NCBI GenBank assembly: GCA_031213475.1
Contig: JARUPZ010000016.1
Location: 5,141,699 to 5,205,698, forward strand
Origin: Nereocystis luetkeana
Taxonomy: Eukaryota; Sar; Phaeophyceae; Laminariales; Laminariaceae
Reading direction: 5' to 3'
DNA: 64,000 bases
The translations under genes and the position numbers were made by a program. This document shows positions 1 through 64,000 of the stretch, piece after piece. Position 1 is the first letter of the stretch; each line of letters begins with the position of its first letter. A model generated the notes under the pieces. The model saw only the letters and a program-made list of their open reading frames with translations, was not told the DNA's origin and did no database searches.

Positions 1-588
1 GATGAAGCGATCGGGGGTGGAAACGAAAAACGGGCCAAGCTACGTAGGGTAGCCGCGGTTGTTTTTGCACCCTTTGACTTTTTACCATTTGTAGCGTGGG
101 GCTCATGTGTCGGTTTAGGCGGACAATATGGCGAGAGAGGGATGGGACGCGTTCCAGGCTAGCGGCGGGGAACAAGAGGGTGGCCCTTTCGATATAATGT
201 GGAGGGGTGTGGAGTGGGTTGTGGGTAGTGGCTGCTAGGCACCACGTGGGGACAGTGCGGCGGACGAACGCCCCCCCCCCCCCTTCCTCCCCCCCCCCCC
301 CCGCCCTGTGGTTTTTGTCCGCGCGCTAGGAGGTATGATACGGGTTATTTTCAGCCACGACGTGTACTACTGTACGTGCGTCTACTACTGCTTTTACTAT
401 TAATACTGCACCTACGACGAGTGCTACTGCTTCTACTTTTTATGCTAAGCCGAGCGAGCCTTTTTTTCCTGTGCAGAAGTGGTGGTCCATCTAAAGAGCC
501 GGTTGAGTTGTGCACTGCACGTACAACTAGTGCTACTGCTTCTAGTTTTTATGATCAGCCGCGCGAGCCTTTGCTGCTTGTACAGTAT

Positions 589-698
589 TACGGGGGACCA
601 TAGTAAATAGGACCAAAAATTGTTAGTAAAAATGGGAAAAACATACTGGTATAGTTTTTTGTGTATAACATAGGTCCTATTTAATATGGTCCCCCGTA
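589..698. mobile_element. MITE family A, copy 1
   Basis: Terminal inverted repeats CGGGGGACCATAGTAAATAG / CTATTTAATATGGTCCCCCG (imperfect) flanked by TA; AT-rich core with TTGTTAGTAAAAATGG. About 110 bp, non-coding. Similar copies lie at 4367, 17686, 33161 and 45531. Confidence 0.85.
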
Positions 699-755
699 GT
701 AGTGGTCCCTCTTTAGTGCCGGTATTGTTGGCTGGCCTGCTGCCCGCTATTGTGC

Positions 756-835
756 CTGCGAAATCGCTCGGCGCAGATTGGGATTAACCAGTGTAGCAGT
801 GTGCGGAGTATATAGTGCCGGTCGCCGCTATAATA
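756..835. repeat. Repeat family E, copy 1
   Basis: AAATCGCTCGGCGCAGATTG, AACCAGTGTAGCAGTGTGCG and TATATAGTGCCGGTCGCCGC align with 16888-16965. Confidence 0.6.
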
Positions 836-3201
836 GTACCGATATTGTTGGCTGGCGCATATATTCAGGCACTATAGGGGGGCCATTACTTACTGTACCT
901 GGTCATCCTCGGTTCAGTGGTCAAAGAAGACCCGACATCACGCGTAGTATTCTAAGTGGTTTCGGGCGACGATTGACGCTGCTATCGCAAACCGTTCCCT
1001 CCGGCGGCCCGGCCTTACGCGCGGTGCGGGCCTAAGAGGTATCAGGTACCCGAAAAAAAAGTATCCGACACCACCCACTAGCATCCCTTTGGGTTTCGTC
1101 CGGTAGAACTAAAAAACCAAAACCCGTTACGACCAGGTTTGATATTTATATTTGCGGTTATGTATTTTTTAAACCCTTGCCCAGCCATGTGCCTACACAA
1201 CGTTGCCGCACCTATTGTAGCTCGACCAACTAACTCTGAACGACTCACAACCGCATCAGCACGAGAAGGTTTCGTTAGCAGTGTGTTTGCGTGCACAGCG
1301 CCCGCCGGGACTGGCATTGGTGCCGTGTGTGTTGAGCGCGGTGGACAAACGTGGCCGAAATAAATGTTGAATCACACACCCACACACGCACTTACAGAGG
1401 AACTCCAGTAGCAACAAGACACCCTACTCAAGACCCGTTATGCAGAGGCTATTTTTCCTTGGGAGAAACCAAGAAAAAGAGGCTCGCGCTTCGTGCTCGC
1501 GCGCCTCATTATATAATATTATGTTGCCAGAGACCGCTGTGAGACAGAGAAAACGAAACAAAACGAAAATAATCGCAAATTAATGGGTAGAGTAAGTGAA
1601 ACGGATCCCCGTTTAACGGCGGCTACCAGCAGAACACCCGAGTACGCGTGAAACAGCCGGGTACCCGAGTGCCCGGGGCCCAAATATTCGGCGAGTATGA
1701 AGGCGTATTTGACGGATAATAGCAAAACCGGGAGATACGTCTATGTCAGTATCTAGTTTACGGGGTACACACTCATCTCCTATGGACATACATGGTGAGG
1801 TCAAGCGACTCAGAAGGCATACACCTTCTATCGTCGCCCCTCACGCTACCCAACTCTACAGCTTTCGACGTACTATCGGACAACTAACTGCTGTACGGGT
1901 ATCTTACTCGACTTCCCAATTGTGTGAGGGACATTTCCCCAACAAAACGGTGCGGCGGGTAAGCCTCGCATGAAGGACTATTTTTTTTCAAGGCGGGAGG
2001 CCGGAAAGGGAGATGAACGCTAGCAGCGGCCGTCATGCATCATATATATATACAGCACCAACCGGCAGCCACTACCAAGGTCTTGGGTTCATCTCCATGA
2101 GCGGGCGGCGTCACCAGCAGATTTTGGTTTCAGAGACCCCAGCAGACTTGGAATCACCAGGTATTCATTGGAGAAAACTGAAAGTGCATCAATGCTCTGA
2201 TCACGTCGTCGCGCTGTTGTGGGGGCGGACGGAGGAGTCTTAGGGTTTATCCGCTTCTAGGCTACAACATATTTTTGAGCCTTCCTGTGACCACGGGTCA
2301 TCCGTACTTGTCACGTGCCCGTTTTGACGAGGAGGCTGGTATTACACAGGACAGGTATTGCTCAAGCTGGAAATATGTGCGGAGCACAGGACAACACAGG
2401 CCAGGGCAGGGCACGACGGCAGAGCACCGGACAGATGATAGACACGGACAGGAAATCACACGAGAAGGAGCGCAGCGGTGGAGCAAGTAAAGACGACAGA
2501 AAACAACCGCTGCTGCTGCTGCCGCCGCCGCCGCTGCCGCCTTTGCCTCTACCTACGGAGCCACCGCGAAAGAAAGCTGGTTTGAGTTGATTCGGTTCGA
2601 TAAAAGACAAAAAAAAAAAAGAAAAAAAAACAGAAACGAGTTGAGAACGTGGCGTGCGCTCCTCACGAACGCGTGAGAGGGAGAAATCAGCAGCGTTTTC
2701 GACCGGCCCCCTCGCGCGGCCAGAAAAAAGCAACCCCTTACCCCATCCTACGTCGTGTATGGCACACAACGACAAAATAAACACGTGTACCTCCCACCCC
2801 GTCCCAATCTCGCGATTCACCCACCCACCCACTCCCCCCCCTCCCACTCCCATCTGTCACAAGCGATTCAACACAATCTGACGAACCTAGCTTTCCCAGC
2901 ATCCCCTCCCCCCCGGTCCCTAAACACCCCCTCTCCCAACAACATCATCACCACCGAACAACTCTTTTCATCATTCCTATTCAATCCATTTCTCAGCGCT
3001 TGTTCTCGCTATCCCCTGCTTGCCGTGGCGATACAACCACGGCAAAGCGACCGACTCGATCCCCCCCCCCCCTCTCTACCTCCACCTCTCTCATTCTCGA
3101 AGCTATGATAAAAAATAATCCTTCCACCTACCCCCCCGCCCCCCCCTCCTTCGCCTCACCCCCCCCTTCGCCGAGCGGCTCAAACAACAAGCACAAACGA
3201 A

Positions 3202-3971
3202 TCAAGTACTCAGCCGGAGGCGTTTTGGATCCGGTTCTCCCCCAGACGTGGGTGCCTGCTGGTCCGCAGTCGCGGCAGCATCGGCGCCCCCCCCCCCCCC
3301 CCCCTCCTCCTCCCCCCCCTCTCCCCCCCCTGCCACTGCTCGGTCCGCCTCGTTTCCGTTGGAGGGCGGACTGCCGGCACTTTCTACCCCTTCCCCACCC
3401 CCACCCTCATCCACCGCCGCACGTCTACCCTCCGTAGTCGGGCTGGCTCCGTTGGCTATCGAACCGATACCGCCGGCACCACCACCACCGCCGTCGCTGT
3501 CACCGACGCCTCCCTCCCCCCCTCCCTCCCGCCTACCGCGATCGCTACAACTCCTACTGTTACTGTTACCGCCGCTAGCCAGGGCCTCCGCATCATCTCC
3601 TGCTCCCACCCCCGCCTCCGTTGTACCCGCCCCTGCTTTTGCTTCTGCTCCTGTTTCTGCTCCTGCAGCAGGCGGCATGCCTTCGGGCCGCGTGGAGGAG
3701 GTGGAACCTTCCAAGGGCATCTCTTCACTCCGCCGGCCATCATCCGCGTCGCTGTTCCCCCCCGCGACCACGACCAACATCGGTGTGGGTGGCGCGGTGG
3801 GGGTCAGGCCGCCGCCGCCGCCATCACCACCACCATCACCACCATTACCACCAAGCCCACTGCCGCCGCTTTCACCGCCGCCGGTGGTTTCCTCCTCCAC
3901 TGCCTTCATAGGCAAAGGACCGACGTCGTCATCGCTGTCATCTTCGTCACCGTAAGCAACAAGACTTAAGC
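3202..3971 (-). CDS. PPP4R3: PP4R3 exon 18: terminal exon
   Basis: Acceptor CCCATCAG|GCTTAA after a good pyrimidine tract. Encodes LSLVAYGDEDDSDDDVGPLP, then a Gly/Ser/Ala/Glu-rich tail of more than 200 residues built from triplet repeats, ending PDPKRLRLST and TGA. The acidic patch and basic end correspond to the terminal parts of other family members. Confidence 0.85.
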
Positions 3972-6900
3972 CTGATGGGAGTTGTAAAACAGCGGCAGGT
4001 GGCACCCGGGGGGAAATGGAGGGAGTTGAAGAGAGAAGTGAGGGAGGGAGGGAGGGAGGGAGGGAGGGAGGCCACAAAAAAATGACTAAGAGTACGTGGC
4101 ATGGTACCATATGATACTGAAGGCGAACTTCTCGAAAACGCCGTAACGACTCGCCCCTCCTCAACAGGGCCTTCCTCCAGCAACAGCAGCAGCAGTAGAG
4201 CAAACCCTTGAGCGGCCGCCGACGGCCGCTTCTGGACCCCCCGTGCCCCTCCCCGCTTCCGTTCCCTTCACCCCTGTCCGCAACGCCAACAAAAAACTCC
4301 GAAAGCATCTCTGGCTTTCAACAAGCGCAGCCCCTCCAACCCCCATTCTCCCCTTGGTGGTATTATTACGGGGGACCACAGTTAATAGGACCAAAAATTG
4401 TCAGTAAAAATGGTTGAATATATAGGTCTTCATGTATACCATAGGTCCTATTAACTATGGTCCCCCGTAAGAGTATCAATAGCCAATTCATACCTGGTAG
4501 CCGTCTTCTGCATGAAGTTACAGTAACTGATATGATACATACACATACTTACAATTATCCTTTTCCTAAAATCACTTGATTATAAGCACCTGCCTCACGC
4601 TCAGCGAGTCTCCCACGATTTTTTGTCGCTTCTATATACGATCTTTGCTTTCTTCGCGTTAATTGCTTTCTTTGCGTGCTTGCTTCTCGTGCCACATTTG
4701 TTTCCCCGGAACAATAGAAACAAAATCTCGGAAAAAGAAAAAGTCGATTTTGTTTTTTCAGCGGTTTGGGAGGTTCTCTTTTGCTTTTTTTCACCGGCTG
4801 GTTGAAGTTTCTTTTGCACTTCCAGTTATTTTTTTCCTTTTTTTCTTCTTCCGTTTCGTGTGCGAAGTGTGTAGTCGGAGCACGGCGACGCGGGGGAGCC
4901 CGGCGCCGTCGCGGGTGTCGGCGGATGCTGGCGGGTAGAGGGGGGGTTGCAAGGAGCGCGGTCGCGGTTTTCGTGGCTAGGCGTCGTGTGTGCCTCGAGA
5001 CACAAGGAAAGCATGAATGGGCTCTGTTTTGCCTCCATCTGAAAACTTAGACTGAGCATGTACGAGACCATAAGGGTCATTCGGGATTGCAAGCTAACAT
5101 TCAAGCGGTGCAAATTTTTGCGACCACGCTGAATGAACTATACAGAGACGTATGCCGTCTGACCATCGACATCGTCGAGCTGGCGAACGAGGGTCACGGT
5201 GAGCACCGGGCTTCACGCGGGGCGGGCGACGGGGATCACTGTGACAGAGAGGGAGGAAAGCTTTACCCGGACCGAATCGGTGGCGAGGTAGTCGAGAGAG
5301 GGGCGGGCGGCGTGCGAGGCTGAGAGAGAAGCTCTGCTGTTTTTTTTGTTTTTTTTTACTGGTGCAAGGCGTTCCAGGGGCAGGCAATTATTACATGAGA
5401 GGGGACGTGGATTTTTTTTCCTCTTCCCGAATCTTTCGGTTTCATTTTCATTGTTTTTGCGGTGCTGCTGCTGTGCCATGTTGTGCTTTCTCGTTCGTAC
5501 ATACCAGGTACATACAGCATATCAAAAGAAGAAAATCAGTACCGTACCTGCGGTATGTATGTACATACGTACGTACGTACGTACGTACGGCATGTGACTC
5601 TTGGCCTTATCAAGTCACCAATTTGAAACTACAGTAGCGGGAAGGGGGTAGAAGAGCCTGCTATGTGACCCCGGATCTGAGTCACGAGTTGGTAGGAGAG
5701 AGAAAAGAAGATGTGCGAAGATAATAAACGAGATGAGCGAAACAAAAAAAACAAAACAAAAAAAAACTACAACAATCATAAATATATATATTCAATCATC
5801 GACCTCCTGTCCGCTTCGCGTAATTCGATGTACTTTTTCTTCCTGAACGAGAGTAGCGGGCGGCGTAGGCCGCCCGCGGAGCGAAGCGCCTTGTACCACT
5901 TACTATTTGTTTTTTCTAGGTGACGAACCAACAGAGGCTTGTCAACCTCTGTTAACAGCCTGCCAGGTGTACATAACAGCCTCCCTCCCCCCCTACCTCC
6001 AAAATCCTACCCCCATCCCTATCCTACAAACCTCTTCCTTCGCACCTCCCCTGCCCCCCCCCCAAACCGCCTGATATCGAGTACACCCCCCCTGACGTGC
6101 TCCGTCCCGGCATTGTAGCGATGCGAGGGTCTATCGTCATACGAATACGGCCATGCATGATAATGAGTACACCCCCCCCACACACACAGCTTGCACTCCC
6201 ACCTCCTCCTGCTGCTGCTCCTCCGTTGGCTCGGTGCGGCCCTATTCCCGCCGCTCCGTCGCCGCTACCGCCACCGCCGGCGCCGCCGTCTGAACCCATC
6301 CCGGACCAGCGGCCGTCTCCCGCAATCCCCACCCCCGCCCCCGCTTCATCGTCGTCCTCGTCCGACTCGTTAAAGTACGCCTCGTCGCCGTCCTCCTCGG
6401 CCATCTTGCGCCGGTTTTGCGCCGCCCGGTTACCTCTGCTCGCGATTCCACCGTGCCCCCCCAATAGACCAACACCAACAAAGATGTTCAAAACACGTAC
6501 ACATACACACGAGCCGGAGGTGCGTCATGGAGGGAAAGGGGGGGGGGGGGGGGGGGGAGGGGGTTGGTCAGTAGACAGAAAGCTTGGCTTCATGATGAAT
6601 GATATCATACGTACAAGGTACGAAGCATTCGGTAACCTACGGTGGAGTGTGCGGGCCTTCCGATGACATAAGCGCAAAGGCTAGTTGCTGGTCTCATTAT
6701 GAATATGAAAAAAGCACAGTCCTTCGTACATCATACCTGGTGTATATCAAGTACTGCATATCCCTCTGTCAATCTTTACGGTCTCGGTTCCTATTTGTAG
6801 GGAGCAAAATGCAAAAAAATAAATCTACTGGTGAAGGAGGTCAGAAAGGGGCTCTTGGCCGAAGGCTCTGGTCGCGGCAAACTTGTCGATGGGTAGGTGG

Positions 6901-9900
6901 GCGGGTGAGGTTTTCTATACCGCTTCGTAACCCTGGCGATGCCTTCTTCCCTATACGGCGAGGTGAAACCGAGGTGGCTCTCGAAAGCCCTTCGGAAGCC
7001 CACCGCGAGCGAGCGCTTTGTATCTATCTGGCAGTGGTAGCAGCAAACCGGTTGATGTGAAATACCGCAACGATACTCGTATTTGCTGAAGCGCCACGAA
7101 GGTGTGGTGAAACACGAAACAGAAAAAAAAGGCGCAAACAAAGAGACAGGGCACCCTCCCTCCCCTTTACCCCCCCCCCCCCTCCCCCCTCAACCAGCCC
7201 CTCCGTCCCTCCCCACAAACGCAAAAACTCAAGCTCACCTGCCCCCGCCCCCGCCACCACCCCCGCCAGCCCCAAGACCGCCGCCACCACCACCGTCCAC
7301 GCCGAAGTCTCGATCGCGGTTCTCTCGAAGGTCCACGTTCTGCTCGTGCTTGAGCTTGATGCCCTCGAGGGTGGCCGAGTGCAAAACTTCGAGGAAGGAA
7401 GCCGAGAATCGCTCCACCACGTGTTCCACAAGACTCTTCACGTTTTCTGCGCGGATGAACTGTTCAATTTATGAGGATATGTTTTGAAAAAAAAAAAAAA
7501 AATGGGAAAGGAAAGGAAAGGAAGGAGAAAAAGAGGGAAGGGGGGTGGGGGGGGAGGGTGGTATAGGTGATAGGGGTTGTGAGTGGAGGGAGAAGACGAT
7601 GATCCGTGTCATAGATGATGTATGTGTCACACTCAGAAAAAGAAGGAAGTTTTTCTTTCAGTTGAAGGAGGCATATCTAGCAATGGACAATGGCGTAGTA
7701 CCGCTTTTGTTCCGGTTCGCGTGAAACGACTACGTACACATGCATGTTTTTACACCTTATCTGTTGTACGTTTTCACGTACGGTACCACCGTACCTACGA
7801 CTAAAAAAGAGTACCAGGTAGTTACCAATTCATGCCGTTTCCAGAAATATGATACGGAAGCTTTACTCGGGAGGGGTCAGAGGGTGGGTGGGGTCACCGA
7901 ATCGACAAAACGGGTGGCGTGACCCCCGTCAGGTAGTGCCCGCAGTGACCCGCGCCCCGTCACTCCCCATCTTTGGTACCTACGAGGTATGGTATGGGCA
8001 GCTCTAAAAGGCTAATATGTCCTCAATACTTTTTACCGGGTATATATTGTACATCTATACGAGCATATGCTTTGAACTAGCGTGCCGATGCATTACTGCT
8101 ACGACCAGCTCCAAAACACTTGGGGGGGAAACACACACTTTGAACATCTCTCTCACCCTCACAAGCGCGATTCCCCCAGACCGCACAGATAGTGCATACA
8201 TCAGGGGTACCTCGCAGACAAAAATACAAATCAAGCGTTCCATCGGCCCCGACAGAACTACTGTAGGTCACCAAAAGAGGATCTGATCTGATCTGATCTG
8301 ATCTGTTCCGAGTATGGAAAAATGATGAAACCCTCTCTCACCTCTACGAGCTCGATGACGGCAGAGTTGATCAGGTTGTCACGACCGCGGTTCTCGCGGA
8401 ACAGAGCAAATACAGGCGCCAAGAGGTTGTTTTTCACCAGATACCTGTCACCACAATCACAACAACGACAAAAAGAAGAAAAAAAAAAAAAGAGTGACGA
8501 ACAGAAACGGGCAAGGTCGAGAAACAAAACCAGGCCAAAATTGTGAGTGAAAATACGAACGCATATTTTTCCGGATACAAAACTAAACCGCCACAAAAAA
8601 AAGAGGTTAAAACGTGCCGGCGTTGCTTCTGTTACGAACAGTATCAATAATTTCTATTAATATTATTTGTAAGTACCTGGTGTTATTAATAGTTTCTTAA
8701 TAGTTATTAATATCAACATCAATTATCGTACATCGATATCGATACAAATATCAGTATACACATCGCACTATTGCCGCAGCGGAATGCTTCGAGTATATAC
8801 CCAGATACCAGGTACGGACGGAGCACTCACAAGTTAGCGTCAGCAAAGGATACGTGGTGCAAAATATTCTTGTTCGGGCTCAAGGTTGACATTTTGAAAC
8901 TCTACAAGAAGAAGAAAAAACACCCAGCGAAAAAAAAAAAGAAGCGACAGCACTCAAAAAACACCCAGCGAAAAAAATAAATAAACACCTAGCTCTTATC
9001 GCACCTGTTATAAAACTCGTCCTTGATGCCGACGCAGCTGCGGAGGAAGCGGATGGCCGCGAGTTGGAGGTACCGATCCTTACAAGACAGCAGTCTCAGC
9101 ACCCGCGACACCTGCGCGCACCCACCCAGCCCCACCCGCCCGCCACCCATCGCCGCCGACGCGAGAGAAAGTTCGACGACGACATCGCCATAACCGAGAA
9201 TACATCATCCATAGTTTTATCATCCATAGCCCGAACGAAGCCCATCATCCATTGCGCATCATTCCATCGTCCATCATCACCCATAGTTCCATCATTGCAC
9301 CATCCATGGTCAGTGGTAGCATCACCCATCGCCCATCACATTTCCATCGTTGGTCACCCATCGGGCATTGACCGAAAGAAGATAGATGTACCGGAGGAAG
9401 CCGATAGATAATATTCGAGCCGGTTCGTTCGTTCAGATCGTCGCGGCGGAGCGGAGGTGAAAAAGTTTGCCGGCCGAGATGAAAAAAGAGAACAAGAGAA
9501 ACGGGGGCAAACAAAAAAGGGAACACAACAAGACGAGAGTGTCAAGAGACAGGTTTGCAAAAACAAAGATGAAGCAAAGACGACACGTATAATATCGATA
9601 TACTGTGATAGAGGGAGAGAGTCAAAGCCAGGTTTAGAGATAAGAATACAACACGCCAACAAGAAGACAGCACGAAATGATGGTGATGAAAAAGGAATAG
9701 GCAGAGGCTTGAAAAAGAGGGTAAGAAGGATAAGGCACAAAAGAGACAGTCGAAACAGTAGTAGAGACGGCGATACAGAGGTAGACCATAGTCATATATG
9801 GGAACCGAGAAAAAGCGGGCCAGATTACGCGACAGGTACCGCTAGTGATAGTGGCGGCGGAGGAAAAACAGCTGTGTCCGAACCTGTCTTCCTCGCACAC

Positions 9901-12900
9901 ATACCAAGCGCAGTGCATACAACAAAACAGCACATAGAACACATACGGCACAGAATGCGGACTAAACTCCCCAACCAAGCACAACCGCTCCGGCCGGTAA
10001 CCGCCCCAACCAAGCACAAACGTTTGCACCTATTGTAGAACCTATCGCCATTTCCCTCCACCCTCACCCCCAGCCACCCCCCCTCCCACCCAATCACCCT
10101 CCCCCCCCCCCCCCCCTCCCGCACCAACCCACCCACCCGTGCCTTGCTCTTTACCACATCCACCCCCTACCCCACCCCCCTCCGAATACCCACCACGTTA
10201 TTCCGCAGCACGAAGTACTTCATGCGGAAGGTGTGGCTCCTCACGCAAAACGAGAGCAGGTCGCAGATGTGCCCTCGCGACACCTGGACCATGTCCGATC
10301 TCGCCTCCACCCCCCCTCCCGCCCCCGCCACCCCCGACCCGTCCCCCGTCCCCGGCCCACGTAATAACGCCTCTCCGTTGCTTCCCGCTGGGGCGGCTTC
10401 CCCTGTAGTGGATGGTGGTTGGTGGGAGGTTTCATGGTGAGGAAAGGGCGTGATTCTGCGAGATGCCCCTCTCTTTGTTTCATCTCTTTTATCAGAGTCG
10501 TTCGTTGAGAGCTGCATAGACCATGGACCAGCTTTGAAGCAATGGTTGAAACATGTGGAGGCTTAGACCCTAACCCCGACCGCTTGATAATTTTCTCGGA
10601 ATAAAACTCAATGAGGAGGCAGAACAGTGTGGACCATCAACATTTTCATCAAAACCGGACCAAGCCGTAAACACAAATGCCAACACTACAGCTGTATAGA
10701 CAGGGGCACTACGAACTATACACCACTCTTGTCGTCCACTGCAAGGAAAGTTCGGATACAATATTAACGTACAAATGGTCTTTGCATCTCGGTACAGAGT
10801 ATCACGCTGGACGGAAATGCAAGGACCGCTTAGTCTATACCTGGTATACCAGGTACCAATTTTTAAACTTTCCTCACATTTCCTCTCAGAGCGATGGTAT
10901 AGTACAACTACTAACGTGCCGTGTAAAGGCCAACACACTGCGTCTATACATATACGTATCATAATCAAGCGTCAGCAGTACATACAGCACGTTCCGCCCC
11001 CTGTCGCCGTTGACACGAAAAACGCCTCTTCCACAGACCATGAACAAACAAAAATGTACAAAAAAAGCACGAGGGAAGACACCAAAAAACCAAACCAAAC
11101 AGCGAGAGAGCTATTAACAGCTACGTACCGATATCGGTATGCGTAACCGATATATGGCAGCTACCGGTACCTTCCAAGCCTAAGCCTACCCCCTTGATAC
11201 GTCACCATCACGTCGTACAAACTCCTCCGTGTCGTGACTTTTTCTCCAAACCTGGCTTAGCGACTCTCTCGATACCGCTACGCCTACCGCTGCCGTTACG
11301 GCTGCGGGTACCGTTGTACACGCGTACCTTCTGCCGAAAGGTCTCCGAGCCAGAAGGGTTCGACAAGCCAGTGCACGTAGTGGTCATAAAATATGCCAAG
11401 AAAGGTGTCCCGGTCGGGCTGCCCCTCCATCGTCTCCGTATCCAAAGCCATCCGACAGATCTGCAGTGAGCGGCGGGGGGAAGGGGGTGGGGTACTCATT
11501 CGCTGCTTGCCTTCAAGTCCTTTCACAAATTTGACCACGAATCCATTTTGAGACGGAGCACCGTTCTTGCTCCTACAGTAGTAGTGGAGACACCGACATT
11601 TTGGTCGCTCCTCGCGTTTTTTCCCCCATATATTACCTACGAGACTCTTCGCTTATCTTATGCCCTTTTTTCCTGTGGAAGGGGAGCGTGCGACAACGAC
11701 GTCGACGGAAAAAGACGGCGGCAGCAACGGCTCAGGGTGGGCATGACGCCATCGACCGACGTCCAGCGTCAACCAACACCCACAGTAGTAAGGATTTACT
11801 TTGTGGTGAATAAACAATTTGGTTTGATTGTCCACACTATTTCCCTTGGTCCAGTGGACAAAATTGTTGAATTTCAACAAGTCGTAACAATCACATCTGA
11901 ATGCCAAGAGTTTTCCCAGGCAGTTAGGGTTAAGGTTGGGCTCTACGGTCAAGTGCAGCTCAACCATTGTGTGGAAGCTGGGCCAAGCAAAGCACGTTCT
12001 ACCCCTCTCCTCCTTTTCGTTCCCATCTCATTCGCGGGCCACCTCAATTCCTCGTGTCAACGATGCCTCGAACGGGTTCCTCGTCATGTACATAAGACAT
12101 TTGCTACAGAAACAGCAGCATGCCACCAATGGCGACCCTGCCTGCCCGTTGTCTTACGAAAATAAAATAAAAGCACGCACCCCAACCCCACCCACCCTGC
12201 CTTTCATTTCCTTTACATCACCCAAACCCCCTCCCCGACTCCCCTCGCCCCTCCCGGCTACAACCAATCGATCCCGGTGCAAAATAGTTACGCAAATTGA
12301 ATAAAAGTCAACGAATATCACGATGCCAATAACACGCAAAACCAACACCATCACAGAAACTGACATAAACAGCCTCCTCCGTCCTTCCCTCCCTCCATCA
12401 GCAAACCCCCCCGCCCTACAAAAACGAACGCCATCACCGACACTAACATATACTCCCTCCCTCGATCAGCGAGTTCCCCCACCGTCTCGAAGGGATGCGT
12501 GATCAATCGCCAAATGACCAACAAATGAGTACGCCCAGCCTCCCCCCCGCCCGAAAACCAACACCATCACCATCACCAACATAACATCCCTGCCTCTCTC
12601 TCCCTCACTCACCGGAACTCCCCCCCCCCCACCACAAAAAACAAGACCATACCCCCCCCCCCCCCCCCCTTCCTCCCAACGTCCCAAGCTCCTTCCTGCC
12701 ATCAGCTTCCCACCCCCCCCTCCCCCTCCCCCCCGCGCTCCTTCCAACCCCCATCCCCTCTCACCTCCGCAGCCTGGAGCAGAACACCCGTGTCCTGGTC
12801 AGTGGTCAGCCTTCGTATTACCCAGAACAGCAAGGCGCGACACTCGCTAACCGAGGGGGCACCCCCCGCTCCCCCCCCCGCGCCCCCTAGCCCGCCCCCC

Positions 12901-15900
12901 CCCGCGATCGCCCCTCTTGCTTTCGCGCCCGCCGAACCCTTCGCCTGGTTGCTCACATTAGGGGGGACCGGGGGATGCCCACCGCTGGATCAAGGATTTG
13001 GACGGACGGATGGGGCCAAAGAGCAAAGAGGGGGGGATGGAGGAGGGGAAGCGAGGAAGGGAGAGAGAGAGGCAGGTCGCGGGGAGGTGAGGGGTGAGGG
13101 AGGGGGAAAAGAGGGGGGGTTGCTGTATTCAAAGAAAATAAAACACCACTCGGTGGGGGGGGGGGGGGTGTAGGGGATCGACACATTGAAACAAACAAAA
13201 AAGCCTCCTTGTTTGTTTGAGCTTTTGCCGTTTCATGGCAAACGTTGCATCACACGACACGACACGACTCTACCTCGGGTAGGGGTCGGGGTCGGGGGAA
13301 GAAGAAAATATCACAAGGAAAGCCTGGCCCTCTGCCGGCGTGCATTCTCACATGTACATGCACCAGGGGACAAACACAAACAAAAAAACAAACACAGAAA
13401 AAGAACATTAGAGCAGAGGGGCAGGGGGCGTGAAGCGCGCGAGGGGGGGGACGGGGGGGGGGGGAAAGCTCTTCCATCTGTCCACACCGTGGGAAAACAA
13501 GAATGCACGATACAGCGTCCATGAAGAGAAAAATATCGAGACAACCAAAGTCTATTCTACGATAAACCATATACCTCGTACATGTTACTGTAGTACGTAG
13601 CGACAAAAAAAAACGATGAGTGCTGTAATCTCAACCGATTGGGAAGCGCCGTATAAGCAGGTATACAGCCATGCGGCGCGCGTGAAGCAAAACAAAAGCT
13701 CCTCGGTCCTCTCATTGCAACTCAGGCATAGCCTCCTACTACCTCCCCTGCAGCTTGGCCGGCTGTTTGGCGCGACCGACGCTGTACCCATCACTGTTTT
13801 TCGACATTTTTTTCCACAGCTCTCACAAATCACGACCCACTGTAGATCATCTACCGTAGATGCTAACCGGCCAATGTGAGGTATTGTGGAGGATCTGTAC
13901 CCGTACAGATCCAACCCAGAAAAATCTGCACATCACAGATCCCACCCAGGAAACACTCCTACAGTCGATCATGCAGGTTATACGGCTCCCACCCGCCAAC
14001 ATGAGCTGCAGATCATACAGATCATACAGATCAGGAGAATATCTGCCCTGAACCCTTTTAGGACCGCAGTCCCGTTTTGGGGACAATCCACTTCAAGCTC
14101 AAGTGGTTAATCCCCAGAGCGGGACTGCAGTCCTGACAGGGTTTAAAATATCTACAACAGCGGTAGCTCATGCATTAGGTATCGATGATCTTCCCGACGT
14201 GATCATTCTTTTTTTCCCCGTTCAACTCCCACAGACAAAAAAAAAGGGTTGCTACGTACTGATGGGTACTCACTGCTTCAGGACATGGGTCCGGAAGAGG
14301 GCGGGGTCGTGGGACAGAGACGCCAGCAGCACCTCCATGCAGGCCGTCCGCTCGGCGACCGTGGCTCGTGGATCCCTCAGCACTGGGATGAATACCTGCC
14401 GTCGGGGATCACGCAAGCAGACAGCGTCACTGAAACCCCCCACTATCGCCCTCGCTACCAGCGTAAACATCACCTTCCGTCGTCAGGAAGGCATCATCTA
14501 GGCACAACACACACCCACACCATCACCGTCACCATCCACCACTGTCAGAGTCGATACCAGCAAAGGCATCAATCAGCAGGAGCATCAGAATCAACGTCAA
14601 CATAGCACCAGCATGAACGCCAGCGTCCGCCAGGCATCAATACGCATCGAGACAAGCATCAGCGTATCATCGTCAACGCCAGTAAAAGCCTCATGATCAT
14701 CCCTCACTGTCGTCTCAGCACCGCCATCAGCGTCACTAACTAGCGTCAGCACCTAGCGCAAGCATCAGCACCAGCATCAGCACAGCGGCATCTCCATCAC
14801 CATCAACACCACCGCCGGAGACACAAAACACACGCATAGACCACAGGACAAAATACACGAAACCGCGGACGCGAAATCATGCAGGCACACGCTCTTCCGA
14901 AACGAAACAAACCGGTTCCTCATCACGCCAACGGTGTAGTATATATACCCTAGTAGCTCACAACAGCAGGCGAGGAACTGGACGCTCTAGAACACGATCA
15001 GTCCGACGTACGCACTATTATTATTTTTATTGTTGTGCTGTACCAGGTACCAGGCGCACGAAGAAAAATTGGGTACACTTCGTGCCTGGTACCTCGCTCG
15101 TCTACCATACACGTCACGCTACAGCGGTAGTTTTGGTTTTATTTTTGGTCCTCATTTTCTCTCCTTTTTCTCTCTCTCCTGTTTTCAGTTTTTTTTTCTT
15201 GTTCCTCCCCTTTTCCTCGTCTCACCTCGAAGAAGGGTACCTCGTCCCACAAGTGTCGGTAAAATGCGTCTCTTGGCGCAACCTGAGAAATGAAAAACGA
15301 CAGGCAAACAGCGAGGGACGGAAGGAGCATTTTCTCATAAATGCACGTCATACATCCACCCTTCCAACATATATACAGCATGATCCAAGCAAGATTAACC
15401 ACCACCAATCAACATCAGTCCTGATCGACCACCACCAATCATCAATCACGACCAAACATGTTCAATCATCATCGATCGAAATCAACCATCAAGCACCAAT
15501 CATCAGTCGCCACCGATCGTAATCAATCAACATTCGTCATCAATCGCCACCCATCATCAATCACCACCTAATCACGATCAGGTCATCAGCAATTTAGCGT
15601 CACTGCCACATAGGTTCCCAATTAGCATTTGGCAGCATATTATCATCATTATTCTTACCTGCAGAGTCTTGGCCATGTTAAATAGCTCGCGCAAAAACAT
15701 GAGGACGTCCCGCCGCTTTGCCCCCCCCCGCCCCGTCTCCGGATCGTGGAGTAGCATGAACACGTCGCGGACGTAGTCAGAGTGCTGCAAGCTGTGGCGA
15801 GTGCCCAAAGGAAAAAGGAACATAGGAGAAGATAGGGGAAGAAGAAATGAGATAAAAAAAACACTGATGGGACGAGGCAAGACAGGACGAGACGAGGTGA

Positions 15901-18900
15901 GGATACACGACACGAGGCTCATAACGGGGGGGCGCGGGGGCGTGAATGAAGCGGTCAGGCGGACGAAACAAGACAAAAAAAAAACAATGACTCTCGGGTT
16001 TCCAAGACGAAAACCCGCACTTATGTACACGCACAGATATGGAAAAGCAGGGGGGCCGACACGCTCGATGCCGGTCGTCAGGCGCGAGATTCCCTGGCGG
16101 AGGACGAACAAATAACCATAACAAAAGACACAAATATGACAAGCAGACAGGATAACAAGACAAGGCAAAACATATCACAAGAAAGGCTAACGCGTATGAC
16201 ACGTATGTATGTAAAATGTACAACATAACAGGTCGGCATCCCTTGTCGGTTCACGCCGATGCGCTTGTGTCAACGAAACTAATACAAGAAACACAAGAGA
16301 AAATATATTAAAAAACGACAAACAAAAAAGTCCGCGTCGGTGTCCTTTCTCACCTCTGAACAATCTCCGTGTTATTGAAATAGGTCAAGGAGTTCAACGT
16401 GCCCACGACGGCGTCGTCCATCATGGGCCTAAGCAGGGCGTCCTTGAGGAACGTTATCCGGAAGTTCTGGTGGATTTTTTGCACCACTTCTTCATCCGCG
16501 ATCGGCAAGACCTGGAAGTTGATACAAAATAAAAGGGGGGAGGGGAAAGTTGAAAATGTACTGTAGGACAACAAGATGAACAGCGACAATAAACCGACTC
16601 TCTTGCGCCACAACAAATGCTAAACTGCTGTATACAACACCGGTACGAGCTCTACGGGTTTTGTTAAATCGAACGACTGGGGTATTATGTACATCTGTAC
16701 GTCAGCGCTATATGTGCTGTATGTGAAACAAGTTAAATTTCGGCGCCGGTTACAGTCAGCAGAATCAGGGGAGTTCGGCACATATTCGATCGACACTATG
16801 GTTGACCGCACACCGTGTGGTGCGATCCAATGGTTGATTGGGTGGGGTTAGCGTTGGGGTTTTACATGTTGGGGTCCCCCTAAAAATGCCGGTTAAATCG
16901 CTTGGCACAGATAAGATCAACCAGTGTGAAAATCGTGCGGAATATAATGCCGGTGCCCGCTACGTATACTGCCGGTGTACAGCAGCATTGGCCTGATAGC
17001 TGATAGAGCATACCGGCATCAAAGAGGGGTCTCTATTAATACTACTCTGTACAGCAGTAGTTCTATTCGTGTCCTACACAGTGACCCTCAACCATGTTGC
17101 CGAATTAACGTGGTAAACCCCCCCCAGCAGAATCCAAAAGGGAGCACGTATTCACATCCACAGAGAGTCACATGTGCAGAGGTGGTCGACATTGAGCGCG
17201 GCAATGCCGGCAGGCAGGTGGCGGCAGAGGCAAAAACGAGGATTCATACAGCACATAATCCCCTGGTGATTTGTTCGCATGCTCTTCCTTCTTCAGACAT
17301 TCTTGGCGAAAACAGAATTTTGACAGCATCTCTACTGGCAACCTTTCGTTCGTTTTTTTTCGCACATTTTTTCTTTCTGTGAGATTTTTAGCACGATTTC
17401 TCTATGGCAGTCTTTACAGTAATATTGACTTATTCGCATACGCTTTCGCTTTTGAGGTAAAATATGGTAAAATTTCGCTCTCGGTTCGAATTCTGGGCGG
17501 CCTTACCCTTTCAAGCTCTTCGCAAAATTCCCCTTGCGAGTGCATTATAGCATGATTGCTACATTTCGTTTTTTTTGGCCGACTTCACCCTTGTAGTGAG
17601 GCAGTCCCGTTTAGGGGAAAAACCGCTGATTTTTCAAGTAGTTTGAATAATCTACTCATGTCGGACAGATCATGTTCTACTCTACTACGGGGGACCATAG
17701 TGAGCAGGACCAAACGTTGTTAGTAAAAATAGATAAATATATACCTTGGTATAGTTTTTTTTGTGTACCGTAGGTCCCATGTACTATGGTCCCCCGCAAT
17801 AGATCACCTAGGTCTTAGACCTACGCCAATGGGAAAGCGACGTATCAACAAAAGTTTGAATTTCGAAGACATCCTCCAGAAAAATTTAGAACACGGTCCT
17901 ATGGGCACGTTTAGAAAGAAAAAAAAGTTCCTAACTTTGGAAAAGCCCGAAAAAAGCAAATCTGGGGCCGATGTTGGGCCAACATCGGTTTGAGAAAAAC
18001 TCAGGTCGATCTTTGGTTCGAAGCGGCGAGATTCCGAGTCCTTGACAGACATCGATCGACAAAACCAACGACTGAGTCATGAATTCTGAACAGAGTGCGC
18101 TCGTTAGGGGCTCCGACCGACCCTAGGGTCACCGTCTTCACACCATGGCCGGTGTCATGTGGCGGGAGCTGACCAGGCGTATGATAAAAAAACAATTGAC
18201 CGCTGGTGTGCACAAAACAGAAGACAAAACATTTCCATCCGTCTCAAATGGCAAAAAATAGGCTTTTTTTTCAGGTTTGGGAGGATACCGTAGGACGCCG
18301 CTGGCAAGCTCTCGCCCCCTAGACCATGGATCCACCTGATATCTTCGAGGCCGTCATCTATATTCGTTGGCCTTGTCGGACACAGAGCGGGTTGGGCGTG
18401 GGTTGAGTCTATGTTGAGATCGAGCGTCGATCGTCGCACGAGCTGGTTTCTATCAGCGTGGTGACAATTTGCAACCAGAAAAACATTGCCCCGCCTGCAG
18501 CCGTTTGGGGGAAAAAGAAAAAAAAATCAACCTTATTTTTTCTTTTTTCCCACAGCGGCGGTACGAGGAAATTTTCGGCTGTTCTTTGACAGCAATATGC
18601 TTGAAACAAAAGCTTTTGGACTTCGCGTTTCCATTGGCATAGGTCTTAAACCTGCCGTATGAAATGCTGTGCAGAATCTGCGTATTAATAGTACAGACCC
18701 AACCCGCGAGGAAACATATGCTACTCGGTATCATATGTCATGCACGCTATATATACAGCTCCCACCCGGCAACATGAGCTAGATCATACTGATCATCCAT
18801 ATCATACAGATCAGGTATACATCTGCCCTGAAGGATCTACAGTAGTAGACCATGAAGCGGAAACCGATGACCTGTTCGAAAACGCGAAATATGTCGAGCC

Positions 18901-21900
18901 ACGGTACAGTACACCTGTACGATAACCTACATACTAACAAAAGCAAGCACAAAGCCAGGCTGAGAATTACAGGGTTACAAGGGGGGGGGGGGGATGAAAA
19001 TCGGGAGTCGTTGTATTCGCACGCGTTTTCTCTATGGCGTGCTCCGTGCCGCGAGCGAGCGCGCCACCGCCACGCGACACACAGACAGATACAGTCTCTC
19101 CCGCTCTCGCCTGCTTGAACGACGCGGTCTCTGTCAAGAATTTTCTGTGCTCCCCTTTCTCCTTCAGCTCCAGGTCGTACTCGAACACGCCCGCCATGTC
19201 CACGAACAGACTATCCGCCAACAGCACCTAACGATAAATCATGCACACAAACATGGATCATGATGGACCGAAGGAAGAGAAGCGTCACGGCGTGTCGCTA
19301 CGTACGTACGTACCCAAATCGAGAAATGAAAATAAAATAAAATAGCATAAGGGTGTATGTACCCTTGGGGTTCCCGGGGTACAAAACCTGATCGCTTTGG
19401 TCATATTGATGGTTTTTACGGGGGAACATAGTAATCAGAACCAAATAAGTGTCTTAACATAGGTTGATACCTGGAGCATATTTTCGTTGGTCCTTCGTGG
19501 GTTCTGAATACTATCATGTGCCCCCACCGCAAACAGGTTGAGTACCCGCGTACGGTCTACAAAAACAACCTGAATACGTACTCTACCTGCAAGAAGTTGA
19601 GCATCGACCTCATCGGAAAAACTTGCAGCTGGGCGTATTTTTGTACCCAAGAAGCGTACGGTAGTTGAAAAAAAACGAAACAGAACGGAACGGAATGTAC
19701 CGAAACAAACACAACCCCCCTCCCTCTGGCACCCACAAACACGCGCTGCCTTCCTCTCTTCTCTTTCTCCTCTCCACACATACACCGTCTATCTCCGTCC
19801 CTATCGTTCTCCCTTCCTCTCCGTGGTCTCTGCAGTCAGGTCCAGCTCCTGTTCGCACACGACGGCTACATCCGTGCGGCCGCCGATACCCCCCCCCCCC
19901 TTCTGAGGATCGTATAGACCTTGGCGCAGCTTAGACAAAACGGGTAATAAAATAGGCTTTCAACCCTACAGCAACTCTAACCCCAAACCCTGACCGACTG
20001 GGAGACCTCCCGGGATGAAGATGTGGTAAGGAGTTAGTGTGGAGTGTCAACCATTGAGTTCAAGCCGGGTCAGGTCGTAAACACTATCTCCCCCCTCTCC
20101 CTCTGAACACCCTCCGCCCCCAAAATAGAAACGCCTGCCGCCCCCTTACACAAAAATGTACACGAACGTTGGAACCCTCCCGCTTACCTTCAACAAGGTG
20201 GCCTCGTTGAGCCCCACGATCGCCTTGATTATGTGGCAGGGCAACCGGAGCGACTCCTCCTCGTCCAAACAGCCCCCCCCCGCGCGAAAAAAAAACATGC
20301 AACCCGCTCTCTTACACAAAAACGCACATGAAAGTCGAAACCCTCCCTCTCGCTCACCTCCAACAAGGTAGCGTCGTTGAGCCCCACGATCGCCTTGAAT
20401 ATGTGGCAGAGCAATCGGAGCGACTCCTCGTCGTCCAAGTCCTCGCAGTCGCTGAACACCTTCAGCAGCTTCGTCAGGTATTCTCCGCCCTACCCCACGC
20501 AATCCCAAGTTTTGAAGCGCCACCGCCGCCACAATCGTCACCGCCGCCACCGCCGCCGCCATTCGCAGCCGACACCGATAGGAGAGGAACAACCCCCAGT
20601 ATCACCATCATCACCACCATCGCCACCATAACCACCACCACCACAACAACCGCAACCACCATCACCACCGCGATAACCATGGCGAAGATCGTATATAGAG
20701 CAGCGGCCGTCCGTCACGACAAAAAAACGCCGCCAGACCCGAGAACAAACCCCAAGTGAACACCAGAGCGAGACCCACGAGGAAAAAGAAGGAACAAAAG
20801 AAGGGGCGACGGACAGGCAAAAGAGACAGACAGAGGCCGGAAAACACACCAGGAAGAGAAAGAAGCACATGTGATACGTGAGATGACATTGGCCTACCCA
20901 ATTCACCACGGCAAAGTAGTCAACTCGGACTCCTAGTAGTTCAGCCTAAAGTGGGCGAAATTGTAAAAAAGGGATGATGAGTCGGACAGACCATAAACTA
21001 AAGTAGATGATTCCCAATTCTTGATGATCTACATCTTTCAGACCACATATTTTCCAGATCTGTATGATCTATCGATATACTACAGCTCATGTTGCCGGGT
21101 GGGGGGCGCATAATCTGCCTGATCTACTGTAGGGCATGCTTGCTGGGTTGGATCTGTACTTCAGTAGATTCTGCACAACACATCACAACGGCAGGTTAAG
21201 ATCTAGATGGTCCAGCTGATCTGTAGATGATATATCTGTAAAAGATCTGTCCGACGTGTGAAACAGGGTTTTATAACAATTTTTGCGATTCCTACGTCAA
21301 ATGAATCATAACATACACCTGGTACACGATTGAATCGGATGCATCGGCTGCGACTCACCTCACATCCCTAACCTCTTCACGGTCGAATCGGAAAAAATCG
21401 GCCTCCGATTAAAAAAATCCCGTAGGTTTGTTTACTGTTTATAACCCTGTTCCTACTGCAAATTGTATCCAACTCTAGTTCCAAGTGTAATAGGCGTTCC
21501 CCACAGAATTGCCGTACCGACGTTTTCGTGAACAACTTCGTACTTGGGATTAGTGCCGGATAAAAATCGCAGCCGAGAAGACACCCCCGCTCGTCCTTGG
21601 CGCCAAACAAAATACGTAAGGGCAGACAGAGGGAGGGGCGATGCCACAGACGAGGCAGTTGCGGGGGGTACGGTCAGGTACCAGCGATGTGGTAAAGGCG
21701 AAAGGCGAAGCCACCCCGTAGCTTCACCTCTCAAAAGCCGCGAGGCAGTTTTACCTCCCACCACATCGCTGGCACCTGAACGTCCGCCACTCAACTGCTT
21801 CGCCTGCGGCAATGACCTTATCACCGGCCGCTTCCCTTGACGCAGGTAATTTTCAAGGCGGCACGGACGAGCAGGGGCCCGGATTCTCCTACTCCTCACA

Positions 21901-24900
21901 GGGTTACAAACGTTAACCCTGATACCACCGCGCTCCCGTTTCGGAGACAAAAAACACTTGGAATTAGACTAGGAAAATCTTAGCAGTGGTACAACGTAAA
22001 AGGGTTATACGTAGCTTTGCAACCCCAAAGGCTGCGGCATACCAGGTAGTCGCTGCCCAAGCGTGACCAAAACGGCGGACGAGAACAGACAAAAAAAAAA
22101 ACTGCTGATATTAATGCTGTTATTCTGTACGGAAATGGACCCCACCAGCAGGGAAACCCTATATAACCTGAGCAACACACTTGAAAAAAATGTGACCCGT
22201 CATTCTAGAGAACACCCCAACATAAAAATTATTATCGAGTGGGCACATAATAATTAGGACCGAATATGGTCTCTAAACACGGGGGGATACATGGTTTTTT
22301 GGGTCCATCGTGGTTTCTGATTACAACAAATGCCCACCCGTAATATATACCTGGTACCAGGTACCTGGTACCGGGTACCATGTACCTGGTCGGATTTAAT
22401 GTACGTATACGTATTTCGCGCCGATTTGCACGAGTACGTAATGAAAATTCCTTAGCGTCACAAAGCGTAAGGTTTACGTTTTCTGTAAGGTCCTTATTCT
22501 TGGGCCTATACAGCTATATGATACGTAGTACGATGGCATGTGAACTTACCTTTTCCGAGAGTGAGCCGGCGTAAGTTTCCTTCGCCTGCGGGCTCCCTGC
22601 CTTCAGGAGTTCCAGGATCTGGGGGGGGAAAGAAAAACAAAAAAAACATGGCAAACGCAACGCCGCGCAGACCAAAAAAATGAGCCTTCGAAACATCCTA
22701 TAAACGTACTGGTAGTCATTTATAGCCTACTGGATGTACCACTCTATCCGAAAAATGTAACGACCGTTTATTTCATCCACCCCTACACCCCAAACGGCCC
22801 TTACATTTCCAGACGGAGTGGTACCAAACAAGATAATGAGGAGTACAGGAAGCAGGCCGGCGCTCCACGGCTCAAGAGCACCGAGTATTCTAAGGGCACT
22901 CTCCCACCAACAGTTTTAGGGTTGGCACGGTCCCCACACGGAAAAGGCCTCAAGTCGCCGGCCACGCGGCCAATGACGACGCCGACGCCCGCAGTGGGAA
23001 ACCCATCGCCGCAAAGGGCCATGCTATGTATGTACAGCAGTACGGGGTAAAGGAGTTACTTAGGGGCAGGACATTTTTCTGACGCCACGGGACTCCTCAA
23101 AAAAGAGAGGACAGCCCAAACTATTTGCGACCATCCTTCATCGTGAGACCATATTTGTGATTAGCCTGGCCAATGGGATAGCTCATCGGGTGGCGGAAAA
23201 ACTTTTCCGCTCCCCCCCCTCCCCCCAAAACAAATACAAAGGTTGGGGTGAGGTTATTATACGAGGAGGGATGTCATTCTGTGAGGAACCCGAAAAAAAT
23301 GAGGCGTCCCCCGCCCGCCTACGAGCATGGCCCGAACTATTCAACACAGAACACATTTTTCATGGATTTTCGGATTTTCCTAGCGCTCCAGCACTTTTTG
23401 TGACCACACGGACTTGCAGAAAAGTTAGTGTAAGAACAACAACAGAAACTCATGACGCCCATACAAATACACCAACAACACAAAGCAACAACTACCTTTA
23501 GGGGTCTCGCCGACACAGTAATTGTCGCCCGTGCTCACACCGACTCCAGCAACATCTCCACCACAAACAAGAAAAAACCCATCAGCGTCGACACCAACCA
23601 AATACAACAACAGCGACAGCAACAACAATAGCAACAGCATATCAACCACTACAAAGATCACCCCCGATACCTATGGTCATGCAATGCGACTACTACGGCC
23701 ACGCATGACATGATCACCCCCACCCCAATAATAACAACGGCAACACCAACCGCAGCAACAGCAGCAGCAAACCCGACGGCAGCAGCAACAACACCAAAAT
23801 CACACCGACCGTCGCACGATCAACGCAGAGGGCGGACTAAAAAAGCTACGCCCCAGCTACGCCCGAGCTACGCTCCAGTTGCTTGATCCCCTCGAAGGCT
23901 TACCGCTCCCAAGGTGTCCATTTTCGGCTCCGGCAGAGGCGCAGCCGCCTCCCCAACCCCCCTCGCCCCCCGCCCATACTCGTTACCGTACCGCCCCTGC
24001 ACGTCGCAGATCTGGTCCCAGATCTCCAGGCACCCAACATTCTCCTGCAAAAGGCCGAACAAACACGAACAGGGCGACGGACATCAAGACGTGTCGACAT
24101 ATGACCAGCATGTGCCGATGCAAGACCAAAATGTGGCTCGATGCGTAACCAGAAACTTCGAAGGGTGACGAAACTGTGGCGGAGGATAACAAGAAAGTGG
24201 GGGAAATATGGCCAGAATGTGGCCAAAGACGTATGACAACACTGTATGTACTGGCAAGAGATGGATCACCAGGATGTTGCGATAGGTGAATCAACCTGTG
24301 GCGACGCGTGACCAGATTGTAGTGATATTCTACCAAAATATGGCGCGATGTACGACAAAAACTGTGTCGACGTACTCGTACGACCAATACCAGGTACGTG
24401 GAAGGCGGGACCACACGGTAAAGGGTGACAAAACTGAGCAAGGGCGGGGGGGGGGGGGGAAGCAAGTGCTATACCAGGACGAGTAATATAGTACGTTACT
24501 GTACAAACAACAAACCGGAGAAGGTCATCGTGTGCCAAAGAAAAAAAGCCATCCGTAGGCTTGGCCGGCGAGGTGAGGGGGGGGGGGTGGAGAGGGGGGG
24601 AGGCAGACGAAATCGACACCACTAACAGTCGTCGCGTGCACTACGGGCAACGAAAGCGCGCGCGACCCTAAACGCCGACACCACCACTTTAGAGCCCGGA
24701 AAAAAACTCAGAGATGCAACGACAAGAGCAAGCCATAGCGGCGGGGGGGTAGGCGCACGGAACACTGACAGACGCCACCGAGTTCTTGCGACAACGCTGC
24801 GCACACCCAGTCCAAGCCAAAAAATTGGCCGAAACTCTTGCGAACGCCAACCATCTGCCTCTCACTAACACCAGCATCAACACCAACGTCCACACCAGCG

Positions 24901-27900
24901 CCCATAGCTGCAACACCAACACCAACAGTAGCAACACCCGCTGCCCCCATTGCCCACCGCCTCGCCCCCCGCCACAAAGCAACGCGTTGCTTGCCGTCCC
25001 GCCGCCAAACACGCCTTCCCGCGGACCTGAAAGCTACCGTTTCACACGGGTGATGAGATAACATACCCCTCCGACGAATTTCAGAGCAGGTTTTTTCGAC
25101 AAAGGAGGAGGGCTGCAACTGTCGACCGATGCATCCATGGAAAGAGCTCGACGACATCTTTCCTGAGCGACCACTTTCGTTGCGCGTGCCCCCCTTAAGC
25201 CCCGCCCCCCCTATTTCGAAGCATATTGGCTCGAAAATGCCTCCCAGGGGGTGTGTAGTCTGATTACCTGTGTGATACGGTAAGCTCCAGGTCTACTCCA
25301 TTCTTGCCGGCCCTGCATCAACACCAACCCCAGCACCAACGCTGACTCGGCAATCGCAAAAAAGAACAGCAGCAGCGCCGCTACCGGACGCTCCTGTTAT
25401 AAGGATTACCCTGGACTGGGTAATCGATCGATATTTACCCCTAAAGCTCAGTAGATAACACCTTCACACTCCCCTTTCTCACCGTCTCGTGCCCCTTCCC
25501 CTCCACAAACCCACGCTTCATCCGCCACCCCGCAACGAGAGACACCGCAACAAAATCACGCCTTTACCCCCCCTCCCGTTTCCAACAACAAAAACGCCTC
25601 CCCATCTGTGTACATGGGACCCGAAGTAAAGTTCAAGTCTTGGTTTTCAAGCGCACCTGAAAGCTGAGCGCCAGGTCTACTCCAGTCCCGCCCGCCCCTG
25701 CCCCCGCCCCGTTGGCCGCCCCGATTAGAGGAGGAGCCTCGCACCAGGTGATAATGTTTTCCCCTTGGCGCTGGTAGACATCCTCATCCACGACCTGGGT
25801 TAGAAGGTGACACAGCAAAAAAAAAAAAGACGGGGAAAAAATGGAGAGTGGTGATTGGTGCTTGGAGGGTGTAATACAAAAGGGCGGCTTTCCTCTTGGC
25901 ATGCCAACGGTGGGCAGCGCGTTTCTCTGCTTTTCAATCATACGCACAGGTTTTATATACTTCGTATGCGAAATGTTCGCATGCAAGCATAAAATAGTCC
26001 ACACACATTCCTCGTATACACAGATTCACCCAGTTTCACTCACAAAATGCACATAACTCAAACACAATACACTTCCGGGAAATAAATACAAACATCAGCT
26101 GTGAGATCGAGGATTTCATCGAAGCTCACCTTTGCAAGCTGTGTGTGATATATACTACAGTTTTAATAATAGTACACGCAGAGACACACACAAGCACATA
26201 CCATACATCAAATGTCGCTCATGTACGAAGTACACAACACGCGTATGACGTATACACCCTGCGCACTAAGCACCAAAACACACGTGAACAAACCAACACA
26301 AAACACCGGCACCCACCTACTATACCCATGACACCCAGTACGTTCACTGCGCCTACTACACACCGTTCTCCGCTTGTGTGGTCTGTTATGTTCCTTCTCT
26401 TTCACGAGTCTTCCCCGTGCACCCGCAGCGGCGGCGGCTAGCAACCTACAATTTAGCCTTCTCGTTTCGCTTCGTTGGCTACGCTCGCCCACGAAACACG
26501 CAAACCACCATCTCGTTTGCAACCCTAACACGCCGTGCGCGCTCAATTGATATCGATTAGGGTTGCCGCACACTGTGTATGTACACTGCGGTCGGCGCAG
26601 AGTCGAACCAAAACGCCCTGGAGGAAGACGCCTGCTCGTATGGAAACCCCGGCGGTTGCATGCCAGCAGCAGCCGCAGCAAATCACCGCCTCCACAACCA
26701 CCACCACCACCACCACCACCAGCCGCAGCAAAACCAGCAGCAGCATCGGGGCAGTAGAGCTCAGCACACGTTGTGTGCTCTGACAACGGGAAAGTGGGGC
26801 GGACGGAGAGCACACCTCAATGAAACCTACCACGCTAACCCCCCGCCTCGACACACGGGATGCGAAAGCGAATGCCGAAACCAAGGCCGAGTTTTTGTCC
26901 CTCCATTTCAACAAAAACGCCTCCCCGATAAACTAATCATCGTGACAGGCATTTCCTCACTGTTACCGACGAGAAAACGCCCGCCGCCTCCACACTGTGG
27001 CAGGCATAAACCCCCTCGCACTTACTACGAATATCAACACCCCACGAAAGCATTTCCGCGCCACTACTGCAGACGTTACACCGGGGAATGCTAAACTCGC
27101 ACCCGATGCAGTAAGAGAAAAAAAACTCTGCACCCCCTTTATCATATGATGATCATAGTATCTTTTGACTTTCGCTGAGGACGTTTCGTGGAAACCCTCG
27201 ACTTATGTGGATCAGGTTTGCGTGGGATCAGGGCGCCAAGCAGGCCCTGCCGGCGGTAAATTATGTACCCGGGGTCAGTTTGGAGGACTGTGGTCCGGGT
27301 GGGAACAGGCCGGGGTGGGATCAGGTTGCTACGCGGGAGTAGGGCGGGGGCGTGCAAAGTTTTACATGCTGACGTACCCGGTAGGTAAAGAGGTGTCGTC
27401 CCCAACACCCGCCTCTCTCACACCGTAGCAGACATATATCCTCGCCGCTACCACCGAGTCAACACCCACCCCCTACACACCGTGAGAGGCGTTTTGGCGC
27501 GACCGACCAACCCAAAACTCAGAAGCGCCAGTCACAAGCGCATCCGCGGTCGCGGCGGCGGCGGCCGGGTTTCTGAACAACCCAGCGCAGATGGCCGCTG
27601 ATGGCGCCGCGCTGAAGCATAACACACCAATGCCCCTGGAGAAGCACCATCACCAGATTATTTCAGCAAAGAGCCGCGGTCACCAGCCAGCGAATCACAC
27701 GAAGGCAAGGGCGCCTTACGCGTGCAGCGGCGGGGAAACGAAGGCATCCTCCCAGCCCACATGCCGACCAAAACACGATCCCACCACCACCCTACATCCA
27801 TCCCATCACAACACCCACGGGCCGAACGACAGCGCAACAAAAAAAAAAACACCCACCTGTTTAGTCTCAGGTCTACGGAAGGCAAGTTGTGTCATCGACC

Positions 27901-30900
27901 TGTCCGCGCGCGCGCGCCCTGCAACGCTTGTACCCCTGCATCACCGCCATCACCCCACCTCTCAAACGTAAAGCAAAGCCGGAGATTACGGCAATAGGAG
28001 AAAGCGGAACCCCTTATCCTGTAGGAGTGAACCACATAGCACGGCGGCGCGCGCGCCCAAGCAGCAAGGTACGCCGCCTCGGTGGCGGTGGCCGCGGCGA
28101 CAGCTGCGGCAGGGGTGATCGCGGCAAGAAAAAATGATGCACATTTCTTCGATTCAGCGCCAACATGGTGGAGCGGTCGGCGGGTTGCGATCCGCCACGA
28201 CACCGACCATCAACATGCGAGGCGACGAAAAATAGGCTTTGCTGTGAAACGTACAACCAAAACCCCTCGCCAATTTCCGCTGGTTGTGGCACGACTCGTA
28301 ACCGTATATACACCAAACCGTGCGGCTTCATTCCTACCGTTACGCAACATTACGTACCCGAAAACGGATGGGTGCACGACACACATCATGAATCAGCGGG
28401 GGGGAGGAAGCAAAAAAACAGCAGCCGGGGGGGCAACAATCCGGATGAACAAGCCACATCCAACATAACGTGGGAGGGGAAAATGTGCCACCATGAAAAA
28501 GCGGGCATGGTAGAGAGGGAGGGGAGGGGAGACTAAAAAAAACAGCCAGGGGCAGCCACTGGCCGGGTAATAAGGTTGCACTCTATATCGCCACTGCAGC
28601 CGTTACACGACAAATTGAATCGTTGCCATCCTTGACCGTGTCGTCCGTGCTATCGCCTAAACAAGAAACCACCTGGTATACGAAAAACGCACCCGGTACC
28701 AGAGGTACCTGGTATATAGTTGGGGTCTAGGGGAGGTCTTGGCAGCAGACATTCGTCGAGCGTTGAACAAAACAAATGCCGTCACAGTCAGTGTGTGCTT
28801 ACCGCTACCGCTACCGCTACCGCTACCGTTACCGTTGCCGCTACCGTTACCGTTGCCGCTACCGCTACCGTCATCGATAACGATACTGGTAACGATACAG
28901 CTACCGCTACCTGTATCACTATTGTTACCGCGACCGCTAACCGTTACCGCTACAGTTACCGCTACCTGTACCGCTATCGCTATCGCGACCGTTACCGTTA
29001 CCGATATCGTTACCGCTACGGATACCGCCACCGTGCCCCACGAACCGGCGAGTGCCACACCCCAAAACATTCAACAACTGATCACGCAAAAATCAACTCG
29101 ACAAGAAGGAGGCACGAGTAACTGGCGGGAAAACGAGAGCACAAAAAGTGAGCACGTCGGTTCCGGCAGAGAGCAACGTGCGTCTCGACTCTTGACAGTG
29201 CGGACCCGTTGTTCTCCACCCTCCCGCCCCCGAAACGCCTCGTAACATGTACGCAAGAACTAAGCTCTACAGCAGCAGTATAGCCCGCGTGGCAGGCACT
29301 GTTGGCGGTCACCCACAGCTTGATGGTGTGGCTATCGCGGTGGAGGGGCATGATCCAGAGACGGCGTAGTGAGCGGCCGCGAAACCTTCAGTGGGGCTAA
29401 CACCTTGCAACCTCGAAATCAAACTCAAGACATACCCTCGCACATATATAGGGTTGGCGTCAGGGATAGATTATATGGGGTACTCAAAAATATATTATCG
29501 TAGTGCTGGAACCACGCGTGGGCCACACCGTTTTTTTTGTTTCCATACGTACTCTTTCCTGTAGGTTATCTACATGCCTCGCGCAGGTGACTTAAGGCGA
29601 CCGCGGCAATGAATCGAGGCAAACGTGAACGAAAAGCGCTCAACCGGCGCTGGCAGTGTCAGCCTCACGAGGAGGAATATTGGTAGCAGTTTACAAGCCA
29701 TGGCTACCGTCGTGTTGGCAACGGCGGACGGTATTAACATCCCCGCCTGTCCGCCCTACCGCGAGCGCCGAGGCACCAGGGCTTTTCAAGGAGATTTTTA
29801 ACTCTTCGTGATGTGTTCTCCCACTACGCGTGCCACCGCAAACAACAGAAATAAACCACGCCAACAAACATGCTGACTCAAGAACAAAGAGAAACCCTAA
29901 CACCACGAGCGTCGGAGTGAACAGAGGAAAATGATGATTGCAGCACTCGTACGAATCCGTTGTCGCACACACACAAGAAAAAAGCCCCAAGAAGACACAT
30001 GCGGCACTGATGATGTACGGAAACCCGAGCCTTGTGCGTGCCGAACCGGAGAATGAAAAAAGCGAGTTCGTGTCCAATGATGTCGCAAACAGTAAACAAG
30101 CAAACCAAAGGCAAACAAACTAACGCCAAAAAACGTGCAGCAATGATGGACGGAGACCCGAGCCTTGCGCTCGCCGAACCCAAGAACGGAGCAGAAACGG
30201 TTCGCGTATGTATATATACGTTCCTGCCGACCGACAGGTCGACGACCATCGAGCACAACCCCCCGCCCAGCGGGCGGCAAGCACATCGGACGCTCAGATA
30301 TTTTGCGGGTAGAGACCAAATCGTGTGACATATTGTGGCGGGCGAGGAGGCGACCAAGAGTGCGCGCGTGAGTGACGCCCATCACTGGAAACGGAATCGC
30401 CGATAACTACAGGGGAGCGAGACCCTTGTCGCGTTTGACATCGACAAAAAAAAACATCCGCGACGTTGTTGGTCGAAAAAAAAAAATCCATACGCCGCGC
30501 TTGTCGTCGACAAACACAAACCGATGCACAACAGTATTCGTGGTCGACAAAACAAAAACGATCGACGTGCTCACAACTCACATGCGCCTCCCTCAGCGTC
30601 TAAACGAGACTCGAAACAAGAATGGCAACCCTCTGTTCGCTCCGCCCCCCTCCCTGCCTTCAGCAGGTGGCGGTACCTCACGACGGCGGCACGTCGTACA
30701 AATAGCAGTAACAGCAGTACACTAGGTTCCCCGACAGCTCACAGCCGTCTCGGTATCATACAGCTAAAACACATGCTAGCATAGGGCTTTTCCTATGGGG
30801 TGGACGGTTCAAAAACGTTCAGTTGGTTGACTCTGCGTCCACGGCAGATGCTACGCATAATATATACCAGGTACCAGGTACCGGGTATTGATTCAATACC

Positions 30901-31543
30901 CGGCACAAAGCTAACCCGTCGGAACGCCACCCGCACACCCACAAAAAAAAGGGCATACCTTGGACTGCATGAGCTCTCTTCCGTCATCTTCCGCGAGAAC
31001 CACCAGCGCCGTGCCCCCCAAGCTCTCCATGAACCGGCAGGAAATATGCCCCGTTCCCCGGTCATCCCACTGACCCTCATCATTCAGCTGGTACAGCTTC
31101 ACGCGCCACCCCACCCCGGCCCCGTTGCCTCCTTCCACGCCCTCCCCTTCCCCATCCCCCCCCGGACCCCCCACGCTTTCCTCCTCTCGGACAACGCCCC
31201 CCCCGCCCTCTCCCTCTCCCGCGTTCTGCGTTCCCACCACCACTACTACCGCCTCCGTCACGGTAGAGCCAACCCCCGCCTGCGCTCCCGCTCTAGCTGC
31301 CGCGGCAACGCCTGTCCCCGCTCCTCTCCCATCGCCGCTGTCTGCCGCTGACGCTCCCGCAACCGCTTCGGTAGCTAGCGCTTCCGCTTCCGCCTCCGCT
31401 GCCCTTGCCTCCGCCGCCATCGCCGCCGAGGCTTCTGCTATCTCCTGTGACCCGTCTGATGCCGCCCCCGCCGCCGCCGAGCCGTGGTCCCCCCCCGCTA
31501 TCGCTACGGAAGACGCCGCCGCCGCTGCTGCCGCCGCCGACAT
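3202..31543 (-). CDS. PPP4R3: Protein phosphatase 4 regulatory subunit 3 (PP4R3/SMEK), 18 exons
   Basis: Known family role: scaffold/substrate-recognition subunit of the PP4 phosphatase complex, acting mainly in the nucleus in DNA-damage and cell-cycle control. I join 18 exons: 31543-30959, 25794-25657, 24044-23904, 22618-22550, 20489-20358, 19227-19111, 16511-16354, 15791-15659, 15282-15226, 14395-14274, 12846-12765, 11460-11328, 10273-10194, 9111-9005, 8444-8342, 7459-7239, 6435-6203, 3971-3202. They sum to 3381 nt, 1126 residues plus stop, with every phase matching. Residues 1-145 are an Ala/Gly/Glu-rich leader; the EVH1/RanBD-like domain begins at about 146 (WRVKLYQLN, QWDDRGTGH). The SMK-1 domain and ARM-like helices run from about 280 to 770 (VVQKIHQNFRI, FRMKYFVLRNNVV, IKDEFYNRYLVKNNLL, NLINSAVIEL). 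The acidic tail includes DEAYFNESDEDDD, SLVAYGDEDDSDDD and a basic end, KRLRLST, as in relatives. It is longer than the animal proteins (about 820-850) because of low-complexity ends. Least certain are the acceptors of exons 11, 13 and 17, the donor of exon 17 and the start codon. Confidence 0.9.
4040..4072. repeat. (AGGG)n microsatellite
   Basis: Seven AGGG units about 70 bp from the exon 18 acceptor; on the transcript strand it is a CCCT pyrimidine tract. Confidence 0.9.
4367..4469. mobile_element. MITE family A, copy 2
   Basis: Inverted termini CGGGGGACCACAGTTAATAG / CTATTAACTATGGTCCCCCG flanked by TA, core ATTGTCAGTAAAAATGG. Located in PP4R3 intron 17. Confidence 0.87.
5563..5590. repeat. 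(GTAC)n microsatellite
   Basis: Six uninterrupted GTAC units, PP4R3 intron 17. Confidence 0.9.
6070..6180. repeat. Repeat family D, fragment in PP4R3 intron 17
   Basis: GATATCGAGTACACCCCCCC, GTGCTCCGTCCCGGCATTGT, GATGCGAGGGTCTATCGTCA and GGCCATGCATGATAATGAGT. The right edge ends about 25 bp from the exon 17 donor. Confidence 0.75.
6203..6435 (-). CDS. PPP4R3: PP4R3 exon 17: acidic motif
   Basis: Encodes NRRKMAEEDGDEAYFNESDE, counterpart of the R-R-x(n)-E-E-E-M-W-F-N acidic motif of animal and plant proteins, then a Gly-rich stretch. Acceptor GAGCAG|AGGTAA is weak. Two phase-1 donors are possible: GGAG|GTGGGA (used here) or AGCT|GTGTGT about 13 bp further on. Confidence 0.75.
7239..7459 (-). 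CDS. PPP4R3: PP4R3 exon 16
   Basis: Acceptor TTGAACAG|TTCATC joins ELVE to FIRAENVKSLVEHVVERF, in exact register with relatives. LEGIKLKHEQ follows the family's F-K-G-L-K-L-R-x-E-Q. The exon ends in a long Gly run and donor GGCAG|GTGAGC (phase 2). Confidence 0.88.
8278..8306. repeat. (GATCT)n microsatellite
   Basis: Five GATCT units in PP4R3 intron 15, about 40 bp after the exon 15 donor. Confidence 0.88.
8342..8444 (-). CDS. PPP4R3: PP4R3 exon 15
   Basis: Acceptor GTGACAG|GTATCT (phase 2), donor GTAGAG|GTGAGA (phase 0). Encodes YLVKNNLLAPVFALF and DNLINSAVIELVE, the family's most conserved region (N-L-x-N-S-A-x-x-E). Confidence 0.93.
9005..9111 (-). CDS. PPP4R3: PP4R3 exon 14
   Basis: Acceptor GCGCAG|GTGTCG (phase 0), donor AACAG|GTGCGA (phase 2). 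Encodes RVLRLLSCKDRYLQLAAIRF and CVGIKDEFYN, matching the family's A-x-R-F-x-R-x-x-I-G-x-K-D-E-F-Y-N-R. Confidence 0.92.
9195..9366. repeat. CATCATCC/CATCACCCAT degenerate array
   Basis: Imperfect units of 9-20 bp (ATCATCCATAG, CATCACCCATAG) in PP4R3 intron 13. Confidence 0.75.
10194..10273 (-). CDS. PPP4R3: PP4R3 exon 13
   Basis: Encodes HICDLLSFCVRSHTFRMKYF and VLRNNV; donor AACGTG|GTGGGT. The phase-1 junction requires acceptor GCGAG|GGCAC at 10273. A better-looking CCAG|GTGTCG at 10283 would break the frame unless another small exon lies between 10284 and 11327, so the 5' end is uncertain. Confidence 0.75.
11328..11460 (-). CDS. PPP4R3: PP4R3 exon 12
   Basis: Acceptor CACTGCAG|ATCTGT (phase 0), donor GCAGAAG|GTACGC (phase 1). 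Encodes TFLGIFYDHYVHWLVEPF, equivalent to the family's E-F-L-x-x-F-Y-x-x-x-x-x-x-L. The acceptor lies directly against a LINE 3' tail (11461-11690). Confidence 0.88.
11465..11690 (-). mobile_element. LINE 3' tail fragment abutting PP4R3 exon 12
   Basis: Plus-strand text GGTACTCATTCGCTGCTTGC followed by GAGACGGAGCACCGTTC and the adjoining region match the L2 tail at 49700-49870. It lies in the sense direction relative to PP4R3, with its C-rich end at the exon 12 acceptor. Confidence 0.75.
12478..12560 (+). mobile_element. LINE 3' tail fragment in PP4R3 intron 11
   Basis: GTCTCGAAGGGATGCGTGAT, then CCAAATGACCAACAAATGAG and a C-rich tract, as at the 3' end of L1 (48820-48945). Opposite in orientation to the fragment at 11465-11690 in the same intron. 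Confidence 0.75.
12765..12846 (-). CDS. PPP4R3: PP4R3 exon 11
   Basis: 82 bp; phase 2 in, phase 0 out. I chose acceptor CGGTTAG|CGAGTG because it gives a gap-free fit to plant relatives (ECRALLFWVIRRLTTD, then GVLLQAAE). Earlier AG sites would add a Gly/Ala-rich stretch. Donor is GCGGAG|GTGAGA. Confidence 0.72.
13875..14050. mobile_element. Repeat family C (GATCTG-rich), copy 1
   Basis: Contains ACAGATCCAACCCAGAAAAA, GGCTCCCACCCGCCAACATG and AGATCATACAGATCATACAG. The family is recognised by a GATCTG-rich body around a CACCCGGCAACATGAGCT core. PP4R3 intron 10. Confidence 0.7.
14051..14144. mobile_element. Foldback MITE family B, copy 1
   Basis: Near-perfect palindrome: AACCCTTTTAGGACCGCAGT, CCCGTTTTGGGGACAA, a short centre (CTTCAAGCTCAAG), then the complement ending CTGACAGGGTTT. 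In PP4R3 intron 10, next to repeat C. Confidence 0.85.
14274..14395 (-). CDS. PPP4R3: PP4R3 exon 10
   Basis: Acceptor CGGCAG|GTATTC, donor AAGCA|GTGAGT (phase 2). Encodes CMEVLLASLSHDPALFRTHV, equivalent to the family segment D-I-x-x-x-L-x-x-x-P-x-x-x-R-x-x-V. Confidence 0.85.
15226..15282 (-). CDS. PPP4R3: PP4R3 exon 9: 57-bp exon
   Basis: 19 codons, phase 0: VAPRDAFYRHLWDEVPFFE, between TTCTCAG|GTTGCG and TTCGAG|GTGAGA. Matches the family segment R-D-A-F-F-x-x-L that follows the L-Q motif. Confidence 0.82.
15395..15600. repeat. ATCA/CACCAATC degenerate array
   Basis: Loose units such as CACCACCAATCA and CAACATCAGTC between PP4R3 exons 9 and 8. Confidence 0.75.
15659..15791 (-). CDS. PPP4R3: PP4R3 exon 8
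   Basis: Acceptor GCCACAG|CTTGCAG (phase 2), donor CTGCAG|GTAAGA (phase 0). Encodes YVRDVFMLLHDPETG and DVLMFLRELFNMAKTLQ, equivalent to the family's L-V-x-F-L-x-E-F-C-x-x-x-x-x-L-Q. Confidence 0.9.
16354..16511 (-). CDS. PPP4R3: PP4R3 exon 7
   Basis: Acceptor TTCCAG|GTCTTG (phase 0), donor TTCAGAG|GTGAGA (phase 2). Encodes PIADEEVVQKIHQNFRITFL, the family's most diagnostic stretch (I-x-x-K-I-H-Q-x-x-R-x-x-x-L-K-D), and TLNSLTYFNNTEIV. Confidence 0.92.
16888..16965. repeat. Repeat family E, copy 2
   Basis: AAATCGCTTGGCACAGATAA, CAACCAGTGTGAAAATCGTG and AATGCCGGTGCCCGCTACG; about 80% identical by eye to 756-835. PP4R3 intron 6. Confidence 0.6.
17584..17660. mobile_element. Half copy of foldback MITE family B
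   Basis: One arm only: CACCCTTGTAGTGAGGCAGT, CCCGTTTAGGGGAAAAAC, then TTTTTCAAGTAGTTTG. The second arm is missing; MITE A copy 3 starts 26 bp further on. Confidence 0.6.
17686..17798. mobile_element. MITE family A, copy 3
   Basis: Termini CGGGGGACCATAGTGAGCAG and CATGTACTATGGTCCCCCG with the family core GTTGTTAGTAAAAAT. In PP4R3 intron 6. Confidence 0.83.
18655..18900. mobile_element. Repeat family C, copy 2
   Basis: CAGCTCCCACCCGGCAACAT, then GATCATCCATATCATACAGA and CTGCCCTGAAGGATCTACAG. PP4R3 intron 6. Confidence 0.7.
19111..19227 (-). CDS. PPP4R3: PP4R3 exon 6, followed by a GC-AG intron
   Basis: 39 codons, phase 0; acceptor CGTTAG|GTGCTG. Encodes LFVDMAGVFEYDLELK and HRKFLTETASFKQ, matching the family's I-M-D-V-I-G-x-L-E-Y-D-P and H-R-x-F-L-x-E-x-A-x-F-K. 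Conserved sequence stops at AAGCAG|GCGAGA and resumes in frame at VLPIADEEV in exon 7, so the donor is GC, not GT. Confidence 0.86.
19417..19528. mobile_element. Diverged MITE related to family A
   Basis: CGGGGGAACATAGTAATCAG at the left and CTGAATACTATCATGTGCCCCC at the right, with a core unlike family A. In PP4R3 intron 5. Confidence 0.55.
20147..20275 (-). pseudogene. Ghost copy of PP4R3 exon 5 (tandem duplication)
   Basis: On the minus strand it reads DEEESLRLPCHIIKAIVGLN then EATLLK followed by GTAAGC, an almost exact copy of the 3' two thirds of exon 5, its donor and about 30 bp of intron (shared CTTACACAAAAA stretch at 20147 and 20311). The upstream part, including the splice acceptor, is missing and replaced by a G-tract, so it cannot be spliced in as a normal exon. 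Reading frame and donor are still intact, which suggests a fairly recent event. Confidence 0.85.
20358..20489 (-). CDS. PPP4R3: PP4R3 exon 5: SMK-1 domain core
   Basis: 44 codons, phase 0 at both ends; acceptor GGGTAG|GGCGGA, donor TTGGAG|GTGAGC. Encodes GGEYLTKLLKVFSDCEDLDD and HIFKAIVGLNDATLLE, matching the family's E-G-Y-I-x-K-L-L, C-E-D-L-E-x and I-x-K-x-I-x-L-L-N motifs. Its 3' part and donor are duplicated in tandem just downstream (20147-20275). Confidence 0.88.
20975..21265. mobile_element. Repeat family C, copy 3 (reverse)
   Basis: GAGTCGGACAGACC at the left and GATCTGTCCGACGTGTG at the right suggest terminal inverted repeats; interior CATGTTGCCGGGTGGGGGGC. About 290 bp, PP4R3 intron 4. 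Confidence 0.72.
21640..21812. repeat. Long imperfect inverted repeat (hairpin)
   Basis: The left arm (GAGGCAGTTGCGGG, then GGTCAGGTACCAGCGATGTG) is complementary to the right arm (CACATCGCTGGCACCTGAAC, then CCACTCAACTGCTTCG), with about 70 bp between and a smaller inner GAAGC/GCTTC pair. In PP4R3 intron 4; not related to families A-E. Confidence 0.75.
22236..22344. mobile_element. Diverged MITE related to the 19417 copy
   Basis: GTGGGCACATAATAATTAGG at the left, TGATTACAACAAATGCCCAC at the right; it shares the pattern of a terminal G/C block followed by TAATxAG. Directly followed by a run of TACCWGGTA boxes. Confidence 0.5.
22550..22618 (-). CDS. PPP4R3: PP4R3 exon 4: 69-bp exon at start of SMK-1 domain
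   Basis: 23 codons (ILELLKAGSPQAKETYAG, ending SLSEK), phase 0 at both ends. Acceptor CCCCAG|ATCCTG follows a pyrimidine tract; donor GAAAAG|GTAAGT is near consensus. It fills the family segment between the LPxxEL and EGYIxKLL motifs. Confidence 0.8.
23904..24044 (-). CDS. PPP4R3: PP4R3 exon 3: end of EVH1-like domain
   Basis: 47 codons, phase 0 at both ends; acceptor TTGCAG|GAGAAT, donor GGAGCG|GTAAGC. Encodes GCLEIWDQICDVQG, the family's C-x-E-I-W-x-x-I-C-x-V-Q-G helix that closes the N-terminal domain, then a Gly-rich linker and LPEPKMDTL. Confidence 0.88.
25272..25320 (-). pseudogene. Decayed copy of the 3' half of PP4R3 exon 2
   Basis: The minus strand shares TGGAGTAGACCTGG with exon 2 and reads AGKNGVDLELT against exon 2 AGGTGVDLALS, followed by a possible donor CACAG|GTAATC. 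The upstream half is not similar. It lies about 340 bp downstream of exon 2, in intron 2. Confidence 0.55.
25657..25794 (-). CDS. PPP4R3: PP4R3 exon 2: EVH1-like domain, middle part
   Basis: 46 codons between CCAG|GTCGTG and TTTCAG|GTGCGC, phase 0 at both ends. Encodes YQRQGENIITWCEAP and VDLALSFQ, which match the family pattern of a tryptophan followed by D-L-A-L-S-F-Q. A Gly/Ala-rich insert (about 14 residues) separates them. A decayed copy of the 3' half lies downstream at about 25272-25320. Confidence 0.88.
25795..30958. other. PP4R3 intron 1 (5.2 kb)
   Basis: The largest intron of the gene. Contains the (CCGCTA)n array, a CAC/CAA triplet run at 26690-26730, Ala-coding GCG runs near 28080 and TACCWGGTA boxes at 28706 and 30866-30881. 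No embedded gene recognised. Confidence 0.6.
28799..29040. repeat. Degenerate hexanucleotide array (CCGCTA)n
   Basis: About 240 bp of CCGCTA/CCGTTA units, cleanest at 28801-28840 and decaying outward. It keeps all six frames open, so long ORFs over it are artefacts. PP4R3 intron 1. Confidence 0.88.
30959..31543 (-). CDS. PPP4R3: PP4R3 exon 1: low-complexity leader and start of EVH1-like domain
   Basis: Residues 1-195. The Ala-rich leader is encoded by imperfect GCN repeats; conserved sequence starts at WRVKLYQLN and continues through QWDDRGTGHISCRF. The donor is TCCAAG|GTATGC, phase 0. The Met at 31543 is the most upstream in-frame one I accept; a later Met is possible because the leader is not conserved. 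Confidence 0.82.
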
Positions 31544-32865
31544 GATGTCGCCGCCCCGCCCCCCCGAGAAGTGTACGAGCGTGCCGAGGGCAACCCGTAC
31601 TGTTTGGTGATTTCGCTGCTGATTATGCTACTGGTACCGCTGATGCTGCTGCTTCTGCCTGTACCTGCCGACCGAGGCGAGCGAGCGGCCGTCGAAAAAA
31701 ACGCGAGTCCCGGGGGGGGGGAAACATCAACACCATAAGACAGTCAACACGATGACGCAACTCAACGATGAGGAAACCAACAAAGATAATGACGCAAAAT
31801 CAGAGCAACGAGGCACCCAATGAAAAATAGACAGCTCGTTCAATGAAATTAGACCACGCCGAGACGCAGGCCTGGGTGCGTAGTGTGGCACATCGCCAAG
31901 AGCAGCGGAGAAGGGTGGCGGTGGTGGCGATGATGTCGTGTTTGCGTTGTGACGTTGGGAATCACAACAACGATACCTGAAGAGGAAGCTGAAGACAAAA
32001 CCCCAAACAAAGCTCAAGCGTGACGCAACAAAAACGCTACTCATAGAACAACCATTGGTCGGCAAGGACCGTGTTCAAAATATGCGGGGAGTGGGGGAAG
32101 GCACGTAAGAAAAAGCAAAAAACAGTCCGAGCGGAGGCCGCAAAAAACACGCCCGCATGATCTCCGCTCGCCGCATGGACACGAAAACCCCCTTCGCAAG
32201 CTCTCTTGAATGGCCGGTGCTCAGCTCACCTCACCTACCCGCTCCTAGACATGCCCTCGCGCAGTGATGCCTCCCTCCGTTTCTCCCTCGCGCTCCCTGC
32301 CACGAAGGTCGAAACGGAACGAAACAAAAACCAGCGTCTCCCTCTTCCCTGCCTTGGACACGCCTCCTTCCTTGCCCCCTTTAATCTGCGTGCGTTGCCT
32401 TTTCCTTAAAGAGCCCCGGCCAACCCCGCACGTACGTACGGTCTCCTGCGCGCCGCTCCAGATAGCGCGGGAAAAGTCAACGCGTACTGTATCGCCGAAC
32501 GAAGTGCTGGTGGTGGTAGCAGCGTACGCGTGGGTCGCGCAGCGGGGACCCTAAACGACGCCACTAGTGCCGCTGTTGCTGCTGTACAGTCCGCCCGCCC
32601 TTCCTTCTTCTAAAAACTACCGCCGTGAAATATAGAAAATAACAGAAACAGCGGTGATACAACGTACCCACTGAGTAATACCAGATACCTGGTATTCAGA
32701 ATTTTCAAATTTGAACGCTTCTCCTCTCCGTTCGCAACAACCACACCAACAACAGTAACGGCAAGATCGATCTATTTCTTGGCGTCTACCAGGTATCTAG
32801 CTATGAACAGCCGGCTCTGCCCCCTGCAGCCCCTCCCGCCTTCTCGGTACTCCAAGCTTGGAAAA

Positions 32866-32915
32866 AGGCTAGGCTAGGCTATAGTCTAGGCTAGGCTGCG
32901 AGGCTAGGCAAGGCG
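32866..32915. repeat. (GGCTA)n degenerate array
   Basis: GGCTAGGCTAGGCTATAGTC, then further AGGCTAGGC units; intergenic upstream of PP4R3. Confidence 0.8.
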
Positions 32916-33160
32916 AGTGCGTCGCGACGATCGTTCAAGTGGTGGGGGCGTTAAAAGACGAAGACAAGAAAGCATACGGACCAGCAGAGGAACGCAATGG
33001 AGGGTAGGGGGGGGGGGTTCAGCTGTTGTTGGACAAGCAAGAGACACACGTGTCAGGCTTTTGCGAGGCAGGGATTTCAACAAACAACGAAGTGCAAAGG
33101 CCAAACTCGACACGGCAGCCTGTCAGTAGAATGGTGCTGCTGCTATCATATTGCTGCTAT

Positions 33161-33263
33161 TACGGGGGGGGATATTAAATAGGACAAAATCTTGTTAGTA
33201 AAAAAAGGAAAATGTAAAGGTTTTTGTCTGTACCGTAGGTCCTATTTACCATGGTCCCCCATA
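33161..33263. mobile_element. MITE family A, copy 4
   Basis: Left end altered to CGGGGGGGGATATTAAATAG; right end CTATTTACCATGGTCCCCC; core CTTGTTAGTAAAAAAAGG. Intergenic, 5' of the PP4R3 gene. Confidence 0.78.
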
Positions 33264-33434
33264 AGACGATAACTCGAGACCTTATACGAGTAGACTAACG
33301 TACGAACACGCCGAAACAAAACGTGATGTGATAATAATGTGGTACGCATATGTGCGGTATCATAGCTGCGGTTTATCCTAATTCTCCCCGTCGATTTAGA
33401 CCGTCGTATCCAGTACAGTAGGGTATACCAGTAC

Positions 33435-33533
33435 TAACCCATTTAGAACCGCAGTCCCGTTTTGGGGCAAACCACTCAAATTTCAAGTGTGTAGTTTGTC
33501 CCCAAAACGGTACTGCGGTTCTAAAGGGGTTAA
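33435..33533. mobile_element. Foldback MITE family B, copy 2
   Basis: Arms TAACCCATTTAGAACCGCAG / CTGCGGTTCTAAAGGGGTTA around TTGGGGCAAACCACT and its complement; centre CAAATTTCAAG. Intergenic. Confidence 0.87.
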
Positions 33534-36500
33534 TAGAGCGTCGGACTAGGAATGCAGCAGTCAAGGCCACCAATCATGGGCGCATTCGACCGAATGTACC
33601 CGCGCATATATTTCAAGACCAACACGCGATTTTGAATGCTTTGTTGATACCATACACTCGAAAATACGTGTAATACCGTAAAACCATTACCACAGCAGTG
33701 TACCAGGTGCGCACATACCGTAGTCTAAAACGAGGGAGAACAGGAAGATGCCCATATGGGAGACCAGCGGGAGAGCAGGAGACAACTCGTGCGCTCGTCT
33801 CAGGATGTGTTTGCAATCGACCCAAAAGCCTCCTGCATGGCCTACATATTTCGTGCAACGAGAGCGGATCTCGTGCAGTCTCTCGGGAAAAAGCCGCCGC
33901 CACTGCTATTATATCAATATTGTTGCTGCTATTATCCTACGAGTGCTGCTGTTGCTCCTGCTGATACGAGTACTACAGCAGCAGTAGTGGTACTGCTACA
34001 GCTGCTGCTACTCCTATTAATAGGCTGCTGCTATATACATCAGTACTGCGACGTACGAGTACTGCTGCTGTTGCTGCGTTAATATTGATGGCACCATCAA
34101 TACTCAAGGTGGTGGCAAGAGGGAGGCTACTGTAGCCGCTATTAAATATTAATAGTCGCTATTAATAGTCGTAGAGCGGCAGAACTTCTTATTTGCTGGC
34201 TGGCACGGGGGTGGTCGGTTTTCGGGCGCACAGCCTGCTCCCTGCCCTGGTAGACTGTTGTGATACCCGCTTATGGGACGGCATGCAACGGGACACGGGC
34301 GGGACGCCGTGCAATATTCGAGAAAAAGCGGTTGAACGAAACACAATTCGAGAGAAGAAAAAAGTAGGAGAGAGGGAAGGCACTTTAGCGCTTCCGGCCC
34401 CATGACCCCCATGACCCTATGAGCAGATCTGATCGAGCCCTCCTTATGTACGAATTTATTACGAACGACATTGTACTCAAATCGTCTGCGAGGTACCATG
34501 CGATCGTATTCATGCAGCACGAACTTTCCGCAACTGCTTGTTCTGGCTTGCCCAAGGTATTATTATTAACAGTACGAAGGTCTACAGGAGTAAGTCTTCG
34601 AGCAGAAGGTCTGCCTAATCATGTCTCCGAACAGAAGGTCTGATAAATCATGTACGCTCTGTAGAGTTTTCGCGGTGGCTGGAAATGCAACGAGGTGACA
34701 GCACCACAAACTTCCTTCCGTCTTTCGGGCTATAGACCCATGCAGGTACGAGTAGCATATGCACTTACACACCAGTAGACCTTACCGGTACGTTTTACAG
34801 AAAATGTTGTCGAACAGCATAAGGTCAAGTCTACATGCTATCAAGAGAGTAATCTCGGTGGCTGGAAATGCAACAGGCGCGACGGAGGGGCTTGCCGCCG
34901 CCTCCCGAACCGAGAACAAGCAGCGTTTTGAACCTTTCTACTACCGGGAATAGCTGCGAGGTGCGAGAGACAAACACTCTGTGAGCAAGCAAGACGGGCG
35001 GAGACGGGCGGAGAGAAAGCGAACCGCTTCATTTTTAAAAATCGATTATCTCATTCATCGCGTCAGAAGTTCATCAGTCAACATTTCCTTTCGCGGGTGT
35101 CGAGAAAAAGCGGTTGGCCCAAAGAACCTACTTCGGCCCAAGAAAAACAAAAATGGTACGACGAGAAGCAAGTGCTCTCTCTCTGGCTGCTGAGCTCGTC
35201 GTCGTCACATCACCAAAAACAAACAAAAGGCGTTGCCCGGGGCGGCAGCAAAGTTTTGAATACAGTGCCGCCCAAGGGTGCACCAACAGCGCGGACCGGA
35301 CCGATCCCCTCTGCTGACTGCAGGTGACCGTATCAGATCAGCATAGAGCAGCGGCCGCCACCTCCCCCACCCCCCCCACCCACCCTTCCCGCAAGGGAAC
35401 AGAGCAGAGGGAGGTGAGAGAAAAGCATTCGCCCGCGAAAACGTGGCAAGAGTGTAGCGAGGAAGGAAGGAACCCACAACCCGGAAATTTGGCAAAGGTG
35501 TGTGTTCGCGGCTGGCAGCGGCGTCGGCCAAGCTATGCCGGGGACGGCAGCGCCAGGGGGTAGCGCTCGGCACACGCGACGACCGCAATATTGTGGCAAA
35601 CCCCGCGGAGTCCATTGCCATATGGGGTGCCCTCTACCTTCGTCCGCTTAGCATCGGTCCATCGCCCTTTTTTCTAACTGGCGGCCCTGGAGACACCAAC
35701 GAGCTAAAATAAAAAAGGCCTACCTCCAAAGAAGATCCTTGGAGGCTCCGCTCAATCCCGCTTCCAACCCAGCGCAAAGCGTAGCAAGCCGAGGTTCAGC
35801 GCTTCCTCCTGTTTGCCGGTGCCGGTGCTGCTTCTCTGGATACGCGCCCTTCCGTGATTTTAGCAGCTCACACTTCCAAACAAAACACGAGGGAGTACAA
35901 TGTAATGGAGGCGGTGGCTATTCCGGAACAAGTCCGGTTATGACCCCCGTTTGTTTCACATGTCTGGGCCCGTGTTGCATCCAAGATACAGATACAGCAT
36001 ACAGCAGCAACCGGTGGGTAGCAGCAGCAGACTGCATGCAGTGAATATAGCGGTATATATATGATAGCTCTGCGCTCAGCAACGGTCGAGGCTCACACAC
36101 TGCAGTGGAGGAGCCGCTGCAATAACTGCTCGTGCCTCGACGACATCGAACCATCGAGGGTCAGACGATGCAACCGGCCGCAAATATGTTACACGGCGAG
36201 CTTGGAGGATCAACAAGAAGAGTCATTCCAGCTAGAAGCCAAGAGCTCGAAGCTGCCGCACAGGCACAACGGCACAGCAGCTGTGACTCTCATCCGACAG
36301 AAGTACCCCATCAGAAGGAATACATGTTTATACTCGTAGAATACGTAGCTCCATACCGTTGAGTCTCTGGTTTCATCGCGTGTACGAGTTGACGATGATT
36401 TGTACCCCAGATAGAAAAGAGCACAACAACAGAGGGTACCAGAGGACAAAAACATTCATTCTGTACCTGATTGACCACCAGCCACAGCACCCAACCTATT

Positions 36501-38575
36501 CATATCATAATGTTGGAGCGACACCGAACGAATAAGCGGTATTCGCATGGCAAGGACCAAGGTCGAGCAATCGGGAACCGCTACCCGCTATACCTTGTGC
36601 GGGGTATGATAATAGAAGAGAAACAGATGAACACAACACGCAGAGAGAAGAGCAGCAGATTCTACGATCCGTTGGTTCACGATATGTACCTGGTATGAAT
36701 TATACATTAAAAACATATACCTGGTACATACCTGGTACGTATGTATGTGATACTTACGTTAAACAAAAAACTTTACGTATTCTTTAACGTTAACTTCGCG
36801 GCCAGAAGCATTTGAAGCACGGGGCAAGTTGGCGTCGAGAAAACTGTTCCGGAGTTCGGAGGGACGATCAAATGTGCGACCTGTCACCTGTCCCCCGCCG
36901 ACGCCCTCTACGCAATATACTACCAGGTATGCAACACTGAACGTGTAACTTTTGCTTCTAGCCGACCGGCGGCGGGGGGCGCTTCATGAAATGAGAGCTA
37001 TTAATACGTACTGTACCTGGTAACTGCCTACCTACCTGGTGAATAGAGACAGGAGCACAAACGAACGAGTGTCGGTGGGGGCATGCGTCCTGTTTTCGTC
37101 GGTGCGCGGCCAACAAGAACCAGCGCCAGAGAAGTTTTATGTGCGTATGTATATACTCGTAGTACGTGGTACGTATCATACGTAAAGTCTGTGATACGCA
37201 CATGCAATGGTCGAAACGATCGTCATCTACTTCTAACGCTCGTAAAATATCATCGGATAACTTCAAACTTCACATCATACATATTATATCATCCATATAA
37301 AATACATGATCGTTTGACGTGGAGTGAAGCAAGAGGCGTAAAGGGTGTGAATGAACTACACTGACGCCACAGGACGAATTCATGTGCGCATGGCGGATTC
37401 ATGTTGTGTTTTGAGTCTCTAGCTCAACCCGAATGGTACGAAAAAAATCGGGAAGAAAAACAAACAATTTTGTGCTCGGCACGACGGGTCGATGGCATGG
37501 GTCTCGTTCTGTGCTGGCATCCGGCACCTCACGAATCGCTTGATGATTGAGCTTTGAGCATAAACTAGTATTCCCGCTCCGGCCGGATTCGGAAAATGTC
37601 GTTAAATGCCTTACTCTCCGTATGATTGAAATGGTCAAAACGGCTTTCGCCGTACCGTCTGCGAAAACCCCAGCCAACGTGACCTCCATCCATGCAACTA
37701 AAAATGCCAGCCGACTACACCAACTGCCGGTAGCACAAACAGCAACGGCCGCCGCTAAGCATAGTTGACGAGTGGCCAGCGAGCACGAACTGCCACGACC
37801 TCGACATACCGGCATGTGTTGCAGTGGTCCTGGGTTCCTTTTTTCCGAACCTTAACCCTACGGAGTGGTGGTCGCGCTACACAGCGCTAGGGACCGGCCA
37901 ATCTCTTTGTGGTAAGCCCATCATGTAATGGGCATTGCTGCACGTACTCTACTCCTACTATACCTACGTACTACTACTGTTGTTCTGTTTGATATACAAC
38001 GTGGTCATGTAGCCTTCCCTCCACGCTGAAACGTTTGGTCCACAGCAGTCTACAACTTCACCCTAATGTTGTACCCGCGAGGGTATATGTGTAGCGTTTC
38101 GAGCAATTATCCGGCTCGAATGACAACACCGCACAGCAGGGTGGCTGGCGCCTTGCACCAATGAACACTAGAGGATGCCACCCGCGCCGACTCCCTCCCC
38201 GCTCGCTCTGTCCAATCGATCGCTACAGATAGGGCAAGCAGTACGCAGGTTATTTGTAATAAAACGCAAACAAACACTCAATACTCCCTGGAACAAATCC
38301 ATACAAAGCTTCAGTCTATGTAGCAGAACGAACGCCAGAGCACAAAATGAAACCTTTGGCGCCATGTTCACCCACGCTAAAACCTCAACTCAACCGTCAA
38401 CCATTACTGTCGAGCTATAACCCCAGCGGTGCCATTCCGCTCCCGCCGTCGCCTTTCAGTGACAGCAATGTTCCGCCACAGGACGGCACGGCGCGTTCTC
38501 CGAAGACTCAATCGCGACGAAAACTCTTTCTCTCCCCGTTTTCAGCCCCCTCCCCTCCACCTCCATTGGCAAAAT

Positions 38576-38677
38576 TCAACAGCTGTTGACCTTCTCGCGC
38601 GCAATCCTTACAAGCTCGCGCTCCTCCTGGGTCAGACCCCACACCGGCTGGTTGTTGATCTCCAGCCGCGTCAACAG
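38576..38677 (-). CDS. Mitochondrial-type protein, exon 3 (terminal)
   Basis: Acceptor CGTGCAG|CTGTTG; encodes LLTRLEINNQPVWGLTQEER and the terminal REKVNSC before TGA. Composition is clearly non-repetitive, unlike the surroundings. Confidence 0.78.
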   Translation of the reverse strand: MLTRLEINNQPVWGLTQEERELVRIAREKVNSC

Positions 38678-39895
38678 CTGCACGCACACGAAGAAACACA
38701 CACGCGCCACGTACCCGCAAAATAACAAGTCGGTTATAGGGCTGTTAATAGTTCTCACTTGTGTTGTGTTCGCAGGGGCGCGGGCGAAGCATTGCTACAG
38801 CAGTACGTACGTAAGTGGCACAATTCGTGTTTTACTGGCGGGCAGTCACGCAGTCGCACACACCATGGAGTACCGAATACCAGGTACCCTGGTACCAAAT
38901 AACGTCGTTTTCTATCAATAGTAATGTTCGCTGAATCACACGCAAACCATTTGTGTATTTTTAGTGATCAACATTATTTAGCTTTTTGAGGGGCGAGGAC
39001 GTTATATTATACCTGTGGTAAAAGCACAAAACGTTTGATTCGCTGAACCGCAGGCGAAGGAGAGCACACACTCTATTGGTACTATGTCAAGACTCGTGCT
39101 GTATTTAACTACATGTCGGCACTGCTGCTGTGGTCTCGAAGAGAGAGAACCGAATAGCACAAGGTACCAGGCACCGATACCTGGTAGACCGTCAACTGAC
39201 ATGAACGCCAAACATATGCAGCAAGTGCGAGTAGTATCAAAGCTTGCGATCTTGCCAACGGTCTCCGGGCGGCAGTTGGGCGGCGAAAGAAAGGATGTAC
39301 ACAGGGGGAAGTGCCACCCCCCGAACTGATAAGGGTCAAAGGACTTCGCGAGCTATGATACCAGGGGCGACACTGAACTTGGTCGTAGGTTGGTTGATCG
39401 GTTGGTCGATCGGTTGGTGTATTGATACCCAGGTAGATGATAGGCTGGCTATCCATAGTCCCGAACGTCAAAAATTGCGTCCAGTCTAATGTGCACATTG
39501 CCTGCCAAACCATATCCCAAAACAAATCCCAAAACGCTCTACAAGTACAGCATTTCACAAATCCCTAACGACTCCAGAGAGGAGGGGGGGGGTGGCCCGA
39601 ACGTCAAAAATTATGTTCGGTCTAATGGGCACATTGCCTACGAAACCATATCCCAAAACGCCCTAGACGTACAACATTTCACAAACCGCTACCGATTCGA
39701 GAGAGGGGGATGCGGACAGGGCCGACCCCAAGAGGGGGGGGGGGCCTATTGTCGGGGGTTTCTCCCGAAAACCGCGTTCGACTTGCGTTCTCACGGATGC
39801 GCGAATAAGAATTGCAAGCTCCGCGGCCTGAACCCGCAAACTACGCCGTCACCCTGTAAATGTGTGCATCAATATACAGTAGTAGCAATACAGTG

Positions 39896-39935
<40 letters not shown>

Positions 39936-42215
39936 CAGTGGTAGTGGTAATAGTTTAATCTAAGAGCAGGACTACAGAGCAGAGGTGATACTAGACATAC
40001 TCATAGTACCTCGAGCATGTTGGGCGAGGACAGGCGCTTCTTGATGGTGCTCTTGAGCTCGATCGACCTCCCAGACACCGCGCCGCCAAGGCGGCCGAGC
40101 TCGATCTCCATGTCGCTCACTTGCTGCACCGCCTCACGCAGGCGACGAATGTCGTCGAGAGCGGCCACCGCCTCTGGCCGGTGGTGGGCCCTGCAAGAAC
40201 CCCCCCAAAAGCAGGGGTGGGAGAAAACAAAGGGGGGGTAGGGAGGGGGAGGTGGGTCACAATGGTCACATATTTGCGGGTAGATGGGGGGGAGGGGTGG
40301 CGGGGGGGGGTTCACCTTAGTCACGCCTGTACGGGGAGGTGGTGCGATAGTGTTACCTACCAGGGAATGGTAAACACGTAAGCACGCCCGAGGTAAACGC
40401 GTAAACGCACGAAAATATTGTACACCTCGGACAGCTCATGATCTACAATAGATAATCTGTCTACCGTCGATCATCTGGTTCCTCGCCCGCCGTTCCTAGA
40501 GGTGGCACAGAACCTGGATATAACATCCACCTGGATATAACATATCCACCCCAGGAACATGGGCTATATCATGCAGACTCTATGGGTCCCACCGGGCAAC
40601 ATGAGCTCAAAGTAGACTGTACAATATAGGGGATAGATCTGCCCTTGAAAGATCAGGATCATCAAGGAAATCGAGGATCTGTTCGAGGTGTGACACATTC
40701 GTACGTGAGCACGTATCACAGGTAAGTGAAAACATGCTGTTTGATTCGATATTCGATACGTGAAACGTGAGTCACGTAGTGTGGCTTAAACCAAACGTGT
40801 CCGATCGACTTATTTTAACGGTTTCGTGATTTCGTGAGATTTCGAGATTTTCGGGCTCAAAATCATCGAATGTCGACTCCATCAGCATACGATCGATTTT
40901 CTGTAGATTTTAGATATTTAGGGGCGATCATATGCGAGTTTACGGCCAGCCCGGCCATCGAACGTCGTATATATTTAAGCAGTACTTGTAGTCTTTTGTC
41001 CCCGGCATGAGAGGAATGTATCAAAGGTTTCATCAGCACACAGGTTATAGTCCAAATAAATAAATTCCCTGTACTCTCCAGATGAACCTGGAATATCTAC
41101 TACTGCTGTATTTCCTGGGGAGTTGCTCGCGTCTATCGGGATCTGGTGATATTGCGGGCAAGTGGCTGAAAAAACTTCAGTTAACTTGAGGATGGCTTGA
41201 TGTCGGCGGCTGATGCCATCCTTAACTTTGGTCGCCATTAGGCTGTGTTGCTGCTGGCGTACACTCTACCGGGTACAACGGAGCAGCAGCGGTAGCAGCA
41301 ATGGCTGCGGCGGCAGCAACAGCAGCAGCGGCAGCAGCGGCAGCAGCGGCAGCGGCAGCAGCAGCAGCGGCAGCAGCAGCACACAACACAGGCAGCGTCG
41401 AAAATAAAAGGGTACTACTCCGTGTGATAATACGAATGAAAGCTAACTGTATCATACTCTCGGCGGCATAGTTCGGGCGGGGGGGGGGGGAGGGGGCGGA
41501 GCTCGGGTCAGCAGCGCTGTGATAGGGAGGGTAAAAGCCCCGTCGATGAGATCGATGCTAGTAGTCGACCATTCACTACTGGTGTCCAGAGCACCTTCCT
41601 CCCTCACACAAAGGCAGGTGGAGAAGGGGGGGCGGTCTATGGTGAGTTTACAGCAGCAAGAGTATCTGACATCACCAGTCACGCGTGAACAAGCGAACAG
41701 ATTGATTCATTGTGAGTGAGCCTTACGTTCAGGGCGAGGTGTTCCTGCTCTACTGACGGGCGTGGATGAACTTAAATTACTTCTATTTCGTCAACGTGTC
41801 TCGGGAATCGGGAGATTCCAAGACTTCGTACTCGTACGCCACCAGTTCAACCGATTTACAATTCGAGCAGCATAAAAGTGCCCTCTCTCTCATCTTCAAC
41901 ATCCTGCCTGCAAACAGTGGTCCGAAAATTCGAGGCGAAAAAGGAACCGGGGCAACAACAGCAACACCACGATCAAGATCACGACGGCGATGATGCCTCA
42001 CTCGACTCGGCGACCAGCACTCACTGCGGTGACACTTGGGAGCGCGCCCCTCCAGCCCCGTAGAAGCCCCCCTGCACGCCGGCCTGGCCTCCCGAGTACG
42101 TCACATTGTCGCTGAAAGTGCGCCTGGCGCCGACGCTAACCGCGGCCGCAGAGGCGCGGGCGCCGCTGCCGCTCAGGGCCGAGATCACCGTGCGCGCTAC
42201 TACTCGCTGGATCAT
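38576..42215 (-). CDS. Small protein with mitochondrial-type presequence, 3 exons, 157 aa
   Basis: Exons 42215-42025, 40190-40010 and 38677-38576, joined at phases 2 and 0, total 474 nt with stop. The N-terminus (MIQRVVARTVISALSG, then more Arg/Ala/Ser and a RRTFS motif) is a basic amphipathic leader without acidic residues, as in mitochondrial presequences. Next come a Gly-rich segment (SGGQAGVQGGFYGAGGARSQ), a probable helix with heptad-like leucines (ALDDIRRLREAVQQVSDMEI), SIELKSTIKKRLSS, and a C-terminus LEINNQPVWGLTQEERELVR ending REKVNSC. I do not recognise the family. The conserved look of the last two exons and the exact frame match argue for a real gene. The length and coiled region would suit a small organellar membrane-complex or inhibitor-like subunit, but that is a guess. 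Confidence 0.78.
39893..39950. repeat. (TAG)n microsatellite
   Basis: About 17 TAG/TGG units in intron 2 of the mitochondrial-type gene. Confidence 0.92.
40010..40190 (-). CDS. Mitochondrial-type protein, exon 2
   Basis: Acceptor TTGCAG|GGCCCA (phase 2), donor CTCGAG|GTACTA (phase 0). Encodes the probable helical segment from AHHRPEAVAALDDIRRLREA to SSPNMLE. Confidence 0.78.
40425..40700. mobile_element. Repeat family C, copy 4
   Basis: CACCTCGGACAGCTCATGAT at the left, GTCCCACCGGGCAACATGAG in the interior, CTGTTCGAGGTGTGAC at the right. In intron 1 of the mitochondrial-type gene, upstream of exon 2. Confidence 0.7.
40975..41238 (-). CDS. Possible 87-aa ORF inside intron 1 of the mitochondrial-type gene
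   Basis: An uninterrupted ORF with balanced composition (MATKVKDGISRRHQAI; FIYLDYNLCADETFDTF), in the same orientation as the host gene. It has no recognisable domain. It could be a nested gene, an alternative exon or a remnant of a mobile element; start context and expression cannot be judged here. Confidence 0.25.
   Translation of the reverse strand: MATKVKDGISRRHQAILKLTEVFSATCPQYHQIPIDASNSPGNTAVVDIPGSSGEYREFIYLDYNLCADETFDTFLSCRGQKTTSTA
41280..41392. repeat. (GCA/GCG)n triplet array
   Basis: Mixed AGC/GGC triplets with no point of decay; reads as poly-Ala/Ser/Gly in every frame. Intron 1 of the mitochondrial-type gene. Confidence 0.88.
42025..42215 (-). CDS. Mitochondrial-type protein, exon 1
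   Basis: Starts at ATGATCCAGCGA, the first Met that gives a clean presequence; an upstream in-frame Met at 42281 would add an atypical 22 residues. Donor CACCGCA|GTGAGT, phase 2. Confidence 0.75.
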
Positions 42216-43077
42216 GGTCTGAGGGGTGGTTGTGATGAGTAGAGCTAACCTGCTGGACCTGGCTGGTTCCTGCGAGTACATACGCGGAACACGAAGTTAG
42301 TTCGTACATGCCCGGTAGTTGGGTTTTATATAGGACCTCGTGCTCGTGCGTTTCAATCAGAGTCATGCGTCGGCATGTTGAGGGAGAGCTCGCCCCGAGT
42401 GTACCCGGATGGGGCCTTGGCGAGTGATTGCTTCGATTGCTCTGAGGGGGTGCATCGGTTGCGCTTCTTCTCTGTTCGAGTTCTCGGTGCATGGGATGCC
42501 ATAGGCGTGTCTCCGTGTCTCAACTACTGCTGTACACCTGAGGTACTCATACCGAAACTTCAATAGTTCATATAGAGCAAGCTTCTCTTCCAACACCCCG
42601 CCCGCACAGGCTCGTACCACCACCAGAAAAGAAACGAGCTACAAGTATATACGCTGCCTGAACCCCAAAGCCCTTTTCTCGGGTGAAATGTTGTCTCCGC
42701 TCACCGGTCTCGTTGCTGGGAAGGAAGTATGAGCTGCTTCTAACGGATGATTCGAGTGCGTTGCTGCACCGCTCGAGCACACAGCACAGCAACAGCAGTT
42801 CCCGGATTATAATATAAAAACGCCACTTGGATTACTGGAAACCCCTGGGAAAAAGTAACGGCGCGAGCCGCGACGGTGCAACCGCCCGACAGCCGATGGC
42901 TACACGGCTGCGGCGCTTTCTCGCGTCTCGTCTTGAAAACACGACAACACGAGAGGGCAATAAAACCTTCGCTTCTTCAACGGGCGTGCACCGGTGGGGA
43001 GGCTGCAAATACACTAGCACCTGGCTCTGTGCTATCCAGCCCTCAACAACATAGTGTAGAAAATATACGAAAAAACA

Positions 43078-43097
43078 CGACGACGACGACGACGACG
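43078..43097. repeat. (GAC)n microsatellite
   Basis: Six CGA/GAC units. Confidence 0.88.
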
Positions 43098-43395
43098 TTG
43101 TGAAAATGTAACGGTAACGTAACGTTAGTGGGCACACTTGGACGAGTATATACACTCACAGATGAAAAGTGCCTTCTGGGACTTCCAGAGAAGTGAAAAG
43201 GCACAAGACATGACAATTACAGCATCGGCCATACGAACAACCCGGCGCTGCTGGGTGTGAGCATGGTACACATTTATTTAGTGCCGGGAGTAAACTACCC
43301 CTCGTCGTGCTGCCTGGTGTTGCTGATGCGCTGCTGCAGATCTCTGACCCTTGACAGACGGTTGGTGACGCGCTTCTCAATGTTTTCGGCGCTGT

Positions 43396-43464
43396 ACCCT
43401 GGGCCCCAAAAGGGTTGCACCCTGGGCCTCAAGAGGGTTGGACACTGAGCCCCAAAAGGGTTAA
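43396..43464. repeat. Short tandem array, CCCCAAAAGGGTT units
   Basis: Three units of about 24-27 bp: GGGCCCCAAAAGGGTTGCAC, GGGCCTCAAGAGGGTTGGAC and GAGCCCCAAAAGGGTTAAC. Confidence 0.7.
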
Positions 43465-43841
43465 CTTGTTCAGATTGCATTCGTCGATTACTTCTTCCGT
43501 TGTTTTTGTATATATACATATACCTACGATACCACCGGTCGGTATGTGTCGACGATGTACCTCCATCATGCCGGCGCATGTGGATACTTCGTGCACCCTT
43601 CACTGGCCGGAAGCAAGGTAAAGGAAATATAGGGCAACAACGGATAAAGGTGTGCCAACAACGAATAGACGGATCTCACCTCGGAACATCACTTCTCAAC
43701 ACTCTTGTTGACTGTTGGCGTAGAGCCCAGAATTCACCTCGCGCTATTGATCATATATGGATTCGCAAGCTAGCATGGTTCGTGGAAAACTTCCGTTTTT
43801 TCAGCAGATCAGTATGTATGTGCGCTTTGGAGGTGGGAGTG

Positions 43842-43987
43842 GGGGGGGGTGGACTCGACATCATGCATGACCGACCGAAGACCCTCGCATGCTCAAACGA
43901 AGCAGGTCGGATTTTCACTGACCAGGCAGACATTGCTTGCACCAAGCGCGAAGCGCCGTGAGGTGTCCGGCGAGTCGCATGAAAAGG
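43842..43987. repeat. Repeat family D, left part of a nested copy
   Basis: GACTCGACATCATGCATGAC, CCAGGCAGACATTGCTTGCA and CCAAGCGCGAAGCGCCGTGA, as in the 55766 copy; interrupted at 43988 by a LINE tail. Confidence 0.72.
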
Positions 43988-44145
43988 GGGGGCACACTCA
44001 TTCGTTGCTTTCCAGAGTCATTTGGTTATTGGTCGTGCATCCCTGCCGAGGCGGGGCACCGTTCCTACTCCAAAGAGAGACATCTCCAACATTTGGGCGC
44101 TCAAGACGTTTTTTTCAAATGTATACTGGGCGGAATTTGTTTCAA
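43988..44145 (-). mobile_element. LINE 3' tail fragment inserted in repeat D
   Basis: Contains CACTCATTCGTTGCTTTCC, GGCGGGGCACCGTTCCTACT and CTCCAACATTTGGGCGCTCA, homologous to the L2 tail. Flanked on both sides by repeat D sequence (43842-43987 and 44160-44278), so it looks nested. Confidence 0.65.
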
Positions 44146-44159
44146 CGCGCTTTGGGGGC

Positions 44160-44278
44160 CGGGGGGGGGGGGGCACTCAAGTCATGCTTGGCGGTAGTCT
44201 TATTACCATAGATCCTCGCCAGGATGACGGAGCACGTCGAGTTTTCACCGACCATGCCGGGGGGGGGGGGTATTGATA
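44160..44278. repeat. Repeat family D, second fragment
   Basis: AGTCATGCTTGGCGGTAGTC, CCATAGATCCTCGCCAGGAT and ACGGAGCACGTCGAGTTTTC between two poly-G tracts. Confidence 0.65.
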
Positions 44279-44866
44279 TTTCCTGCTGATGTGAAAAGGC
44301 AGGCGCCATTATCGATTCTTGAATAAAACAGCTTTTTACACAAGACGCATATGATACGACAAGGAACAACGAACCCAACATGCGAGCGTGTTGAACATGC
44401 CGAGTGGACAAATAGATCAAAACGGGTTACTCCCGCCGACCTCGCGACACAGGAAGGAGCACAAGGAAAATGCCAGCACCTGACTTCCCTGCTTTTACCA
44501 CGAAAAACGCAAGGGGGCTAGAGGCTCCTCTCTCCGAAATAGAGCAACTACCGTAGCTACTTCCAAAAAAATCTGAAAACCGTGCGGGACTCATGCTGAG
44601 CGATGGCGTAATAAAATTTCGGGCAGGCGCTGTTTGCGAAATAGGAAGAAATCAAGTGCAGAAAGATCAAACCTGCCGCTGTCGTGTCGTCTGTCGGCGA
44701 ACGCTGGTAAAGTTCACTGAAGTCAGCGCAGGTAAACATAGTCGATTCACCACTACCTGCCAAGGACGGCACCCAACAACGAGCATTGCTGATAGCAACG
44801 CCAATAACAGGATACAAGACAAAGAAGCTTAGATCACTACGCGGTACCAGGCTATATTCACTAGAA

Positions 44867-44942
44867 TCGACCGCACCCCATGGCCCACGTTTCGAGCTGA
44901 GCGTCGACCGCATCCCATGGCCCACGTTTCGAGCTGAGCGTC
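44867..44942. repeat. Two tandem 37-bp units
   Basis: TCGACCGCACCCCATGGCCC... and TCGACCGCATCCCATGGCCC... start at 44867 and 44904, differing at one base. The near identity indicates a recent duplication. Confidence 0.85.
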
Positions 44943-45122
44943 TGCTACATTAAATCACGTTCTGCGGCGCACCAGCAACGGTAACATTACATCACGGACA
45001 GCACACAACTCAAGTCCACCAAACTCTCTGCTACCGCTGCTGCATGTTTCTAGACCACGGGTGCCACGCGCACACGTCCATCACGCCGCGTTGTCGGGTG
45101 ACGACGACGCCGACAAAGAGGA

Positions 45123-45224
45123 TTATAACGACGGCGGCCGTTGAAGCACGAAGAGGGTGCCCTTGTTGCCTCGCGCTATCCGCAAGTTCTCGCTGAGATA
45201 CGTGACATCGATCCACCCCTTCAC
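45123..45224 (-). CDS. Fibrillin exon 7 (terminal)
   Basis: Acceptor GGACAG|GTGAAG; encodes VKGWIDVTYLSENLRIARGN and GTLFVLQRPPSL, then TAA. This is the most conserved end of the PAP family. Confidence 0.93.
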   Translation of the reverse strand: MKGWIDVTYLSENLRIARGNKGTLFVLQRPPSL

Positions 45225-48200
45225 CTGTCCAACGACGTCCAGACATAAAAAACAGGCGACAGGTGTCACAAAAGAAAATCGATTTAAGATCCACGGACTT
45301 TCAGAAGCGTGCCGCGGGGATTCACGCGCCTCACCTTGGAATATTTATTTTTAACATTCGGGCCGCGACGCGGCTGAACTGCTCTGCGATACACAAGCAT
45401 AACAGTTCGTAGAGCATAACAACGCGGATGCACGGTCGCCGGGGCCGACTGGCGCTTTTCGACCGTCCAAGTTAGAAAACGTCGACGGAGCGGCCGTTTT
45501 TTCAGCAGAGGCTCGATCCGCGGACACTATTACGGGGGACCATAGTTAATAGGACCTATGGTATACATAAAAACCTATATATTTAACCATTTTTACAAAC
45601 AATATTTGGTCCTATTAACAATGGTTCCCCGTAATAACACACCACACACCAAAGGTCAAACCAAGGCTCCATCCCCTCCTGACGACCACAGCTGGGGAAG
45701 AATATTCTGATACAGACCCGCTAGACTCGACATCCCGGTGGCTACTTCCACCCGACGGAAAAAGCGTTGGACGCCAGGTAACACATACTAGAGAACACGT
45801 GACGCACCTCGTCCCCTAACCATCGGAATGGCACAGGGTAGGGTACGGTGAAGGGAAGTGCCTTGAAGTCGAACCCGGCTTCGTCGAACTGGAAGTCGAT
45901 GCGCGCGCTCGGGTCCTTTTGTCCGTCGTGGTGTAGGAACGGGGTGCCGCGCATGAAATGCATATACACCGCATACAACCCGCAAACACCGCACATACGA
46001 TGCAGCATGGGCACGAGGGGGTCAAGGGTCAAGGAAATTCCGCGTTAGCATCACGCCCCGGAACAGGTGATGCGTACATGCAGGGCTCAGCAGCTATTTA
46101 CCAGTGGAAGTGCTCGCAGACGACAGCGGCGAAGATTCGACGGTCGTAAATGTTTCGCTAAAAGTATTGGCAACCTGTAGAATACACTCAACCACACGAC
46201 GCGCGCGGTGGGAGCACGAGAACATCGCGGTCGTTTCCGCGAATAGCCGCCGAGTGTCCGCCAGCGCGCTACCACCGCCAGCAACCGTAGTGCCCGTATG
46301 ATAATAGTGCCCGCACTGGCCGTGCCTCAATACGAGTGTAACGCGTCAGACGTGAAAGAGAAAATAGACTCGTTTTTGTCGACTGGTTCAGAATTGTTGA
46401 GGGCCTATTTTGCCCGTACGGATACTGATGAACGGTCGATCAGCATGCTACTCGGGCGGGAATGAAAGTTTTGCTGACGGTTCACACGAGGGCTACGTAC
46501 ATACGCAGACGGCGAGGGACGAAGGCGACTGTGAAAGGGAGGGGGGGGGAAGAGGGGGGAGAGGGAGACCATCTCGAAATACCTCCTCCGCCATCCCATC
46601 CCAACATAGTGTTATTCGGCTGCCACTCGCACAAGGCAAACACCGGCAAAGTGGCACGGTGGTCCTTACTCTGAGGCTAATGCCCATCGCCGAATCACAC
46701 GAGGGAGCCCCAATCTGTGCGCCAGTGTGCTCCAGCGCAAGTACAACATTTCGCAGCGCCCCTTTTCCGAGTATTTCTCTCCACACGCTGCACGAAGTGG
46801 GCCTACCCATGCCCTTCGTTCCGCCGTCGCAAAACGAGGAGCAACGTTCACCCGCCAACACGCAAACCCTCGCACACACAGGCGCAGAAAATCCCCCCGA
46901 GGAGAAGGCTCGCGCCAAAATAAAAAACGCATCCGCCCAGGGCGATGGGATGGTAAAACTGCGTCGCCGCTTCACACAAAAGCAACACCATGCCTTGCAG
47001 AAAGCTTGGGCCGCCTGCCCCCCGGCCATCCATGATATCGAGTACACCCCCCCCCCCCCCCCCCCCCCCCGCGTCTCCAGCACAGTAGGCAAGACATTTT
47101 GTAAGATTTTGAACGATAGAACGGGAACAATGATGGAGAAGGAAGACGAAATAAGCGAAGGGCAAGCAGGGTTTAGGCCAAATCGTAGCTGCGTAGACCA
47201 TGTGTACACATTAGGTACGATAGTCCAAGGTAGAAAAGACGCGGGGCTAACAACGCACTGTTTCTTTCTAAATGTACAGAAGGCCTGCGACACAGTGTGG
47301 AGAAAAGGAGATGGAAAAAGTTGTGCCTTCGACACAATACGGAGAAAAGGGTGGTGGAAAAAGTTGTGGGAAATAGAGACCAGAAAAAAATTGTGGAGAA
47401 TGGTGAAAAAGATGACGGAATGTGCGATAAGTGCTGTGATGCTGGACGGGGAAGTACGTGATCACCTAATCTATTCAAGGTATGTAGTAATGATCTGATA
47501 GTAGTAGTCGAAGCATCAAAGCAGGGAGGCACGGTGGGTGAAGATACGGCGTCGGGATTGATGTTTTACGTGGGGATCTCAGAAACACCCGAAGGAGTGC
47601 AGCAACAAATAGAGGAGGCGCTAGAATGCACTAGGAAATGGAGGGTGACGGCGAACGTCAAGAAGTGCGCAGTAGTTGTATGTAATGAAGACAAGGTAAA
47701 CCCGGTAAAAATTCAGTTGGAAGTGGGGAGAAGATGAGTCACCGATCGTCGACCAGCACACGTACCTTGGCGTAGAGATCTCAAAAAGACTGCTTTTGGG
47801 ATCCAAACATAGCAAAAGCAATAGGAAAAGCACACGTAGGCAACATGGCTGCGATCCTAACTGACTCACACCTTGACGCCAGGATCGAGAGATGTGTCCT
47901 GACGAACGTGAGTACCAAAGCTGGGGTATGCAGGAGAACTATGGGGAGGAGACGCGAAGTTCGTAAAACAGCTGGAAACAGTACAGACGACAGCAGCTAC
48001 AAAAATGCAAGGATGCTCAAGTACGACGAGTAATACAGTATAAAGAGCAGAACTGGGACCGTACCCAGTTGAAACAGATAAAGGTACGAGAAAGTTGAAG
48101 TAGATACATAACGAAAGGAACATGCGAAAGAAAAGGTTGCCAGCCATAGCTAACAGAGTTGTATGGGAAAAAGTAACAAAAGGGCGAGCTGGAATAAGGT

Positions 48201-51200
48201 GGGAGGGCGTAGTCGAGAAGAATGGAAGGAAAACCAAGAAGATTGGATGTCCGTAGAGAAGTTTGGGGGGTACAAGACAGAAGAAAAATACACGATAGAA
48301 AGGACGGAAAGACTGGCGCTGAGGAATACGGTAAAATTGGAGGTACGCTTAGAGATACACGGGGGCTTAGGCGGAGGGATAAGAATGAAAAGGTATTTGC
48401 AAGGCCCGAAGGAGTTCGCGAAAACGCTGAAACTCCGATTTCATGTAGGTGACCTGGGCCTGCCAGGAGGAAGAAAGAGGTATACCAGTAGCCGGGAGGA
48501 GGAAGTATATGCACAGATGTGCCCGTTCGTCAAATCGATAGAGAGTAGAATTCACATATATAGTAGGAGAATGTGACGTGTACAAGAAGGCACGGATGTG
48601 TTTGAAGAGGAGACGAGGGAAATAGACGAATGTAACATGGAGGAGTTTGATACACTAGACAGCAGCGAGAAAACGAACGTTATCCCAGAAGATCGATGGT
48701 GGCCACAGGCGTCGAAACAGCTAGGGCCGTTGATTAGCAAACAAATCTACGTAGTTCATGGAAACAACGTAATGAACACCCGACTGTTGGAGATGTCTTT
48801 ATTAGGAGTAGGAACGGTGCTCCGTCTCGAAAGGGATGCGTGGTCAATGGTCAAATGACTAAGACAAACAACAAACGAGTGGGCCTCTCCCCTGGTCAGA
48901 GGTCAAATGCCTAAGGCAAGAAACAAATGAGCACGCCCCTCCCCCTCCGCAAACCACCCCCCCCCCTCCTCCCCCACTTTCCCCCGTCCTTGGTCGCTTT
49001 AACCATCAGCAGCTCACCTTCGCGGGCGTGGTTTGACTAACCCCGAGGATGTTCAGACCGAAAAAACGCCCGTCTCCTCTCCTCGGCACGAACCCCTCCA
49101 TGGGTTTCGATGCTGTGCTGGCGAGGGCCGTGACTCGCAACTGGCCTACCCGCGGTCCAAAGTCAACCACGTTGGTGACAGTCGGGGCAGCTACCTGGCG
49201 CAGACCGGGGGGGTTAAGGGAGTTGGTTACTCGCATGACCACGTTTCGACCCCCCCGCCCTCTCCCATTCCCCCCGTCCCCACCCCGGATAGCGCCCCCG
49301 AGTGTTATCATGACGCATACATTCATATCTTGGTACGAGTAAAGTCCTTACCAGGTACACAGTGATCCGCTGCTGCACCTGGAAAATAAGGCGGATACCT
49401 GACCCCGCGGTTCTTGCCTTTGGAACGACGGTGGGCAAGTTCGACGCAGAGAAAAATCGCAACCGATCCCTCCCTCCCCTCGCTCGGTGCACATGCAACA
49501 CGAATTATTAAGCCCTTTTTTTATAAACCAATAGTTGCACATGCCCCGCTAACACTGAAACCAACGATCGTACTAATGCGTTTTGCATCATAGCCCATCG
49601 AAGAATTTCAAAGGGCGAGAATTTTTCCCTGCCGCAAAAACCGATACGTTAGCAAAGGTGCCCGCACTCTTGGCGTCGGGGGGGGGGGGGGGGGGGGGGG
49701 TACTCATTTGTTGCTTGCCCTTGCCATTTGACCATTGACCACACATTCCTTTCGAGACGGAGCATCGTTCCTATTCCTAATAGAGGCAACCTCCAACAGT
49801 TGGGCGCTCATTACGTGGTTTCCATCTATTACATAGAAGCCTTTCGCTAGTCCTCTGCCCTTTCTGTTTCGCCTCCTGTGGCCACCATCTATCTCCTAGG
49901 ATAGCGATCGTTTTGTCGCTGCTAGCTATTAATAGTGTATCAAACCTCTCCATGTCACATGTTTCTATTTTCCCCATCTCCCCCTGTAACACGCCCCGTT
50001 CCTTCTTGCACATTTTACATTATCCCACTATGTGGGTTGTACTCTTCATTGATTTGCCACAAGGGTAAATCTGCGCATCTACTTCCTCCTCTTCCCGGCT
50101 ACTCGAATACCTCTTCCTTCCTTCTGGTAGGTCCAGGTCCCCTACACGAAATCGTAGTTTTAGCGTTTTCGCTTAGTCCATTGGGACCGTGCAAGTACCT
50201 TTTAATGTATATCCCTTTTCTTAACCCCCCGTATATCTCTCAAGTGTGTATGCGATTTCACCGTATTTCTTAACGCTAGCCTTTCCGTTCTTTCTATCGT
50301 TCATTTTACTTATGTCTTGTATCCCCCAAACTTAGCCATGCACAGCCTCTTTTTGGTTTCCTCCAATATATTTCCGTGCTTTTTATCACCTTAATCCAGC
50401 TCGTCCTTTTGTAAATTTCTCACATCTCTATTTGTCTCAAGTGGGTACATTCCCAATTCTGCTCCTAATACTGCATGACTCGTCGTACTTGAGCATCCTA
50501 GCTTTTTTTTAGCTGCTATCATTTGCACTCTTTCCAGTTATTTTTCGAACTTCGCATTCCCTTCCCATGATTCTCCTGCATATTCTAGCTTTGGTACAAT
50601 CGCATTCGTTAGGATACAACTCTCAACTCTACAGTAGTGTCAAGGTGCGAGCCTGTTAGGATCGCATCCATGTTGCCTAGGTGTGATTTACCCTTATATT
50701 ACTTTTGCTATGTGTGCATCCCAAGGGCAGTCTTTTGAGATCTCTACGCCAAGCTACGCATAGTGATCTACGATAGGTGAATAATCTTCCCCAATTCCAT
50801 TTGAAAATTACCGGGTTCACCTTATCTTCGTCGATTGCAACTCCTGCGCACTTTTGATGTTCGCGACACGGGGGGGCGGGGGTAACCTCGTTGGGCCTCG
50901 TCAGTTGAGAGCTGAACCCCCATACTGCTGCCGCTCCCGCACCGCACTTATTCCACTTGAGTGCGGCAGCCGCACTTAAGTGGGATTAATTCGTTTCTAG
51001 ATATTTTCACCAGGAGATCACCTCGATCATGAGATACTGCTGAATGCTGTAACACGGCATCGTTATTTCTCCTCAAGAAACCGCCACCACCTCTATCACC
51101 ACCGCAACGACAGCCTGCTACCGTCGTCGTCACGTCCGAGGCTAGTGCCGAGGAATAAAACATACGATGCTGTCGACGGGAGGTGGGGGGTACCCGATAG

Positions 51201-53236
51201 GAGAGATGTACTCGATCTCATGCATGACCTTAGTGGTATGACCATAGGTGGGGGTGGGGGGGGACTAGAGCCGACACACCTGTGTTTCCAACCCTCTCCT
51301 TGCACTGTGCACCGACACCAGCAACTAACGACCCCTGTAAACGACGCGTGCCGGCCGTTTTCCCTGATATCTCCACCGACCTCGGCGTGCCCAACAACCG
51401 CCTCCACTCCCCCGCCGCCGGCGCTTTCGCGCGCTTCTCGCTTCACCTCAGAAAAGAGATCGATGTCCTGGTAGATCGCGAAGCCATCCACTCCGACGAA
51501 GGAGCGCTGTACCGGCGACGCCGTCCCTGGGGTGGTGGTGAAGATCAGCCTCCAGCTGCCGTCAACCAACGGGCTAGAGGCCGCCCCCGAGGCGCCTCCG
51601 TCTCCCTCCAGGACTTCGACCGCCCGATCGAGGACCTCCCGCTGCTCCTCAGTGACATCCCTGCTTGGTGGGGTGCAAAGGAGGGTATTGCGTAGGATGA
51701 TGTTTTGTGGGGCGGCGCTGCTCTATACGGGATGCCCTCTGTTTTCTGTGAGGTTCGATAATGACGGAGTACGCTAGGTGTGCGTGTGTTTGTATTTCTT
51801 GCATTCCGTCAAGCTGGCACACACGGACGGACAAATGAACGAAGCCGTCCGAAACTGCGATGCGATACATTGCCTGCCTTCGAGAGGCGGTCCTGCTGGG
51901 GGTGCCTGCAAGCTTGAACGGACGAAGTTTCGCATGTTCCGGCAAACAAGTATGCATCTCGTGTCTCGCCCCAGTCCGCTCGCGCTGCTCAGAACACAGT
52001 TAGGGAGGGTCTACAGCAGTACCTGCTACCTGGTACCTGCTGAGAGCCATCGACAGAGCTGATTGAAGCGGTCGCGTAGAGGAGTTTATACTCGTACGGC
52101 TCCAAAATAGTCTACCACAATAGAGAGTGTACGAAATAATATCTCATGTACCTGTTACAACCTACTAATAATAACTGCTACCCTACGTAGTGTCTTAACC
52201 CCTTTAGTACCGCAGTCCCGATTTGGGGACAAACAGGTCTAATTCCAAGTGATTTGTCCCCAAAACGGGACTGGGGTTCTAAAAGGGTTCTTTGGGACCC
52301 CCAATATAGCGACCAACGCAATGGTAACTGCGGTGTTTACAAACCGTCTATAATAGGTACGAGCAGCGTGGTTGCCCAGCAGCACCAGTAGGATCAAGTT
52401 GTGACCGTGCCGTACGACTCCTCGCATTAAAACTCGGACGCCAATGTGAGGTGCCCCCCAATCAGGCGGTGGCCGGTGCCGCGATCATCACTTTCTACCG
52501 TCAATTTTCCCCCCCTGCAATCCCAAGAGGGTGAATGGGGTTCACTGCTCAGCTGGGCGCAAACATTGGCTGGACGAACGCGGAGATACGAATGGCACAC
52601 CTTCCCCTCCCACCAATATCTTCGATCGCCGAGAGCAGATCCGCCTCTCGCGCCTCCGCGGCCATTCTCCCCCCTCCTCCTCCTCCTCGTTTTGTCGAGG
52701 GACCCCCAAACAGCCCCATGAAGTTCTCGATCGGGGAGGCGGACGGCGAGGTTGCACCAACAGGCGATAGCCGAAGCGCTCGTCCATTTGGACGTGAGAA
52801 GGCCCGCTGGTCATTTCGGGTGCCGCCGCCGAAATATCTCGACCGTATGGAGCTGCCGCGGGGAGGGCATCCTGAATCCTTGGCAGGAATCGCGAGGGGA
52901 GGGACGAATGCCTAGGGGACAGGGCGAAAGGAGAGAGAGGTTTGGAGAGAAAAATCATGGTGTGATGGCTTTCAATGTTATGCAGCAGCAGTGCCTGTTT
53001 TATCGATGATACGATGATGGGATCAGATAGGCGTGTGAATCATGAGTCGTCACGTCGTCACAGACAACAAGAAGAACGGACTGTTTTCATTCCAAGGAAA
53101 AAAGTCCAACATCAACAAAAATACCGTCTCATTACGCGCCCTCACGCAGCGTGCCTGTGAGGGAAGTCGAAAAAGGTCTCAATACCTGCACTCCCCATGA
53201 CAAAATCATCGTCGCCAGGAGATCTGCGCTGCGCAT
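45123..53236 (-). CDS. Plastid lipid-associated protein (PAP/fibrillin), 7 exons, 329 aa
   Basis: Known family role: plastoglobule/thylakoid lipocalin-like protein binding lipids or isoprenoids, with roles in stress and photoprotection. Exons 53236-53186, 52911-52601, 51660-51447, 49378-49352, 49194-49018, 45915-45808 and 45224-45123 sum to 990 nt with all phases matching. Motifs: EEQREVLDRAVEVLE, GSWRLIFTTTPGTASPVQRS, FVGVDGFAIYQDIDL, TVTNVVDFGP, IDFQFDEAGF, LPFTVPYPVPFRWLGDEVKG, WIDVTYLSENLRIARGNKG and the terminal FVLQRPPSL. The T-x-P-G-T-A-S-P and P-Y-P-V-P-F-R-x-L-G-D-E-x-K-G-W signatures resemble the plant PAP12/FBN10 type. Exon 1 encodes a signal peptide and exon 2 starts AFVPP, giving V-Q-A|F, a stramenopile ASAFAP-like plastid-import site. 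Acceptor choice for exon 6 (AAAAG|GACCCG) is the weakest point. Confidence 0.88.
45531..45633. mobile_element. MITE family A, copy 5 (reversed)
   Basis: Inverted orientation relative to the others: CGGGGGACCATAGTTAATAG at the left, CTATTAACAATGGTTCCCCG at the right, flanked by TA. In fibrillin intron 6. Confidence 0.85.
45808..45915 (-). CDS. Fibrillin exon 6
   Basis: Encodes ARIDFQFDEAGFDFKALPFT and VPYPVPFRWLGDE. Donor GACGAG|GTGCGT. The acceptor at 45915 (ACAAAAG|GACCCG) keeps phase 0 from exon 5; CCGAG|CGCG a few bases on is an out-of-phase alternative. Confidence 0.8.
47080..48950 (+). pseudogene. L1: degenerate LINE (non-LTR retrotransposon), reverse-transcriptase remnant
   Basis: Fragments in shifting frames show reverse-transcriptase sequence: ISEGQAGFRPNRSCVDHVYT, LTTHCFFLNVQKACDTVW, ISETPEGVQQQIEEALECTR and later ILTDSHLDARIERCVLTNV. 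The catalytic YADD/FADD box is lost (FYVG in its place) and several frameshifts are present. It ends with a tail (GGTCAATGGTCAAATGAC) that is itself duplicated at about 48840-48890 and 48891-48940, followed by a C-rich tract. It sits antisense in fibrillin intron 5. 5' truncated; a fragment of repeat D and a poly-C run lie at its left edge. Confidence 0.85.
49018..49194 (-). CDS. Fibrillin exon 5
   Basis: 59 codons, phase 0 at both ends; acceptor CGCCAG|GTAGCT after a C-rich tract, donor GCGAAG|GTGAGC. Encodes APTVTNVVDFGPRVGQLRVT and a non-canonical loop with RRGDGRFFGLNILG before the next family strand. Confidence 0.85.
49352..49378 (-). CDS. Fibrillin exon 4: 27-bp microexon
   Basis: Nine codons (VQQRITVYL) between TTTTCCAG|GTGCAG, with a strong pyrimidine tract, and TACCTG|GTAAGG, phase 0 at both ends. 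It bridges IYQDIDLFSE and VTNVVDFGP at the point where plant relatives carry a stretch of similar length. A TACCTGGTA box overlaps the donor. Confidence 0.75.
49695..50870 (-). pseudogene. L2: 3' part of the same LINE family, opposite orientation
   Basis: On the minus strand it reads ERFDTLLIASSDKTIAILGD and DRWWPQEAKQKGQRTSE, homologous to the C-terminal part of L1 (DSSEKTNVIPEDRWWPQA), with the same tail next to a poly-G (plus-strand) tract at 49678-49700. Lies in fibrillin intron 3 in the sense orientation. Heavily frameshifted and 5' truncated. Confidence 0.8.
51188..51262. repeat. Repeat family D, short fragment
   Basis: CGATAGGAGAGATGTACTCG then ATCTCATGCATGACCTTAGT and a G-rich end; same arrangement as the start of the 55766 copy. 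In fibrillin intron 3. Confidence 0.65.
51447..51660 (-). CDS. Fibrillin exon 3: PAP domain start
   Basis: Acceptor CAAGCAG|GGATGT (phase 2), donor TCTGAG|GTGAAG (phase 0). Contains VDGSWRLIFTTTPGTASPVQ and FAIYQDIDLFSE, the diagnostic first strands of the family. Confidence 0.9.
52195..52290. mobile_element. Foldback MITE family B, copy 3
   Basis: TTAACCCCTTTAGTACCGCA at the left, GGGGTTCTAAAAGGGTT at the right, inner arm ATTTGGGGACAAA / TTTGTCCCCAAAA. In fibrillin intron 2. Confidence 0.85.
52601..52911 (-). CDS. Fibrillin exon 2: transit-peptide-like region and N-terminal helix
   Basis: Acceptor CCCCTAG|GCATTC after a long pyrimidine tract. Encodes AFVPPLAIPAKDSG, a Ser/Arg/Pro-rich transit-like stretch (about 60 residues), a Gly run, and AREADLLSAIEDIG, the first helix of the PAP fold. 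Donor GGAAG|GTGTGC, phase 2. Confidence 0.78.
53186..53236 (-). CDS. Fibrillin exon 1: signal peptide
   Basis: 17 codons (MRSADLLATMILSWGVQ) with a short hydrophobic core, donor GTGCAG|GTATTG, phase 0. Chosen because it is the nearest upstream exon that supplies a signal peptide in frame with the AFVPP motif at the start of exon 2. Confidence 0.6.
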
Positions 53237-53678
53237 TATGGGCTGTGTGTCGGCGTCAGCAGCAGTCAATGTTGGCGTTGGCTGGGCTGTACGTGTGCGT
53301 CATGCGGCGTATTCTATCATATGCACACCTAGCATAAAAACGCATCCCGAATGTTGTGGAAACCCCAGTTTCAAACCAAACCCACAGACAATATGGGAAT
53401 GACTAGCATTCCCATTGTCCACAGACTGTAGACAACACAGCCTGAAGCACCGGTTCGTACTGCTGTGTGAAACAGACCCGACTCGGTAGCACATTGTACA
53501 ATAAGCGGTCACTCTAGGACCAGTATCTTCGTGTTTTGCCCTATCGGAAGATCTGACACACGCGGATCTGAGGCATACATAATTTGGAACAACTTTCGAG
53601 GCCTTGATTCTCTACCCGAAACAGTAGTATTGTTCTCGTCAAGGAGCCCAACAGCAGCACCCGCCAAGCCAAGCAAAG

Positions 53679-53931
53679 ATGGACCCTAGGTCGGAGTGGG
53701 CTTTGGGTGAGTTCCGAGACGCGCCGATAGAGCTTCGACTGCTAGACCGAGGGGGCGCCGGGACGGTAGAAAAATACTTCAGTGGTGCAGGAGAGGGAGG
53801 TACAGAAGAAGACGGCCGTTCACAAGGCGGTACTACTGCCGGGGGACGGGTGGTTTCGTCTTCGAGGCGCGTTGCATACCAAGGGGAGTGCTTGGCGGGA
53901 GTTCTAGTGGTCAAGTTCGACGGTGAAAACG
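53679..53931 (+). CDS. Candidate first exon of a plus-strand gene, divergent from the fibrillin gene
   Basis: Met-initiated, 84 codons, non-repetitive (EFRDAPIELRLLDRGGAG; RRVAYQGECLAGVLVVKFDG), then a clean donor AAAACG|GTGAGC at phase 1. It starts about 440 bp from the fibrillin start in the opposite direction, compatible with a shared promoter region. It may be the first exon of the gene whose later exons start at 61405, with the L3 LINE in its intron, but the phases do not join directly, so at least one exon would be missing from my reading. Confidence 0.35.
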
Positions 53932-54126
53932 GTGAGCCTTCGTTTCCCGTCACAGTAAGCGCGATAGCATATAGTATTGTATTGCGCGCAGAGGAGTTGC
54001 TCTGCACGCGGGTACCAGTATCACTTCTTCGAGTTTGGTTGACCCACTCCTCTTCCTGGCGATTCCATTCAATGAAGCCTTGATCTACCGAATGAGAACA
54101 TCCTTGACTCGCACACGGGGTTTGTC

Positions 54127-54192
54127 GGATGGGCGGGGTGCGTGTGTTGGGGCTGCGCCCCGACAGGCTCCCCGCCACCCCGCCTGTTAAGT
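54127..54192. repeat. Direct repeat of about 65 bp, copy 1 of 2
   Basis: GGATGGGCGGGGTGCGTGTG, GGGGCTGCGCCCCGACAGGC and TCCCCGCCACCCCGCCTGT match 54497-54563. Confidence 0.6.
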
Positions 54193-54496
54193 CTGGTGAT
54201 ACATTCGTAGTTCATTCAATTCGCTATCCATCTTACATCTCTACTGCTGTTGCCGTGTATACGTAGATGCGTTGTGTGTTATATATGTGTGTTAGTGAGT
54301 CTACCCCACCATCCTGCTTGGTCGTCTCCGCGTCCCCGCGCATTTTGTCATCCAGCGTCGAGTGAAAGTCGAGCGGCGTAACTTTTGTCGTTTAGTGTTA
54401 GTTTATTTAGCGTTACATTTCACACCAGGCATATTGACGAACGACCGGCTGACCTCCCGCTGACCGGGCGATTCCATCCTTCACACGCACACGGGT

Positions 54497-54563
54497 TGCC
54501 AGCTGGGCGGGGCACGGGTTGGGGCTGCGCCCTGACGCGCTCCCCGCCGCCTCGCCTGTGAAC
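54497..54563. repeat. Direct repeat of about 65 bp, copy 2 of 2
   Basis: AGCTGGGCGGGGCACGGGTT, GGGGCTGCGCCCTGACGCGC and TCCCCGCCGCCTCGCCTGT, about 80% identical to copy 1. Confidence 0.6.
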
Positions 54564-54779
54564 TGTGAGTTCTCGAGCGTGTGTTTGCTCGCCCTGATAA
54601 TTAATGGCAAGCCATACACGGCCGCAGCGGTCACGAGCCCCGAGTGTGTGTTCGGCAAGGTAGACAGCAGCAGGGCGAGGCTGGAGCGCATGGTTTGGTC
54701 GGGATGGGGATTTCGCGTCTCTTGAGCTATCTTTGCTTGCAAACAAGAGAAAGAAGAGCTGACCCGAGCTTGCTGCTGC

Positions 54780-55000
54780 TTCTTCTGTGTATCTTACCAG
54801 TCGTTCACGACGACCGACCACACGCTCGGATCTCGTATACGCTGCGGCTGTGTATCTTGCTCCTTGTTCAGGGCACCCGACCACGCGCTCAGGCCTCGTA
54901 GCCGCGGCTGCTGTGTATCTTATTCGGGGCCACCAAACAAACGCTCGTGCCGTAGCTGCAAGCAACGCTCGTGCTGTAGCTGCAAGCTCGGGTCAGCTCT
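54780..55000. repeat. Degenerate tandem repeat with GTGTATCTT and GCTCGTG units
   Basis: Three copies of a unit of about 60 bp containing CTGTGTATCTT and CACGCTCGGxxCTCGTA, then two CGCTCGTGCxGTAGCTGCAAGC units. A related fragment (GGGCCTCGTAGCCGCTGCTG) lies at 58571 beside L3. Confidence 0.6.
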
Positions 55001-55765
55001 CCTGTTCTTCGAGAGGAAAAAACTCAGGAGCCATGAAATCTCCATCCCGACCAAACGTATTCTCTCAAGCCTCGCCCTGGTGTGGTGTTGTTGTTGTTCT
55101 CACATTAACTCATCGCCACAATACAATGCAGTCCGTGGTCGCAGGACAGGCTCCAATAACTCTGGAGTGGAAGAAATACCTCGGTAAAAAAAATAAAACA
55201 AGCAAAGAGTAGTACACACGATAACTGAAGCACATCTACACCCTAGACAAAACATAACCAGGGAGGTCCGCGCACGTACGTATCAGATACATGCGGTACG
55301 CTGTTCAAGTCACCACAGAAACCGAGGAGACCACATACTACCCAGAAAAAAATAAAATAGACAGGACGAAAATAACAACTCGACGCCGAAAAATCAAAAT
55401 CGAAATCGAAAAAATCACACATCCAAAAGGGAAGAGAGAGAAAAAAAGTTCAAGTCAGGCAAGGAAGCAATATAAAGCAAGAAATCAAGAGAGGAAATAC
55501 ACAAGAGAATGCGCAAATTTTCGCAGATTGCAGGCGCGCACGCTTCGCGAGGGGTGTAGAACAGAGATAAGAACAGAAAAAACAAGCATACGCACTCCGC
55601 CACTAAGAACACCAGGGAAGCAAAAAAGAGACTTAGCAGAGAAAAAAACAAAAACAGATAGCAAAAAGCAAAAAAGCAATCGGAAGATACGAACAGAGAC
55701 ACGAAGAGGCACAAACGGGAAAGAAGGAAAGATGAAAAGAAGGGACAAAAAAGGGACAAAAACGG

Positions 55766-55985
55766 GCGGGGGGGGGGGTGTACTCGATAGGAGAGATGTA
55801 CTCGATCTCATGCATGGCCGTAGTCGTATAACCATAGACCCTCGCATCCTTACAATGCCGGGACGGAGCATGTCGGGTTTTCACCGACCAGGCAGACATT
55901 GCTTGCACCAAGCGCGAAGCGCCGTGAGGTGTCTGGCGAGTCGCATGAAGGGTGAGGTGCATCCTACTAAGAACCGCTTTTGAGG
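55766..55985. repeat. Repeat family D, longest copy
   Basis: Starts with a poly-G tract and GTACTCGATAGGAGAGATGT, continues with CATAGACCCTCGCATCCTTA, ATGCCGGGACGGAGCATGTC and GAAGCGCCGTGAGGTGTCTG, ending near CCGCTTTTGAGGCGGACTTG. No protein-coding capacity recognised. Confidence 0.75.
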
Positions 55986-56370
55986 CGGACTTGCATATGG
56001 ACGACAGCTTCAATGAGTTGATTTAATTTCCGGTGTAGGCATTTCCAGAGACAGCAATGGGATTACTATGTAACTGCCTCTTGGGTACCTTACCTTGAAC
56101 ACTACGTGATACGATCATTCCCAATTGTGCGGAGTAAAGGTTCTGTACCTCGCACAAATTATCTAACTCGACAACCAGCTGTGGGTGACCGCCAAAAACA
56201 AAAAAACGGTACCCTGGTTGTCTAGCTCACGTAATGAGCGGCATGTTTTACAATGTCGTTGCCAACCGACGCCAAGCCAACCTATAAAAAATAGGGGGGG
56301 GAAAGATAATACGAAAGGCAGGCACTGGAGCATACAGATACGCAAAGTTACCCGGGTGGCACCATGCTAG

Positions 56371-58535
56371 TTACTGGGGTCCCAAAGAAGGGAGGGCATC
56401 ATGACGATGATGGCCATACCCAGGCTTCAGTCTGTTGGGCAGACCGCCCCCCCCCCCCCTCCCCCCCCCCCATTCCCCCTCGCCCCCCTTCCCCCCCCCC
56501 CCCTCTTCCCTGCCATTCTGAGCACGTGCGTTAGCGTCAACTGTTGTGGTCGTGGTTGCAGCCATCCTGTGCCGTTCTGCCGATGCCTCCTTCTCATCCT
56601 TATGCCATTTCCGCATGAAAACCTCCGCCCCTTCCTCGACCCGTTGGAACCATCTGCCGGCTTTCAGTACTGCCTCGCGCAACCCTTCAAGATTGATGCC
56701 AAACTCCTTGAGGTCCTCCTCAAGGTACCTCATCCACTCCCACTCCTGTCCTCCGGAGTAACCCTCACCCCCAACCATCTCCCCTAACATCACCCTCTTC
56801 GGCAGACGCTCCTCTCCCATGCGTGTCACAAAGCCCGCAAACAATAGCCTACGTCTGCGTACCGTCGTCTCAACGCTCTCAGAGTTTGTCCTGAGAAGCG
56901 CGCTAGCATAGGATGGAATGTGGTCTTCGCGCTTTCGTTTACGCCAGCCGATGCATCGGAGGAGCATCTTGTGGTGGACCTCCCGTAGCCTACCGTAATC
57001 AGTCTTGCTCGGGCTTCAAGTAACGCAACCGTAGAGCAACGTTTCGATCACCTCGGCTCTCAGCATTCGCACCTTCAGGCGTAGGCGCACACCCGGGCGG
57101 TCATAGATTTCCATCTTATACCGTCCGAAGCATGCCCATGCCCTCTGGAGTCGACGCGTTACCTCGACACTTGTGCTCGTCCAATCTGCGCTGATAGCCC
57201 CGCCCAAATACACAAACTCGATCGTTTGTTTGTACACTTGGCCGGCTGCGGTGACGGTGAACGACACGTTCCCCCCATCTTTCGTTTTCAGACTCATTAT
57301 CTCCGTCTTAGCCTCCGAGACCGTCAGGCAGAAAGCGGCACATGCAGTCACGATCACCGTCATCATCCTCTCCAGGCCGTTAGGTGATCGCGATACTACG
57401 CCCGCATCGTCAGCATACAGCATAGCCCACAGTGTCTGTTCCTTTTTATCCTTCCCCTATCGGCCGGCTTGTCCGTCCCGTGCCTCCCCCTCTTCTCTTC
57501 CTTCTTCTCCTTCTTTCGTTGGAGTTGCACCAAACTGTTGGTGATGGCTTTATCAGCGGCGAAGCGTTTCTCGGCCACACGCAGCACCGCTGTGAAAAAC
57601 ATGTTGAACAGCAATGGCGCGAGCACACACCCTTGCCTTGGGCCTTGCTTCACGTCGAACATATTTGAGCACTCGCCGTCATCCAGCCGCACGCATGCTC
57701 GCATGCCGTCGTGGAATTGGCGGATAACGGTGAACATTCTAGGTGGCACGCCAAAGCGAGCCAAGACAGTCCACAGGAGGGTTCGGTCGACGGAGTCATA
57801 GGCTTTGGTGAGGTCGACAAAGCACATGGACAGCGGAGTGTCCTTCTTCCTTGCCAATTCCTGCAAGCGTCGCACCACGGACATCATGTCGACCGTCGAC
57901 CGTTCGGGCCTAAAGCCACACTGCGCCTCTTGCAGGATGCCTTCCCGTTCGCAGTAGTCGCTGAGGCGGCGCGCGATGACTTTGAGGAGTACTTTGCCGG
58001 CATGCGCGACAAGGGAAATGCCACGATAGCTATCACACTCCGTCCTGTCTTTCTTCTTGTACAGCACCTTAATCGTTGCATCCTTCCATTCCTGCGGCAC
58101 GACCCCTCCCCTCCACACAGCGACGATGATCTCGTAGAAGCTTCCCAATGTGTCCGCCGAGTCTCCTTTGTCGGCCAGGACCTTCAGAAGTTCAGCTGGG
58201 AGATCATCAGGCCCAACCGCCTTGCGGTTCGCCATCGCCCGGATCGCGTCTTCCACCTCGTATCTAGACGGGACGTGGTTCAGCGGACTGCACGAGGGCC
58301 AGACCTTGAGCTCGTCGACGATAGTCGGGTCGAGGGTCGATGACTTGGTGTTTAGCAGCTTATGGAACCACCTTACCCATCGTTCCCGGATGAGACCGAT
58401 GTCTCGCAGTATTCTACCTTCCTCGTCCCTGATGTACTGCGAATTGAAAGTCCTCTTCCCTTCCACGTCCATCCCCTTAAGGTGCTTGTAGAACCCAAAC
58501 TGATCGCCTTCTTGGATACGCCTTTCGAGCTGTGT
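56371..58535 (-). mobile_element. L3: LINE of a second family, 5' truncated, with YADD box
   Basis: A long frame (58472-57396, continuing upstream to [18 protein letters not shown] at about 58535) encodes linker and reverse-transcriptase blocks: [94 protein letters not shown] and [19 protein letters not shown]. The catalytic [10 protein letters not shown] is in another frame (57423-57016), so at least one frameshift lies just before it. The third part (56967-56371) carries LLRCIGWRKRKREDHIPSYA and a Gly/poly-G tail. The endonuclease domain is absent. Confidence 0.9.
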
Positions 58536-59990
58536 CTACCTTGTGCGTGTAATTTGCGACAACAGGACAAATATTCGGGCCTCGTAGCCGCTGCTGGTGT
58601 GGGCCTCGTATCGGTCGCGATACATGAAGAGAGAGGAAGCTTGTAGAGAGATGGCTACGTAATAAAAACTCGTGAGCGCTCGGTTGATAATTAAGGCTAG
58701 GCGGACGAAATATTAAATGTATCATGTAACGGCAAGAAGTGCTCGAGCAGATCAATGCTCGTCGAAAAGACAGGAAGCCCAATAAAATAACTCAGATGAA
58801 ATATTGAATTTGAGCGCGATTAGCGACTGATTCTTCGAGCGCCGGTTGGAGCCTTAAAGCCAAATTTTATGTGTCAGATCAGCTATCAAGTTAATGGCTG
58901 ATTGGCGACAGACCCATTTTTCAGTACAGGTAGGATATTTCAGGGAGGGAATGGCAAAAAGTCGATGGAATTAGACGTCAACACCTTTGTTGAGAAGCAG
59001 GGGATTTGGGGATTTAACGGGGCCTTCCCCGGGATTCATCCCGCGGGCCGTGGAATCGCGGTGAATCAGCCATAACAGATTGACGAATGAGAAGTAAACA
59101 ATGACAAAGCACCATATGAAAGAGAAAATCACGGCAAATCGAATGCCGGTGTTGTTGTTGTTGTTTTTTTACGAAGTAGGAATCGCGGTATGACAACGGG
59201 ATTTTTACCGCGGGAAGTGGTCGGGATTAGTCCCGGGGAATAATTAGTGTGCTCACAGACGTTGCTGGGAATAGGGTGCAACACAACGCGGCTGTGGCGG
59301 GGTGCTCCCTCTTTCCCCCCCTCCTTTGTCTTTCCACTCGCTAGCGTACAAGCTGGGGGGGGGGGGGGGGGGGTCGTACAGCAGGGTAGCTGCGAGTACC
59401 TCTCCGCCGGTAGTCTACGAGTACGAGTGTAGAGGCTCAAATACAAACGGTCCCAGCAAGTTCAGCACGTGCTCGTCGTGTATACTTGGTGCCTGCTATT
59501 ATCCGAGGTATAGGTCGTGTATGCTGCTGTTGTATCGACAACGTACGTGCTTGTAAATGTATGCGTTGTCGTCGAGCCGTGTTGCTCTGCGCGAAGCTGG
59601 CAGGGCCAACACCTCTGGTCTCCTGCACTATGAAGCACAGATATGCAGATCTACTGATAGCACGAGTGGCACTGACGATGCATTACACACGATTTTGGCC
59701 CTATATATTCTATCCTCTACCCTCGTAGAATCTGTCCGCGTTCTTTAGTCCATGCCCGTAGTACTATCGGCTGCTACTGCCATTGATTGTACCACTACGA
59801 ACGTACTGTATTTTCGTTAGCTTTCTTACCTTCAGCAAAAGCGGTGCCGCCTGCATGTCGCCTTTCAAGCTACCTCAGCCCAGCGTCGGCTCTTTATTTT
59901 CCTCCTTCTCTTGGGACGGCCTTCGGGTCACTTGATAGGTTCACGCTTCTTTCGTGGCGTTGTGGGCGAAGGTGCTCGCGATTTTTTGAG

Positions 59991-60148
59991 AGAACGCCTC
60001 CAACGGAACGCCTCCAACATAACGCCTTGAAATTTAAGGCTGCCAACCTAACGTCTCCACCATATCGCCTCCAACAGAACGCCTCCAACATGACGCCCCC
60101 AGCGCACCCCAGCAGAACACCTCCGTGAGAACACCTCCAATTTCAACC
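59991..60148. repeat. Minisatellite of AACGCCTCCAACA-like units
   Basis: About ten imperfect 13-15 bp units (GAACGCCTCCAACGGAACGC, CAGAACGCCTCCAACATGAC, GAACACCTCC), irregularly spaced. Confidence 0.75.
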
Positions 60149-60449
60149 CTGTTGCGTTCTGTGCCATACGGTGTGGTGTGTCCGTGTCTACCGTTCGAAA
60201 CCCCCCAAGCAGGTGGTGGCGGTGGCAGCGGCCGGGATGGGCGGCGAAATCGCTGGCTCCAGTTCGGCGCCGAGCTTAAGGTGGAGCTTGAGGTACGTTC
60301 TCCCGCGCGCCATGGCGTGCGCTCCTCCCGATACAATATGTGCTGGAAGACCGCGGTTTGGCCGCTCCCTTGACTCACCGGCCCCATACATAAACTGAGT
60401 GTAATATATAGGGTAGCTGTTGCTGGGAACTCCCGCGGGTGGATAGTTG

Positions 60450-60735
60450 AACACCTCGGATAGATCATCTACAGATCATTCCCACTTGATGATCTAGATC
60501 TTTTAGGGCAGATAGATAGATCCGTGATCTGTATTATATGTAAGATCTGTATGATCTGTATGATCTAGCTCAGGTTGCCGGGTGGGGGCCGTATATCCTG
60601 TATTATCTACTTTGCACGTGTTTCCTGCGTTGGATCTGTAACTTCACAGATCCTTCACCGCATCTCATCACGGCGAGCTAGGGTCTAGATGAATAATCTG
60701 ATCTGTAGATCGTGATCTGTCTATCCGACGTGGGG
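60450..60735. mobile_element. Repeat family C, copy 5 (reverse)
   Basis: CACCTCGGATAGATCATCTA at the left, CAGGTTGCCGGGTGGGGGCC inside, GATCTGTCTATCCGACGTGG at the right. Full-length, about 285 bp. Confidence 0.75.
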
Positions 60736-61404
60736 GATAGTTGTTTTTGTCGTCAACTGTGTGCGCTGGTGGAAAGCTTTAAACTATTGAAGAAAAATCC
60801 AAGATTCTTAAAGTTGGACGGCGCGGATCTCCGGCTTCGGAGTTTCTTCGAAAACATCTCCGGCTTCGCCCAACTTGAAATTAAGGCATGCCCTATCCCC
60901 TGACTCCGGGTTCACCCAAAGTGAAGGGAGGGCAAACCTTTGCCCACGTGTTTTAAGTGGCCACAGAGGCGTCGCGCTCGTTTTTGTAAACACAGTGCGC
61001 AGGAGATGTCAACGCGTTCGAAGGCTTTTTTTATCTCGAGTGAGAGGCGGGTTGCCGTGCATGCCTCTTGAGCTGAACACGCGGGGATGTCTGGTTCGAA
61101 TGGTACCGTCACCCCCCGCCCGGGGTTTTTACCGCCTGCTTCCCCTCCCTACCTTCTCGCCGTATTTTAGGCTCTTTGTTAGACTTTTTGTGTTGACTGT
61201 GCTCTTGCGTGTTTGCGTTTCGTTGTTTTGTACCTCAAAGTATGTGTTTTTACGTACAAGACGTTCTTGTGTTTTACCCCCCTGCCACCTCTCGACTCTT
61301 CTTTCTTTTCCCTCGAAACGAACGGTGGCAACGGAACGCGCATGAACGACCGCCTGTGGCAACCCCACCACTACCAACGACGACGACAACAACAACGATA
61401 ACAA

Positions 61405-61629
61405 ATGAACGAACATGCGGGTTTCCACAAGATTACGACGCAGGCGGTGGCTTCGACGGGGGCGACGTTCGTCTCGGAGGAGCCCTCTCTGTGGAGAGAC
61501 TACGAGGGCCGGGAGAACGCGAGGGACAAGGGTGTGCTGACCCGCACCAACCGCAGCCTTCGCCTCGACCTCGACAGTCCCGCGGCGCACGGAGAAGCGG
61601 GGGAACTGGTCTACGCTCTAGACGTCCAG
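61405..61629 (+). CDS. Right-edge gene, first visible exon
   Basis: 75 codons in the frame that continues into the next exon; donor GTCCAG|GTGAGG. The 5' end is uncertain (Met at 61405, or an acceptor near 61430-61442). Confidence 0.55.
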
Positions 61630-64000
61630 GTGAGGAGGTCAATTTCATCTTCTTGGGCTTGATTCATTTTTATCCCCCGGCGGATTGATGAAAATATAGC
61701 TCACCCCCTTTAGGGCTTCTGTCCCGTTTTGAGGACAAAACCGGTCAAGCTCTTAAGTAGTTTCCCCCCCAAACGGGACTGCATTCCTGAAAGGGTTAAA
61801 GCTCACCACACTCCCCACATACCAGGCATAAAAATACGTGTCGTGTGTAAATGTAGCCCGTCGCTCCCTTTTTGCAACAGCGGACCGAGCTGCTGCTACC
61901 TCGGAGCGCGTGAGTATGGCGACCCCGACCTGATCCCGACAGGATGATGACCTTTTTTCTCATCCCCGGTGCCTCCTATTATCTTTGCTCTACTTTCGTC
62001 AGCCCCCTCCCTTTCGTATTGCCCCCCCACTACATTGTATACTTGGTATACATACTATAATATTTATATATATTATATATTTAGATTGAGTTGGCGTCGG
62101 TTGGTGACGACGCTGTAAAACACGCCCCTCACTGCGTGAGCCAGACAAACAGGGTACCGTTATTTTTGTTCTTGTTTTTTCGGCGGTCACTACAGCTGCC
62201 GGTCGAGTAAGATCATCTTTGTGTACGGAGAGAACCTTAACTCCGCACAGAGGGGATGATTGTATCACATAGTGTGTACACGTATGTAGTAAGGCACCCA
62301 CGAGGCAGTCACATAGTAAACTCACTGCTGTTTCTGGAAGTGGCCGCACCACGCTGTCATCCATATGCAAAAAAATCCGTCTCCGAAGCGGTTCCTAGGA
62401 GGAGGCAGATCACCCTTCATGCGGCTCGCCCAACACCTAACGGCGCATCGCGCTTGGTGCAAGCAATGTCTGCCTGGTTGATGATTACCCGATGTGCTCC
62501 GTCACGGCATTGTAGGGATGCGAGGGTCTATTATTCATACGACTACGGCCGTGCATGATAATGAGTGCACCCCCCCCCCCCTTCCTTTCGTATTTCATAC
62601 ATACCCGGGGTTACACACATATAACAGGCATTCCTCCCCCCCTCCCCCCAGTACGGTCAGTTGCGTGCTTCCTTTTTTTTTTTTTGCTGCTTGATTAAGA
62701 ACCCACAACATAAACTAAAAGGAATAAACCCAAAATGATAGGCACTTCTGAGTGAGTGCGCTACGTCAATCGTGCACACGCTTATCAACTGTGAACGGTA
62801 GGTGTATTTACTGAATACGTACACGTCCTAATTGTTGGCGCGAAAACGAGACACAGGTTCAAGTGCCCGTGGAGTTCCTCGGGCAGGCGGTAGCTCTGGA
62901 GGCGCTGGTGTCCCCGGCGGTGAGGGGCGAGCAGGAGGGCGGCGCAGGCCCGGCCTCTAGGGACGGTCAAGCTGAGCCGAATAACAGTAGCACTGGCAAT
63001 GGTAGTGGAAATGGCGGTGCCGGGGGGCAGGGGGCGGCGGGGGGCGGGCGAAGAAGGGGGATGGGGGGGGACTACGCCAGCCGATTGGACAACCTGTTTG
63101 CGCTCAGTAGGTGGGTGGGTTGGTGATTTAGTGGGGCGGTGGCGCTGATGCATGGGGGTTCCGTTCTTCCTTCCGCAGCGAAATCTGTAGCCCTTCTTCC
63201 TCTCGCCATGCCCGCGGCTCGAGCGAGCGTCGCGGTTTATCTCGTCTCGTTAGAGTCTCCCGTTCGAACACAGCGGCGCCCCTTGGTCGGTTGTGGCTTG
63301 CGGTTTCGCGCGATCGCAGTTTTGTTGTTTCTGCTGTGCGTGAGTGTTGGGTCGGATGACGGGCGGCTGCTGGTCGATTCTGTCCGTCCGTCCCTCCGCC
63401 TCGCCTCGAGGTTGTTTTCCCATCCCGCGGTTGTTTCGGCTGTCGCCCGATGAGGAGGCGACCTGGCCGCCCACTCAAGCGACTGGCCGCGGGATTGGCA
63501 CGGTAAAGTGTAGCGAGCCTTCGATTCCTGCTGGTGCTGATGCTGGTGCTGCTGCTGCTGCTGCTGGTGCTGGTGCTGGTGCTGCGATTTTTTGTTGTTG
63601 CCGCTGCTGCTGATCTTGCTCTTGCTGACCAGTGCTTCTCTGACACGCCCTCCTCCGTGCCTCCGCTGCTGTTTCTTCCCGTCTCTCCCTCCTACCCCCT
63701 CTTTCCTTTCCCACCAAACGAACAACAACAACGTCACCACCACCACCACCACCACCACCGCCACGCCATCACCACCATCACCCACCACCACCACCAAGGA
63801 TCGCGCCCGTGCGCCTCCCAGTCAAGCGTTGCTTCGTCCCCATGTCCGTGGTGCAGCCCATCGTCATCACCAGCAGATCCTGCCCCTCCTCTTCTTCCTC
63901 CTCCTCCTCCTCCTCCTCTTCCTCCTCCCCTACTTCCTTTTCGGGAGCCATCGGTCGATGCCTCGTCTCAATCGAGGCCCGGAATGCACACCCCTCCGCA
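61405..64000 (+). CDS. Partial gene running off the right edge (three in-frame exons)
   Basis: Exons 61405-61629, 62857-63110 and 63799 to beyond 64000 join at phases 0 and 2 with consensus sites (GTCCAG|GTGAGG, ACACAG|GTTCAA, AGTAG|GTGGGT, CCAAG|GATCGC). Encoded segments: LWRDYEGRENARDKGVLTRT, SLRLDLDSPAAHGEAG, ELVYALDVQVQVPVEFLGQA, a Gly/Asn-rich linker, DYASRLDNLFALS, IAPVRLPVKRCFVPMSVVQP and, after a Ser run, GRCLVSIEARNAHP. The alternating strand pattern suggests a beta-sandwich, perhaps a TRAPP-associated trafficking protein, but I cannot assign a family. The first Met (61405) may not be the true start: in-frame AG acceptors lie just after it (CACAAG|ATT, ACGCAG|GCG). Confidence 0.55.
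61702..61798. mobile_element. Foldback MITE family B, copy 4
   Basis: CACCCCCTTTAGGGCTTCTG at the left, CTGCATTCCTGAAAGGGTTA at the right, with the inner arm GTCCCGTTTTGAGGACAAAA. In the first intron of the right-edge gene. Confidence 0.8.
62340..62581. repeat. Repeat family D, reversed copy
   Basis: The reverse complement of the 55766 arrangement: CGAAGCGGTTCCTAGGAGGA, GGTGCAAGCAATGTCTGCCT, TAGGGATGCGAGGGTCTATT and a poly-C end. In the first intron of the right-edge gene. Confidence 0.75.
62857..63110 (+). CDS. Right-edge gene, second visible exon
   Basis: Acceptor ACACAG|GTTCAA, donor AGTAG|GTGGGT (phase 2). Two conserved-looking blocks flank a Gly/Asn/Ser linker rich in GGC codons. Confidence 0.6.
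63524..63612. repeat. (GCTGGT/GCT)n array
   Basis: Triplet array in the second visible intron of the right-edge gene. Confidence 0.85.
63735..63798. repeat. (CAC)n array at splice acceptor
   Basis: CAC triplets, with a CCGCCACGC break, run straight into the acceptor CACCAAG|GATCGC of the third visible exon. Confidence 0.85.
63799..64000 (+). CDS. Right-edge gene, third visible exon (cut by window end)
   Basis: Acceptor CACCAAG|GATCGC after a (CAC)n tract; the phase fits the preceding donor. Encodes PVRLPVKRCFVPMSVVQPIV, a TCC-repeat Ser run and GAIGRCLVSIEARNAH. Confidence 0.6.

Follow-up and report, generated by a model that had tools for sequence, protein, structure and literature searches.

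Why does one nine-letter palindrome, TACCWGGTA, recur so often in the DNA of Nereocystis luetkeana? In the window (the whole 64-kb stretch analysed here) there are 26 exact matches, against 0.49 expected from an order-3 Markov model. The preliminary description of this DNA had claimed about 26 copies at roughly 50-fold above chance; all 26 are present, at the positions it gave or one base away, and the excess is ~53-fold. When the 9-mers of the window are ranked by significance TACCWGGTA is second, with poly-C alone above it, and among dyads of 4-mers separated by 0-12 bases TACC-N1-GGTA ranks first (31 observed versus 1.2 expected). Across the assembly (465,085,209 bases, 465 Mb, in 1,987 contigs) the word was counted 182,395 times and its reversed-pattern control 1,744 times, a ~105-fold difference, and the genome-wide count that had been proposed as a check therefore upheld the excess rather than returning the background level. 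Chance and base composition are ruled out as the cause by the Markov and reversed controls. The density of the word is 0.39 per kb assembly-wide and 0.41 per kb in the window, indicating that this locus is not special, and twenty 10-kb stretches taken from 20 other chromosomes contained 72 copies. The absence of the word from 53-64 kb, although correctly noted, is nothing unusual, as 3 of 24 10-kb stretches are likewise empty. No matches were obtained when the window was scanned for Rfam families and tRNAs. An excess of TAGGWCCTA is explained, at least in part, by TAGGACCTA within a miniature element (MITE) described below.

The sites, termed scars hereafter, were compared in a sample comprising the window, the stretches of the 20 other chromosomes and six 3-kb loci picked for the presence of TACCWGGTA (282 kb, later 322 kb). 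A single carrier transposon as the source of the copies found no support: any flank was similar elsewhere in the 322-kb sample at 30 of 129 sites, and both flanks at 6 of 129. The observation thus also withstood the second refutation that had been proposed, namely that every copy belongs to one known transposon. Of these six sites, L021:3808, L034:7056 and L011:1501 have a partner that lacks the word; the others are L018:5721, for which the sample held no clean empty partner, L021:9110 and L024:9581. Two repeat units of L021 illustrate the difference, one having the sequence CAGC-TA-CCTGG-TA-TTGTTTT and another CAGC-TA-TTGTTTT. Single-TA empty partners were found for L021:3808, L034:7056 and L012:1501, with that of L011:1501 less clean. 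It should be emphasized that an empty partner was scored for 7 of 130 CCNGG sites and was usable after review for 4 of 130, a proportion that counts against the explanation proposed below; window sites 22355, 22362 and 22369 were set aside because they matched other scar stacks. None of 57 control words had an empty partner, a weak control because these words were not picked inside repeats. The target TA is duplicated at filled sites and single at empty ones, as expected for Tc1/mariner insertion. Judged from these repeat copies, TACCWGGTA is shown to be inserted DNA, the empty locus carrying one TA and the filled locus an additional 7 bp.

The MITE family TTACGGGGGACCATAGT...ACTATGGTCCCCCGTAA, with 22 aligned copies in 322 kb, displays the same TA in both states. 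In four of the 22 an insert occupies the same TA or the adjacent one, and all four inserts differ: CCAGG, CCTGG (the right TA now being TT), CCAAGG and CCAG, the last two in the window. The pattern AAAACCTA-N(3-7)-TATATATTT, which captures any insert at one TA of the MITE (the hot TA), matched 2,002 times in the assembly (control 0), and the empty form AAAACCTATATATTT 10,618 times (control 1); thus, among copies whose flanks match exactly, 16% contain an insert, although some of the 2,002 matches may have arisen by the copying of a MITE that already bore a scar. The insert spectrum was read from 100 filled matches, which were the first by genome order and not a random draw. CCAGG (47) and CCTGG (21) were the most common inserts, making 5 nt the main scar length, followed by CCGG (8), CCAGGG (5), CCATGG (3), CCA, CCCTGG and CTGG (2 each) and ten others found once each. 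A prefix of CCAGG joined to a suffix of CCTGG, the product expected of two staggered transposon ends, explains 92 of the 100 listed inserts. Sixteen fit CCAGG ends alone, whereas none fits only the mirror-image CCTGG ends; the 8 unexplained inserts include a scar at the adjacent TA and a simple repeat. The ratio of A to T centres in the orientation of the MITE, 47:21 rather than 1:1, counts against the explanation proposed below, and the spreading of an already scarred MITE could explain part of the excess of A.

If the ends of the departed DNA were CCAGG, a join slipped by one base would yield CCAGGG or CCCTGG, and not CCTGGG or CCCAGG. This idea arose from the sample, in which 9 slip variants were of the predicted type and 1 was the mirror (0.89 expected for each), and genome-wide counts then served as the test. 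The predicted 6-nt variant, TACCAGGGTA, occurs 11,422 times in the assembly (control 409) and the mirror variant, TACCTGGGTA, 1,578 times (control 362), a 7-fold asymmetry. Random gain of a G would equalise the two variants and is therefore not the cause of their difference; in scars it may account for the smaller number, that of TACCTGGGTA. At G000:C1:1304145-1308362 the variant TACCAGGGTA recurs every 528 bases, with seven copies among the matches listed, and this array is apparently a scar copied through tandem duplication.

At isolated sites the preference in the flanks outside the word is symmetric about the duplicated TA. Among 186 half-flanks, position -1 is A or G in 145 and T in 11, position -2 is T in 79, position -6 is A in 89 and T in 16, and at position -7 G is rare (18). 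A context model trained on part of 97 sites placed the held-out sites at a mean percentile of 0.80 among 16,885 TAs. The preference appears to resemble the target preference of a transposase. Of 100 distances between neighbouring sites 10 are exactly 7 bp, the spacing that would result when a fresh insertion takes the TA of an earlier scar. With respect to decay, the one-mismatch spectrum of the sample was set against 109 exact sites: at T the changes were T>C 20, T>A 11 and T>G 7; at A, A>G 21, A>T 7 and A>C 6; at the first C, C>T 15, C>A 5 and C>G 2; and at the second C, C>G 12, C>A 8 and C>T 4. Transitions lead at three of the four positions but the second C deviates, and its 12 C>G changes, which transitions do not explain, count against the explanation proposed below. 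Assembly-wide there are 184,988 one-mismatch matches versus 64,511 for the control. The near matches described earlier as frequent are in excess for CACCNGGTR and TACCSGGTA, while most other one-mismatch forms are only weakly raised. The scars thus seem to decay rather than being kept intact.

No complete element bordered by CCAGG came to light, either in the 282 kb of the sample or in the searches at the hot TA of the MITE. Among inverted repeats starting TACCWGG in the 282 kb, the sole score above those of random pairs came from an AT-rich stretch in L023, and a 44-bp foldback in the window, the sole candidate shrunken element seen there, scores no higher than the best random pairs and is a possible candidate at most. 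A search for left junctions at the hot TA gave 27 matches (control 3). Inspection of 17 of these revealed no intact element within the MITE: five belonged to another repeat, two were longer MITE scars and ten had unrelated left flanks. The two longer scars are L051 and L058, the only ones of the twelve left junctions L047-L058 to be located in the MITE. The right-junction search gave 50 matches; many of the 34 that were read are MITE scars with a mutated TA, and none of the 34 presented a new shared end, bar one locally duplicated pair. Both junction patterns miss ends that carry certain next bases. CCAGGC(A/G)GTAGTTT.. was considered as an intact transposon end and rejected, as L042-L046 proved to be a different dispersed repeat with a scar-like insert of its own. 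Several copies of that repeat read CTAAAACC-TA-CCAGGC(A/G)G-TA-GTTTGGTGTCAGTC, an 8-nt scar-like insert borne by the family. A profile search of the genome for transposases gave no DDE_3 (PF13358) matches and 28 DDE_1 (PF03184) matches, none linked to the scar; the one DDE_1 locus read of the 28 had no CCAGG ends. The 28 matches are pogo-like and several lie in open frames (for example C35:5112140-5112694, L059).

We propose that TACCWGGTA is, very probably, the excision footprint TA-CCWGG-TA of a cut-and-paste DNA transposon that inserted at TA and had 5'-CCAGG ends. Insertion duplicates the TA, as the empty and filled repeat copies show. At excision the transposase would make two staggered nicks, one at the end of the element and one on the opposite strand five bases inward, leaving each flank with a 5-nt single-stranded CCAGG tail. 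The two tails could anneal through four G:C pairs around a central A:A mismatch, whose repair would give either an A or a T centre. Less tidy joins would produce the observed variants CCGG, CCAGGG/CCCTGG, CCATGG and CCAG. Reinsertion into the TA of an existing scar, followed by excision, would build the 7-bp stacks, as their spacing suggests, and the transition-rich halo around the word is consistent with scars decaying as unselected sequence. The source element itself may be rare, lost or unrecognised.

Several known systems share features with these sites. HIP1 of cyanobacteria is a short palindrome that lies far above expectation across a genome; the kelp word has a similar excess, but differs in being a 7-bp insertion at TA rather than arising without insertion. 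The internal eliminated sequences of Paramecium also have TA boundaries, and their excision leaves a single TA, in contrast with the kelp sites, which keep TA-CCWGG-TA. Passages of PMC4378557 describe how Sleeping Beauty excision leaves three bases, giving the footprints TACAGTA or TACTGTA, and such Sleeping Beauty/Tc1-type footprints resemble the kelp scars in having TA on both sides and an A or T centre; their palindrome is built from the two transposon ends, as that of the kelp may be. The same A:A mismatch logic fits TACWGTA of Sleeping Beauty. The kelp scar is, however, 5 nt (CCWGG) compared with 3 nt (CWG), and the kelp genome, unlike the Sleeping Beauty/Tc1-type systems, contains 182,395 exact copies with no element found. 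In plants, as set out in part of PMC4561436, mariner-type scars are made up of the target site duplication together with element ends, and end joining makes them variable; the kelp scars likewise have a target duplication, probably combined with end bases, and variants of an end-joining type, but their putative ends start CCAGG, unlike the plant Stowaway MITE/mariner footprints, and no family with such ends was found. The relevant passage of PMC7913693 puts Tc1/mariner footprints at 2-4 bp, and the 5-nt kelp scar is therefore outside that stated range, a point against the proposed origin. Scar formation would work like Tc1/mariner excision with 5 nt in place of 2-4; as neither the source element nor a linked transposase was found, which likewise counts against the proposal, the system is only a possible member of the Tc1/mariner group.

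It could be argued that the word is instead the target of a dimeric DNA-binding protein that reads TACC-N-GGTA, its sites being regulatory or architectural. Such a protein would account for the perfect dyad with its fixed one-base spacer (31 versus 1.2), the flank preference and the clusters, but not for a 7-bp insertion with TA duplication, directional scar variants, transition decay or as many as 182,395 copies, and we regard it as very unlikely, although scars could be bound by protein by chance. That mutation bias created or maintains the word, as an iterated palindrome of the HIP1 kind or one linked to methylation, is scarcely credible: the genome-wide excess and the CCWGG core are what this reading would lead one to expect, whereas a word that is inserted, not substituted, and surrounded by a transition halo is not. 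Both a protein-binding palindrome and a methylation motif were put forward in the preliminary description, and neither predicts that copies should differ by the presence or absence of 7 bp that duplicate the TA, or that the variants should be skewed in one direction.

The third suggestion made there, a hotspot for a tiny mobile unit, came nearest in that the word is DNA added at TA; what was added, however, looks like the scar of departed DNA and not like an arriving unit. A unit that inserts itself at TA and spreads, either 7 bp long or in the form of a small foldback with CCAGG/CCTGG at its ends, would fit the TA insertion, the 7-bp stacks and the one 44-bp foldback, but 7 bp provides no room for recognition ends, and insert lengths of 3 to 7 at one TA match an end-joining spectrum, making this reading highly improbable. 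Less probable again is a programmed or semi-programmed, TA-specific DNA elimination with a 5-nt stagger, in which intact elements would be confined to some cells or life stages and absent from the tissue sequenced. It would explain why the scars are so numerous while the element was not found, yet the mutational decay and the coexistence of empty copies are as with fixed old events.

A second palindrome, TATTAATA, occurs 68 times in 282 kb versus 5.8 expected, and its context tends to TAC-TATTAATA-GTA (100 half-flanks). Eleven of the 68 sites have an ungapped partner without TTAATA, and the partner keeps the TA in 8, one of which (window 398) sits in a simple repeat; the partners of L023:2366, L031:3923 and L038:2986 lack the TA. 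The cleanest empty partners are those of L022:4568 (14 partner matches) and L028:6282. From these comparisons TA-TTAA-TA looks like a second, 4-nt excision-scar family left by another element, with a context of its own, TAC-TA-GTA. The window also carries a reverse transcriptase (PF00078) at 57016-58535 (-), which is divided between two frames, along with another copy, degraded, at 46401-47498 (+). For the segment 57396-58535 (-), Ectocarpus proteins were the only named relatives among the 120 matches listed, and no relatives were found in viral contigs. TACCWGGTACCWGGTA was seen in 9 stretches of viral contigs. For a PAP_fibrillin-domain exon at 51096-51722 (-), identity is 97% with a Laminaria digitata protein (across 35% of the query), 94% with a protein having the record name Undpi1 (which points to Undaria) and 86% with Ectocarpus proteins. 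The relatives of the reverse transcriptase and of this exon indicate a brown alga as host, most probably a kelp. Ten further open reading frames of the window had no Pfam matches.

Table 1. Proposed scars, scar variants and associated repeats, by position in the window.
Feature	Position	Strand	Remark
Scar TACCTGGTA	4491..4499	.	exact match
Scar TACCAGGTA	5502..5510	.	exact match
Scar TACCAGGTA	7812..7820	.	exact match
Scar TACCAGGTA	8806..8814	.	exact match
Two adjoining scars	10838..10855	.	exact matches; TACCTGGTA (10838) and TACCAGGTA (10847)
Scar TACCAGGTA	15041..15049	.	exact match
Scar TACCAGGTA	22040..22048	.	exact match
Scar stack, 7-bp steps	22348..22377	.	22348, 22355, 22362 W centre; 22369 S centre
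Scar TACCAGGTA	24388..24396	.	exact match
Scar TACCTGGTA	28706..28714	.	exact match
Scar stack, 7-bp steps	30865..30887	.	30865, 30872 W centre; 30879 S centre
Scar TACCTGGTA	32686..32694	.	exact match
Scar TACCAGGTA	32787..32795	.	exact match
Scar TACCTGGTA	36687..36695	.	exact match
Scar TACCTGGTA	36718..36726	.	exact match
Scar TACCTGGTA	36729..36737	.	exact match
Scar TACCAGGTA	36921..36929	.	exact match
Scar TACCTGGTA	37014..37022	.	exact match
Scar TACCAGGTA	38878..38886	.	exact match
6-nt scar variant TACCCTGGTA	38885..38894	-	other strand TACCAGGGTA; overlaps scar 38878..38886
Scar TACCTGGTA	39178..39186	.	exact match
Scar TACCAGGTA	49349..49357	.	exact match
Scar TACCTGGTA	52027..52035	.	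exact match
4-nt scar variant TA-CCAG-TA	644..651	-	in hot TA region of MITE copy
6-nt scar variant TA-CCAAGG-TA	17742..17751	-	in hot TA region of MITE copy
S-centre form TACCGGGTA	8034..8042	.	
S-centre form TACCCGGTA	27375..27383	.	
S-centre form TACCGGGTA	41267..41275	.	
44-bp foldback TA-CCAGGCGCACGAAG..CTTCGTGCCTGG-TA	15048..15091	+	
MITE copies	near 707, 4473, 17802, 33264, 45527		also in L018, L023, L025, L034 and others
Palindrome TATTAATA	398, 8655, 8684, 8705, 17034, 18683, 34015, 34147, 34160, 36999, 49927		

Excision footprints are usually examined singly, while about 180,000 of them apparently reside in one kelp genome. Among the open-licence PMC papers listed, titles and the opening lines of abstracts mention neither brown-algal scars of this kind nor a TACCWGGTA footprint. 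Transposons of the giant kelp genome were annotated with RepeatModeler, according to a passage of PMC10498591. Repeat annotation would probably overlook scars such as those described here. Among the complex 9-mers of the window none is more over-represented than TACCWGGTA, even though the transposon was not found, which suggests that a cut-and-paste element may leave extensive traces and yet no copies of itself, and cautions that an enriched non-coding palindrome is not necessarily a regulatory motif. If the proposed origin is true, excision, target choice and end-joining repair in a brown alga would be readable from sequence alone.
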